Shown piece after piece: positions 1-64,000 of a DNA stretch of 64,000 bases. Every line of letters begins with the position of its first letter. The stretch's first letter is position 1. Both the position numbers and the translations under genes were made by a program. The notes under the pieces were generated by a model that saw only the letters and a list, made by a program, of their open reading frames with translations, had not been told where the DNA came from and did not search any database. The DNA is from Tetradesmus obliquus (Eukaryota > Chlorophyta > Chlorophyceae > Sphaeropleales > Scenedesmaceae), in contig CP126204.1 of NCBI GenBank assembly GCA_030272155.1, positions 1,231,501 to 1,295,500 on the forward strand, written 5' to 3'.

Positions 1-40
1 CTGGGTAGCCACTCACTGACTCGCTCACTGTGCACCGGCT
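1..40. repeat. Fragment of dispersed hairpin-type repeat
   Basis: The first 40 bases hold the right-hand part of a sequence that recurs at about 25300-25412 and 49432-49570: a GGGTAG or CGTAG box followed by several CACT/CATT tetranucleotides. The left half lies outside the window. It sits directly before the first recognisable exon and is probably intronic. Confidence 0.45.
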
Positions 41-52
41 CATTTCCTGCAG

Positions 53-2811
53 GCAGCATCATCGCCCGCGCAGAGCTCTTCTTCCCAGCAGCTACGCACA
101 CGTACGCAGAGGCAGCAGCATATGCGTTTGCAGCACAGCAGGCACCCGGCAGCCTGGTCAGCGCTGCCTTTCAGCAGATGTATGGACCTGTGGTGGCCAG
201 CACAGCAGAGCTCACTGCCAGGCTGAAAGGTGAGCTGCAGCAGAAAAACACTTGTTTGCACATGCTTTGCTATCTATACGCATGTTGCCGGGAGGTTTTT
301 ATGCAGCACCGGTGTCGGCTAGAGACGCCTAGTGCCATGAGATAATAATTATGATTCAGCAGCTGCTGCTCTGCTGGCAGCGCTGGATGCCTGTCCTGCA
401 AGCACTGTGTGTGCACCTTGCATCAGTTGCTTGCTGCAACCATAGACGGGACCTACTGGTCCATGATCACCAGCTTCAGTGTTGTGAGTCGTCTCGCTGC
501 ATTTCCATGCCCATCGCCTCATGCCTTTCAGTGCACTGGCTTCACCTCCAACATTCCCGCCTCCACCCAGCCAGAATCCAATCCGCAGCGGCAGGGCTTG
601 ATCATTCATGTGTGCCCTGTGTTGCTCTGCTTTCATCTGCTCTGCTCACTATGGTGCTGCTGCAGACGGCAGCCAGGCTCCTCCGCCTCCACCCAGCAAT
701 CAGCAGCAGCAGGGCCTGTCCCCTGCTGGCATCAGGGGCCTGGTTGCAGCCATCTTCATAACACTGGGCCTTGCAGGAGCAGCAGCAGCTTATCTGTGGC
801 ATCGCCGCAGGCGCAGCAGAGGAGAGGGGTACCAGCAGTACCCAGCTGCTGGCGGTTACTTTGACCGGATGTTTGACCGCCTCAGCTGGTGGGGAGCAGG
901 CGGCAGGTTCAGCTGGAATGATGCGCTGCCGTGGCAGTGGGGTGCTGCTGCACGGCAGCGAAGGTACCAGCAGCAGGTGAGACACAAGCGTGTCGCAAGG
1001 GGTTATTGTCAGGGGCCTGATTGCAGGCATCCTGATAGCGCTAGGGCTTGCAGGAACAGCAGCAGGCTACCTCTGGTACCGCAGTAGGCACAGCACGGGG
1101 GAGGATTACGAGCAGTATGCAGCAGGTGGTTACTTTGACCGGATGTTTGACCGCCTCAGCTGGTGGGGAGGTTCAGGCGGGAGGTTCAGCTGGAGTGATG
1201 CGCTGCCGTGGCAGTGGGGTGCTGCTGCCCGGCAGCGGAGGTACCAGCAGCAGGTGAGACACAAGCGTGTTGCAACGGCTGGTGTGTGGAAGCTGGGACA
1301 ATTTGGGTTTGCTCCAGCTATGCAAGTATGAAGGCGCAAACGAATGTAACACCAGCTGTACAGCTGTGCAGTAGTGCTGCGGTTGGGCAAGTACAGTAAG
1401 GTACAAGGAAGAAACGTTTACTGCAACTTTGCTTGTAGGAGGAGCTGCGGCGTCAAGCTGAGCTGTTGCACAGCGCTGGGATATTGCTACTCTGCTGCTG
1501 CACTTTTTGTGTAAACCTGCTGCTGCGTCGATGCTTTTCTGCTTGCAGGACGAGATGCGGGGCCAGGGTGAGCTGCTGCATGTGGTTCCTTCCTCAGTCA
1601 TGACGTAAAATATACCTCAATGCACTGTATTGCTCTTGCGCTTGCAGGAGGAGTTGCGGCGCCAGGATGAGCTGCTGCACAGCAAGCCGCTCAGCCGCAT
1701 GCCCCGCCTGGTGCAGGGCAGCCTGGCAGGGCTGAGGGAGTCCTCTGCAGGCATGAGGGGATCACTGGCTGGCTCAGCAGGCGGCGGCAGCAGCAGCGGC
1801 GGCGGCGGAAGCCCCAGCAAGCACCGGCCCAAGCAGTACAGCAGCAGGGTGGAATCTAGGGAAGGGCGGCAGCATGTAAGAGGAGGTGGTGGGGTAGATG
1901 CTGCTGCAGAGCAGGGTAGGCGGGGCAGCAGCAGGAGAGGTGCGGAAGGCAGCAGCAGGGAGCGGTGGCAGCTTCAACAGCAGCAGCAGTACTTGCAGGA
2001 AGAGGAGGCGATGCAGCAGTACTATGAAGAGGAGCCGTGGCAGCAGCAGCAGCAGCGGCATGGCCGGTCAGGCCGTCAAATGGCTGCTGCAGCACCTGCC
2101 GGTCAAGGCAGCAGACGTGGCGCAGCAGCAGCAGCAGCAGCAGTAGATGAGGAAGGAGTGGAGCTTCAGGGGCTTGAGTATGGCTATGAGGCCAAGCAGG
2201 ACTACGCACCTAGCAGACGCCAGGGCACCCGGCGGCAGCAGCAGCAGCAGCTGGCAGCTGCTAGAGGCGGCAGCAGCAGAGCAGCATATGCTGAGAGTCA
2301 CAGACATGGGTATATTGAGGATGAGCTGGCGAAGGCAGAGCCAGACTATAGCTATGGTGAAGACGAAGAGGGGTCGGGGCAGCTGCAGCAGCAGCAGCAG
2401 CAGCAGCAGGAGCAGCAGCAGCAAGGCTATGCCATCTACAGCAGCAGGGCAGGTGACTATGCAGCTGAGCAAGAAGAGGAGGGGCAAGGGTATGAGCAAG
2501 ATCAGGCCTATGCTGCTGCTGCTGGAGGTCAGTGGCGAAGCTGGCTGGCACCACACGGGCAGCAGCAGCAGCAGCGGCGGCCTCACAGCACGTCGCCAGC
2601 CGGCTCAGGCCCAAGACGACGCAGCAGGCCCAGGACATCAGTGCCTAATGCTGCTGGTGCTGCTGTAGTTGATCCTTGGGATGCAACCTGGTGGCCTGAG
2701 GAGCAGGCAGCAGCAGCAGCAGGGGCAGGAGGCAGGAGGGGTGCCTCGGGTAGCAGGCTGCCGCGCACTGAAGCAGATCTGCAAGGCAGCCTCGTTGAGG
2801 ATGACTGCTAG
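53..2811 (+). CDS. Single-pass membrane protein with Ser/Gln-rich cytoplasmic tail (5' end missing)
   Basis: The gene starts left of the window. Visible coding exons are about 53-229 (ends AELTARLK before GTGAGC), an uncertain exon near 360-480, 666-976 and 1648-2811 (stop TAG). Exon 666-976 encodes a Pro/Gln linker, one hydrophobic helix (GLVAAIFITLGLAGAAAAYLW, shown here as a motif), a basic stop-transfer stretch (HRRRRSR) and a Trp-rich segment with FDRMFDRLSWWG and ALPWQWG. The last exon begins EELRRQDELLH and runs into about 380 residues of low-complexity Ser, Gln, Gly, Arg and acidic sequence. The helix followed by basic residues suggests a type I protein with a long disordered cytosolic tail. 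I do not recognise the family. Exons are duplicated inside the gene (separate entries), so alternative forms are possible. The joins upstream of 666 are unresolved. Confidence 0.6.
730..1275 (+). repeat. Tandem duplication of transmembrane exon plus donor site
   Basis: Bases 730-1000 and 1004-1275 are two diverged copies, offset 274, of the exon part encoding the membrane helix and the Trp-rich FDRMFDRLSWW segment. Both end in the same 5' splice site (CAGCAG/GTGAGACACAAGC). The second copy has TTATTGTCAG before it, which could serve as its own acceptor. Both are open in the same frame, so they could be alternative or mutually exclusive exons. Confidence 0.85.
1430..1690 (+). repeat. Three copies of a 3' splice site plus exon start
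   Basis: Acceptor-like CTTGTAG or CTTGCAG is followed at 1439, 1549 and 1648 by related sequence encoding EELRRQAELLH, DEMRGQGELLH and EELRRQDELLH. Only the copy at 1648 continues into the long terminal exon. The two upstream copies have diverged. Confidence 0.8.
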
Positions 2812-2989
2812 CATGCAGCTCTGGGTGACCGCAAGGCATGCTGCGTTTGTTATTGTTGGAAACTGCTGGCCGCCAGCATGTACCGCCTAGCATGCTGCAG
2901 CTCACTTGCAGTAGTGGACGCCGGCTGGATGGCAGGGTGCCAGCATGCTACTTCTAGCCATGTTAGTACGCATTATGTTGCATTGTGCT

Positions 2990-2994
2990 TGTAA
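2990..2994 (+). promoter_or_regulatory. TGTAA poly(A) signal
   Basis: TGTAA is the usual green-algal polyadenylation signal. It lies about 180 bases after the stop of the membrane-protein gene, a typical distance. Confidence 0.45.
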
Positions 2995-3243
2995 TGCATG
3001 ACCTGCATGCACGTTGTAACTCTTGATTGTAGACTCTACATTATCAAGCTGATAAACGGTGCACAGGACTAGAGCCTGAGACGAGATTCTGTCCTGAAGA
3101 TGCATTGTATATGAATTGTATATGTTGTACGTGAATTCTAGAGTACCTATCAACAGCTCTCTGCTGCTGAGCCGCGACATCCGTTACGCCCTGTACAGGG
3201 ACTTTACATTTAAGGCCTTGGTAAATGGTTGCTACAAGCACGT

Positions 3244-3248
3244 TTACA
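3244..3248 (-). promoter_or_regulatory. TGTAA poly(A) signal, C2CD3-like gene
   Basis: TTACA on the plus strand reads TGTAA on minus, about 130 bases downstream of the C2CD3-like stop codon. This is a plausible cleavage signal. Confidence 0.35.
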
Positions 3249-3374
3249 ACACATTGAAGCTATGTAGCAGTAGCCGAAAGACGCTGTCACCACATCCAAA
3301 AGCGGGTTACTAACGGGTAGTACCCCACTGGCTCAAGAGCATAGCATGACGCTGTGCATACTGTTGATGCGCAT

Positions 3375-6300
3375 CTACATGCCAGGGTGCTTGATGGTGC
3401 TCCTGCTGCTGCTGCCGGTCCTGCTGCTGCTGCCGCTTCCTCGGCTGAAGCTGAACATACTATCCATGGCTGCCTCACTGTAGCCGCCAACAACAGGCAC
3501 AAAGCTGCTGCTGCCGCTGCCGCTGCTGCCAGCTGCAAGAGCACCACCACTGCCAGTAGCTGGCGCTCGCCGTGTTGCTGCTGCTGCTGCTGCTGGGGCC
3601 CTTGGTGGCATTGCTGGGTTGCTGGCAGCAGGCCGTGGCGCTACCGGCCGCCTGCTGCTGCTGCTGCTGCTCTTTGAGAAGCTGAACATGTCATCCATGG
3701 CATCATCATCATAGCCACCCACCACAGGCACAAAGCTGGCCAGCCCTCCACTGCTGCTGCTGCTAGAGCCAGCTCTGTTGCCGCTGCTGCTGCTGCCGGC
3801 CAGAGCTGCTGCTGCTGATGCGGGTGATGATGCAATGACTGGCACGCCGCTTGCTGCGGGGTGCTGCCAGGCAGATGGCCCACTGCTGCTCTGCTGCTGC
3901 TGCTGCTGCTGAGCAACAGCAGGGTGCTGCACAACCCCACCTGCTCCCTGACTTGCATCCGCACCCGCAGCAGCTGCTGAAGCTGCCTGAACAGCAGCTG
4001 AAGGCCGCGCCACAGCAGCAGCTGCAGCAGCTGATCTGGATGGCCTGTCACTGTAGTCCAGCACGAAATCATTCTGCACAGGCGGCAGCGCATTGGCAAA
4101 TGCCACACGCTTGCTGCTGTTGCTGCTGTTGGCCTGCATCACAGTGCGCTCTGCTGGCAGGAATGCGTTGTCGTCTAAGCCATCGTCATACGTCTGAGCA
4201 GCGATGGCTGCCGCCCTACCCTCAAACTGCTGCTGCTGCTGCTGCTGGGTGCGGGAGCTGCTGCCCGCTGCGCTGCTTGCTGCTGCTTGGCTGGGCACCT
4301 GCTGCGTTCCTGCTGCTGCTGCTGCAGTATGTTGAACATCAGCCGCCCTTCGCCGCACTGGCATGTCGCTATATTCCAGCACAAAGTCATCCTGCACTGG
4401 CGGCAGTGCATTCAGGAAGCCTACCCTACCACCAGCAGCAGCAGCATCCCTGCCAGCTGACACATGTGACACACGCTGAGCTGGCAAAAACTCGTCACCT
4501 GACAACAAGTTGTCATCCTCGTCATCACCCCAGCCGCCAAACCCTACCCCTAGTGCCCTGCTAGCTGCCGCAGCTGCTGCTGCGCTGCTGCTGCTGGCGT
4601 CGACACGCGGCGGCCCTGCTGCTGCTGCTGCCTGGCGCTGTGCACTAAACCCTGGCCCGCTTGCTGCTGCTTGGAACCCTGCCAGCAAATCATCCAAGCG
4701 GGCTTCTAGCTGCTCTGGCAGCTCCCGAGGGTCATGCATTGCTTGCTGCTGCTGCTGCTGCTGCTCTGGATCTACGGCTTGCTGCTGCTGCCGCTGCTGC
4801 TGCCTGGCTTGCTCCTCTGCCTCCTCCACTTCTGCTAGCTGCTGCCAGATGCTGTTCGCTCCAGCGCCACTGCCAGCACTTGCCGCTGAAGGTGCTGCTG
4901 CTGCTGCTGCTGCTGCAGCCGCATCAGCGGCAGCATGTTCTGCTGCATCAGCTGCCTGCCGCTGCCGCTTGCGCTGCTCTGCTGCAGCTTGTTCAGCTGC
5001 AGCAGCAGCACGAGCTGCCTCTGCTTCAGCGAGGCGAGCAGCAGCTGCTGCAGTGGCTGCTGCTGCATCAGCTTGTGACAGCTGCGCAGGATTGACCGGC
5101 AGGGGCGGCCCACCACCACCTGCTCCTGCAGCAGCTGCTGCAGTGCGGCTGCCACTCCCTGCTGCTGCTGCTGCTGCTGGTCTGCTGATGTCAAACATCC
5201 AGTCGTCAGTGCTCAGGGGAGGCAGCGGCCCACCACTGCTGGCAGCACCCAACCCTGCTGCTGCTGCTGCTGGGGTGGCAGCACTGACCTGAGGTGCAGA
5301 GGGAGCCCTGCAATGCAGCAGACAATGCATGACCAGATCAGCAGTGCAACAGCTACTGCTATGTTGAAGCAGGCCGATTCGACGCACATGCCTGCTGCTA
5401 GCTTAGCAAACCTGGCCGAGGGTCACCTGCTGCTGTCGTCGGTGCTGCTGCAGCCAACACTGCACACATGCCTGTGCCAATCTACAGCTGTTACAAATAC
5501 ATTATCATAGATCCAACCCACCTGGGGGGTCCTGCTGGCCCTGGTTGCCACTCATCATCCGAATTCTGAGCCAGGCTCCAATCCACTTGACCCATGAGCT
5601 CCTCAGTGTCAGTGTCACTCTCACTGACACCACCAACAGCCACAGTGAACTCCTCATCATCAGAAAAGGTGAGCACGTGCCTGAAGGCGTGTGCACGCGC
5701 AGCAGCTGCTGCTGCAGCCTCCTGCTGCTGTTGGGTGGCTGCTGAGGGGGAGGTGCCAGCGGCAGAGACAGCAGCATACTGCTGCTGCTGGGTGGCGGCG
5801 GCCGAAGAGGTTCCAGCAGGCTGCTGCTGCTGCATGGTCAGAGCTGATGGGTCCAGTGGCACAGTGGAGGGTGCGTCGTCGCTGCTGCTGCTGCTGCTGC
5901 TGGTGGTGTCTGCAGCTGGTGGTGCGGTGACAGCAGCGTTACGCTGCACCTGACTCTGTCCTGCAAACACCGCAGCCGAAGAAAACGCCAGGTGCATTAG
6001 TGTTCAACATGCTGGACGAAAACGAGCTTGAGGCATGCAGGAGCCAGCAACGGCAGGAGCAAGGCAGGTGTGCAGAAGCAGTCCCAGCCAAAGCCCTACT
6101 TGGCACAAGGCAATCAAGGCGAGGCTTACCTACGCGAAAGCGCTCTGGTGACGATGCTTTCACCCTCTGCGACAGCGCTGCCGAGATCGCGTCCAGTTCC
6201 TGCGAGGCGACAGCACCGTTGCAGGCAGGTGTCACGGAAACAGCGCCTCAGGCAGTCCTGCCACCAAATAGACAGCCATTGCTTAGCCAACTATACGTTG

Positions 6301-8131
6301 AATGCATTTTGACAGCATCAAATACCTGCTGCTGGGGGAGACGAGAGCAAGAACAGCTTGGCACTGTGCTGGTCCTGCAGAAGGCAGCTTGAGGCTGCTG
6401 TTGGAAATGCCAAATCAGAGCAGAACGTTGCAAAGCAACGAAACACTGCCTCACTTACCTCTGGCCAGGCAACAAGACACTCTCATGGCATGCAGCGGGA
6501 ACCCCAACCCAACTCCCAAGCCCTAAGCCCTAGTACTGCAAAAGAACAGTACAGCACGTCTTGCCTCCTCACCCACCTCTAGGTTTGCGCGCAGCGTAGC
6601 CAGCAGCTGGTCAGCATCACCGCTCAGGCCCTGCTCATCATCCAGCACAGCAGCGCCTGCGCTGCCCCACAGCGCCAGTCCTGCAAGCAGCCCATCATGC
6701 TGCAGCAGCACATCACCAGCAGCAGCATGTGCCGCCGCCGCAGCAGCATCTGCCGCGGCCGTAGTAGCAGCTGCCGTGTCGGCGCCAGTGCTGCCCCACG
6801 GCGGCAATCCTGCAAGCAGCCCATCATCCTGCAGCTGGCTGTCACCAGCAGCAGCATCCGCACTCGGCGCCTGCAGCTCTGCTGCCGCAACATCGCTCGC
6901 TACGCCACTGCTGCTGCTGATTGCGTCGCTGCCTGGCAACAGCGCCAGTCCTGCAGGCAGCCCACCATCCTGCAGCTGGCCTTCACCAGCAGCAGCAGCT
7001 GTAGCAGCTGTAGCAGCAGCACGTGGCGCCCGCAGCTCCGCTGCCGCGTTGGCGCTTGCCGTATCTGCGCAGGTGCTGGTGGCGTCGCTGCTTGGTTGCG
7101 GGCGTGCTGCCGACGGCTGCTGCTGCTGCTGCCCTGGTCCTGTGAGCTGCAAAGGAGCAGCGCCGAACTCCAATGCTGCTGTTGCATGTGGGGCGTCCAG
7201 CTGCTTCAGAGGTGTCACGCTGACCTGCAGGCCCAAAGGAGCACAGCGCAGCACAGGCCAGCACGTGTATAACATGAGTTGGGCTGCACAGCAGAGAGGT
7301 CAGGTAAGCAAAGTATACATGCGCTCCGCCAAAGACGAAAGCAGGTGCCGCCTGAAAGCCGCTGGAGGAAATGTGGCCTCGATTTGATGCATGCGCAGCC
7401 GCATCATGACTGGAGTAGCTGCCGACCTTGATCTGGCCACGTGGCCGGTCTGCTACATCAGCCACATTGTACCAGCCCTCGATGCTGCCCAGCACATGCA
7501 ATGCAGCCATGTCCAGTGCGGTCAGGCTGATACATAACTTCACATGTGGTGTGCGCTGCATGCAGGGCCGCATGGCTGTGCCACTGCAACAGCTGTCGGA
7601 AGCGCTGATAACTCGAAGAAAACCGCCACAATGTGGGACGCACAGCCAGCCTTTTTCGTGACGAAAATCACCTACCTTGATCTGTCCACGTGGCCTGTCT
7701 GCTGCATCAGCCACGTTGTACCAGCCCTCAATGCTGCCCAGCACATGCAGCGCAGCCATGTCCAGCGCAGCACAACCCAGCAGCTGGTCGGAGGCGGCGC
7801 AGGGCACAGCAGCAGCACCAGCATAAAGCGGCGGCAGCACGGCAGCAGCAGCGGCAGGCAGCGGCCGCAGCCACACCTGCGGCACGATATGCAGTGCAGG
7901 CAAACACCCACAGTGTGTTACAAGAAATCATGTGACAGGTGTGTTGCATCATGTGCAGGCAATGTAGATGTTGGTGCAGCATATGTGCATGTTGGAGCAC
8001 CCGCAGCAGCAACACATGTGCAGGGCCAGCCGGCCATGCATGGAATAATGTGCACCGCTTCAAGCCTACCTGAAGCAGCAGCTCTGACGGCGGCTGTGCA
8101 GCAGAGACTTCTGCAGCCGCCTCAGCGCCAA

Positions 8132-8172
<41 letters not shown>

Positions 8173-11100
8173 GTTGCAAGTGGCAGGTGCATGCAGTGAA
8201 ACCACTTGACTGAGGCAGACTGCCCCAGGGGCCCGCAGGACGCTGCCACCAGTGGGGTGCTGATGGTAGCGCCAGTCTCATGCCATTTGTAGGTGACATA
8301 CAGGCACGGCTGCCAGCCTGCAGCAGCAGCAGCAGTGCAACCAAGCGGCACTATCAAGTCGGTCTAAATGCAAAAGTGACGCATGAAGGTGCAACAGCCA
8401 CCAAGGGGTGCTGATGGTGGTGCCAGTCTCATGCCAAATGAAGCAGACATACAGGCACGGCTGCCAGCCTGTAGCGCAGCAGCAGCAGCAGGGCAAACAT
8501 GCGGCGCTTCAACAAGTCAGTATGAAAGCAAAAGTGATGCATGAAGATGCAAGAGCCACCAGGGGGGTGCTGATGGTGGCGCCAGTCTCATGCCACTTGT
8601 AGGAGGTGTACAGGCACGGCTGCCAGCCTGTAGTAGGCAGCAGCAGGGCAAACATGCGGCACTGCAAGCAATCAGTACGGAAGCGGAAGTGATGCATGAA
8701 GATGCAAGAGCCACCAGGGGGGTGCTGCTGGTGGTCCCAGTCTCATGCCATTTGTAGGAGGTATACAGGCACGGATGCCAGCCTGTGGCAGCAGCAGGGC
8801 AGGCGTGAAGCGCAACAGGCCGATCAGTCCAGATATTAGCTCGAACTGCAGGAACCATCAACTATAACATTGCCCTGCGCAGGCATACGCATTGCGGCAG
8901 CTGCAGGGGAAGCAGCAGGTACAAATGCGGTCCTGACAGTTGACATATTCGCGCAGTTGATTGCACCCCAACACCTCAGCAGCGGCATACATCTTAGCAT
9001 GGCTATGCTCACCATCTGCAAGCATTGGCAGCTGCAGGTTGAGTGCTCCCTCCACACACACGCGCACATCAGCCAGGGCTACTGCCAGCGGCTGCTGCTG
9101 CTGCTGCTCTTCCTGGTACACCACAACCTGCTGCTGCTGCTGCTGCTGCTGCTCTTCCTGGTACACCACAACCTGCTGCTGCTGCTGCTGGGGCTCTTGC
9201 TGCAGCACCGCCAGCTGCATCAGCTCGCTTTGTTTGCCTAGATCTGCAGGCTGCTGGAGCTGCTGCTGCTCCCGTTGCTGCAGTCCATCTGCTGCAGGGC
9301 TGCTGGAGCGTGCTGCGGCTGGGGCAGTGGCATGGGAAACCTCAGCGCGCAGTCTGCTGCTGCTGCGCTTGTGCGTCGGCCGCATCACTTCAACATCAGC
9401 TGCTGCTGCTGCTGCTGCTGCTGCTGGGGCCGTGACATGCTGCTCTGTGCTGGGGGCCTGCATGTCTTCCGTGCCAGCAACTGCTACAGCAACATCATCT
9501 GATGTGCTACTGGTGCTGTGAAGTTCCTCATCAACGTGCTGGTCTTGTGGCTCCCGCTGCAGCTGCTGCAGCAGCTCTGCTGCTGCCACTGCTGCTGCAA
9601 GGTCTGGCTCCGCATCTTCACCCACAGCACTGCTGCCCTCAAAAGCAGGTGCACCCTCATCTATGCTTGGTGCACTGCCAGCAGCAGCATCCGCTGCTGC
9701 TGCGATACCTGCTGCAACTGTAGCCTCTCTAGCTGCAGTAGCTTCACAGACATCAGCACTCCCAGCAGCAGCAGCAGCAGCAGCGCCTGCTGGTGGTGGC
9801 AGTGCAGCCAGGGGCCCGCTGACCTGCCAGTGAGCCACAGGATCAGCCAGCAGCTGCTGACCTGGCAGCTCCGCAGGCTGCAGGTCAAGCAGCACTTTGA
9901 CTTTGACCCTGGTGTTGCCCAGGTTCTTGCACATGGGGTGCACCACTGCAAACGTGCCACTGAGCCAGCGGCAGTGCGGCCTTGCTGAGTCAGCAGCAGC
10001 AGCAGCAGCAGGCCGCGGCAGCAGCAGCGGCGACAGGTCCACCTCTACTGCACCAACAGGCACTGCTGCTGCTGCTGCTGCTGCTGCTGTAGGGCCTTGC
10101 GGATCACCCCTGCTGCCGCCGCCGCTGCTACTGCTGCGGCGGCTGGGCTCGAATTTGGTGATTGACAGCAGCAGCGGGTAGGCTTGCAGCGCACGAGCCA
10201 GGCGCCAGTCTGCTGCTGCCCAGTGCTGGCCGCAGAAGTGCCAGCCGACTGCCCAGCTGCGGGCCAGCAGGCTGGAGTGCTGCTGGCTGGTGGGGGCCTT
10301 GCTGTGGGTGCGGCTCTCAGCTTGGGCACCTGCGGTTTGAAATGCGTTATTGTTAGGACGTGTTGACTATCCCAAAACAGGCAGCCGGGCCAGCAGGATG
10401 GAGTGCTGCGGGCTGGTTGGGGCCTTGCTGTGGCTGCGGCTCTCAGCTTGGGCACCTGTGGGGTAGAAATGCAAGTGCAACGGTAATAGTTGGCACGTGT
10501 TTTGAGGAGCAGGCTGGAGTGCTGCTGGCTGGTTCGGTGCAACAGTGACAGTTGGCACGCGTTTGAGTTGCAGGCTAGAGTGCTGCTGGCTGGTTGGGGC
10601 TTTGCTGTGGCTGCGGCTCTCAGCCTGGGCACCTGCGGGGTAGAAATGCAAGTGCAACGGTATGAGTTGGTACATCTTTGAGTTCAGGCTGGAGTGCTGC
10701 TGGCTGGCGGGTGCCCTGCTGTGGGTGCGGCTCTCAGCCTGGGCACCTGCGGGGTAGAAATGCAAGCGTAATGGTAACAGTTGGCATTTGTTTGAGATGC
10801 AGGCTAGAGTGCTGCTGGCTGGTGGGGGCCTTGCTATGAGTGCGGCTCTCAGCCTGGGCACCTGCAAGGTGGAAAGCGTCATTGTTAGGACGTGTTGACT
10901 CAATCCAAAAACAGGCAGTCGGGCCAGCAGGCTAGAGTGCTGCTGGCTGGTGGGTGCCTTGCTGTGGCTGCGTCTCTCAGCTTGGGCACCTGCGGTTTGA
11001 ACAGCGTAATTGTCAGGACGTGTTGCCTATTCAAAATCAGGCAGCTGGGCCAGCAGGCTGGAGTGCTGGCTGGCGAGTGCCTTGCTGTGGGTGCGGCTCT

Positions 11101-14100
11101 CAGCCTGGGCACCTGCGCATTGGCAAGCTGGTGCAACAGTGACAGTTGTCATATGTTCAAGCTGCAGGCTGGAGTGCTGCTGGCTGGCGGGCGCCTTGCT
11201 GTGGGTGCGGCTCTCTGCTTGGGCACCTGCAGGGTGGAAAGCCGGTGTAACAGTTGGCGTGTGCCGGTGACCGATAGCATGTATCAGGAGGCATCAAATC
11301 AGGCGATACAGCATCACCAGCGGTGACGACTGATAGCACATATGCTGTGCGATGCAAGAGCTGTTGTAAGCGCAGAAGCAGTGTCCACAAGCGGCTCACC
11401 TGGCAGCCTGCACGCAGCAACATAATAAATGAACCACGGGCGCTCCAGCAGCATACCTATGCTGCAGCAGGCCCTAACAAGGACGTCAAACAGCGCAGGA
11501 GCAGCACACATATGCTGCAGTGCGCGTTGTTGATGATGATTCCAACACAGCACAAATGTGTGGCCGCACCTGGCAGCCTGTATGCAGCCACATAGTTCGC
11601 AATCCGTGGCCGCTCCAGCAGCACATCATTACCCCCAGGCAGCAGCAGCTCCTCAACATGCACAGACAGCAAGCAGGCTCCCAAACAATACTGCAAAACA
11701 CTTGCCTCACCTGGCAGCCTGTATGCAGCAACGTAGTTGGCAATCCGTGGCCGCTCCAGCAGCACATCATCACCCCCAGGCAGCAGCAGCTCCTCAACAT
11801 GCGCAGACAGCTGAGAGCCACTGAAATAAACATCTAGCTCACCTGGCAACCGGCTTAAGTTGGAACCTGCCGGAGCGGCCCAGCAGCACACCTCTGCTGC
11901 ACTACGCATTATCTGATTAATCTAACACTGTACAAATGTGTGGCCGCACCTGGCAGGCGGTATGCAGCAACGTAGTTTGCAATCCTGGGTCGCTCCAGCA
12001 GCACATCATCGCCCCCAGGCAGCAGCAGCTCCGCAACATGCACAGACAGCCGCGCCAGCTGGCCAGCAAAGCCCTCGGGCGGGGACGCCAGCAGAGGAGT
12101 AAGCGTGGGTGCCGCGGCTGGCAGGGCGGTTGCAAGCAGCTGCAGCAGCTGAGGGTGCCTGCAGGATGGTGAGGGGTGGCAGCGCAAGCCAGTGAGGAGA
12201 TGGTTGCAGTTATGGCACACGTGATAGTTTGCAGCAGGGTTTGCAGCAGCTGTAGTAAAGCCACAGTGGCCAGTTGCTGGGGTGGCAGCGCAAGACAACG
12301 AGGAATTCAGGTTGCAGTCAAGGCACCAGGTGCCTGTCGCTGAGTTTGGAGCAGCTACAGTGCAGCCAGGCACTTGCAAACTGTGTTTGGCCTCGCTGTG
12401 CGTCACTGCTGCCACTGCTGCCACTGCTGTTGTTTCAAATCAGCGGCTCACTTGTTCAAGGGGCAGTCTGCAGCAGGGCATGTGTCGGTTGGTGTGCCCC
12501 CGATGTGTGTGAACTGCAGCGCCACCTGCACCGCCCCGACTGGCTGCCCCAGCTGCGACTTGAGCACCAGCCAGCTGCGGATGCCCTGCGCAAACAAACA
12601 TATAATCCATCAAAATGCGGCCACAGCAGAGCACAGCATGCTTGGTGCAGCTGCCACATCAGATACAGACAAGCGGCCACAGCAGATCATGGTCGGTGAG
12701 GGTAGAGTCGCTGGCCAAATCCAAATCCAGTTGATAGCTAATGGAACAGGTGTTGCCAAATGAGCCTGTCATTGGCTCAAAAACGGGCTGTGTTCCCGTC
12801 GTGTAACACACACATTGTGAGGCCAGTGCTCCAGGCAGCTACGGAAGGCATCCTCAATTTTAGACCAGCCACAGCTGACAAGAGGGGCAGCATGAACAGC
12901 AGAGCACAGCACATGTTTGGTGCAGCAACCACAGCAGCAGAGCACAGCACGGCTGGTGAGGCCAGTAAGGACATCAGGCAGCTGCAACCGCAGGGCCCAT
13001 GCACAGCTGGCATGAGTGACGCTGCATCAGCACACACTGGACACGTTCTTAGAGTGTGCTAGATGAGCGGCGAATGCAAATTGCAACCAACAGCATCAAC
13101 CACACACAAACATCCAGACCGAGTCATGCCATTCGCGCACCTGCGGCCGTGTAAGCAGTGCCTGCAGCGGGCAGCTGCCACTTCCCAGCAGCACCTGCTG
13201 CTGCCCTGCCATCACATAGCTGCTGGAGTGCCCCCTGCTGAGTGCTGCCGCCACTGCCTGCGACCTGGGGCAGTGGTGCCATAGCTGCACGCTGCACTCA
13301 GCTGATGCCAGTGCAGCAAGGCTGCGGCCTGTGAGGGTGAGGGGCAGCAGCTGCTTGTGGTGAAACTGCGGGCAGAAGGTCTGGGCCTGCGCGCATGGTG
13401 CGGCAGCAGTGCAGAGTGTGTTACAGGGAGTGAACAGCAGTGTTTTCAGGCAAGCAGCTGCTACTCCAACACATAATGTTGGTGTCCAGGTGCGCCTGTA
13501 GTCCCTTGTGACGTGGGCAGTGGTGCCACAGCTGCACGCTGCACTCAGCTGAGGCCAGTGCAGCAAGGCTGGGGCCTGTGAGGGTGAGGGGCAGCAGCTG
13601 CTTGTGGTGGAATTGCGGGCAGAGCGTCTGGGCCTGCTAGTGAATGCGGCAGCAGCGGTACACATGAGCAGGGGGGGCATCAGCAGTGTTTGAGACATGT
13701 GGTGGAAGCGTGGGCAGAAGGTCTAGGCCTGCGCATATGGGTGTGGCAGCAGCAGGCACTGAAAACGTGAGTGAAATGGGGGGCAGACGTGAGGAGAGAC
13801 TGCAGAACAAGTGTGAGGGGCAGCAGCTGCCTGTGGTGGAACTGCGGGCAGAAGGCCTGGGCCTGCGGGTGGATGCGGCAGCAACAGGGGGATGTTTTTT
13901 TGCGGAGAAGTGATGTGAGGAGGGGAAGCAGTGTGGAGCTGCTGCCAACAGACAGTCCAGGGCAGTTGCGCGCAGGTAAATTGCAAATTGCGAACTTCCA
14001 CAGTGCGTATTCTACCAGATGAAGGCTTCTTATGCAGCTCAAGCAACAGCACTGCTCACACCAGCCGCCACAGCAACATGCCACCCACCTGAAAGGGCGT

Positions 14101-14271
14101 CTTTAAGGCCTGCACTGCCTGCACTTGCTCCCCGCTGCTGCTGCTGCTGCCGACGAGGGCTGCAGGCAGGCCCAGGGTAGCATATGGGTGGGGGCCCAGC
14201 TGCAGTGCTCGCCCCAGCAGGCCTGAGCCTCCCCCTAGGCAGTTCTCAGCGTCACGCACAGCAGCCTGCGC

Positions 14272-14307
<36 letters not shown>

Positions 14308-16406
14308 CCAACACCAGCACATGTCACACATGGGTGAGGCGAAGAAGCATTCTCAGCCAGCAGCACCAGAGCATGTCAGATCCTGAGACAGCTCCCAGAG
14401 GTGCAGCAGCAGCCTGGGCACAGCAATGCAGTGCATGCGGCACACAGCACAAAGCCATGTACAGCTTCAACAAAATGGGCAAGCAGTACTGGCCGCCCAA
14501 GGCAGCTATCAGGTTGCGTCTAACACTGCTACACCGCTGCACACATGCCAGAAGAGCGCCGACTGCAACCAGCCACACTCGCAACTTGACACACCATGTG
14601 CTAAGCTAGCAAACCATGCTGTGAAGCCAGCAGGCTCACCTGCAAGCCACACGCTCTGATGACCTCGACGCACAGCGCTGCTTGCATTGGCTGCGGCTCA
14701 GCTGCTGCAGCTGCTGCTGCTGGCACAGCCTGCTTTGCTGCAGCTGCTGCTGCTGGCACAGCCTGCTTTGCTGCAGCAGGCAGTGCTTGGTCAGAGGGAG
14801 CAGCACCAGGAGCACCAGCAGACTTTGACGCTGCCAGGGAGCTGGGATGAACGGCAGCAACCAGATCCTTCAGCTCACTGTTATCAGCTTCACTGCTGCT
14901 GCTGCTGCTGGCGCTGTCTCTTCTATAGGGAGAGGTGTCGCCGCCACCAGCAGCAGAGGGGTCAGCATCACCGCCTTCTGCAGGCTCATGCTGCTGGTCT
15001 GCTGCAGCACCAGCAATGCGATGCACTTCTGTATCATGATCTGGTCCAAAATGCCGCTGCTGCTGTGGCTGCAGCTCCTCTGCTTGCTCCTCCTCCTCCT
15101 GCTGCTGCTGGTGCTGCTGCTGCTCTTCCTCCTGATTCTGCACCTCATCGTCATCATCATCATCATCTTCATCCAAGCTGTAGCAGTTCTCGGCACAGTA
15201 GCTTACGGTGACCTGCAGCAGCACTGCCGTGCCCTGCTGCTGCACTGCTGCCTCGGCTGATCCTGGCTGCAGCTGCAGTGGCACCAGGAAGGTGTGGCTG
15301 GCTGGCCCAGCTTCTGCTGTGGCTGGGTGGTGCACCTGACTGAGCTGCACGACTTGCTGCAGCTGCAGCACGCCAGCAGCGATCAGGCTGTCACTGTCAT
15401 CTTGCCACTTGTTGTACACCTGGCATAGAAGCGGAGATGACATGCAGTTTGCAGAGATGCAGTGTGAGCAGCAAGCTGAAATTAAGCGCTAATGGCGGGT
15501 AACAGTGAGAGTGTTCTAGGCACAGTGTCTGTTAGTAACAGGCACCATGATGGTGTGGCTGGCAGGCCCTGCTTCTGCTGTGGCTGGGTGGTGCACCTGG
15601 CTGAGCGCTAGCACTTGCTGCAGCGGCAGCACGCCAGCGGCGATCAGGCTGTCGCTGTCATCTTGCCACTTGTTGTACACCTGGCATAAAAGCGAAGGTA
15701 ACAGGCAGTTTGCAGGGATGCAGTGTGAGCAGCACAGCTGAGCTCAGGAGCGCGTGCCGGAAGGGAGTAGGCGGCTGCTTGGGAAAATCAGTCAGCACCG
15801 CCACAGCAGCATTGCTGCTGAGCCCCTCATCATGCAGCAGGCCTGAAGATATCACACAGGCAGCTGGTACTTATAGCAGCGCACTGCAGCACTCAGCCTT
15901 GCGACTGTGTTTACACAGGCTTTACTGCCAAACCAGTCGCCTGCTGCTATGATCAGCCTGCCTGCTCACCTCAAAGCCCAGCTGCTGGTCTGCTGCTGCG
16001 CCGCTGCCATCATCAGCCAGGCAGTCTGCCAGGGACTGCCCAGGCGGCAGCAGCGCGGTGTGCTGCTGTCACCAAACCGGCTGACTCCTTGCACAGGTAG
16101 CTGCTGTTGCTAGCCCACCCAGCTCACCTCAAATTTCAGCTGCAGGCTACACATTGCAACAGTCGTCAGTTGTGCTGCTGTCATCAGATTGGCTAAACTT
16201 TTTGATCAGCCCATCAGCGATGCTCACCCCAAAGCCAAGCTGCTGCTCTGCTGCTGCGCCGCTGCCATCATCAGCCAGGCAGTCTGCCAGGGACTGCCCA
16301 GGCGGCAGCAGCACCGTGTGCTGCGCGTGCGCAGAGAACTCAGGGCGAGCTATCAGCTGCACCTCCTGAGTGAACAGTGGCTCCTCGCCTGCAGCAGCAG
16401 CAGCAG

Positions 16407-16441
<35 letters not shown>

Positions 16442-17006
16442 GCAGCAGCAGCAGCAGGGGTTGCATGCAGAGTACAGGGGTGGATGCAAAGTGCCAGCAC
16501 AAGGCACTCATGGGGCCAGAAGCAGCGAACAGAACGGAGCAGCACAACTCCTGTGTACATCCGCAGGGTGCTTTTTAGCCTGCTGCATGCATCCACATGC
16601 AATCCTGCCGTCAGAAATTGCTGGGCCAGACGCGCAGCGCTCTCACCAGGGAAGCAGTAGCGCATGAAGCGGCTCTCAGGCAGCTGCTGCCCACCCTGCT
16701 GCAGCTGCTGCGCATCAGGCAGGTGGCTCGCGCTGTGCACAGTGACCTCTATCACGTGCCGCACAGCTACCACGACTGCAGCACTTGCTGCTGCTGCTGC
16801 TGCTTGTTCGTCATCTAATGCGGCTGCATGCTCTGCTGCGAGCCCATCATCTTGCTGCTGCTGCTGCTGCTCTGCCAGGGTCACCCGCAGATCTATGCTG
16901 CCTGTGTGCTGGCCCCGCAGCACATCATACACAGGAAAGGTGCCGGATGCAAAGCAATGCTGCTCTGTCTCAACAGCTGAGCTGCTGCTGCTCGTGATCT
17001 GCACCA

Positions 17007-17038
<32 letters not shown>

Positions 17039-17384
17039 AGGGGCACCCGCACAATGCCAAGGAGCTCTCCTGAAGAGCTTGCTGTGGCCTGCACAGTGCT
17101 GCTGCTGCTGCTGCCCCACAGCTCCACAGCTAAGCACGGCTTGTCTGTAGCCAGCAGATGCCCTGCAAGACAGCTGGGGCCAGTGATCAATGCACTGCAG
17201 CTGCTGCTGCTGCCAGCAGCAGCACTGCCATCTGACTGAGGCGGCAGCAGGGATGCGGCATCCAAGCGGCAGCAGGTGTGGCCTGACGACTTAATCACAG
17301 CTGTCAAAGAGGCAGGCAATGCTGTCAAACCTTGGATGCTGTGCAGCTCGACCAGCAGCTGAGGACCTGTAGCAGCAGCCGCAT

Positions 17385-17415
<31 letters not shown>

Positions 17416-18004
17416 AGCAGGTGTTTGTTGGGCTGGCTGCTGCTCCACTGCGCCTCCAGCACGGGAGCCCGTTGCAGCTTGTGCAGGCTGGCCACTGCCA
17501 GCGGCAGCTGCTGGAGAAGCTGCTGCAGCTGCTGCAGCCGGCTGCTGCTGCTGCTGTTTCTTACGCCTTGGTGAAGCTGCGTTTTTCATCCTAGGCCTTG
17601 TTGAAACAAACAGCTCCTGCAGCAGCAGGTCCTCAAGCTCCTCTAGGTCCTCAAGCTCTGTTAGCTGGCTGCCACTGTAGCTGCTGCTGCTGCTGCTGCT
17701 GCTGCTGGCATCATCAGCATCACCACCTGCAAATGTATACTCCAGCTGCTCGCCGCCCATATCAAAGCCCTCTGAATCGTCAGGGGAACCTGCTGCAGCA
17801 GCTGCTGCAGCTGCTTGGCGTGGTGGCGGCGCTTGCAGGAGTGCTACTGCAGCAGGTGGCAGCTGCTGTCCCTGGCGTTGCTTAGGTGGGGACTTGACTG
17901 CAGCTGCTGCAGCTGCTGCTGATCCGCCTAATGGCCATGGCAGCCCTAGCACAGTGGTCCTGTTGGCAATGCTGCCATATGCATCTGCTGTTAACAAGCC
18001 AGGG

Positions 18005-18051
<47 letters not shown>

Positions 18052-19730
18052 AGTGCTTGCTGATCCAAAAGTCAGCTGCCTGGGCAACAGACTGGCCAGC
18101 TGCTGATGCTGCTGCCCTGCTGCAAAGCGCCAAGGCGACCTTGACAGCATGGACGGCGAGCGCGCTGCTGCTGCTGCTGCTGCTGAGAGGCCTGTGCCAC
18201 CAAGCAGTCCCAGGTGTCCTTGGGGCAGGGCTAGGCTGATGCCTCGCTGTGCTGCCTGGTCCATTGCCTGCTTCAGCTGCTCTGCTTTTGCCAGGAGGTC
18301 TTGCAGAGGGTCTGCTGCTGCTGCTGCCGCTGCCACTGCCACTCCTGCGCCAGGGTGCAACGTCATGGCGTTGGTTTCGCTGCCGTTGCCAGTGGGTTGC
18401 TGCTGCTGCTGCTGTTGATCGCTTGCTGGAGTGCTGTCTGCAGCAGCGCTCTGCATTTGCTTCTGGTCTGCTGCAATGCTGCTGTTGCGGCTGCCGGCAG
18501 GTGCCTGCTGACCAGTGTCGGAGCTGCTGCAATGACACCACACACAAGCAATCAGGTGTACAGTGAGCGCGAGGTGTGATGCATTGATTTAAGCAAGTCC
18601 TTTGCAGAAGCAGCGTAGCATCAACAGCGTGTCGATGGTCAGGTCAGCATTCCTGAATTGTGTGACAAAGAGTATGTGTAGACTGGTTGCAGGACTGCGG
18701 TTGCCACAGCAGTAGGGTGGGTGCTGACACATGCTACCTCCGTATAACTGTGCCTGTGAAATACAGACAAGGAGACTGCTGTCGTGTATCACCTGGTGTG
18801 TTGCGCAGGGTGCTGCGTAGCATTCTCCTTGCCTGCGCCAGCAGCAGCAGCTGCTGCTTTGCCTGCAGCTGCTGCTTTGCCTGCAGCTGCTGCCGCAGCT
18901 CCTTGCTGCTGCTGCTGCTGCTGCTGCTGCACTGCTGGCACTGGATACAGCGGCAGCTGCCTGTCAGTGGTTGCGAGGTGCTCATTCAGCTCAAAAGATG
19001 ACAGCAGCGCACTGTAGTGCACGCGCATGCTGACGGCTGCTGTTGCAAGCACCTGCCCATTGCTGCCTTTGAGTGGCACACTCGCCTCTACAGGCTTGGA
19101 CACATCCAGGCAGCTGACGTCTACGCTGATGGTGCCAACTGGCCTGCTGCTGGGGCACTCTTCTACTGTCAGCACTGCACAGCCCATGTCTTTCAGGTAA
19201 CGAGAAAGGTAGCGGGGGCCAGAAGTGAGGGGAAAGGCTGCGCCAGCGCCGCGTGTGGCGTGGAAGGGCACCACTGTGTCTGCTGATGCCCCCCACCAGC
19301 GCAGCCGCAGCTGCACCTGCAGGACAAATAGCAGATGATGGCGCAGGCGTTGAAGCAGGGATAGTGTGTCGTTAGGAAGCAGCCAACCTGCATGGATGCT
19401 TCCTGCTGTATGCTATGCCTGCAGCGCTGCTGCACACAGTCACTGAGCATTGCCTGGGCTGTCGTAAGTGCTGCAAAATGATGCTTTGGCTGCTACTGAC
19501 GTGCAAACGCCTGCTCTTCATGTACATGGTGCTTGTGGGGCGAGTATGGCAGCTTCCCGCCTGCTGTTGCGCATGCTGCTGCTGCTTGTGTGGCAAACCT
19601 GCTGTGGGGGTCTCCTGTAGTTCCATGCCAGCTCTACACATACGACCAGCTCGCCTCTGACCTCTCCAGGCACGTCTGGAGGGAGCGTCAGGCTGGCGAT
19701 CTTAACGTGAGGGGTGCTGGGGTCCTTCAT
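3375..19730 (-). CDS. C2CD3: C2CD3-like centriole protein, multiple C2 domains, about 3118 aa
   Basis: Exons, 5' to 3' on the minus strand: 19730-19599, 19316-18793, 18526-16228, 15419-14640, 14265-14089, 13386-13141, 12585-12452, 12158-11950, 10329-9013, 8317-8070, 7876-7676, 7224-6577, 6199-6130, 5960-5522, 5307-3375. Phases agree throughout and the sum is 9357 nt. The start (MKDPSTPHVK) leads into SLTLPPDVPGEVRGELVVCV and then LRLRWWGASADT, which match by recall the N-terminal C2 domain of animal C2CD3 (LPPLVEGQLR...VRVRWWGE). Further C2 pieces are ALCVEVIRACGLQ, AQTFCPQFHHKQLLPLTL, ERPRIANYVAAYRLPG, LSGTFAVVHPMCKNLGNTRV, CLYVTYKWHETG and HVLGSIEGWYNVADAADRP. C2CD3 acts in distal centriole and appendage assembly in animals; the same role here is inferred. 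The linkers are poly-Ala, poly-Gln and acidic. Exon 3 may hide an intron near 16600-16380, and the C-terminal exon is mostly disordered. Confidence 0.85.
7424..7769 (-). repeat. Duplicated 3' end of C2CD3 exon 11 with donor
   Basis: Bases 7674-7769 hold the end of exon 11, encoding MAALHVLGSIEGWYNVADAADRP..QIK, and its GTAGGT donor. They are repeated at 7424-7519, offset 250, with the same reading frame (..WYNVADVADRP..QIK) followed by GTCGGC. The downstream copy lies in the next intron. Confidence 0.9.
8131..8172 (-). repeat. CTG/CAG microsatellite encoding poly-Gln in C2CD3
   Basis: An uninterrupted run of about 13 CTG units on plus codes for a poly-Gln tract inside exon 10. It is one of many CAG-family tracts in this gene. 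Confidence 0.85.
8245..8805 (-). repeat. Four copies of C2CD3 exon 10 acceptor region
   Basis: Units starting near 8245, 8397, 8556 and 8711 each encode a version of GWQPCLYVTYKWHETG on the minus strand, preceded by an AG acceptor and intron sequence. The period is about 155. Only the most downstream copy (8317) continues into the full exon. The other three are truncated after about 20 codons and lie in the preceding intron. Confidence 0.9.
10250..11245 (-). repeat. Eight-copy array of a 3' splice site and exon start (C2CD3 exon 9)
   Basis: The sequence reading (minus) CTGCAG/GTGCCCAAGC, with the next ~75 exonic bases encoding AQAESRTHSKAPTSQQHSSL-like peptides, occurs eight times. Exon-like starts are near 10329, 10454, 10632, 10746, 10862, 10990, 11112 and 11226. 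Spacings are mostly 114-128. Several units retain a CTAAC-like branch point upstream of the acceptor. Only the copy at 10329 runs on into the long exon. Confidence 0.9.
11397..12057 (-). repeat. Multiple copies of C2CD3 exon 8 end and donor
   Basis: The segment encoding LSVHVAELLLPGGDDVLLE and then RPRIANYVAAYRLPG, plus its donor, is intact at 11946-12057. It is repeated at 11706-11825 and 11563-11680, and in degraded form at 11837-11880 and 11397-11460. The copies at 11563 and 11706 are still open in the same frame. The phase of their possible acceptors does not allow simple inclusion after exon 7. Confidence 0.85.
13271..13870 (-). repeat. Copies of C2CD3 exon 6 start and acceptor
   Basis: The real exon start (AQTFCPQFHHKQLLPLTL) at 13386 is copied at 13517-13636, offset 246. 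Shorter copies lie at 13811-13870 (FCPQFHHRQLLPLTL) and 13696-13740. The copies lie in the upstream intron and span the acceptor. Confidence 0.85.
15281..15737 (-). repeat. Duplicated start of C2CD3 exon 4 with acceptor
   Basis: Bases 15281-15475 and 15541-15737, offset 260, are near copies encoding VYNKWQDDSDSLIAAGVLQL after an ATGCCAG acceptor. They include intron sequence upstream of it. The copy at the higher coordinate lies in the preceding intron. Confidence 0.9.
15964..16318 (-). repeat. Duplicated end of C2CD3 exon 3 with donor
   Basis: Bases 16222-16318 (exon 3 end, LPPGQSLADCLADDGSG..LGFG, then GTGAGC) are copied at 15964-16060, offset 258, in the following intron. The copy keeps a GTGAGC donor. 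Confidence 0.9.
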
Positions 19731-20456
19731 TGTTGAGTCTGGACTGCAGGAACAGCAGTTCTGCTCTTGTGCGTGAGCCTGCTCACGATACAGAGAGGTC
19801 CACCAATTGAACGCATAATATCATCGTAGTTGCTTTGAACAGCATGTGATCGAATGGAGTGGGTGATCACCGGCATCGGCAACTCGACAGCAGCATTAGC
19901 AGGATCATGGCTGAAACACGTTGCCCATAAGTTCAAGACCATCACAGCGTAGGATTTCAGAAGATGGGTCGTCGAGAGACCTCTCAAGCTGGCAATTCAA
20001 ACCCTGCCAGTGTGTCACCATCCAAACTGGCAGCTCACCCGTGAATGCTTGAGTAATGTTTCACTGCGAAATCCATTTTTATTCAGCCCTGTAGTATGCA
20101 GTGTTTATGCACTTAAGGTGGCTTATGGGCTGCGTTTCTTCTACTGCAGTGTTCCGACGCAGCCAGGTTATCAACAAATTCGCTGAAAATACACTTTTTT
20201 AAGGAAAGTTGAGGGCTTTTGTGCTCCTGAAACGCGGTGAACAGGGCCTGTTTCGCCAAGCGGGTCAAGTGAAAGCCCGAGAGGAGGTACAAAGCGGACA
20301 CGTCCTTTGGGCGACCCTAGCAGTGCGTGAGATTGGTTCAATTGTTTCTGAGTCACCATAGACTTGGTTCAATCACGGCTCAGCAGCTTGGGCGCCAGCG
20401 TTACAGCAGCAGTAGCGAGACCGGCCTCTGAGGCAGAACAGTGGTGACCTCTCAAC
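19731..20456. promoter_or_regulatory. Shared divergent promoter region
   Basis: This 726-bp gap lies between the start codons of the C2CD3-like gene (minus) and the TFxP-repeat gene (plus). It is richer in A/T than its neighbours and free of CTG runs. I saw no convincing TATA box. A shared bidirectional promoter is an inference from the head-to-head arrangement. Confidence 0.4.
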
Positions 20457-23400
20457 ATGGCAGCCGTGGACGAGAGCTCAGGTACGGCAAGTCGCTTTCA
20501 AAGCTGAAAGGAGCAGCACATTCAGTGTCAGCAGCATAGTAGCTAGATTGCAAGCTGCCCTCAGCACACTGGCGCTGCGCAACCACTGACACCTCTGATG
20601 GCTTTCATACGCATGTGTCAACTGGCAGGCGGGGCCAGCATGGAGGAACATGAGATGCAACACGAGTATGAGGAGGAGCAGCACGAGCTCTCAGACAGTA
20701 TGGGCGGCAGCGCGGCTGGCCGCCAGCAGCCGCTGCTGCTGGTCACCACAGTGGACATTGGGGAGGGCAGGTCAGACCGCATTGAAGTGCGGCTGGGTGA
20801 TGTGCCCATGGACGTAGCGAGGGAGTTCGTCATCAAGCACGGCCTGCCTCCTGCAATCATCCCACGCCTGGCAGTGCACCTGGAGGACAACTTGGCTAAG
20901 GTGGCAGCGCAGAAGGCAGCAGCAGCGGTGAGTATCTGCGAGAGGCTTTTGCAGCTTCAGCGGTGAAGTGCAAGCATGAGCCGCAGCGGCAGTCTTACCA
21001 AGAGCAGCTGCTGGGGTGCAGTGCCAGGTGGCTGCAGGAGCATTTGGCACACAAAGCATGCAGCACATGCGTTTGCATGCGCTGGGTGACGACAGGCAAC
21101 TGTCGGTCAGGCTGCCACACTGGTGCTGCAGGCATGCAGAACTGCAGAAGCAGCTTGCTCTTTCGTCCAGCAGCTAGTATTCAAGCACAAACTGAGCAAT
21201 GCTTGCCCGTTCTTGCCCTTTTTATAACAATATACTTTGTTATCTACTGCTTGCAGCACGCTCGTGGCAAGATGGGAGGAAGCCAGTGCTCAGAGGATGA
21301 GTAAGTGGCGTATAGCAGTTGCCCAGCAGCAGCAGGGGCAGCAGGACAGCAGGATTGTTTGCTCTGCTTTTGGCGCTAGCATCAGCTCGTATGCATGCAT
21401 CCAGCTCTGCTGTGGCTACCTTCATCCGCACACACAATCCTCAAACAGAACCCCACCTATACACAGCACCGAACCCCATCAGCTGCTAGGCAATCTGCTC
21501 TGACATGCGCCCCGCACATGCTCCCTCCGCATGTGCACACGCCCGCGCCTGCCTGCTGTTGCTGTTCTTGCTGCTGCTCTGTTGCATTCCCACGCACACT
21601 GGCGCGGCTGGCAGCAGGCTTGCTGTGTTCCACCGGCTGTACGAGCAGGCCATAGCGCTGCGCTCCAAGCTGGACCAGAAGAGGGATGCAGTGAAGCAGG
21701 AGGAGATTGAGTCCATCCAGGTGGGTGGCGACTGCATGTTTGCTGTCGTGTTGCAGCTGTCTTGCTCAGCAACGTGCGCAACACCTGTGGTGGGAGGTGC
21801 ATGGAATAAGGGCGTCAGCAGCAGAGGCGTCAGCCACAGTTTTCGTTGCAGGTTCACCAACAGCTGCTGACCAGGCGGTCCCAACACCATAGCTTGCGAC
21901 TCCCAGGCATGACAGCAGTCCTGCAAGCAGGGCCGGTAGTTCACGGCTTGCCCAACGCTTCCTGCTCAGCTATGCACTCCATGCTGACCCGGCACATTGC
22001 GTGGTTGCCTCGTAACGTGCTTTCTGCCAGGCCAACAAGACCGCCATGTCCTGGATCAGCAGCGAGATGATGCGCGACCGCAGCAGCGGGCCCTTTGAGA
22101 ACTACGGCGAGATGCTGTACGCAGAGAGCCTGGAGGCGATGCAGCGCAAGAGGGAGAAGGTGGGTGCAGGCGGACCTACCTGCAGTTTGCAGGAGCAGCA
22201 GCAATTGCCCTGCCCGCTAATTGAGTCTGGGCAGAGCATGATACAACGGCTTGCATGGTAGCTTGCTAGTACATGGAATAATCTGATATGCACATCTCAC
22301 CATGCTGCTGCTGCTGTTGCTGCTGCAGGAGGAGCGCCGCAAGGCTGAGAAGCAGATTCAGGAGGTTGCTGGCGCCACGTTCAAGCCGGAGATCAGCCGC
22401 CTGGCGCAGAACCTGTGGTCGCCGCACGAGTGCACCACAGCACCAGCCTGGCAGCGGCTGAGCAAGGGTGAGTGACACGGCTCGCCGCCGCTTGCGCGTG
22501 TGCTTCTTCTGCAGCTGAGCACAGCATCATACACTGCAAGCAGCTGATCAAATGCTGTAGCGGCCGCGCTCAAACAGCTGCAGGTGAAGATTGCGGAGTT
22601 ATGGGTGTTGTGCTTATCGCTTGCAGCTCTGCGTTGTGTCGCTAAGCACAACCATTTCAGCATCAAAAACACAAAGGTATGGCGCACTTGCTCTGCTCAG
22701 CACCGCTGCCCGCTGCGCTGCTGTCCCTGCCAGCAGTCAAGATGACCAAGGCTCAGGAGCGCCTGGAGATGCTGCGGCGCGAGAAGGAGGCAGACGAGGT
22801 CAAGGAGTGCACCTTCAAGCCGCAGCTGAACAACCGCAGCGAGCGCCTCATGACGGAGCGCAGCCAGACGCTGCGCAGCCTCAACGTGTCGGCGCACCAG
22901 CAGCTGTACCAGGACGCAGTGCGCCGCCAGCAGAAGTGAGTGGCGGCTGGCTGGTGATAACGGCAGCAGAGTGCAGCGCGCAGCACGATTTACCGCAGCA
23001 GCAGCTGTGCTGAGCACCCAAGGGCTCGATTAACAGCACAGGCAGCTGGCTCTTCAATTGTTGTGCTGGCAGGAACACAGTGATGCGATGCCTTGCCACA
23101 CGGCTCACCACACTCCTTGAACAACTGTGCACTACACCAAGACTCATCTGCGTGCGCTGCTGCATTGCTTGCGGCACCTGTGCATGAGTGCAGGATGCAG
23201 GACTACCAGCACTGGTACCCCGAGGAGGTCACCTTCCAGCCGAAGCTGCACGAGTCCGCCATGAGCCGCGAGTTCCTGCGCAAGAGCTTGGGCCCCGAGG
23301 GCGCGGCCATGCTGGCGGCCAGCGGCGAGGAGCGCCACATGGCGCTGGTCAACAGGCTGTACGCGAGCTACGAGAAGGTGCGCGCAGCGGCTGTGTGTAT

Positions 23401-24419
23401 GGGGGCGGGAGGAGGGTGGCAGGAGGGCGAGGCAAACATGTTACAGCAGCAGGAGCACCTGGGGCTCCTGTGTGTGCAAGAAGTTGCATACTAGCACAGA
23501 ACACGAGAGCCACGGCGTACAGGAGCCGCAACCTGACCACGCTTGCATTGTCCCTGCCTGGCTGCTGTTGGTGCGTTGCGCGCAGCTGCAAAACAAGCTA
23601 TCAGAGGCCCGCAGCACGCTGACCGCAGCAGTCGACCCCGCCACCGGCAAAAAGCTGTTTCACCCAGAGACCGGCCGCGCACCCAACTTTGCGCGTGGCA
23701 ATGCCAAGGCTGGCGGCGTGGGCGAGTACCTCTACAACCTGAAGCAGCAGCAGGACGACAAGGCACGTGCAGTCAAGGAGGAGATGGAGCGCAAGCGCGT
23801 GGAGGATGCGCAGGGCAACAAGCAGAGTGCAAGCAGCAAGCACATGGTCAAGGCGCTGCAGAACAAGCGCTTCCGGCAGGTGCGCGGAGATGCGCTGCTG
23901 CTGCTGCTGCAAACTGAGACAGTGACACTGCCGTATAGACCCGAATTTGTAGCTTACCAGCGATCACATGAATTGCAGATGTTCGTAACGCCCCTCTGCA
24001 AGCTTGGCCCCAACAGCAGCCAGCAGCCACTTGCAGCAGCAGTTGTTTTGTGCTGAGTGTCGACTTCTGCTGCTGCTGCTGCTGTTGCTGCTGCAGATCT
24101 TCGACTTCCTGGACCAGGACTGCCTGGGCAGCTTCAACCTGGTGGCACTCATGGCCTCCACGCCAGAGTGGCTGGATGACCTGGACGATGAGGTGAGGCG
24201 AGGCAGGGCAGGGTGATGTGTGGGGCACTGCAAGGCAGCACAATTGGAAGCGCGGCATGGCAGGAGGAGCAGCGCCAAGGGTTCAGCGTGGCTGCAGTGT
24301 GGCAGCAAGCGAGTCTGAAGCGCCATGAAACTGCACCAGTGAACAATATGCTGGACTTGCCGCCGTTCATATGCATAAAGGATAGCACAGAGCTCCTGCT
24401 CATCTGCTGTGGCGCGTGC

Positions 24420-24452
<33 letters not shown>

Positions 24453-27445
24453 TGCGTGCTGACCTGGAGATGGCCGGCAAGCTGCTGGCCAAGCGCAGCC
24501 AGCAGGCGCTGAAGCACAACGACAGCGGCAAGAGCGAGGCCTCCATCTTCATGCCGCCGCCGCCCTCAGCAGAGGACATGGGAGGTGCGCAGGCTGTGGC
24601 TGCAGCGGCAGGCAGGCCGGCTGCGATGGGTTGCGCCGTGCGTGTGTGCGTTTCTATGGTGTCCACCCTGGCTGGCTACCACGCACAGGACGTGCATTTC
24701 CAGTGCTGTGCTTGGCTGTCTTGATGAGCCTCCCCTGGATGTGGTTACGCCCCATGCATACGGCTATATATCAGCGAAAGCAGTGTGTATAAACAAAGAC
24801 ATTGCATTTATCTGCTGTGCAGAGGGTGGCGAGGGCAGCACACCCGGCACCCCCAGCGGCCAGCCTGGGCTGGTCAGCCTGCGCCAGTTCTGTGAGCTCA
24901 TGGAGGAGGTGCTGGCCACGCGCAGGTGAGGCCCTGCACAGACTGGCAGCAACCGGCTACACATGTTGTGCTGCTTGTGGCACTTGGTCTGGAGCAGTGG
25001 CAGCGATGCGCATACTGTATCAGCATTTGACAGCGCAGTGCCAGGCAGCAGCCCTGCAAAGGTTCAGATACAGTAAGCTCTGATACGGTTGCGACTGTAG
25101 AGTACAGCCGTCGTGATGGTGTGTGCTGTGTCGGATGATGCCTGGCTGCAGGGGCCCGCGCGCCTACCTGGCGCCCTCCCCGCCGCGCAAGTACGTGCCC
25201 AGCGAGACGTACAAGCCGCAGATCGATGAGCGCTCCAAGCAGCTGGCAGCCAAGATCAGGCCCAAGGTGAGCGGCTGTTGCTGAAGCGTTGCTGTACGGG
25301 TAGAGGGTGTGGAGCTCAGGGGCGGCGCCCCTGGCCACACACACCCTCTTAGCCTTAACTTACCCAGGAGCTGCAGAGCTGCCTGGGTAGTCACTCACTC
25401 ACTCGCTCAGCGTTGCTGTATGGGTTGTACATTCGCCTCAAAGTAAAGTGCATCGTTCAGCAGAATGGTGCCAGGCATCTGCCAGGCAGTGTTTCTTGTG
25501 GTCATTGCCGTCCAGCGAAGCATGCTGGGCGAGGGGAAGCTGCAGTGTGTGCGCCTTGCAGTGCAGTGCTAACTTCCAGCATGGCTGTTGGCTCAATGGG
25601 CATGGCATTTGCCCTGCTGCACTGCAGGACACTCCGCTGTACGAGGTGCTGTACCAGGAGGGCAGCGCGCTCAACCAGAGGAAGAACGAGCGGCGCGTGC
25701 GCGCAGAGGCGGAGATGCTGTCCACTTGCACCTTTGCGCCCAAGCTCACGTCACAGCAGCTGGTCAAGTCTGGCCGCGTGATGCAGGCAAGGGCGGTGCT
25801 AAGGACGAGCATGGTTCTGCAGCTGCTGTCCACTGGCTTTGGTGCATGTTGAGTGCAAGTGTTGCAGCAGATCACTATGTGCGCAACCTGCACAAGTCAC
25901 TGATCACAAAACGCAGCCCGAGTATGTCTGATTTCTGCCCTGCATGCTATCTACCTGCGACGCGTGTTGCACCGCAGGGTGTGCGTGACGGCACCTGGTA
26001 CCACAAGAGCAACGCCGGCGAGCTGGACAGCGCCGACAGCCTGCAGCAGCTGGCAGCGCTCATGGACGAGCCTGCGCCGCCCGTGCAGGACGCCTGGCAG
26101 CAGGAGGAGCGCGAGGCTGCGGAGGCAGCAGCAGCAGCGGCCAGCACGCCGCCACGCTCGCCTGTGGGCGTGAGCGCTGCCGCGCAGCAGCTGCAGGAGC
26201 TGCAGCTGCGCGAGGCTGCTGGTGATGAGTGCAGCCCCGTGTTCAAGCAGGACAGCCTGCGCAGCCGCTTCTCGCGCCCCAGCTCCAGGCAGGCCAGTGC
26301 GCGGCTGCGTGAGGAGGCGGAGCTGCAGGCTGCTGCTGCTGCTGCTGTGGCGGCTGGCCAGCAGGCGTCTGCTGCCGCCATTGCGACAGGCCGCGCTGCT
26401 GCCGAGGCTGCTGCTGCTGAGGATGAGTCAGCAGGCGAGGAGGATGAGTCCGTGGATGAGTACGAGGGCAGTGAGGAGCAGCGGCAGTACCTGGAGCTGG
26501 AGCGGGAGGTGCAGCAGATGCTGGCAGCCACCTCTGCAGCTGCTGAGGCGGCGGCACACATGCAGTCTGCGTCCGACCAGCAGTACCTGTCTGAGATCCT
26601 GGGTGAGCAGCTGCTGCGCTGAGGTGCCTGGCAGCTGCTGTTACGCTGTGTGAACTGCTGTGTCTGGTGTGTGGCAATGCATACATACTGCGGCTGTGTT
26701 TGTGCTGTGCTAGGTTCATGCAGCCTCCTCAATGTGCAGGCACAGCTGTAGCCTTGCCCTCTCTGATTCGTCCAGCAGGTCTGTTGCACCAGTTCTCATC
26801 CTCACCAATGTGTTGCTGCTGCTGCTGCTGCTGCTGCCATCGCCATCACCAGGTCTGGCCCAGGAGCAGGTTGACGCCATGGCGCCAGCCATCTCACACC
26901 TCAAGGGCATGGAGCCACACAGCAGCAAGCACTCGCGCAGCCCCAGCAGCATGTACGCTGAGTCAGCGGCAGCGTCCGCGGCAGCCTCATCCAACGGCCA
27001 GGCCGGCAGCAGCAGCGCAGCAGCAGCAGCAGTGCGCGCAGCGTACGCGCCCCAGAGCAGCTTCAAGGTCAGCATGGCAGCGCTGCGGGAGGAGGAGCAG
27101 CCGCAGCAGGGCCCAGCAGCAGCAGCATCGGCTGTCGCATCAGCAGCAGCGTCCGCGTCACCCAGCACGTCACCGAGCAAGCAGCCGTCGATGCAGCGCG
27201 GGCAGCTGCAGGCGTCACCAGGCAGGCAGTCGCCCAGCCAGCAGTCGCCTGGCGCGCTGTCTCGCAAGGGCAGCCAGTCCATGTCCAGGCAGGCATCCAG
27301 CAAGGCTCCTGCTGCTGCTGCGGCGGCAGCGGCTGGCGGCTTGATTGGCAGCAGGGCGAGCAGCAAGCAGCTGATGGAGGAGCTGGACCTGTTTGAGCTG
27401 GCTGCGGGGCTGGGTGGCAGCAGCAGCAGGAAGCTGGGGATGTAA
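20457..27445 (+). CDS. TFxP-motif repeat protein with degenerate EF-hand-like segment, 1080 aa
   Basis: Sixteen exons: 20457-20481, 20629-20927, 21257-21300, 21618-21720, 22031-22159, 22329-22467, 22734-22935, 23194-23377, 23586-23879, 24097-24192, 24452-24584, 24823-24925, 25152-25266, 25628-25786, 25978-26602, 26853-27445. Phases agree and the total is 3243 nt. The N-terminus (MAAVDESSGGASMEEH) is acidic and is followed by LLLVTTVDIGEGRSDRIEV. The middle carries a repeated short motif, ATFKPEIS, CTFKPQLN, VTFQPKLH, ETYKPQID and CTFAPKLT, each flanked by charged helices. FDFLDQDCLGSFNLVALM looks like one degenerate EF-hand loop. The C-terminal third is Ala/Ser/Gln-rich and ends SSRKLGM. The intron after 25786 begins with GC, so it is a GC-AG intron. 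Such TF.P motifs occur, as I recall, in protist and ciliary proteins. The function is unknown; sharing a promoter region with C2CD3 hints at a cilium or basal-body role. Confidence 0.8.
25300..25412. repeat. Dispersed hairpin-type repeat in an intron
   Basis: Within intron 13 of the TFxP gene, CACACACACCCTC is followed by CTTAACTTAC. A stem follows (ACCCAGG ... CCTGGGT, 13-base loop), then GTAGTCACTCACTCACTCGCTCAG-like tetranucleotide repeats. The same order of parts recurs at 49432-49570 and, in part, at 1-40. It codes for nothing visible. Confidence 0.6.
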
Positions 27446-30299
27446 GCAGGGCGGGGCGCTGTGGGGGTTTTGGCGACATCACATCTCCTTTGGCAGCAGG
27501 GCTGGAAGGGTTTGGGAGATATGTCAGGACCTTGCGAGTTTGGGTGATCATATTTCATTGAAGTGCAGAGCACGCAGAGGGCACAGGGCGTTTGGAGTGG
27601 CAGCTTAGGCATGTAGGCATTAGACGGTAGGCATCAACACCGGCAGGGTCGGTTGGCCAGGGTGACGTCTGTGTTGTGCGGTGGGTGGATCCAGCTGGCA
27701 GTGTCAGCAGCTGGCGCAAAACAGCTGTTCCATTGCGTCAGGGCAGCAGCAGGTGGGTGGGATTAGTCCTTGAATCAGTGCAAAGATAGTGAGGCCGCTG
27801 GGTGGTGCACTCACGACTTGGGAGGCACACGGACCTGCATGTGTTTGCAGTGCTGGCCGCAGCAGGTGCCGTTGGTATTTGATGCCGCTGTTTGCTGTGA
27901 TTGACAAGCATCCAGCAGAGTCTGCAGACGTACGTACGGTGCTGCAAACAAAGGTCTGCTTTGCTGCCAGCAGCAGCAGCAGCAGCAGCACACCGCGCTA
28001 GGGTTGTTCAGGTAGGAGATGGCCTGGCAGCAGCTAGGCTGGTAAGGTGCAGCATGTTTAGCAGTGGTGGCCGGGTCTATTTGGACTAGTGTTGAGGCCT
28101 TGCGGTGGCTCTTACAGCAGCCAATTTTGCTTGTTGCTGGAGCAGATTATGGCAATCGGGTTGCTTTAAACTGCGTGTTATCTATGTGCTTTGGAGCTCT
28201 ACAAATAATACAGTCTGCAGGCGCTGTGCACCGAAATGTGCGGTTGCTGACACTCATTCAATGCAGACTCACGTTATGTAGTGCTCACATCATGAATTGT
28301 TGATTGCAGCGGCTGTCAGGAGTCAACAAAACAGCTTGGCGCTTGAGTGCTTAGCAGCAGGTGCTGATAGCTAACACTACTGTAGTGTCCACCACATGGT
28401 GCCATGATGGTTACATGGTTGGCGATGACTATAGTAATCGGTGCTGTAGGACTTGGCTGCATTGACGCTGCTGCTGATGATGTTTGGTTCCTAGCTTTGC
28501 TGATGTAGGGTTGTTTTGTGCGCGCACACCTTGCTTTGAAGGAGTTATACGGGTGCAGGACATGGCGATGACAGCTTGAGGAGGAATGACAAGTTCCGAA
28601 CCTTTGCAGGTGGCTGTTGCCGACTATGTACTCAAGACAGCTAGCTGTACATGTACAGCGGTGTAAACCTCGTGTGGACCAGAGTACTCATCACCATACA
28701 GCTGCCCTTCTTCATTCTGTACGCACTGTTACATGAAGGTTACCCAGAAACAAGAGTACTGCACGTGCTTCACCCCAAATCAGAACATGTGGTACTAATG
28801 TCATTCAACAACATAGAACTGTCTGTTGCAGGGCCAGCAATTTAGGCAGCCAAGGTGAAGCACAACAGTTCACCGTACGTGTGCTGCTGCAGCTGCACCA
28901 CCACACAGCTAAATGGCCAAGGAGTGGGTGTTGGGGCACAAAAGGGCAGAACTGGCGCATCGCTTTCAGGGTTGTCCACAAAACTGCCTATTGGCGATTG
29001 CCATGACAAGTGAAGCGATAAAAGATGATTGGCAATGCAGGAGATAGCGCAGAGTGTGGTGGGTTTGCACCACCACAAAAACACACTCGGCTTCTCAAAG
29101 AGCTGCTACAGCTGCAAATGCTGTGTGCCTTGTGCAGGCACTCTGCAGCATGTTACTGCAAGACTAGCTCGGATGCCTGGCACAAAGTGAATACAAGAAT
29201 AGCTGGATACCCCCTGATGTTTCAAAGAGGCTCGCAGCTCTCCCTCCTGATCCCCTCCTAAGCTGTTGTCTCAAAAACAGTAGTACTGGAGCAGCAGCAG
29301 CAATGCTGTCGGTGCATGAGTACAGCATGAACGCAGTTTGTGTGACTGTGCAGTTGGCACAGTCACAAACTGCCTTCATGCTGTACTCATGCACCGACAG
29401 CATTGCTGCTGCTGCTCCAGTACTACAGCGCATCTCACACAGCATTCATTGAGGAGAGCAACAGCAGCAATGCCAGCTGTGCCAAGCTGCGACTAATCAT
29501 CGGCAAGCAACACGACAGAATACCTGCAACACTTGCAGAAAGCAACACCTCGCAAACATATCATATCAGTGCAATACAGCTGCTGCTTGCATTGGCAAGC
29601 ATCCCTCCTGCCTGCATACAGCCAAGTGTTGAAGCGTCAAAATGGGTTTGCGTGCAAAGCCTACCAAATTAAAAACCAGCAGCGCCAAGTTCTGCCACGC
29701 CTCTTCCACTGTTCAATCATCCACAGCCAAAGCCAAAAGTCAATCCTGCACGTAGCGAACTGATCCATCCTTTCATACAAAACACAGCCCCAGCCTACCC
29801 ATGTTGCTAGCCCACTGTCATACTGAGTAGCACCGTGTGGCACAGGTGCTCACAAAGGAGCCAAAACATACCCCACCATCACAAAGGAACCAAAAACCAC
29901 CCCACCAACACAAAGGCAGCCAGCACTTGGCACCGTTTTTAACTGCTCCTGGATGCGCACGCACACATCTGCCAGGTGAGGCCTGCAAAACACGCACACT
30001 ACGCCCCCAGGTGCCAACACCAATCGCAACAACACATGCGTACCCACACCACCATCCAGCCGCATAGCCTCCTCATTCAGCCCCGAACCACAACTGCCAG
30101 GGATGCATGCAAACCGCCTCCGCATTGCCATGCACCATCGCCGCACAGCACGCGCTGCAACGCCCCCTCTGCTGCTGCTGCTGCTGCTGCCAGGCCCAGA
30201 AGATAAGCTTTGTCAAGCCTCGTTCCACATCCCACCAGCCACACCCATCGCCACCCCATCACCACCTCACCACCACACAATGCTGTGCAGCAGACTGCT
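27446..30299. other. Intergenic region, 2.85 kb, no gene recognised
   Basis: This separates the TFxP gene (plus) from the transporter gene (minus), whose 3' ends face each other. It holds only short, unconvincing open frames and one long near-perfect hairpin at 29282-29424. Base composition is less CTG-rich than in the genes. Confidence 0.5.
29282..29424. repeat. Near-perfect 69-bp inverted repeat (hairpin)
   Basis: Bases 29282-29351 and 29356-29424 are reverse complements, with one mismatch and one 2-base bulge, around a loop of only about 4 bases. A transcript would fold into a stem of about 68 pairs, like long algal small-RNA precursors. A recent foldback duplication is the alternative. 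No flanking gene explains it. Confidence 0.85.
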
Positions 30300-31593
30300 T
30301 TAGATGAAGCGCACGGGGCGCAGGCCGGGCGCCATGATGCCGAGGTTCTCATGCCAGATCTCAGCAAAGGCAGTGTAAATCGCGCTGGCGCCACAGAACA
30401 GGCCCACATAGCCTGCTGCTGTGCCCACCTGCTTGTTCCACTGCGCGCCCGCCAGCAGGAAGAAGGTGATGGTCAGGCTGCCAAAGACTGTCATCAGGCA
30501 GCCGTTCTTGCGCAGGGTGGGCACAAAGAAGCAGAAAGTGAAGAGGCCCCACAGGCAGTAGATGAGGGTGGAGCCCACATGGAAGAATGGGGCCCCCAGG
30601 AAGGCTGCGTGGGCGCCAGGCACTGCTGCGGCAGAGGCTGCTGCGGTTTTGACGAGCACGTTGTTGGTGAAGAAGGCCATCCAGAAGGCGCCATAGGAGA
30701 AGAAGGCAGTTCCTGCAAAAGTGTTGCCCTTGATGAGCTGCAGGAAACAAGGCGCAGCAACACGGCCGCAACAGCATCGTATGAGTGCCATGGGCCATGC
30801 ACCAGCTACAAAGGACAAATGGCAAGCACTGCAGCAGAGCAGTCCTGCAAGCCGCTGCTGGGAAGCTGGCAGTCAGCGCATCGTTGACTGAACACATTGC
30901 TGACACACTGGCTGCAGGACCACATGCAGCATCTGGCTGCGACCGCCTGGCAGCGCCTTACCTCGAAGACTCCAGCCACCATCTGACCAAAGCCTCCATA
31001 GAAGCATGCGTAGCACATGACAGCAATGATGGCGGGGTCCTCTGCCCACTTGGCATCAATGAACATCAGCATCACTGTGGTGGTGGTGCAGCAGCAGTGG
31101 GACAGGGCGACAGCACAGAAAGCACGTCAGCACGTGTGCGTTCAGTGTCTTCATTCACATGGTTGAGGTTGCACCGCAGGGGCAGACGCAGCTACTTGAC
31201 AATGACAAAGGACGATTGGCGCGAGCGAGAAGCTGCAGTGACCTAGATAAAACAGCATGTTCAACCTGCATGCAATAATAGTTATTTCAATCTTGAAGCT
31301 GAGGCATGCATAGAAGCCTGCTCAGAGGCCGAATCTATGCTCCTAGCTGTGTCGGAACAGAAGCTGCGTGACAACCCGCACAGCCTGATGTCCGTAGCAG
31401 CAGCTGCAGTTGCTTTCAATTGCTTTCTGTGCCTACCTGTAGTCATGCCGAAACACAGCAAGCCCAGGGGTGCAGGGTTGGCCAGCCCGGGGCGAGCGGG
31501 AGCAGGGGCAGCAGGGACATTCTGAATGCCCTCTTCCGCCATCCTCAGGCGCTTATCATCAATGGAAAGCACGTCGTGTGTGCGCTGAGCCAT
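30300..31593 (-). CDS. GPR1/FUN34/YaaH-family acetate-type transporter, 235 aa
   Basis: Three exons: 31593-31437, 31074-30962, 30737-30300 (708 nt). The cytosolic N-terminus (MAQRTHDVLSIDDKRLRMAE) is followed by the family signature ANPAPLGLLCFGMTT. Six hydrophobic helices follow, including IIAVMCYACFYGGFGQMVAG, GNTFAGTAFFSYGAFWMAFF, LIYCLWGLFTFCFFVPTL and MTVFGSLTITFFLLAGAQW. It ends GLRPVRFI. The length and the NPAPLG and YGGxxQ..AG..E motifs fit the SatP/Ato acetate (succinate) permeases. The protein probably moves acetate or a related weak acid with protons across a membrane. In Chlamydomonas, relatives have been linked to acetate use and to peroxisomal microbodies; the membrane used here is not visible. 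Splicing splits the gene after GMTT and after the second helix. No exon copies were seen. Confidence 0.93.
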
Positions 31594-33314
31594 GTTGGTA
31601 TGGTCGCTTTCTACAAGAAAAGGTTGGTGGCAGTAATGTCTAGTACAGACCGTAAGTGTGAAGCTATGAATCCACAGAATGTTATGTAGTTGAGAGCAAT
31701 AGATCAGCATGCGTCAGGCGCAGTGCAGCTTATCAAGAGGGTCTTCACGGGGGCCCGTGTGTTACTATTACGCAGATGACATTTGCCGGGGAGGGTAAGG
31801 TGCTCTAATTGCAGATTGTTGGATGATGCTTAGCCTTTTTGGTTCAAACATCCTGTGTTTGGCTGGTACGGTGGCTTATAATGAGCATTGTGCTTTGTTC
31901 TGTCTCTGCTGCCATCGTGATTGTCCTGGTTTTGAGTGCATTGTACCCTTGACACAATTCTTATGGTGTTGGAGTCTGTCGGTAGCAAAGCATCGCCACG
32001 GTTTCGATGCCAGGCTGGCGCCAGCTCACAGTTCCGTGACGAGCGAGTGTGCCGTCAATGAACTGGTTGACACTTGAGGAGCATGCTGCTTTTGTTCTGT
32101 GCGGTGGGCTGCATCACAATGCAAGCAAGGCTTGCTCGGCTGTGACTCAGCCCCCAGCCTGCTGCTACAGCAGCTTCCCGCGGACCTGTGTACGGTGCAT
32201 GCATGCAGTGGTTTTGTGCTTAGATAATATGAATGGGACATTGAAGGATAATCACTCGCATCCAGCGTGTCTGTCCCTGGCCGTGCCTCGCAACTGCCAG
32301 CCAACCACCAGCAGTGAAGTTCACTGCTGGTGAACTTTACTGCGTGACACAATTGCTTGCAAGCAGTGGCCCCCACCAGCTTTCTGATTGACAAAGCACA
32401 TCTTCAATTAGATTGCTCAACTGCAACCACATTCTGGCAGCGACCACGTAAGAACAGCGTCGCTCGGCAACAGCTTGTTCTGAACGCCTCCCTAGAACGC
32501 ACGTGCCAGGCAGACGGTATAATCATTACATAATGATTACGTTGATAACCGCACATCTGCTTATGCAGCAGCAAAGGTGGCTGGCCACGCCACCTATTTC
32601 ATGGAACGCGTGCTTTTGTACAAGGCACAACCACAGCCGGTGACAAAGCACCCCTCATCTCAGCCTGAGCAGTGCTGCAGCAGCACAGCGCAACATGCAG
32701 CAACAGCCCATTGCATGGCGCTGACTGGTGAGCTGCAGCACTGCACCACCACCACTGACGGCACTGTGCAGTTTGGACACCACCAGTGCAACTGTGCAGT
32801 CCAAACACCACTGGATCTGAGCATGCACATTCTGAATTTGAACATGCACCACAACGAATCACAATCTGCTGCCTTGTGCAAGCTCTGCAACTCAGCACCT
32901 TCCCTGTGCCCCCCTGTTCATGCATGATCTGCAACCTCAGCTCAGCGGTGCTGGGCACTGCTGGCACTGCACATCAATACATCCCCATGCTACCCAGTGG
33001 CGGGTGCCGCAGATGGAGCTCCTCATCACCTATAGACGAATGAATAGCTGTTCGTCAATCAAGCCATAAAGCCACAGCAACAACAGCAGCTGGAGCTGCA
33101 GCAGCCTGCACTTGCACAGCTGCCAGGCCCGCACGCTCTCATCCAACATGACCCATGCATCATGCAAGCTACACGCAGCCAAACTCCTCAACAGCCTCCG
33201 CCTTGCTATTCGCTAAGAACCAGCACAACGCGGTGGAAGCTTATTGCTGTGCAATGTCTCAAATCTATGACAGCCCCAGGCCCAAGCCCCAGGCCCAAAG
33301 CCCCACGCCCTCGC
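31594..33314. other. Intergenic region, no gene recognised
   Basis: This 1.7 kb lies upstream of the transporter start and downstream of the WBP2-like gene. It has only short open frames without recognisable motifs. The part next to 31593 should hold the transporter promoter; no TATA box stands out. Confidence 0.45.
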
Positions 33315-33652
33315 CTAGTGGCGTGGTGCCATGGGCTCGTACTTTTCGTCCTGGCCGTAGTTGGCTGCGTAGGCGGGCGTGTACTGCAGCCGCTGCGACT
33401 GGGCAACTGCCATGCCTGCACAAGTGCCATCCACCCTGCACACGCGAGGAGTCCCAGAAAGTTTTGCCCATGCCCACAACTCATCAGTCACAGGCCTCCA
33501 GCTTGACCGAGTTAAAGAGCACAATACAGTATGGTGTACGGGCTTCCAGTGTACGATGAGACACTTAGTGGCGTGGCGCCATGGGCTCGTACTTTTCGTC
33601 CTGGCCGTAGTTGGCTGCGTAGGCGGGCGTGTACTGCAGCCGCTGCGACTCA
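33315..33652 (-). repeat. Copy of the WBP2 terminal exon end, including stop codon
   Basis: Bases 33565-33652, the last 29 codons (ESQRLQYTPAYAANYGQDEK...), are repeated at 33315-33404, offset 249, with very few changes. The copy encodes the same peptide end and terminates in TAG instead of TAA. It has no acceptor of its own and lies in the presumed 3' UTR. Confidence 0.93.
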
Positions 33653-33932
33653 GCGGCCGGCTGCGAGAGGTAGATGGTGGAGGGGTCGTTGGGGTCCACA
33701 AAGCTGCAGCAGCAGCAGCGGCGGCAGCAGCAGCATCAGCAGTAGGAAGCAAGCATAACGTGTCGAGTTTTGTGGCAGGTTCGATGCCATCGTGGCGCAC
33801 AGCGCATTTGTAACTCATGCTGCAACACAGCACGCTGGAGTTGAAGGAACCATCAACATACATATGCAATTCCAAAACAACCAGCTCGCAACCGTGCACA
33901 TGGCCAGCACCCTAAACCACATCGCCAGATAC

Positions 33933-33972
<40 letters not shown>

Positions 33973-35631
33973 CATCAGCAGCAGCCACTCACGCCTTGTG
34001 CACCAGCTCCTGCACTGCTGGCGCCGCCTGAGCAAGGGGCGCCTGCCGCTGCGCTGCGCCCGCCTTACGCGCACGCTCCGCCAGCGCATAGAACAGCGGG
34101 TAGAAAGTGCCGATGCCTCCCTGCACGCAACCCAGCAGCATGGCAGCAGCAGTGAGTGCCGTGTGATTTGGTGCATAGAACAGCGGATGGAAGGTGCCAA
34201 TGCCGCCCCACAATAATGGAGGCTTGATAGCGCGGCAGCAGCGAGTGCAGTGTAACCTAGCGCATACAACAGCAGGTGGAAGGCTCCTGTGCCGCCCTGC
34301 ATGCACACGTCAATGAATTCAATCCAGCGTCATGTCTGCTGGCAGATAAAGGCTGCCTGATGAGGATTTAACACGCGGACCCTACACCACTTGACGGCAA
34401 TGCACTGACAGCCATGCACATGCAAACTGTAGGTGTCAGCTCACCTCCTTGAAGAGCACCTTGAAACTGTGGGGCGGCAGGCTGCCGCTGGGCCCGCCAC
34501 CATTCACTGCAGGCCACACCTGGCCTGTTGCAGCAGCAGCAGCAGCAGCACCCACAATGAGCAGTGCCACAAAGTTGGGTGCAGATAGGTTATGTACCAT
34601 GCGTGATTATCATTAGGCGCGACTCCTGCTGTCAACCAGCAACGAGCTATTGCCAGCTGCTCGCCATGAGGGTTGAGCCATGCCCACAACACATGTTGCA
34701 AAAGCCTGTGCAGCATGAGCAGCATATGCTGGTGGAGTGCTGTCGCAGAAATGCCAGTGCAGCACAGACTGGTGAAATGTACAAGCACCAATCGCCTCGG
34801 GCGCCGCAGCTGCTGCTGCTGCTGCTGCCACTGCTGCTGCTGCTGCCGCTGCTGCTGCCGCAGACCTGCCAGGTTGTTGCAGCCGAAGATGGGCTGGTTG
34901 AGCTTCTCCTTGCACACGTACACCAGCGGCATGTCAAAGCCAGCCAGGCCTGCGGCAGCAACAGCAGCAGCATGCTTTAAATCAAAACATGTGCGCTGCG
35001 GTGAAGCTGCCAAGCTGAGACAGCAGCAGCCCTGGCTCGCCTTGCATGCGTGCTCTGACTTGCAAGATGCACAGCTGCTGTTGCAGCTGTACAGCAAGCA
35101 CCTTGCTGGCCAATCACAGTAGGACCAGCCTGGTTGAGCTGTTTCAAGATGTACACTGCCATGTCTAGCAATGTCCAGCTGCAGGGCTGACTCAGCCAGC
35201 AGCACCTATAATGCATGCATGTGTAGCACTGCAACTGCAGAGGCGCCTGCCACGCACCTGAAGCATCTGCTTTCTCAGCTACTAACACCAGCCGCACATT
35301 TGACAAGTATAAGGCACCTGTTGTTGACCATCTGCCAACAGCAAGCAGCAGCAGGAGCAGCAGCAACAGCATCAGCATCAGCATCAGCGATGCAGAAGTA
35401 GCAGCAGCAGGGCCACAACCAGCAGCAGCGGTGTATGCATGCGTTGCTAATCAGACATTGCTACGTTCTCTATAGCTCCTTCGTTGAATGGACTCACTTG
35501 CCGTTTCTTGTCTGCACTCCATCCAGCTCAAAGCCAACCTTGGGCCTCTTCAGCACAAACACTTCATTGGCAAACGGAGCTGGAATGAGCTCGTTGTTGA
35601 ACGTCTGTACTAATGCAGGGTTGGCAGCCAT
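33565..35631 (-). CDS. WBP2-like GRAM-domain protein, 212 aa
   Basis: Six exons: 35631-35498, 35331-35258, 34949-34866, 34524-34445, 34120-33993, 33703-33565 (639 nt, phases consistent). Starting MAANPALVQTFNNELIPAPF, it runs through GKWSTTGALYLSNVRLVLVA, LAGFDMPLVYVCKEKLNQP, IFGCNNLAGQVWPAV and SFKVLFKEGGIGTFYPLFYAL. This is the order of strands in WBP2 (GTVYLTPYRVIFL, MKDCEIKQPVFGANYIKG, KLTF..GGAIEFGQ) and in fungal UPF0664 proteins, which share a GRAM/PH-like fold. Animal WBP2 is an adaptor that binds WW domains through PPxY motifs. The C-terminus here has only YTPAY and KYEP, so that partner class is not assured. A short Ala/Gln-rich linker joins the fold to the tail. The gene is divergent from the plastid S1 gene, 374 bp apart. 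Two of its exons have partial copies nearby. Confidence 0.85.
34084..34296 (-). repeat. Three copies of the WBP2 exon 5 start
   Basis: The exon start encoding GGIGTFYPLFYAL at 34120-34084 recurs at 34209-34172 (GGIGTFHPLFYA) and 34296-34259 (GGTGAFHLLLYAL). The spacing is 88 bases and each follows an acceptor-like region. Only the first leads into the full exon. Confidence 0.85.
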
Positions 35632-36005
35632 GTTGACCGGTTTGTCAGCTGGCTACAAGCAGAGCAGAGAAGAGAAGGGATGCAGTGCCAGTGGTGAGGA
35701 AGGTGCTTTCAGCTGTCTCGGAAGTTGTGGTGAGGAACGCTCGTAAGCACGTAGGCGACAGCTTATCTTACACTTATAGACGACTGAAGTCTGCACACGT
35801 TCATGCATGCGCCATCAAAGCGGAAGCCCACCTGTCCAGACTGTTACTCGACAGCGTTCAGAAGTGGGCTGACTAGCCAGCCACCTACCATGTTTGTGTT
35901 TCCTTGACGACGTTGTATAAAGATAAACATACTTGTGGTGTGAACGAACGGTGCAAAGCCTTTACATCAACCTGTCCGGTGTCCTGCTAGCTGCGATTGA
36001 TCACC
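35632..36005. promoter_or_regulatory. Divergent promoter region, WBP2-like / S1 gene
   Basis: These 374 bp lie between two start codons on opposite strands. A TATAAA at 35916-35921 on plus lies 85 bases before the S1 start codon and is a plausible TATA box for that gene. Nothing equally clear is seen for WBP2. Confidence 0.4.
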
Positions 36006-37272
36006 ATGCTGCAGCAACTTCATCATTCTATAGCTTTAAGTCATGGAATGCGGTCGGTGCAGGTGCAGCGTTGCAGCTTTGCCCCCAGGTGGGTATGCAG
36101 TAGATGCCGCGCTTACCTGTGGCCCATTGGCTGGCGCATTGCTTGAGCTGGAGGGTTGCGTGGTGCAGGTCGAGCAGACATATTGTAGCAGCATCGAAGG
36201 CCGCTGCAGCTCCCTCTTCACAGGTAATAATCAGGATGGGTGGCTGGTGCTCCAGCTGCTGCTGTGTGGCTGTGGTGGGCATGGACATCTGACTTTGTCA
36301 GTCAACATACAACAGCTGCCATATTGCATGTCGTAATATTATGAATCGTATATGCAGCAGGCATGGCTGTCATGGCATGCAGCGAGTCACAGCATGGCGC
36401 CTGCTGGTACACTCAGTCTGCATCCAAGCAGTGCAAAAGCCTGCCAGGCATGCGCAGTCCAAACATAATGCTTGGCATGCACCAAGGTAACAGCAGCATG
36501 TGGCTGACCGCACACAGCAGCTGTGCTGTGTCAAGCAGCTGATGGGCCTGTAACAACTGTCGTGTTGTTTGTGTGCAATATCCTGCTGGCTGCAGCTGGC
36601 AGACCCGTGGGAGCGAGCACAGGACATGCTGCTGCAAGGCACAGTGTCAGAGGGCACCATTGTTGGTTACAACAAGGGAGGAGTGCTGGTAGACATCGGA
36701 GAGCTGAAGGGTGAGCAGCAGCAGCAGCAGCAGCGACAAGGGGCTATCATGGCCAAGGTGGCCCTTGCACTAGGTGCCAGCAGCAGCAGCAGCAGCAACT
36801 GCAGCTGCAGCTATGGCAGCACGTGCAGCACTGAGTGATGTAACAAACTTCAGGAGCCAAATCTGACAGCAGCTGCTGGTGGCACATATTAGCACCAGCA
36901 GCAGCAGCAGCAGCGGGAATGGCATGTTCATTGTCAGGTCCATCAGTGCTGACTGGTGCAAGCAAAGCGTAGTCGGTGCGGTGGGTAGCGCAGCGTGCAG
37001 CAGCACAGCTGTACCTGGTGCTTCGCGCTTGTTCAGGGGCTCTGCTGATGGCCACCAGCTAGCGCAGCGAGCACGCTGTCATTTGTCCTGCTGCTGCTGC
37101 AAGTGCCGAGCTGCCTCATCACAGCAGAAGCTTGTCACACTTACTGCTGCTGGCATCAAGTCTCGTGTCAGATGCTCACATTTTTGGTGCTACTGTGTTT
37201 GATGCTTTCCCTCCTGGTGCACTCCTAGCGCCAAATTTGCATTCCATGGTGTTGTGTTGCTGAGCTGTCAAC

Positions 37273-37348
<76 letters not shown>

Positions 37349-39906
37349 GGCAGGGTTCATGCCCTACACCAAGATCGCGCCTGAGCGGCTGCGTGCCGGC
37401 CACAAGGGAGACCTCAGCTACCTCATGGGCAAGAAGGTCAAGGCGCGCATCGTGCAGGTGAGGCAAAAGTAACAACTTACGTAACATGTTGGTAACACAT
37501 GCTGGAACAACAACGTGTGGACGTTGCGCTGGTGATCGCAGCAAGTGTACGTAATGGTGCCGTCGGAGCCTATGCTCTGCGCTGGCTTGCAGTATTAGCC
37601 TGCAGCATTGATATGTGCATGCCCTGCTGCGTCATTTGCTGCAGCTGAGCCATGGCTGCATCTTAACAACAAGCACTATTTGCGACATATGAACATTGCG
37701 ATCTCGTCTGTCGCATCAACTTTGCCTGCAGGTGGACAAGGACAGTGCGCGCAAGGAGCTGGTGCTGAGTGAGCGGCAAGCGCAGCTGACTGAGGCGGTG
37801 CTGCGCTTCCAAGTGGGGCAGGTGGTGCGGGCGCAGGTGAGCTGTAGGTTGGCTGCAGCTTGGTATTGGACACACTAAACGAGCAGCATAAGCATTAATG
37901 CTGTTACATGTATGGACACGCCATGACAGTGGGGCAGGTAGTGTGTGCGCAGGTGCGTTCGGCTGTGCTGCAGCGCAGTGTCAAAGTGAATAGCACGCGA
38001 CCGCATTCTGTCACATAACGGGGGGCTTCCCAGCGGGGCAGATGGTGCGGGCGAAACTGCAGTATTCTGCAGTGCTGCAGGTAGCTAGGGCTGGCCGGCT
38101 GGGGTGTTAGTGCCACAGCAGGCAGCATGAGGTAGCATTGTGTTGCACGGCGTAGCACTTCTCAGCACGACACATATCATGCCATGCAGAGCAACACAAT
38201 GATAAGTAATCGTAATGAATTGCTTGTCATGCATGCTGCAGGTGCTGCGGCTGGAGGACTATGGCGCGCTGCTGAGCATCTAACAACATCCGGGGTTTGA
38301 CAGCGCAACCCCACGTGAGGCCTTATAACATGCGTGCTGCAATGCTCTGCAGGTGCTGCGGCTGGAGGACTATGGCGCGTTGCTGAGCATCTACGACGGC
38401 AGCGGCAAGCCCTCAGGGGTGCAGGGCCTGCTGCACAAGAGCGAGCTGAGCTGGGACCTGGTCATGACCGTGGACGACATCGTGAAAGCAGGTGCGCGGC
38501 TGGAGGCTGAGGTGTAACCGTGTTGTAATAAATGACATTTGCTTGTCATTCCTTCCTGCAATATGTCGTGACCATGAAGCTTTCCTCCGTTTGTTTTCTA
38601 TTGAAGGAGCTGTGGTTGCAATGTCAAGTTGAGCTGACTGCAATTGTGGCAGTGTGCTCAAAGCAGGTGCTGTTACTGCTGCCTTCATGCTGCTGACTTG
38701 CTGCGGCTGCTGCAGCAGCCAAGAGGTTGACGTGAAGGTGGTGTCATTTGGCGTGTCTCGCTGCCGCGTGTCGCTGTCGCTGAAGCAATGGCACCTGTTT
38801 TCAACATGCTGCTGCCGCTGCTGCTGCTGCTGCTGCAGGCCAAGAGGTTGACGTTAAGGTCGTCAGTGTCGATGTCTCTCGTTGCCGCGTGTCGCTGTCG
38901 CTGAAGCAGATGCAGCGCGACCCGCTGCAGACGACGCTGGACAGCATCCAGTGGGGAGAGACGACGCTGGCGCTGCCTGAGGTCAAGCAGATCATACAGG
39001 TGGGCAAGTGCATGCACAACTTTCGTAAGTTCTGTATGTTCTGTTGATGGCTTGCAGCTGACTGGGCGTGTGGGCTAGACAACGCTGGCGCTGCCAGAGG
39101 TCAAGCAGATCATACAGGTGGGTGGTGGCGGCAGTGTAAGAATCAGCGTTTGCAAGTTGCTTCACCGATGTCGAGCACGCCGGCATGGCTGCTGCGATGG
39201 TGCGAGACGATGCTGGCGTTGCCAGAGGTGAAGCAGATCATACAGCTGCGGCTTTGCTGCATTGGGCAGCTGCATGCTTGGGAGCATTCGCAAGTTGAAC
39301 CATGCTGGGAGTGAATGTCTGGCTGATGTAGAGTGGGCTGGCATCTGCAAATCATGTTGCTGTAATTATAACACCTAATGCAACCATGCATGCGTCTTGC
39401 TTGTGGCTGCAGGTGCTGGAGTGGACACCGGGCATCAAGCGGGTAGACATCGGGCGGCAAGCAGAGGAAGCACACACCGTCTCACAGGTTGGTGTTGCAC
39501 CCTCGGGGTGGGCAGCCACATGCACCCAGCACATGCATACATTCTTGCAAGGCATGATATTAATTGCACACAAGCATGCAACGAAGCACATCACGGTATA
39601 ACTGAAGTGTCGCATGTCATACTGTTGCGTCCTGCGTCGCCTGCGGCATGGATCTGTACCTTACGAAGCTGACTGTGTTTCATGTCACTTGATATCTGAA
39701 GTGTTGTGTCTGTCCTCTGGCGCACTGCTGCTGCATGCTCTCAGGACGTGGAGCTGTACCTGACCAAGCAGAGCCGCGAGGGCGGCTTTGCGCTGGTGGC
39801 AAGGGTGGGGCGCGTGCTGCAGGAGCTGCTTGTTGACACGGGCCTCAGCAAGGACGACATGAAGAAGGCGCTCACGCGCGTGCTGAGTCGAGTCGGACGG
39901 AGCTGA
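36006..39906 (+). CDS. Plastid-targeted protein with two S1 RNA-binding domains, 332 aa
   Basis: Nine exons: 36006-36088, 36169-36223, 36596-36710, 37354-37457, 37732-37836, 38353-38491, 38839-38999, 39413-39487, 39745-39906 (999 nt). The first ~46 residues (MLQQLHHSIALSHGMRSVQV, then SSRHIVAASKAAAAPSS) are basic, Ser/Ala-rich and free of acidic residues, like a chloroplast transit peptide. S1 domain 1 runs from LLQGTVSEGTIVGYNKGGVL through KGFMPYTKIAP to KELVLSERQ. S1 domain 2 runs from FQVGQVVRAQVLRLEDYGAL through GLLHKSELSW to CRVSLSLKQ. A C-terminal region (TTLALPEVKQIIQ...KDDMKKALTRVLSRVG) is helical and charged. Two S1 domains, a transit peptide and this tail resemble plant plastid S1 proteins such as SRRP1. 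A role in chloroplast RNA binding or translation is inferred. TGTAA lies at 40101. Four exons have partial copies in neighbouring introns. Confidence 0.85.
37274..37346 (+). repeat. (CTG)24 microsatellite forming the 3' end of an intron
   Basis: About 24 uninterrupted CTG units end 7 bases before the acceptor (CCGGCAG) of S1-gene exon 4. The run occupies the position of the polypyrimidine tract. Its length probably varies between strains. Confidence 0.9.
37810..38062 (+). repeat. Copies of the S1-gene exon 5 end
   Basis: The exon end encoding VGQVVRAQ plus its donor (37810-37845) is echoed at 37925-37955 (GTGGGGCAGGTAGTGTGTGC) and at 38029-38062 (GCGGGGCAGATGGTGCGGGC). Both lie in the following intron. 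Confidence 0.7.
38230..38394 (+). repeat. Duplicated start of S1-gene exon 6
   Basis: Acceptor plus VLRLEDYGALLSI occurs at 38230-38283 and again at 38341-38394, offset 111. The upstream copy diverges into a TAA stop directly after the repeat. Confidence 0.9.
38710..38906 (+). repeat. Duplicated start of S1-gene exon 7
   Basis: The segment encoding QEVDVKVVSxxVSRCRVSLS occurs at 38719-38786 and 38839-38906, offset 120. Both are preceded by a CTG-rich acceptor. The downstream copy is the one that fits the phase. Confidence 0.9.
38955..39247 (+). repeat. Three copies of the S1-gene exon 7 end
   Basis: The segment encoding TLALPEVKQIIQ occurs at 38955-39001 (true exon end), 39078-39123 and 39206-39247. 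The spacing is about 123-128. The second copy keeps the GTGGGTG donor; the third reads CAGCTGCGG at that point. Confidence 0.88.
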
Positions 39907-40755
39907 GCTGAGCTGAGTTCAGCGCTTGAGTTTGGGGTTGGAACTGAGCAGAGGCATGACACCGTGTTGGCTGCTGAGCTGAGTTCAGCGGCTGTTTTTT
40001 GTTTGGGTGGTTGGTGAACGGATGGGCGTTGGAAGGTGGCGGTTTTGTGATGGTCGGATGCTGGAGCAGCTGTGTATTGCTCTGGTGTTTTGTTGATGTT
40101 TGTAAGAACAAGAACTGGCTGTTATGATGGACAGCAGCATTTGGCAAGCATGCCATGCTGCAGCAGGATGCAAAAGGAGCCCACGTGTAGCGGGTGTTTG
40201 ACATATTCATGAAAACATTGCATCATAGCCATGTGCATTGTGTGCTTGCATGTCATATTTGAGCCATGCATCCAATGGGCTTGCTGATGCCAGCAGTCCG
40301 CAATTGTCGGACAGGCACGTGGCGCCTCGTGGCTTGGACATGCGCAGCTGTGCTGCACCACTGAGCCGCTGTGCACAGGTGGCAGTGCTGCCGCGTGAAA
40401 GTAGTTTCACGTGACTGGTGACGAGCACTTGCATGAGCGTGATATACTTTCAGACGTAACGTACCCACAATCATGTTACAGCAGTTGGGATTCACCGTTA
40501 TGTAGCAAAGCCATCAGCTGAAACATATTCAACAAGACAGCCCCTTGCATACTCGGCTGCAATCGCTACTGTTTAACTACCACAAACGGCTGTCATGCGG
40601 AAATAGGGTACACTGCCGAGAAAGGGACACAGCAGGTGACGCACCGCACAGCGACAGGGCAGCTTGCAGCGGCTGCGGACCTGCAATGCAGCCAGGTAGC
40701 GCAACCAATATGCTGTCAGCTAGCGCAAGCGCTGTACTATCAGCCAGCGCGTACA
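39907..40755. other. Convergent intergenic region / 3' UTRs
   Basis: This lies between the S1 gene (plus) and the F-box/LRR gene (minus). It contains a TGTAA at 40101-40105 and short GAGCTGAGCTGAGTTCAGC repeats right after the S1 stop (39899-39990). No gene seen. Confidence 0.5.
40101..40105 (+). promoter_or_regulatory. TGTAA poly(A) signal, S1 gene
   Basis: TGTAA lies about 195 bases past the stop codon, at the distance usual for green-algal 3' UTRs. Confidence 0.45.
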
Positions 40756-43742
40756 TTATGCTGCCAGCTCTGCTTCTGCTGCAGCCAGCTTTGCCTCTGC
40801 TGCTGCTAGCCGCTGCTCCAGCTCAGCTGCACGCAGTTCAGCTGCTGCCAGCTGCTGCTGGGAAGCGCCAGCATCCGCCTGCTTGCCCCTTGCAGCCAGC
40901 GTTGCCTCTGCTGCTGCCAGCCGCTGCTCAAGCCTAGCCACGCGCTCCTGAGCCCCTGCATTGAAACTCAGCGCAGCAAAGCACAGCAGCCGCAGATGCG
41001 TTGGCTGTTGACCATTACGCTGTGTTGGCCCCTAGCATGGGCAGCTGCCAAACCAGGTGAATTGAAAAGCACAAGAGAAAGGAATAGGCGGCTATCAGCA
41101 TGTGAGCAACCTGCCATTTGTCATGCGGCTGGCATTGCAGCACACGTCAGGACGCAGGCTGCCTTGTGGTGCTGCCACTCAAAGCGACGACAACAACCGG
41201 CACACCTGCTCGGCAGTGGCCGCCTGCTTTCACTTGTCTGCAGTGCTGTTAGCTGCTCTGCTGACAGTTGCTGGTGAGTGTCAGAGGCAGGCTCTGCAGC
41301 TAGCTGCTCGCTGTAAGCACCAAAGCAAAGTGAACCGTTCTGCAAAGCTGTTTGCTCTCACCCGTCTGCAGCGCCATCAGCTGCTGCAATGCAAGCTCCC
41401 CGCAGCTATCGCCATCCAGCTGGGTGCGGTGCTTGCTGCGCACACAGCGGTCAAGGAGCTGCAGCCACACGGGCGGCAATGCCTCCTGCAAAGCAGAAGC
41501 GCCAGACAAACTTTTAAGTGAGCTGTGACTGAGTCTGTGCAAGGATGAGCAACATTACCAGTCTATGCATTGCCTTGGAGGCCAGTGCAGTGCACGCGTC
41601 GGCAGCGGCACACCAGCTGGTGCTGTTTTGTACTTGGGCCGCAAGCTAACAGAATCGGGTACAGCATGCAAGCAACATGCGACCGCTTGATACCTGCCTC
41701 TCACCATGTAGACTGCATGAATGTTAGCGCACTATTGTTCAAAGCGCTGTGGTTGCACCAGCCTGGGCGTTGCATGTGCAGCATCTGAGCATGCATACAT
41801 GGCAGGTGTGGGTGGCTATGACTGCTTGCCAGAAGATCTAAACGCAAATCCGCCAACCACGCAGTGCATATCATCGGCACGCACGCAACCAACTGCATGC
41901 ACCATTCAATGCTGGATTTACAGGGAAAGGCTCAGCGCACCTGCTGCTGAAGCACCAAGAATCCTCCATGATAGTCGCCAGAGTCTGTTTCCACCTCGGC
42001 GCTGATCTTACAGCCAGCCACTGCTAGCTGCGTGAGCTGCCGCAGCGCAGTCAGTGCCAGCAGGCCCGTGTCATTGAATTGCTCAGCGGCAAACACGCCT
42101 AGGCTGCGCAGACTGCTCAGCTGCGACAGCACCTCGCACGCCGCGTCATTTGTCACTGCCCCGCCACCAACAAACAACTCAGTCAGCGCTGTCAGCTGCA
42201 GCAGCTGGCGCATGTCCTCGCCTGGCTCAAGCAGCCCAGCTATCCACAGCAGCTGAAGTCCCGGGCAGCAGGTCACCCACCTAGGCAGGCTACCTTCACC
42301 CAAACCGCCGCTCAAATAGGACACTTGGGAGGCGTATCCATCAACATCCTCTAAATCCAGTGTTTCCGCAGGCACGCCCAGCAGCAGCTGCTTCAGCTGC
42401 GGCAGCTGCCGCCCAGCTGCAAACAAGTGCTGGTCACAGCCACTGTGCAGTATTGCAGCCTCTGCCGCGTCTTCTTCGTCCGAGCCAGCATGACCCCAAG
42501 ACAGCTCGAGGTGTGTGATGTGCGGCGACAACGGCAGCAGTGCCGAATACCCAGCCACACCGCTTGCAGGCAGTGGCGCCAGCTCACCCCTGGCGTTGTG
42601 TACCAGCAGGCCTTCAAGGCATGACAACGTTGGCAGCACTTGCGCTAGTGCAGGTAGTGCATTGCGTGACAGCACACCGTGCAGCTTCAGCACGCGCAGC
42701 TGCTGCATGTCGCTGCAGAAGTCAGGCAGCAGCCCGGGAGCCTCCTGCTCATCATCATGGTAACCGCAAACACCCAAGTGCTGCAGGTTCGTCAGCGCAG
42801 CCAAGCCAGGACACAAGCTGCTGCTGAGCGCCTCCTCACCGTCCCACTCCAATTCAACCTTTGTCAGGGACAGCGGCAGGCGCAGCACTTCACCAGGTGA
42901 ACGGGTGCTGCCATAGAATTTCAGCTCCTGCAGCTGTTGCAGGCAGCTGAGCGGCGCATGTGCTTCTTCAGGCAGCAGGTAAGGGTCCAGCACCAGCCGC
43001 GTCAGCTGCGTCAGACTGCCAAGGCCCAGCTGTACGTCCTGCCGCAGCTCCTGTTGCCACAGCAGATACTGCTGCACCTCCTGCTCCCGCAGCTCCCTCA
43101 TCTTGTCCGGCGTCCGCGGCTGATGAGACGCCTCCTGCTGCGGTGGTCCTGATGGCATCACCTTTCCTATATCATCAAGGTGCAGCTCATGTAGCCCAGT
43201 CAGCGCTGACAGGCCGCCAAGCCCCACAGGGTCTTGAAGGCACACATCCTCCAGCACCAAAGAAGTAAGGCTGGTTAAGCTAGAGAGCGCGTGTTGGCTG
43301 CTGCTCCTCTTGCTGCTGCTGCTGCTACCGCTGGCACGTGCATGCATGCCTCCTGGCAGCTGCGGTTGCTGCAGACCGCCTGCCAGAACCAAATCGCGTC
43401 ATTTGGATATGAACAGCTTCTGCAGCCGCTGCAGCTGCGCAACAGGCAGCTGCAGGATGTTGCGATCAGAACATTCATCAAAGTAGGGGTTGTTCACCAC
43501 CAGCTGCGTAAGTGCTGCCTGACTAACCACTGCCCCAAGCTCTCAACTCTGTGTTTTGGGAGAGGCTGGGATTCAAGCCTCACGTCACTGCTGGCTGCTA
43601 CTGCTGCTGCTCGCCAGTCGTTGCACACTAAAGCGCATGCGCCCAGCCGCTGCTGCAAGTCCACATGCCGCAGCACACGGCACAGCAGCTCCACAGGGAG
43701 GCTGGGTAACTCCAGCTGCTGCGTCGGGTGCTTGTCACGCAT
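40756..43742 (-). CDS. F-box / leucine-rich-repeat protein, possibly disrupted
   Basis: The start at 43742 gives MRDKHPTQQLELPSLPVELL, then CRVLRHVDLQQRLGACALVC and NDWRAAA, a clear F-box for Skp1 binding. Leucine-rich repeats follow from about 43390 to 41941 (LSSLTSLTSLVLEDVCL, LSALTGLHELHLDDI, LTNLQHLGVCG, LSSLRSLGVFAAEQFNDTG). The last exons, 41485-41362 and 40955-40756, are phase-consistent and end in a coiled coil (ARLEQRLAAAEATLAARG, stop TAA). Such proteins act as substrate receptors of SCF ubiquitin ligases. Near 43530 the reading shifts by one base between LGQWLV and ALTQLVVNNPYF. A TGA also interrupts LQRLQKLFISK and RDLVLAGG near 43400, and I found no intron that removes either. 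It may be a young pseudogene, or the sequence may contain errors. Its downstream exons remain intact. Confidence 0.7.
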
Positions 43743-46386
43743 CTAAATGCAATGATACAACAGCAGGCAGCAGATGGTGCGGGTCAACAGCTGCAGAGTC
43801 GAAGCACATGCTAGGGGTTGCTTACTCCCGCCAGCCTGCTGCTGCCGTGAGGAACGCCACATGACCACAAAGAGCTTGACAGATGCTCAGAATGTGGCTG
43901 ATGCTCAGCAAACGAAGGTGTGCAGTAAGGAAGGCAACATGAGTACCCAGCTACACTGATGTCTCTGGTGCTGCTGCTGTTTGCCGCATTCATCAGCATG
44001 TGAACGATTCCCGCACCTGGCACTGCAGCTCCATGTGTACGTAAGATACCACGCGTAATGACCGGCGTGTGTTCACGGAGAACTGTGTCAGGATTGCACA
44101 CCCGCGTGTTCGTGATCTGATGTGTGCTTTTGCCCTTGCCACTGGATATCGCAGCTTAGCTTTTATTGGACACGTACCCTCTTGTGCTGTCGTTGTGAAG
44201 CGCAGGGCCGCATCCGTGGCCCCCAGAACCATTTGTGACAGTGTCACTTTGAATTCAAATCTGAAGCCCCTGGTTACACAAGCATATCACGTCATAGTGC
44301 AGCCTGTCGAGCGCCTCAACACTGCAACTCCAGACCGCTTCTCGGTTCAAATGGCAAGGCTTGTCAAGCATAGCCTGCTATGATCACCGGCCTCCGTGCT
44401 AGGCTGGTCACTGGTGGCACCACTGGTGCCACTGGCACCACTGGTGCACCACCACTGCTGAGCAGTGCTCAACGCTAGCAACATCTGGGTGGTCTAGAGT
44501 TGGCGTTAATCAAGCGGAGCGTGCACCTGCCATGTTACACAATATCATCTTGCACCCGCCACTGCTGGCAACGCCACGCTACATGTGCGTAGTGAGTACA
44601 TGCGTAGTAAGTACGTAGTATGCGCCCCTAACGACATTGAAAGCAGTCAAGCAACTGTCATAACGGTCAGTCAGTAAGGTCAGGTCAAAGCTGGTCGGGC
44701 CAGGACACATCAGCCTCAACGACTGCTGGGACATTTGCAGGCCCAACACTGGTGGCACGGAGTGCCACTGCACTGGTGCAGCGACTCACCGAGTCGGCAA
44801 AGGAACTTGCTGTCCTAGCCTACTAGGCTGTGCTAGTAGCACTGCGCCCTGTCATTCACCAGCACAGCCGCAAGAAACACGCCAACGTCACACTCTGGCA
44901 TCCAGCAACAAGTGTGCGCCACATGTCAACACAAGGTGCAACCGCAGATGCTCGAGCCCAGCACACGAGTCAGTATGCATGTAAGGCGTGACACCAGAAA
45001 AACAGGCGTGGCTGTGTCACACGTGTGCTTCAAGCAAAGGGTCCTGCCACTCAAGCCAAAGTCGGGTAATAAAACGTAAATGAAAGGTCAATGAAAGGTC
45101 AATGAAAGTCAACGAAATGTAAGCATGGCTTGCAGCCATAGTCAGCTTGGCATGGAGCCAAAGTCAAGTCATGTCATAGGGCATGTCATGTAATGTAGTG
45201 TGAATAAAACGTAGAATACAGTAAGACGAAACATAAATATAAAATAAAGCTGTGCATCCGCAGTGGTTTGCGCGCAGCAGCCACCAACCATGGAAAGGTC
45301 CTGAAGACACCACCGTGATACGTGCATAATCTCATCCAATGCATATGTAACCAACAGACATAATGTGCTACATCACATCTAGCCATCTTATTTAGAGGTG
45401 CCAGCCCGACATCACACATGCACATGCATGATAGCTGCAAAGGGCAGGTGCATGCCGTTGCATGGTAACTGCTTTGAAGTCAGCAGACCACATTCAAACA
45501 CAAAATGAAATTGTAAGCTCGCAGCTTGTTGCTCTGGCTGCTGGCAGCTGCAGTGCATCTGCCAGCACTGAGTTGTAAGTCTGCTGCAAACACACCGACA
45601 TCTGTCACCACCCTCAAAAGGATATCACCCAGGCAGCTGCACACATGCATGCATACTTGCATGCAGGACCTGGCATGCGGCAACACACGGTGCCTCGACA
45701 CCAGCTCCTGAAATGAATAAAAGCTCATGCTGCAGTAGGGCATGAGTGCACACACAGCACACCTTGGCGGCTATGTATAATCAATTTTTGCTACTAGGTG
45801 GTACATGCAAATTGAGGTACCTATATGTATCAGTCCAAGCAAGCGGGCACGATGTTCTTTCTGCACCAGGGGATTTTCGCTGGCATGGCTAGTGCCAGCA
45901 ACCACATGATGACACGACATCAGATTGGGTGTCCCACCAAGTCACCTGGCAGCTGCAGCATCCCAGTTGTCACACCAGAACCAAAGCACCCCTGGCGGTG
46001 CCTGCAAGCGTTTGTATATAAGCCAGCCGCCAATTCGCGCAACTCCTTTGCTCTGCAAGGCACAAGCATCTTCTTCCACAGAACACCAGGCACAGCCAGG
46101 CAAGCGTGCGATTCGCAGCTCCATGCCATGTGCTGGTCTGGGCCACTGGTGGCTATGTTGCAAGCGCGTCCCACAAAGTACATGAAGCACGCCTCTCCCA
46201 GCAGCTGGGTGATGCATTGCACACACCGCTATGCCTTGACGTTGAGGGATCGCTTCACCAAGCTGTTTGAGCTGCTGATGCCAATATGCGTCTGCACAGG
46301 AGGCGTCCTGCAGACACAGAAGATGGAACAGGTGGCGGGGGCAGCAAGCTCATGGCTGTGAGCAGAGCAGTCACAACCGAACCTGC
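43743..46386. other. Intergenic region, 2.6 kb, no confident gene
   Basis: This holds many short palindromes around 44390-44870 (GGTGGCACCACTGGTGCCACTGG-like) and an A/T-rich stretch at 45060-45240 with AATAAAACGTA twice and GAAAGGTCAAT repeated. A 178-codon open frame at 45825-46361 has open counterparts on the other strand and no recognised motif. I would not call a gene from this. Confidence 0.45.
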
Positions 46387-48641
46387 TCACAAAGCCTTGC
46401 AATGCTCACAGAACTGCATTCGCAACCAGGCCCTCTGCATGGTGCTGTGAAAGGCGTCGGCATAGTCATCCGTTGTGGGTGCCTCTCACCTTGGTTGGGC
46501 CATTCGCAGCGGGGAGATGCTGCTGCTGCTGCCCTTGAGCGCCGCTGATACAGTCGCCAGTGGGATGCCCATGACCAGTGCAGTCCCTGCCAGCTGCTGC
46601 TGCTTGCTCAGCTCTGCCTGCTGCATCAGGCTGCCAGCTGCCTTGATGCTGCTGCTGTCCTGGCCACCAGAGCTGAAGCTGTTGCTTTGCTTGTATGCGC
46701 CTGTCAGGCTGCCAGCAGGTGCTCGCTTTGCGCTTGCTGGGCTTGCTCTGCAAGCTGCAGTGCTGCTGAAAAGTGTCTTGCTGGCGCTGCTGGTGCTGCT
46801 GATGCTGCCAAGGGTGCCTGGTGCTGTAGCCCTGGGTGCAGCAGCGGGCGGTGTCCAGTTGTATGGGCTGCTGCTGCTGCTGCTGGTGCCGTTGCCAGCT
46901 GCAGAGGCCATGGCTGCTGCTAAGGGAGATTTGGGTGTGCTGGAGCTGCTGCGCGGCCTGCACAGTGTAGACAAGGCAGCAACAGTATGTCAGCTAGCCC
47001 TGTCAGGCTTGCTCATTTCCATCAAAACAGCTCAGCAGCGGTGTCTTGAAGTGTTGCAATTGGCGTGTCTTTCCTGCTCTTGCACCGCATGCTGCTCACC
47101 TGCTGATCTGCTGCTTGGTTGGTGCAGAAGGGCTGCTTGCTGCTGCGGATGCTGCTGTGCCAGGCTCCTTCAAGCTGCTGCTGCTGCTCTTAAGAAGTCC
47201 ACTGATCTTTTTGGTGGCATTACCAGTGCCTCCATCACTCAATGTAACTGGGCTGCCAGCTGCTGTGGTCTTGCTGATGTTGTTGCCGCTGGAGGCTGCT
47301 GCGCTCAGCACGATTGCTGGTATGGGCGACGGAATCAGCAGCAGCCTGCGCACCTGTAGTTGGCATACAGCAGTGTAGTTACTGGCACACCAACATACAT
47401 GATGCATTTGTGCAGAGCGCTGACCAGTAACACCGATGGTGTATGTCAGCATGTCTGTTGCCATGCGCGGTAATCGTTACAACATACCTGTGCCCGCTGT
47501 ACTGCTGTTTGTGGTGACCGCACGCCCTGTGGGTACACGCGCGTATCATGGTAGCCCTGTGTATAGCGCAGAGCTGTGCTGTAAGGCAGGCCATACAGCC
47601 GGCCCAGCATGGTGGCTACCAGCGTGCCTGTGCGGCCATGGCCACCCCTGCATGCGCAAGCATTGTATGAGCAGTTATCATCTGAACACAGCCGCGTAAG
47701 AAAAACACATTGTCAGCAAGAACCCGCTGCTGCTGCTGCCGCTGCTGCTGCTGCTGCTGCTGCTGTGCTTCTGGCACCTTGACTGCCCATAGCATGCTGA
47801 CGCTCGTTTGCAGTCCTTGCACCCAAGTCAAGTCCCTGCTGCTTCTGCAGCCGGCTCCTGCAGATGCTCCTTCTTTTTGTGATCCTGCAAGCACCTGCTC
47901 CTGCAAGCACTGTTCCTGCAAGCGCTGCTCCCACAAGCACTGATCCTGCAAGCTGAAGCACACGCACTGCAGGCTGCTGCGCTCACCAGCAGTGGATGTA
48001 CATCTTCTCGCCGCGCAGCACGCGCTCGCAGCAGTCGTCAGCCAGCCTGCTCATAGCCATGTCTGTGGTCACAGAGCCATCAATGATGGGCAGGTGCAGG
48101 AAGTCAATCTTGCGCTGCTTGATGCGGCTGCTGTTGGCCTCATGGGCCCTGCTCAGGATGCGCTGCGCATCTTTTATGTAAGGGCGCAGGCCCATGCCTG
48201 CACGCCAGGCGTGATCTGGGATGTGTATGTTGACTTCTGCTTGCAGGCACACAAACGTGTTGATGCCTAGCTCCAGCAGCAGAGTGAGGATGCGCTCAGT
48301 GTCGTTGTCATCCATGCTGGCTGGGTAGGCGCCAGCAATGAGTTGGCCTGCAGGAACATCAGCAGATGTGCATGCAGAGTTTGTTGACTGGGCTCAGAGC
48401 AGCAGCTTTGCTAGCTGTCCTTGCAGGATGGCAGGACAGCTGCTGCTGTTGCTGACTGCGTCTCGGCATGCTGGCAGCTACATCACATCACATTGGCTGC
48501 TGTAGGAACCACCATTGAAGCTGTTGCACGCTGTGTCTACAATGCGTCAAACGCATACGTCTGTCAACACGGCCATGCCAGTTGCCGCTGTCTGTGCGCA
48601 CCTGGGATGACCCAGTTGCTGAATGGTGTAGGTCCTGCCAT
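46387..48641 (-). CDS. Dual-specificity / tyrosine-phosphatase-like protein, 446 aa
   Basis: Six exons: 48641-48602, 48347-47987, 47647-47488, 47353-47100, 46957-46490, 46444-46387 (1341 nt, phases consistent). It begins MAGPTPFSNWVIPGQLIAGA, a start like that of small plant and algal DSPs. The catalytic loop is HCWGGHGRTG (Cys then five residues then Arg), and the upstream LPIIDGSVTTD supplies a candidate general-acid Asp. The loop is split by a phase-2 intron inside the Trp codon. After the phosphatase domain (to about residue 187) comes VRRLLLIPSP and a 240-residue Ser/Ala-rich, probably disordered tail ending MQFCEHCKAL. It probably removes phosphate from Tyr or Ser/Thr; the substrate is unknown. 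Intron 2 contains five 15-bp repeats. Confidence 0.88.
47881..47955 (-). repeat. Five 15-bp tandem units in a phosphatase intron
   Basis: Units resemble GCTCCTGCAAGCACT and repeat five times with few changes. They lie just inside the intron after exon 2, about 30 bases from its donor. Confidence 0.8.
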
Positions 48642-50181
48642 GTGCCTTGCAGGCAGCGCTGGCAGCGGAGGCAGGGCTCCATTGCCCCGTGCCTCCATGA
48701 CTCTGTACGCCTGTGGCTCGCAAATGCTCCAGCACCAGCGATAAACAGAGCTCGTCTACACTGCTGCTGGCAGTGACAGCATGCAGTCCAGCCGTAGGTG
48801 ATGCTCGTTACAGGTGACAGGCAGACAGTAAACAGCTTCTATGCTATTTCAACTTTCTATTATAACTAGTGATAAAGTGCGGCCGAAGCGCGTGGCTTCG
48901 AGGTCAAAATACGTTTCCGAAAGTAAGCATGATGTCTATCAGTAACAACTGTTTCATCTAATTGTATTTGGGACAACTAGTCTATACATTGAGCGACACA
49001 GCAGGCGTCAATGGCTTTTGGTGCAAGGATATGGGTCCTCACCCGCCAAAATTGAAACCTCCTTCGCGGCGGTCGATGAGCTGCTCAACTAATTAGAAAT
49101 CAGGTTCTCAGCTGAAATCTCTGTACCTCTGCAAAAACGATCTACTTGCAGTGTGCAAGTTTGTGTGAGGTGCCCAGGGTGAAGCTGTATGCTCCAGCAT
49201 ACAGCTTGCACTGTGTACTGCATGCAAATGTACAAGATAAAATGAACCTTGCTTGTCGTGCAGACAATTGTGTCTGCCAGGGCAGTGTCCTGCAGCAGTT
49301 CCTGCTGATCGACATTTGCTAGTTCAACAGCCTGTTGCAGTGCCAGCTCTAAACCAGCCACCAGTGCAGCTGCTGTCTTGGGCGTAGCACAGTATTGAGT
49401 GTGATGCGGCCCCACGGGTACCTTGCTGAGCCCTAGGGATCAGTGAGGATGGTAGGAGGTGTGAAGGCGCATGGGGTATCCTCATCGTCACACACACACC
49501 CTCCCTTAACTTACGCGGGTGGCGAGTTTTAACACACCACGCGTAGCTCATTCATTCATTCATTCAGTGTGATGCTGACCCGCGTGACGTGAGTGAGTCA
49601 GTGAATATACACGTTGCGGCTGGCTCTCCACAATGGTCATGCCTGCCAGCTATGTCAGGCGAAGCAAACTGATGTCACGTCACATCACTGCAGTGCAGTT
49701 GCCCAACAGGCCAGGATCTGAATGACAGCACAGCTTGTGTTGCAGCTCTGCCTTTTCAAACAGGTTCTTTTATGTGAACCCCTAAGCTTTTGCGTCAATC
49801 ATCCAAGGTAGAGCCTGGACCCTTAAAAGGCGGTGCCACCGCATCTGAGATGTGCTGGTTGTCTGATCCTCTGCCATGCCACAGCGGGGGTGTTGAGCCA
49901 ATGATGAGGTGAATGTGAAAGACGGGCAACATTGTAATTCATTTACCTTGCAATTCACTGGCGTGTCAAGCTTATGCTGAAGTTGTGGTGAGCATCAGTG
50001 CACTGCAATGCAGTGCAGTGCAGTGGATGGTGACACGACAAGTGACAGCCAGCACCTGCATGGTTGTTGTGCTACGTCTCCATACGGAACCAGGTCCAAC
50101 AAAATATATTACTCTTCAAGACCTCGCGTGCACCAACAACTTGAAGTGTGACCGCACCGCGTGTGCGAGCTGAGACGTACG
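48642..50181. other. Intergenic region upstream of the phosphatase gene
   Basis: No gene recognised. It includes A/T-rich sequence at 48840-49100 and one copy of the dispersed hairpin repeat at 49432-49570. The phosphatase promoter should lie near 48642-49000; no TATA box stands out. Confidence 0.45.
49432..49570. repeat. Dispersed hairpin-type repeat
   Basis: CACACACACACCCTCC is followed by CTTAACTTAC. A stem follows (TACGCG ... CGCGTA with GGTGG/CCACC-like support), then GTAGCTCATTCATTCATTCATTCAG. The order of parts is as at 25300-25412, but the stem bases differ and still pair. Confidence 0.6.
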
Positions 50182-50323
50182 ATGCCGACAGCCAAGGCAA
50201 TGCTGTGCTGCTGGATCGTTACTATACTAGCTTTGTCGTGTTTGCATCAGGCTGCTTCTCAGCTGCAGGGTGCACAGGCTATGAACGCTGGGGAACAGGG
50301 TGCAGTGACCAACGCTTCTACCG
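50182..50323 (+). CDS. Candidate first exon with signal peptide
   Basis: ATG at 50182 opens MPTAKAMLCCWIVTILALSC followed by LHQAASQLQGAQAMN. This is a basic start, a hydrophobic core and a plausible signal cleavage near AAS. The frame reaches a GTGAGC donor after 50323. The next exon is not resolved. A candidate at about 50560-50755 (PRCPAACPGMSNGTKSCPVG) does not join in phase. It may belong to the same secreted gene as the Kazal exon at 53382. Confidence 0.35.
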
Positions 50324-50616
50324 GTGAGCGGACGTATGCCTGCCGCTGCTGATGCGTCGTGATGAAAGTTAATGTCGTCTCGACAGAGCCTGACAGTCAA
50401 CTCGGACACCTGTGCGAGCATGGCATGGGTGCTGCTGCTGCTGCTGTCTGCTGCTGCTGGCCCTGCTGGTGGTTCGCTCACCCGTAGTTGCTGATATTGC
50501 AGCAGCAGAGTAGCAGTGGTAGCAAAACGTCTTGTTTGGTTTTGGCTGCTTGCAGCAGCATCTTGTCAATGGTAGTGCCACTGATGCTGGCAGTGACAAC
50601 TCAGCAGCAGTGCTGC

Positions 50617-53359
50617 CACTATGGTCACCGAGATGTCCAGCTGCATGTCCAGGCATGTCCAATGGCACCAAATCGTGTCCAGTTGGTGGGTTTGCATGTC
50701 CAGTTGCAGGTCACTGGACTGGCAGTCTGCCTGCAACTGGACATGTGCTGCTGCTGATGCATTGTACGCTCGAAACCCGGCTGAAACGCCGCAAGTAGAT
50801 GTTATTGCATGTATGCCGCTTATACTGTGTCACTGAACAGCAAGCACGTCAGCTGGCCAGCCCATGGGCTTGCTGTAGGGTTTGTCGATATCACGTCCGC
50901 ACCGGCTTGATATTCACACCAAAGTGTGCGAGATGGTAAAGTCTCTTCCTATTAATCAACAGTTATGGTGTCTTATGGCACGACAGTGCCTCACGGCGAA
51001 GATCAGCATGTCACTATAGCATTGCACCACTTCCCCGCTGCCGAAGCAGCAGCCTTTCCAAAACCATCGTGTACATCAAATGAAAAACGTTTAACGGCTC
51101 GTACAGCCCCATTGCGTAATGCAGCAAGGTATGTCATGTGTTAAAATACAAAATGGCCAGATGGCATACGCCGTGAACTGTTCATCTACTGGCAAGCATA
51201 CAGCTGCAAATGATGATCAAATGATCACTGCTGACACATTACAGCGATCGCACCTGTGTCGCGCACTGCAGCTGCGTTGCATATGGTGCACGGGGCTGAA
51301 ACAGACTGCGAGCGCGTGCCCACTGGCAGAGACCATCGCTGAAAGCGATCTTGAATAACAACAGATCAATGCGGTTATTGAGCTTTTGTCAGGCTGCAGA
51401 TGCCTGCTCATTGAGCAGCAGCAGTCCTTGAAGCACTATGCAGCTGCAATGTTGATCCTGCAGGACATCAATGCTGTAGAAAGCGCATGGAGCTGCTACT
51501 GCTTATCTTGATACTTTGATGACATGGTGAGCGACTCTTACCCAGATCAGCAGCGGCTGTAACGACAGCAACAGCCCTGCTGCTGCTAGGGCGCCCAGCT
51601 CACAGCAGCAGCAGCAGCTACAGTTGCAGCAGTGCAGCAGTACTGCCGCAGGAATGATCACACCATCACCAGATCAAGATCAGTATCAGATGCAGCAGCA
51701 TCAGCCGTGCTATGTCAGCTGTAGAGGCTGGGTGCATGCAGGCTGTCCACAGGTGCGTTGTGTGTTACCTGCGCTGCTGCTGCTGTGTGCAGGCTCCCGC
51801 CAGTTGCCCATCTCCCAGCATCACAGGTAGGTCAGAATAAGAAACAGGTAGAAGGTCACAGCTGCTGCCGCTGCTGCTACTGCTGCTGCTGCTGTGAAGT
51901 GACAGCTCTCCCAATTAAGAGCATGTGGCTTGCTGTAGGGCTTGTCGTGATCATTCTTGGCAACGCGCACATGAACATACGCACGCAGCAGACAGCGTGC
52001 CCAGCAGGCCAGCAGTTGCATAATGTGAAACGTGCTTGCGACGCACTTCACACACACCATACTTGCTCGCAATGCCCCCCATGTGGTGTGCGCGCCACCC
52101 ATCCAGCTGTTTCTCCCTGCGCGCATGGGTCCTACTTGATTGCAGTCAGCATGGCGCCACTGTATCTAGTGCAGCAGCAGACAGCCTGCTTGGAGACCGC
52201 ATGTGCGATATATTGACTTGAGACCTCTGTTGGTGCGCAGACCTTCCCTGTAGGGACACAGGGGCCGACTGTCCGGCAGCGTGGCATGGCTGATGCACTT
52301 CCTGGTGAGCTTGAGCGGTGTATGGCAATGCAAGCAGTTTGCCTCATATGTGCGATTCAGCGGCAGCGATTATGTTGGTGCTTAAGACGCTGCTGCTCTG
52401 TAATGTTGCATGTAGTGGTACGTGGCGGGCGCCAATCAACGCGCAAATTTGCTTTTGTTTAAACGCCGGTCGGCCCAGACCTTGATTAAGATAACGCCAA
52501 CCTCAACAAGTGCCACATCCTACACTGCAGCATGCAAATCCAAGTGTAGCTGCTATGTTTCTGCTGCACTGCTGCAGGGGTGTTCTTTGAAACAACCGCT
52601 ACACTTGTGATCAATGCAGGCAGTGGCAGCCTGCCAACTCGCAGCTGCTGCCGGCTACGCAGACACCAGTGCGCGATCTGCAGCTGCTGGAACTTATATG
52701 TTTTCGTTGTCAGATGGTGGCATGCAGCAGTAGTGGCAGCTGGTGCATTGCTGTGCTGGCGCTGCCTGCAACAGGATGCACAGTAAATGCAGTTGCGCGT
52801 GTACTGCCATAGGCATAATCTGTACAAGTGGTAGAGACGCAGTCTCGTCAATGCAGTTCTTGGCAACTTTTCCGTGTGGTGTCCTCACTGCTTATGTTGT
52901 GATTGCAGCAGCTGGCCATGGGTGCCTTTGCTGTCATGCAGCAGCTGCGTGCTGTTGATGTTGCTGTGATTGCAGCAGCTGCCAGCTTCTGTTTGTGTTG
53001 CAGCAGCTACATGCTGATTGTGTTACAGCCCATGGGTCACTTGCGCACTTAGCAGTTGCAGCTGCAGTGACTTGGTACCAGGGGGTCGAGGGCGCCAACC
53101 CAAGCACCTCGACCTCGCTGTCCTGCCGCGAACACTTGTTTACTGCATCAAACACATTGAGATAATGGTAATATTGCAGTTTATGAAAATCCAGTTGCCG
53201 TGTCCAGTACCGTGTCCAGTCACCTACTCAATGTCCAGCAGCACACTGGACATGGCCATGTCCAGTCTCACACTGGACATGCCATGTGGCATGTCCAGTT
53301 GCACACCATGCCACTGGACATGCCTGGACATGCAGCTGGACATCTCGGTGACCATAGTG
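50617..53359. repeat. Inverted pair of 49-bp copies rich in TGTCCAG
   Basis: Bases 50617-50665 and 53311-53359 are reverse complements with only about two differences, 2.6 kb apart. Around both lie further TGTCCAGT/ACTGGACA words in both orientations (50640-50750 and 53190-53340), which make nested small palindromes. The coding meaning is unclear: each copy reads WSPRCPAACPGMS on its own strand. Confidence 0.75.
51923..52216 (+). CDS. Small Cys-rich secreted-type open frame, up to 97 aa
   Basis: The start MWLAVGLVVIILGNAHMN looks like a short signal peptide and is followed by ACPAGQQLHNVKRACDALH and TCSQCPPCG, with five Cys in about 27 residues. An internal GTGTGCGC donor and TTGATTGCAG acceptor suggest splicing, so the true protein may differ after CPPCG. 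I do not recognise the family. It lies in the same orientation as the Kazal exon downstream and could be its 5' part. Confidence 0.3.
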   Translation: MWLAVGLVVIILGNAHMNIRTQQTACPAGQQLHNVKRACDALHTHHTCSQCPPCGVRATHPAVSPCAHGSYLIAVSMAPLYLVQQQTACLETACAIY

Positions 53360-53381
53360 TGCATGGCTGGTGCACCTGCAG

Positions 53382-53551
53382 ATCCGCAAACAATCGCAAA
53401 GTGCCGACACCAATGCGCAAAGCATGCAAAGAAGGTGTGCGCAGATGACGGCAAGATGTACTGGAACGATTGCTACGCCTCCTGTGCAAAGGCGAGGCCT
53501 TTGCATGTTGGCAGGTGCCAGTGCAGCCGCAAGCCAGCCGCTACTTGCCAG
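53382..53551 (+). CDS. Kazal-type domain exon (secreted protease-inhibitor-like)
   Basis: The exon is bounded by an acceptor (GTGCACCTGCAG) and a donor (CAG/GTGAGAAG). It encodes CRHQCAKHAKKVCADDGK followed by MYWNDCYASCAKARPLHVGRC. It has all six Kazal cysteines with the VCxxDGxxYxNxC core. A further CQCSRKPAATC tail follows. Kazal domains inhibit serine proteases outside the cell or in the secretory path, or act as structural modules. The reactive-site loop here precedes VCADDG (KHAKK region). Upstream and downstream exons are uncertain. The secretory leaders at 50182 and 51923 are candidates for its 5' end. Confidence 0.65.
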
Positions 53552-56112
53552 GTGAGAAGGTAGCCACATGAAAGCACTGCTAGGTCAGCAGCAACACATT
53601 CGGTGCACTTCTCAGTACTTGCCTGCAGAAATTTCATTATGTAGGACGCCCGTAGTGTGCCACAAACCGAGCAGCTATGTGCTGTTCCGCTTCCTTGGCA
53701 GCAGGCTTTTCCAGAGTGTTAATGCTGCCCAAATGGCGCACTGTGCAACGGTCTATCAGACACCAAGCAGCTGCTTTGCTGTTGATCTTGCTGTTACCTG
53801 TTGCGCTGCCATCGCTGCTGGTTCTGCTGCCGTGCTGCTGCGACGGCAGGTGCTGGGCCGAGAATGCAGGCTGAGCCAGGAGACCAGCAAAGCTGCTGCA
53901 AACAATGTCCCAGTGGCAGCCTGCAGCTGCTGCAAAGGACTCATCTGCTGTGAGTGGCTAGCCAGTGCTTTGCTGCAGCAGGGGCCTTGCTGGGTTGCTG
54001 TGCTTGCTGCATATTGTCAGAAATGCCGCAAAGGAGTCACAGCAAGCATTTCATCGACAATTCGAAGTCACCCAGCAGTTGCAATGCATGTAATTGTGAC
54101 AGCCGTGGTGCGTGGTGCAACATCATTCACAGCCGTGCACGATCGGAACCATCTACATCACGACATTGCCAACAGCTTAATTGTGCCACGCAGCACCTGG
54201 CAGCAGCCTGGGCTGAGTGGCAGAGCTTGGTGGTGATGTTTCAACAGTGAGATCTGGCTGTGCTGCTGTGTGCGCTGTGCTGTGCAGGGGCGGGTCCTGT
54301 GGTGAGGGCAGGACAAGTGCTGGGCAGGTGCTTGAATGAGACTGGGCCCCTGCCCATTGGATGATGTGCGGCTGCCACAGCTGATAGCCTAAGTCTGCAC
54401 AGCAATGCCTCAGAAGCAAAGGATTTTTCCCTGAATTACATCTTGGGTACCAAGTGTATGTGGTAGTCACGGCTGGTTGATCAGTTGAGCTAGGCCAGCA
54501 GCATGCTTCTTTGCTGCAAGCGCTGCTGCAGGTACTGGTTCACATTGCTTGCTGCAAACTCTCCGTTGTGCCTAGTGCACTGCACAGGCACAATCTGCTG
54601 GCAGTATATATGTTTGTCAACAAAGTGCTTGATGGGGAATGATACGTGCACAGATGATGGTACTGTTACATGTTTTGGTATGCCTCACTACCATTGGATG
54701 CAGTCACTTTTTGGAATGTTACAACTTTTCACGTTCTGCAACCCATGTGTAGACCTCAGGGCCTGAGGCTCAGGCTGGCTAGCACATCAGCAAGCACACT
54801 GAGCAGCGCACAGTACACTGGAACATTACACTGGAACGAGGTTGCGTCACTGCACTCGATAGTATGGCATAGTACACAACTCAACACCAGACAGAATGGG
54901 CTTGCAAGCCCAATTGGACAGCCATGCGGCAATCCTACACCATACCTGAAGCTGAGTTCCACATGCATACGTAGTTCACACAATTAGATTCATGCCCCAC
55001 TCGCTATATAACGGTCCCGAACTACTCTGGTGTGCAGTTGGCAACTGCAGCACATTTAGCAGCGGCTGCAGAGTCGCCCCCAGACCGCAGCCTGAGCCGT
55101 GCCACCCTCGCGCACAGCAATAATAATACAGTTTACAAGCAGGCCACCCACCAGGGCCTGGTCATCTCTCACGGCTCAAGGCTATGCAAAGATCACGAAG
55201 CATGCTGTGCAGCTGTCACAGTGAGTGTTACGCAAGTGTCATGCGTGGGAGCACCTGGTTTCTGGCACTGCCCGGCAGGCCACAGCCCAAGTATGCTGCC
55301 AAACTCAATGTTGCTTGGAGTCACGGTCTGGTCGTTCCTCAAAGGCGCTTTTGTCTACTTTCACTGCACCACCAGGGCGTGCCTTGGCGTATGCTTCCGA
55401 CGAGTAGCCTGTTGTAACGGACACCACGCCAGCAGCTGCTGTTGCGCCAAAGTCCAGTGGAGCCGTAGCAACTCCGGTAGAAGCCACAACAGCGCCTGCT
55501 GCATGCAGGACTGTTGCCGTGCAGCACGGAGAAGGAGAGATGCAGGGCAGCAGGCAGAGTGGGAGACACATCCCACTGTAAGTATGACTTCGTAAAGCCA
55601 CTGGCACTACCGTGTTGCAATAGTGACACATGTTCACTACTCTGTTATGCGTGATGTGATGCAAGAAATGTGATTACCTTTGCCCCATGCCTCGAGGATG
55701 TTGCTCTTCACCATGTTGCTGGCCCAGTGGGTATGAGTGTCTTGATCTTGAGCGGTGAAAGTTCTGTCGGTATGGGCACAGCTGTTACACTCGACGGTTT
55801 GCCACATGTGCCATTGTTCAGCAGCCTTTATAGGCTTCGCAAGAAGCCAAGCACTGCAGGGCATTGGTAAGCGAAGGTTGCGAGAAGGCCTTCGGCAGGT
55901 TCGGGCGAGCTTCGTGTGAGCTTCCTCTGTCATGCCAAGGGTACTGCCTACCACGTGGTAGACCAGCTTTAAGCAAAGCACTAGGCAGCATAAATAAAGC
56001 GCTTCCCAGCGACTGCAAGCACCGCGCCATCTCGCTTTCTGCTTGCCACAGTGACAGTTGTGAACTGCCACACAACACGACAGCAAAGCTCCAAAGCAAT
56101 TGCAAGGTCTAC
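53552..56112. other. Region without a confident gene
   Basis: This may contain the 3' end of the Kazal gene. A 222-codon open frame at 53568-54236 and an Ala/Val-rich open frame on minus at 55305-55520 (ATAPLDFGATAAAGVVSVTT) are the longest; neither shows a domain I know. The promoter of the 56113 gene should lie at its right end. Confidence 0.4.
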
Positions 56113-57349
56113 ATGTCGACTCAGACTGCTTCAGAACCGGCCTTCTCTGTAGAATTTGATCTTGAGGATTCGCAGTGCTGCGACAGTTCCCTGCAGGTGT
56201 CAGAGGTGTGGGTCGTGTGGGAGCCAGTTGGTCAGATCGAGCGCGTGGACCTTGCGCTTGTGCGGAAATTTATGAACGAAGCAGTAAAGCACTCCTTCCT
56301 AGTGTTTGTTCTGGACCAAGGTCAAAAGCTGTGGGGCTGCGAGTACCGCTTTATGCGGGTGGAACGACAGCAGCAACAGGATGCTGCAGATGCACGGCTG
56401 AACATTCGGTTCTGCAGGTGAGCTTCACGATGGCGTTATATCCTGCACCTGGCAGCCAAAGCAGCTGCTGAACCGGCATAAATGCTGCATCTGAACACAC
56501 CCCAGTGCCAGCGCGCTGCCAGCACCCAGCGCGTGGGCTGCGTCAACAGGAGACGACACAAATACACTCAACAGTTGACACATGCTATAGTTAGCTTGCC
56601 AGATGCCACTGCATGGCAAAAAAATTCAGCTATTTTCCCTGCCTGGGGCATACCGTCGTGATCTCAGCATACGGTAACAAGTTTTGCAGGACACCTCAGG
56701 TGCAGTGCCGACGTCAGCAGTGTCGACACTTGAAGGCGACAGCATACAGGCAGAGGTGTCAACAGAACCACTATCCCTGTCGAGCTGCAGATGTCACTGA
56801 CAATCTGTTCACAATTGTATGCCGCCTGTTTGCAGGGATCCACTTGTAGTGCAGGGCCTGGACATCCCCGGGCTGTCGGAAGAGGACAAGCAGGCACTGA
56901 CCGCAGAGCAGCTGCAGCAGCATGGCATCGAACAGTTGACAGAGCTGCGCATGCAGCTGTCTCCTGGGCAGTGCCTGCTTGGCGATGCATTCAAGGCAAT
57001 GTCGTCTGTGCACAAGAGCCACCCAAGGTACAGCCTGTCCAAGGCCAACTGCATGTGGTTTGTGAAGGGTGTCCTGCATGAGCTGGCAGCTGCAACAGAG
57101 GCGGACAACCTTCGCACGCTGAAGCAGCAGTTCAGTGACCACCCGCGCTACATAGCGGCTGCTGGCCTGAAGCCCGTCAAAAAATGCTTCAACAAGTTCG
57201 CGGAACTCATTCAGCTCGACATCCAGGGCCTGGCAATCGCATCCAGGGCTGATACAGCCAGGCTGGGTAGGGCGGCTGTAGCTTCAGGTACATTGAGCAG
57301 CCGCGGTGTTGTGAAAGCTACCTCAGACGCCTTTGACAGCGCCAAGTAG
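56113..57349 (+). CDS. Unknown protein, 272 aa; weak LRAT/PPPDE-like hints
   Basis: Two exons, 56113-56417 and 56836-57349 (stop TAG), 819 nt, phases consistent. It begins MSTQTASEPAFSVEFDLEDS. Two segments recall circularly permuted papain-like (LRAT/PPPDE) proteins: KHSFLVFVLDQGQKLWGCEY, a His followed by beta strands, and RYSLSKANCMWFVKGVL, an Asn-Cys motif at a helix start. The order His then Cys fits that fold, but the similarity is only to general motif shape, so hydrolase activity is speculative. The rest is helical and charged, with a Ser/Ala-rich end. No signal peptide or membrane helix is seen. Confidence 0.7.
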
Positions 57350-58688
57350 TGCACCACCTGCATCATACGACTGACCTTTGAATGGACACCGCGCTGGTGG
57401 GTTTGGTGCTGCACTGTGCTGCTGTTCCTTGTGCTGCGGTTGGAGTGACGACTGTTTGCGTGGCACAACTGGTGCATGCAGCAGCGACTGGCAGTGCACA
57501 TTGCCAGGGCATCAGCGAAAGCCGACGGAAAGCCTTACTACACTGGCAACAGCTGCAACAGCTCGTTCGGCAGCTGTGTTGTCTGGTGCATGGCTTGTTA
57601 CAAGTATGTAGTTTTCGCCCGACAAAGTGCCCTGCTGATGAAGCTTGTGTCTGATGCCCGCCAGCTTGTGGAGTTTGGTACGTGGATACATAGTGTGCAT
57701 TCACTGTCTTTGGAGGTCTGTCTGGTTTTGTACTGCGTGGATATCAACTTACATGCCCTTCACCGGCAGCACTACCTAGAAACATCGAGGCAAGCACATT
57801 GTGACCAGCACTGATACCCGGTAAGGCTTACCTTTTTCAGCAAAGCAGCAAGCGCATTGGGCAGGCATGTTGCGTGGTGGCTGCTTATTTGTTATGCATT
57901 GTTTCGCCCCACAGAATTGCGCTGGGTGATCGCAGGTTGCAGCCTTGTCTGGCAGGGCTGCTTAAATGTTGCCACAGCATATGCATCTCACAGAAACCCA
58001 GTGTGGTTTTAGATTAGCTTATATTGACACAGAACTCTACACCGCTGGATTGTTTGGGAACTCTTTATCTTTGGCAGTTCTTGGCATGAGCAACGTGGTA
58101 TGATCTGATGCGAACCTGTACATTAGTCGCCAGCTGGCAGGAGTAGTTGTGCTGACCTCTTGCTGCTGACATGCAGCGGTTGCCGTGGTGTGGCCCAGCT
58201 GGAGAATGTAGTGCACAATTGTTGCAACAATTACAAAACTATTACAGGTATTGCTGCTTAGCTCGAGGGCATCGTTTATTGCCTGAAGGGTGTGGGTATG
58301 TAGCTGGCAGTGGTGCTTGCCAAGCACTGGGCTCACTACTGCTCGTAGAATTGCTTGCACTAGGCCATCTACAGATCGTAGCCTGCATGCTGAAAGACAC
58401 CAACCTTTCATGTGTGTTGAAGGCCAGCTCGCCAGCGCAGCAGTGAAGGCCAACACCTTCTATTGTCAGGCCTGCTGACAGAGGGGGCCGATCGCATGTT
58501 ACAGTGTCAGACACTTGACTGCACAACCCCAAACCATGAGGCCTGATACCAATGTGGCAAATCATGACACACGTACAGCAAGATTGCAGAAGACTAAGTA
58601 TACCAACCCACAACATAGAACATAGTTCCGCGCACACAGCATCAGACAAGCGATTGCATCCAGCCACATGCAGCCTGGCATCTACTAA
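57350..58688. other. Convergent intergenic region
   Basis: This separates the 272-aa gene (plus) from the WDR89-like gene (minus). No gene recognised. TTACA at 58499-58503 reads TGTAA on minus and might be the WDR89 poly(A) signal; if so, the duplicated terminal exon at 58689-58900 lies in its 3' UTR. Confidence 0.4.
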
Positions 58689-58905
58689 TACGGCGAGCGC
58701 CGCAAATTGCCATTATGTGCGTGCTGCTCCTGCCGCCTGCTGGGCCTCGCTGAGTCTTCCGAGATGGACGGCACAGCTGCTGCTGCCACCGCCGCCTGAT
58801 CCAGCGTCCACAGTGCTAGCTGCGCATCCTCACCCGCCGACACACACAGCAGCCGCTGCGCTGCCCCGTCAAAGCAAAACAGTGTATACAGATTCAGCGG
58901 CAGTA
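58689..58905 (-). repeat. Copy of the WDR89 terminal exon end, including a stop
   Basis: This repeats 58947-59115, offset 258. It encodes AQRLLCVSAGEDAQLALWTL and HAHNGNLRRSPY with its own TAG, against TGA in the parent. It lies downstream of the real stop and has no clear acceptor. Confidence 0.92.
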
Positions 58906-58942
58906 CACCGCCCACATCCAGCGTACCGCAGCCTGGCGTCCG

Positions 58943-61324
58943 TCAGTACGGCGAGCGCCGCAAGTTGCCGTTATGCGCATGCTGCTGCTGCCGCCTGCTG
59001 GGCCCTGCCGAGTCTTCCGAACTTGACGGTGCTGCTGCTGCTGCCAGATCCAGTGTCCACAGTGCCAGCTGTGCATCCTCACCCGCTGATACACACAGCA
59101 GCCGCTGCTCTGCTGTGCCAGCAAAGCAATCCACAGACCGCACCACATCCCTGTGGCAGCCGTTGAGTACAACTGCAGGCTGCTGCAGTAGATTGCCGCC
59201 TGGTGGTATCTGCCCTGCCCTGTGCTGCTGCTCTGCGATAGGGAAGAACGCTGCTGCGCCGCCGTTGGTGCCTGCTACCAGCAGCAGCTGCCCGCTGCTG
59301 CTGTCCCAGTGGCACCCTACTAAGTAGTCCACCTGCAGCAGTGGCAATTCAGGCAGCACAGCAGAGTCGTACATCAGCTTTGAATTACAGCAACATCAAC
59401 GATGATGACACACGCAGCACGGGGCAACACAGCGGATTCCTGCCAGCAAGTGCTGACGCGCTTGAGCTATCAGCATTGCCGCGCACACTGCTTGCCTGCT
59501 GGGCTGCGCCCCAGTCTAACCCCGCCAGAAAGCTTTATGGCTGCCGATAGTAGTCTCTCACATACCTCGCCAAACAGGGCAGCAGCGCTGCTGGCCCCTG
59601 CAGCTGCAGCGGCCATGCCCCGCGCCTCTGCCAGGTCAGCCACTGCAGTCGCCCACCTGCACCACAGCGCTGCCCGCACTGCCATATAAGCCCAGCTGCT
59701 CTACTGAGGAGCCCCCGTTGAGGCTGCGCAGCACTTGAGCTAACCAGCATTGCAGACACTGCCTGCCAGCTGGGCTGTATGCCAGTCTGAACATACCAAC
59801 AGGCAACACATCTGCCTATAGCAGACCCTCACGCACCTCGCCAAACAGGGCAGCAGCGCTGCTGGCCCCTGCAGCAGCAGCAGCCATCTGCCTCGCCTCT
59901 GCCAGGTCAGCCACCGCAGTGTCACCACCAGCAGCATCCTCCTGCGTGGCTGCCAGCCAGTCCCACAGCTGCAGCGTCTCAGTGCCCGTCCTGTCGCATG
60001 CGAAGGACAGCAGGTGATGTACAATGGGGCGTCAACGGCAGAAAAGGAGGTGTGGTTGCGGTAGACGGTGCCACAACAGCCCCTGAGTGTACGTTTGAAG
60101 GTGCAAGATGCCGCATTGGCCTTGCAGGCAATCCCTTGAACCATAGACGTGCAGGGTTCACGTTCAACACGTGAGCCCATCTAGCTGCTCGGCCTGCTAC
60201 TTGCGCACATGATTTCTGCCAGAAACAGGGGTAATCAAGCGCTATGACATGCTCTGACGCTGTCTGTCCTGCACCCAACTACTTCAAGACTCTGCATGCC
60301 ATCCACCAGCGCCGCCCACCTGCACCACATGTGCTGCCCGCCGCTGCCATACAAGCCTAGCTGCTCCACTGAGGTGCCCACATTCAGCGCAGCAATGAAG
60401 CCGTCGTCCTGGCTGAGGCCCCCTGACAGCTCATGCACAGCCACCAGGCCATCCTGCGAAGCTGTGATAAGCTTGCTGCTGGCTGCGTGGAACAGCACCT
60501 GCACAGTGGAAAATGTGTTTGTTGGCAGCTTTTGAGATACAGGGGTTTGTATGTGCAATGCAGGGCTGTGTGGTACGCAAGGAAGCAGTGCGCTGCATGC
60601 AATGTACGACAGGGCGAGGAGGGTGCTTGTGAGCTTGTCCAGCCGCTGCACCAGCAGGCTTGCTGCCGCATGTTTCAGCAACCACGCATATCATGCTGTT
60701 TTTGCCTGTGGGTGGATGGGCATAGGAGTAAGCTTGTCTGGCGGCTGCACCAGCAGGCTTGCTGCTGCTTTGACACGCACATGCATGCTTCAGCTACCTT
60801 ACATATCCTTGCTGCAGAACGCACAGCTGCCAGCCGCCCCACCTGCGTGACGTCATCCATGTGCATGTCATCAAAGGAGGCCAGTCGCTGCTGCGTGCGC
60901 CTGTCCCAGAAGTGCACGTCGCCCTGGCCGCCTGCTGCTACTAGGTTGTCGCTGACGCTAAAGGCATACAGCTCCTGGTGGTGCGCCTGGTAGCTGCGTG
61001 TCACAAATAGGAAGCCAAGGAGACAGGAAATGCAGGTGATTATGAATACGTCAGAAGGCAGAGTGACTTACTTGCAGGATGTTGAAGGATGACAGAGCAG
61101 CAGCCAGCATGACGCTGAAGGTTGCAAAAGCAGCCCTTGCATGCTGCCACATTCATGCAGGTGAATGCAGGGGCGTGCTCAAGCTGTGGGTATCTTGCCA
61201 TGAACACCCGTTCGGGTACAATGGCAGCAAGCACCACTGCGTTGTTTGCAGGGATGGGCACGTCAAGGCGTGGGACCTTCGCAGCAGCAGCTGGCTGAGG
61301 CTGGCACATCAGATGACACACCCA

Positions 61325-61358
<34 letters not shown>

Positions 61359-61830
61359 ACTGCTTCACACAAAGCTCTCACCTCTCAGCCAGCTGCCTGC
61401 TGCGAAGGTCCCACGCCTTGACGTGCCCATCCCTGCTGCAACTGTACAGCGCATTCGGCAAACTGTCGAAGGGGAACTGCACGTCCGATATGGTGGCACT
61501 GTGTGCTGCTATGTCAGCTACATGACTCAGGCCTGACACACCGCAGCTGTACAGCTTGATGGCGTTATTTGACAGCGAAGCCGCCACAGCACTGCTGTCT
61601 GGGCTAATGATGGCCTTGAAAACGTAACATGGGTTTGCTGTGTTGTAATCGACTCGCGCTCGCGAGCAGCAGTGCGCAAACTTGGTTCCTGCTGCTGCAG
61701 CTGCCATGCCAGCTGGTGCCGTTGCTGCTGCTAGTGCAGGTGCTGCTGCCGCTGCTGCTGCTGCTGCTGCTGCGGGAGCACTAGCAGTAGAAGGATCGCC
61801 ATCATCATCACCGAAGTATATGTGCCCCAT
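58943..61830 (-). CDS. WDR89: WDR89-like WD40-repeat protein, 440 aa
   Basis: Five exons: 61830-61382, 60993-60843, 60498-60320, 59990-59837, 59332-58943 (1323 nt, phases consistent). After MGHIYFGDDDGD and a poly-Ala linker come WD blades: AIISPDSSAVAASLSNNAIK, LYSCSRDGHVKAWDLR, LVAAGGQGDVHFWDRR, LITASQDGLVAVHEL, GTETLQLWDWLA, VDYLVGCHWDSSSGQLLLVA and LLCVSAGEDAQLALWTLD. The order and the YLVGCHW...AGTNGG and VVRSVDCF segments fit the WDR89 family, a single beta-propeller of about 390 residues in animals whose molecular role is poorly known. Expansions are Ala-rich. Three parts of the gene are duplicated nearby, one inverted. The gene is divergent from the next gene on plus, 461 bp apart. 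Confidence 0.85.
59460..59925 (-). repeat. Rearranged partial copy of WDR89 exons 3 and 4
   Basis: Bases 59460-59645 repeat 59736-59925 (end of exon 4 and following intron, offset about 271-276). Directly attached at 59645-59745 is a copy of the exon 3 end (60310-60395), so exon-3 and exon-4 fragments now abut without the intron between them. Confidence 0.85.
61248..61437. repeat. Inverted copy of the WDR89 exon 1 end in intron 1
   Basis: Bases 61248-61298 are the reverse complement of 61383-61437 with one indel and one or two mismatches. The right arm is the last ~55 bases of exon 1, ending one base from the 5' splice site. The ~85-base spacer contains an 11-unit CTG run. The pre-mRNA could fold so that the exon end is paired. 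Confidence 0.88.
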
Positions 61831-62291
61831 GGCAGCAAGCTGCTGTTGTTCGTGATGGCAGCAGCAAGCAAGTGGTCAAATTCGTTGGAGTTGCGACAGT
61901 CTGGTGCAATTATATCATTTGCAACCGGCAAAAGCTTTGCTTTGACTTTGGTTCAGCCGCAGGACCAGTGTCACCAGCTTGCACAAGCCGAGCAGCAGCT
62001 TAACATGGGATGACTAACAGTAACATATCGGCAACGAGTGCAGTATGATCAACAACAAGTTTAATAAGGAAACAATTTGATTTGCTTCTGTATGTGCGTA
62101 TGGAGAGTGTAAGACACACCATCATGGTGCAATTGACGATGCTTGCTTGTTGCATGCCTTGACACGATGAGTGGACGCTCGTGCAACTCATCGTTACCCT
62201 CTGATGTTCGACCAGGGACGAGGGGCAGTGCTGCAGCTGCAGCAGAGCAGCCTCTGCAGGGGTGAGGTGGTATTTGACTGCTGCGCATCAG
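61831..62291. promoter_or_regulatory. Divergent promoter region, WDR89-like / 62292 gene
   Basis: This 461-bp gap lies between two putative start codons on opposite strands. No clear TATA element. The plus-strand start is itself uncertain. Confidence 0.3.
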
Positions 62292-64000
62292 ATGGCATGT
62301 GATCAGTGCACAGCACCGACAGATTCTAGCTTGCCAGGGACAGGAGCCAGCTCAGGAGCTCAAGGATGTCGCAAGGAAAGCGTGCTCAATCAGGTACGTG
62401 ACAGCAGCAGCAACAGCAGACTATTCCTGCAAGCTGCCTTGTCAGCAAGGACAGGACAGCCCAGGCTGTACCGCTGTACAGCCGAACTGCATCAACATGC
62501 GCACCAGCAGAGTATCAAGTGAATCTGTTGCTCTAGCTGCAGGCCGAGCAGCGGGAAAACCCTCCATGACTTACTGGAGTGTTGACAAGTGGGGCATGCC
62601 TGCAAGCCAGCTTAGCAGGTGGGAAGCAATGTGTGACAGCGTGCTGCCACCACCACACGAGCTGCATAGCAGCAATGCAGCACAGAGAATCTGCTGCTTG
62701 CAGGACAGCACAGATAGGCTTGCGCTGCAGCTGCTGCAGCTGTGTCCTGCAGGGTACTGTGGTGATGCAGCAGCTCACTGCACCAGGCTGCATTTGTAGC
62801 GGCTTTTACAGCAGCTGAGCTGTGATTGACTGCTGTGGTAATGTGCTGCTGCAGTGGTGGTCGCCAGCCAGGGAGCTTGCAGGAGCCTTCAGTCGAGGTG
62901 CTGGATGGGCTGAATGGTGAGCAGCAGCACATGTCGCGGCGGTGCAGTGCTGCTTCAGCACAAGCAACAGCAGAAGCAGCAGCACCAGCAGCACATGCAA
63001 GCTGCATCAGCAGCTGCAGTGTGCTTGCATCTCACAGGGCAGCACGGAGGCTGATGGGTACATGCGGAGGTTGCAGTGGAACAGCAGTTGCAGTGCTGGT
63101 GTTGGACATGTGCAGCAGCAGCAGTGGCAGAGCATGCACACAACATCATCACCTGCAGTTTGCTTGCACTGCGCAACGAGCGCAATGCACGGCGTATACC
63201 ATATTTCCATCATGCAGCATGGATGCATCAGCAGCCACAGAAACTTGAGCAACCTCATGTCACTGCTTGCAATTGCCGTTGCTTGCATCCCTTCCTGCCC
63301 TTTGCCTGGCCCGGAGCAGACCTTGAGCAGCGCATGCGCGCCACACTGGGGGCACTGGCCAGCTTCAACGAGGATGAGCGCATGCTGCTGCTGAGGTGCA
63401 CAAACTCTTCTCAGCAGAGGGCGCTCACCAGCCATGCATGTGGCAATGCGCTGTTGTGTCCAGCGCAGCCTGCATTGGCTCAATATAGCAGGGCCAGGAT
63501 GAGCAAATGCTGCTGCTGAGGTGCACCAGATGCTCAGCAGAGAGGCGCACCAGCCATGCCTGTTGCGTCCAGCGCAGCCTGCACTGGCTCAGCCGTATTC
63601 GCCTGCAGGGCCAGTGGCAGTGTGGACAGTGCTGTGCATGCTGTTGTTGAGCAGAAGCTCTTCAGGAGCAGACTAGCAGCAGTAGCAGTTGCAAGGCTGA
63701 TTGTATAGTTGTCCAGCAGCTAGACCGGGCAGCATAACACAACTCTCGCTCAATATGGTTGGGCACAGCAGCGTGGTGTTGTTACATATGAGGCCCTGGC
63801 TGCTTTTGCTGTCACAAGCCGGTTGAATCCCCATGCGCAATACGCTTCATCACATGCATGTGTGTTTGCAGGCAGTGCCGGCGTGAGGAGGCAGCAGCAG
63901 CGCAGCAGGGCCGCGCAGGCCCGCCTGGCCTGCTCACCACGCAGCAGCTGCGGCACGTGTGGCGCAGCCTGGGCTTGAAGATCAGCAGCGCAGCAGGGCC
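62292..64000 (+). CDS. 5' part of an unidentified gene running off the window
   Basis: Probable exons are 62292-62393 (MACDQCTAPTDSSLPGTG...SVLNQ before GTACGTG), one near 62870-62918 (LQEPSVEVLDGLNG before GTGAGC), one near 63318-63396 (LEQRMRATLGALASFNEDER then MLLLR before GTGCAC), and one from about 63872 to the end (QCRREEAAAAQQGRAG...LLTTQQLRHVWRSLGL). A region at 62545-62610 (KPSMTYWSVDKWGMPAS) may be another. Joins and start are not proven. The helical, charged segments resemble a coiled-coil or EF-hand-like protein; I cannot name it. Confidence 0.45.
63371..63600 (+). repeat. Duplicated exon end plus intron start
   Basis: Bases 63371-63489 (exon end MLLLR, GTGCAC donor and the following intron) are copied at 63496-63600, offset 125, with moderate divergence. 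This is the same kind of junction-spanning copy as elsewhere in the window. Confidence 0.85.

Follow-up and report, generated by a model that had tools for sequence, protein, structure and literature searches.

Short, slightly decayed copies of exon ends in introns and past stop codons of the green alga Tetradesmus obliquus

Roughly half the gene models in the analysed stretch of the Tetradesmus obliquus genome have short, somewhat decayed duplicates of their exon ends, placed in the adjoining introns or past the stop codon. These copies are real and recur at many other places in the genome. They look like mostly the leftovers of frequent short duplications, not working alternative exons. Plain duplication and neutral decay do not account for a subset of copies whose edges fall at the splice-site consensus, whose flanks are unrelated and whose differences are synonymous in excess.

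Copies of exon ends in the window and in sampled loci

We analysed a 64,000-nucleotide stretch of the genome (the window), for which a preliminary description had listed about eighteen loci with such copies. Self-BLAST of the window with low-complexity filtering recovered 17 of the 18. The copies at the remaining locus, 37810-38062, are about 25-30 nt long, which is below BLAST detection, and pass a shuffle test (scores 21 and 17; the highest score among 2000 shuffles of each was 13). Certain self-BLAST extents deviate from the earlier list, for example 58657-58864 with 58915-59113 against the listed 58689-58905. The filtered self-alignment list holds no block at 18.9-33.3 kb or 39.3-58.6 kb. 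The claim that most genes carry copies was overstated, with copies in 6 of the 12 window gene models longer than 100 residues.

Codon-usage scoring of the blocks alone gave unreliable frames, and we therefore wrote a gene finder, a self-trained hidden Markov model with GT-AG fixed, which recovered the S1-domain gene. Exon and intron labels outside that gene are its predictions. The loci in the window are as follows.

666-1278, plus strand: exon from about 666, presumably the real one, whose 3' half 732-1001 (donor CAG/GTGAGA at 976) is copied at 1009-1278 (offset 277; 85% identity, 273 columns); the gene finder labels both copies exon.
1430-1683, plus strand: predicted exon start at 1648 (1631-1683) with two acceptor-type copies upstream, 1430-1474 and 1532-1580 (self-BLAST, gene model); the gene model also counts 1549-1581 as exon.
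7422-7768, minus strand: predicted exon end 7671-7768 (donor at 7676), with a donor-type copy at 7422-7519 (offset 249; 91% identity; unrelated flanks; both copies called exon).
8245-8833, minus strand: predicted exon start (boundary 8317) with three acceptor-type tandem copies upstream (offset about 152).
10260-11242, minus strand: predicted exon start (boundary 10329) with seven tandem acceptor-type copies (self-BLAST).
11395-12050, minus strand: predicted exon end (donor at 11950) with three copies downstream, 11704-11811, 11563-11670 and 11397-11453 (self-BLAST, gene model).
13268-13888, minus strand: predicted exon start (boundary 13365) with three copies upstream, 13515-13691, 13698-13756 and 13810-13888 (self-BLAST, gene model).
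15280-15760, minus strand: predicted exon start (boundary 15419) and copy 15541-15760, which includes about 79 nt of intron (self-BLAST, gene model).
15963-16324, minus strand: predicted exon end 16221-16324 (donor at 16228), copied at 15963-16066 with 95% identity; the edge is 7 nt beyond the junction, and both copies are called exon.
33316-33650, minus strand: end of a last coding exon with stop TAA (33566-33650), presumably the real one, and a copy beyond it with stop TAG (33316-33400), 84/85 identical; an unrelated spacer of 165 bp separates the two, and splicing in the gene model runs into the copy.
34083-34305, minus strand: predicted exon start (boundary 34120) with two copies upstream (self-BLAST, gene model).
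37425-39906, plus strand: S1-domain gene; a spliced model omitting all copies matches PF00575 positions 2-74 of 74 (E 2.4e-15), the full domain.
37811-38057, plus strand: exon end (donor at 37837) in the S1-domain gene, with two short copies near 37930 and 38033 (the pair that passes the shuffle test).
38236-38393, plus strand: exon start 38347-38393 and upstream copy 38236-38282, which runs into TAA (self-BLAST).
38686-38908, plus strand: exon start 38805-38908 and upstream copy 38686-38787 (self-BLAST).
38952-39248, plus strand: exon end 38952-39002, copied twice downstream, at 39072-39122 and at 39198-39248 (self-BLAST).
58657-59113, minus strand: last exon of a WD40-repeat gene, 58915-59113 (TGA), presumed real, and copy 58657-58864 (TAG).
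59458-60379, minus strand: predicted exon ends of the WD40-repeat gene with their copies, 59731-59936 with 59458-59664 and 60313-60379 with 59650-59714 (self-BLAST).
63371-63591, plus strand: predicted exon end (donor at 63395), copied downstream at 63496-63566 (self-BLAST, gene model).

Across 254 kb (the window and the sampled loci; match counts exclude the satellite loci L001 and L017), short-range matches are direct in 200 cases and inverted in 4, and eleven dinucleotide shuffles in 500-bp windows gave 0 direct matches each. A held-out 50 kb (five loci) gave 63 direct and 0 inverted matches. Among twenty sampled 10-kb loci the copies are present to a widely differing extent: they are found in most, are rare in predicted intergenic sequence, and three loci (L004, L008 and L018) have 0 direct matches. 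Roughly one block was detectable in every 2.6 kb of the 234 kb scored; gene training and gene-model counts exclude L004, L017 and L018, and leaving out L004 and L018 raises this density slightly because both are without direct matches. Non-redundant copy blocks account for 12% of predicted intron bases in the sample. Offsets are mainly 75-175 and 225-275 bp (66 of 89 blocks), and a few blocks are perfect tandems (L019 2627-2959, 196 columns, 100%, offset 137; L003 1060-1179). The near-exclusive direct orientation, the offsets and these perfect tandems support the active short-range duplication process that had been proposed from the window.

Chance and simple CAG repeats are ruled out as the source by the entropy filter and the shuffles. 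When the regions 33300-33760 and 38150-39420 were compared with the whole genome, the only matches were themselves and CAG tracts. Comparing 27 spacers against the window and 20 loci revealed no shared spacer family, the matches there being triplet-repeat-like, local copies or a few of 24-31 nt; the cross-locus shared inserts of introner-like elements were likewise not found in these two comparisons. A mobile element or paralogue was rejected as the source on the same grounds. In the open-licence literature we found no description of such copies in green algae, and the available parts of PMC7590803, PMC5966456 and PMC12571836 do not mention them.

Placement of the copies and a tandem-duplication reading

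Counting junction-containing and junction-free copies against random placement had been set beforehand as a test of whether copies favour splice junctions, and the result agrees with that claim: 71 of the 89 blocks touch both exon and non-coding sequence, against 49.6 expected (2000 random placements, predicted genes). Exon-internal pairs are depleted (5 vs 10.3 expected), as are non-coding pairs (13 vs 29.2) and pairs with both copies intergenic (4 vs 17.5). The held-out set gave 14 junction-touching blocks of 18 against 10.7 expected, which is not significant (p 0.07).

Two narrower claims stood in part. A single junction per copy is usual in the 32 of 89 blocks where exon copy and non-coding copy are both clear, the other 57 not being assignable (28 with one junction, 2 with none, 2 with more than one), but several longer blocks span at least two predicted junctions. 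Some of these longer blocks reflect gene-finder errors. As for location in the adjoining intron or 3' UTR, the decoy is on the non-coding side expected for the junction type at 81 of 116 decoy junctions, but not at the remainder.

We lean towards frequent short-range tandem duplication, in units of about 100-300 bp in and around genes and filtered by selection, as the source of the copies. A copy would presumably be tolerated only if splicing or translation termination still used the outer copy. If the duplicate includes a donor, the second copy would then end up in the intron; with an acceptor, the first copy would; and with a stop codon, the second copy would lie in the 3' UTR. Exon-internal duplicates would be purged. 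Constraint on the real exon would also keep pairs that contain exon sequence recognisable for longer. Much of the junction enrichment would follow from this slower divergence together with selection against exon-internal copies, but the flush-edged subset would not. Within this reading, gene conversion from the real exon to the copy might perhaps hold exon parts similar while intron parts drift; it would yield copies ending at the splice site, but would leave the synonymous excess unaccounted for. The S1-domain gene, intact in its domain once all copies are skipped, fits the tandem-duplication reading.

Divergence of the copies and the flush-edged subset

In bulk, the synonymous share of exon-copy differences is 0.41-0.47, and the neutral expectation is 0.39-0.44. 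None of the three counts is significantly above the upper neutral value of 0.437: 171/416 in 54 decoys (p 0.87; non-coding partner in the model, one per decoy interval, from 67 matches), 237/510 in 46 non-flush blocks (p 0.11) and 93/198 in the held-out set, summed (p 0.20). In contiguous pairs, exon-decoy divergence is 0.123 vs 0.188 between spacers (39 partly overlapping matches), which is near the 1-to-1.6 ratio expected with constraint on the real exon only. Mismatches show 3-periodicity in 81 blocks (214.7 vs 140.9, sd 14.6, 0 of 1000 permutations), which is not decisive because a constrained exon alone predicts it. In 18 decoy-decoy matches the exon-like part is 0.104 diverged vs 0.171 for the spacer, a direction that the labelling favours. 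Clustered mismatches, which would be a mark of gene conversion, occur in exon parts (51 pairs, p 1.6e-4) and equally strongly in non-coding parts (38 pairs, p 1.1e-6). The exon-like parts of the seven decoys in the 10260 array are 0.902 alike vs 0.600 for their spacers, a comparison that mixes two spacer types and was given no weight; nor was any given to the decoy-decoy differences by codon phase (0.086, 0.114 and 0.140; p 0.0007), which come from overlapping pairs.

The flush-edged subset departs from this picture. Among pairs with at most one junction, 13 of 30 reach no more than 9 nt past it (KS vs uniform p 1.5e-4; held-out 2/4), and the 29 high-identity spaced blocks include 8 cases of a donor GT at 7-9 nt from the edge of the block (0.046 per position vs 0.004-0.012 in other populated bins). 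Flank homology is absent in 28 high-identity spaced pairs (0.107 and 0.119 vs a null of 0.100, sd 0.058), and some flush pairs combine a near-identical exon with an unrelated intron (33316/33566, 84/85; L009 1337/1471, 38/38). Differences in 24 of the 29 high-identity spaced blocks are synonymous in 66 of 102 cases, against at most 0.437 expected (p 1.6e-5) though below 0.80. The share also exceeds that of the 46 remaining blocks (Fisher p 0.001; both sets limited to blocks with 8 or more codons in frame), and the excess persists in the 13 flush blocks whose copy is clearly non-coding (26/42, p 0.013). The high-identity spaced class makes up only 3 of the 18 blocks from the held-out 50 kb, and 0 of these 3 are flush within 9 nt (L030 9638 extends 14 nt).

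The light-harvesting paralogues at L023 and L024 share five matching pieces (84-97% identity) separated by unalignable sequence; flush edges are therefore general between old homologous exons, which fails to explain them in neutral copies. A tandem gene pair at L013 is 84% identical over 524 columns, with random flanks.

Splice signals are often lost in the copies: GT is kept in 36 of 56 donor copies and lost in 20, and AG is kept in 47 of 60 acceptor copies. Scores above the 5th percentile of real sites were obtained for 35/56 donor and 39/60 acceptor copies. The suggestion that duplication feeds decoy splice sites into the genome holds in that many copies score like real sites, but these are candidate sites only, and the bulk of copies looks neutral. 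Stops stay stops despite change: TAA at 33566 corresponds to TAG at 33316, and TGA at the end of 58915-59113 to TAG at the end of 58657-58864.

Many copies, at least the flush ones, could instead be functional alternative exon ends selected for regulated or redundant splicing. The retained and real-like splice sites speak for this, as do the copy edges that match functional boundaries, the conserved stops, the synonymous excess of the flush set, present also where the copy is clearly non-coding, and the rarity of indels in exon parts (16/5356 columns) relative to non-coding parts (47/4537 columns). We nevertheless think it unlikely, given the overall synonymous share consistent with neutral decay, the lost donor GTs, inner edges that by eye usually lack a second splice site, and the full S1 domain obtained with all copies skipped. 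Exon identity of 86-100% beside unalignable introns would also exceed what coding constraint by itself leads one to expect at synonymous sites.

The sharp edges raise the possibility of a splicing- or transcription-coupled process that copies exon ends, bounded by the splice site (the exon plus 6-8 intron nt, or 3-6 nt before the exon start), into the adjoining intron. The position of the donor GT, the unrelated flanks on both sides of the 28 pairs, the intergenic depletion and the uniqueness of the two regions compared with the genome, CAG tracts aside, are consistent with it. However, no splice junction is present in stop-codon copies, some tandem pairs are contiguous and include intron parts (10260-11242, 15280-15760), and none of the 3 held-out high-identity spaced blocks is flush within 9 nt. 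Moreover, the edge may merely mark the end of constraint on the real gene, and the synonymous excess is not predicted. We consider such a process quite improbable.

Flush copies might also come from a diverged version of the same gene, in another haplotype or close relative, through unequal exchange or assembly error. Their mainly synonymous differences are allele-like, their splice sites and stops differ yet stay intact, and their introns are unrelated. Against this stand the near-identical exons beside unrelated introns and the arrays of eight; loss of exon ends would also be expected from assembly error, and S1, the only gene checked, is intact. We hold this source to be very doubtful.

Related systems and meaning for intron evolution

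Short tandem duplications have reportedly been treated in rice by Vaughn and Bennetzen in 2014. The copies described here are direct, local and, in the two regions compared genome-wide, not dispersed. They abut as whole units in 30 of 87 blocks, where the length is at least 0.8 of the offset, but not in the 28 high-identity spaced pairs. According to the available part of PMC8355091, short tandem duplications arise from the repair of staggered or paired-nick DNA breaks. Ours resemble them in being short direct local copies with no element family, and the contiguous class has the same shape. They differ in their density, their offsets mostly of 75-275 bp and their strong gene-body location, and in the subset that is sharp-edged at splice sites with an unrelated spacer.

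In potato RdRp, a duplication extends over an exon-intron border and brings splice signals with it, and such border-crossing duplications can create plant introns, as described in the accessible portion of PMC4974935. Our copies likewise cross the border and carry splice signals along, but no new intron is evident, the copy lying inside a predicted intron or past the stop. We find it scarcely credible that the copies reflect the birth of introns through tandem genomic duplication or mobile intron-like elements: donor and acceptor surroundings of the same intron reach at least 22/40 matches in 3 of 332 predicted introns (1.5 expected), two of these three being CAG-like and one lying within the 10330 array, and no common family was found among the 27 spacers compared. 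Intron gain by duplication was rejected, donor-acceptor similarity being no better than chance in the 332 introns.

Tandem exon duplication with mutually exclusive splicing, of the Dscam type (in the part of PMC3236188 available), also gives local direct exon copies. In contrast, our copies are mostly part-exons with one splice site and neutral-looking in bulk. Complete exons are not the pattern here, with at most one junction in 30 of 32 clear real-decoy pairs, and as regards coding constraint on both copies, the bulk is neutral-like (171/416) and the flush set lies above neutral but under 0.80.

The mean intron of Tetradesmus obliquus is 462 bp, vs 230-302 bp in four other green algae, according to the available text of PMC5966456, and the copies could be a partial cause of this greater length. 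If splice-site-bounded copying were true, introns would grow by piling up fossil exon ends. A genome in which short duplications keep arising over its splice junctions offers a natural experiment in splice-site choice among near-identical sites, in intron growth and in the raw material of alternative exons.

Partial exon copies in the window and at other sampled loci

The window (positions 1,231,501-1,295,500 of contig 14, in a genome of 104.7 Mb in 17 contigs) is CAG-rich and has a GC content of 57%. Both features point to a probable scenedesmacean green alga such as Tetradesmus obliquus, for which PMC5966456 also lists 57%. Self-alignment of the low-complexity-filtered window recovered 17 of the 18 loci at which the preliminary description had reported short partial exon copies. 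At the locus 37810-38062, which is below BLAST length, the two copies scored 21 and 17, against a maximum of 13 in 2000 shuffles each. The copies are present, while the statement that most genes carry them is reduced to about half, namely 6 of the 12 window gene models above 100 residues. In the window self-alignment, the 21-exon model 20457-28579 and the models 30300-31072, 35219-36838, 46229-48698 and 56353-57349 were without copies, and the sole repeat of model 40756-43742 is a low-complexity one within coding sequence (40780/40891). The copy-bearing model 3375-19730 (28 exons) may comprise more than one gene. The window also holds an inverted repeat (50614-50667 / 53309-53363, 96% over 55 columns, ~2.7 kb apart), possibly the ends of a small transposon.

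Exons and introns were called by a GT-AG hidden Markov gene finder self-trained on this sequence, whose trained consensus is CAG|GTG(A/C)G for donors and TGCAG|G for acceptors. It recovered the S1-domain gene (37425-39906, plus strand); models outside this gene are predictions, in which a copy is sometimes taken for an exon. With every copy skipped in splicing, the modelled S1 product spans Pfam S1 positions 2-74 of 74, good evidence that the copies in this gene are dispensable for its reading frame.

Outside the window, twenty 10-kb stretches were drawn from all 17 contigs, and five further 10-kb loci (the held-out set) were fetched once the block criteria and the gene finder were fixed. Overall, ~340 kb of the 104.7 Mb was examined, comprising the window, 25 10-kb loci and 9 smaller loci, some of them overlapping. 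Matches within 1 kb were overwhelmingly direct, with 200 direct versus 4 inverted in 254 kb (the window and 19 loci) and 63 versus 0 in the held-out loci, while eleven dinucleotide shuffles yielded 0 direct matches. These correspond to 89 non-redundant blocks, or pairs of matching copies, in the 234 kb scored (~1 per 2.6 kb), and to 18 blocks in the held-out set. The distance between the two copies is two-peaked, with 49 of the 89 blocks at 75-175 bp, 7 at 175-225 and 17 at 225-275, and several larger-offset blocks in the window have no intermediate copy.

Short-range repeat coverage ranged from 0 to 59% among the twenty loci, the maximum being satellite at locus L017 (1-6042), where two arrays have units of ~275 bp (1-3959) and ~340 bp (4115-6042). 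Locus L005 (1-1146) carries a tandem array of ~6 copies of a 191-bp unit (84-91% identity), non-coding in the gene model. Locus L018 contains 29-bp perfect inverted repeats with starts 702 bp apart, an arrangement present twice (1623-2353 and 5905-6635), as of a duplicated element.

Placement relative to exons and genes

Among the 89 blocks, 71 touch both exon and non-coding sequence, compared with 49.6 expected from 2000 random placements. The described association with junctions held in the main set; the held-out blocks pointed in the same direction without reaching significance (14 of 18 versus 10.7 expected, p 0.07). Exon-exon blocks (5 versus 10.3 expected), purely non-coding blocks (13 versus 29.2) and pairs with both copies intergenic (4 versus 17.5) were all depleted. 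Block coverage amounts to 12.0% in introns versus 3.6% in intergenic sequence, counted in bases. One of the few exon-internal copies is a perfect tandem duplication with an offset of 54 bp within a predicted exon (L003, 1060-1179).

In the main and held-out loci together, the copy was downstream of the real site for 40 of 56 donors and upstream of it for 41 of 60 acceptors, the arrangement expected under selection. Only the outer copy could then remain in use, and the other would be left behind in the intron. Given the depletion in intergenic sequence, selection by itself does not fully account for placement; it seems that duplication is more frequent in gene bodies or that copies between genes vanish faster. 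The light-harvesting loci L022-L029, some of them overlapping, have fewer local copies than the average would suggest, and perhaps highly expressed genes are intolerant of copies. At these loci, a local copy above 75% identity was seen in L029 only, and the overlapping L022 and L026 share one 63% match, 820 bp apart.

Apparent neutral decay and a subset ending at splice sites

For a neutral copy of a constrained exon, 0.39-0.44 of differences are expected to be synonymous, given the mutation spectrum of non-coding pairs. The synonymous share was not significantly above 0.437 in 54 copies whose partner is non-coding (171/416, p 0.87), in 46 blocks outside the flush class described below (237/510, p 0.11) or in the held-out loci (93/198, summed, p 0.20). 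The copied splice-site dinucleotide is retained by 36 of the 56 donor copies and 47 of the 60 acceptor copies. Divergence in contiguous matches (39, some of which overlap in part) was 0.123 between exons and the copies on their non-coding side and 0.188 between spacers, close to the ratio expected if only one of two exon lineages is constrained. Near-neutral synonymous shares, splice-site loss and this divergence ratio thus make the bulk of the copies look like neutral debris. At the last exon of the WD40 gene (58657-59113), two copies encode the same residues and then different stops (TAG vs TGA), with 18 of 31 mismatches in one of three phases.

A high-identity spaced class (identity at least 86%, length below 160 bp and below 0.8 of the offset) comprises 29 of the 89 blocks, most with sharp ends as judged by eye from the printed flanks. 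Donor-type edges usually lie 6-8 nt inside the intron and acceptor-type edges 3-6 nt ahead of the exon, also by eye. GT occurs 7-9 nt from the edge in 8 cases, or 0.046 per position versus 0.004-0.012 in the other populated bins. The 33316/33566 block (84/85 matches) has its edge within the stop codon (TAG vs TAA). Of the 30 pairs that contain no more than one junction, 13 reach 9 nt or less beyond it (2 of 4 in the held-out set), and in 28 pairs tested, flanks past the block edges were no more similar than unrelated pairs. At such exon identity, plain tandem duplication followed by neutral decay should keep the intron part recognisable.

This flush class also differs in its substitutions. In the 24 of 29 blocks with frames, the synonymous share (66/102) exceeds both the neutral expectation (p 1.6e-5) and the share in the remaining blocks (Fisher p 0.001). 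The excess persists in 13 blocks with a clearly non-coding copy (26/42, p 0.013) and in 11 blocks with both copies called exon at 0.35 or more (40/60). Constraint acting on the copy itself, or an origin of the copies in a diverged form of the gene, would fit this excess, but near-identical exons with unrelated introns fit either reading poorly. Conversion from the constrained exon into the copy is a third candidate. Clustering of mismatches in exon parts (51 parts, combined p 1.6e-4) fits it, but non-coding parts are clustered as well, and a synonymous excess is not what conversion predicts. The fourth candidate is copying bounded by the splice site, and copying may depend on transcription. 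Only 3 of 18 held-out blocks are of the high-identity spaced class. None of the three is flush to within 9 nt, and their differences comprise 2 synonymous and 5 others; the frequency and nature of the flush class are therefore uncertain.

Relation to known processes

The contiguous class is shaped like the products of break repair at staggered ends, as these appear in an excerpt of PMC8355091. Intron gain by duplication is a known process, according to part of PMC4974935. When donor and acceptor surroundings were compared here, 3 of 332 predicted introns exceeded the threshold with 1.5 expected; two of these are CAG-like and one lies inside the 10330 array, and this origin was rejected. Mutually exclusive exons were rejected as a general account, as most judged copies, unlike full exons, hold one junction; in the flush subset, constraint on the copies may apply. 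Introner elements are not supported, since the 27 spacers compared with the window and 20 loci have no family in common. We place the phenomenon among short tandem duplications, as a variant unusual in its density, gene-body bias and flush subset.
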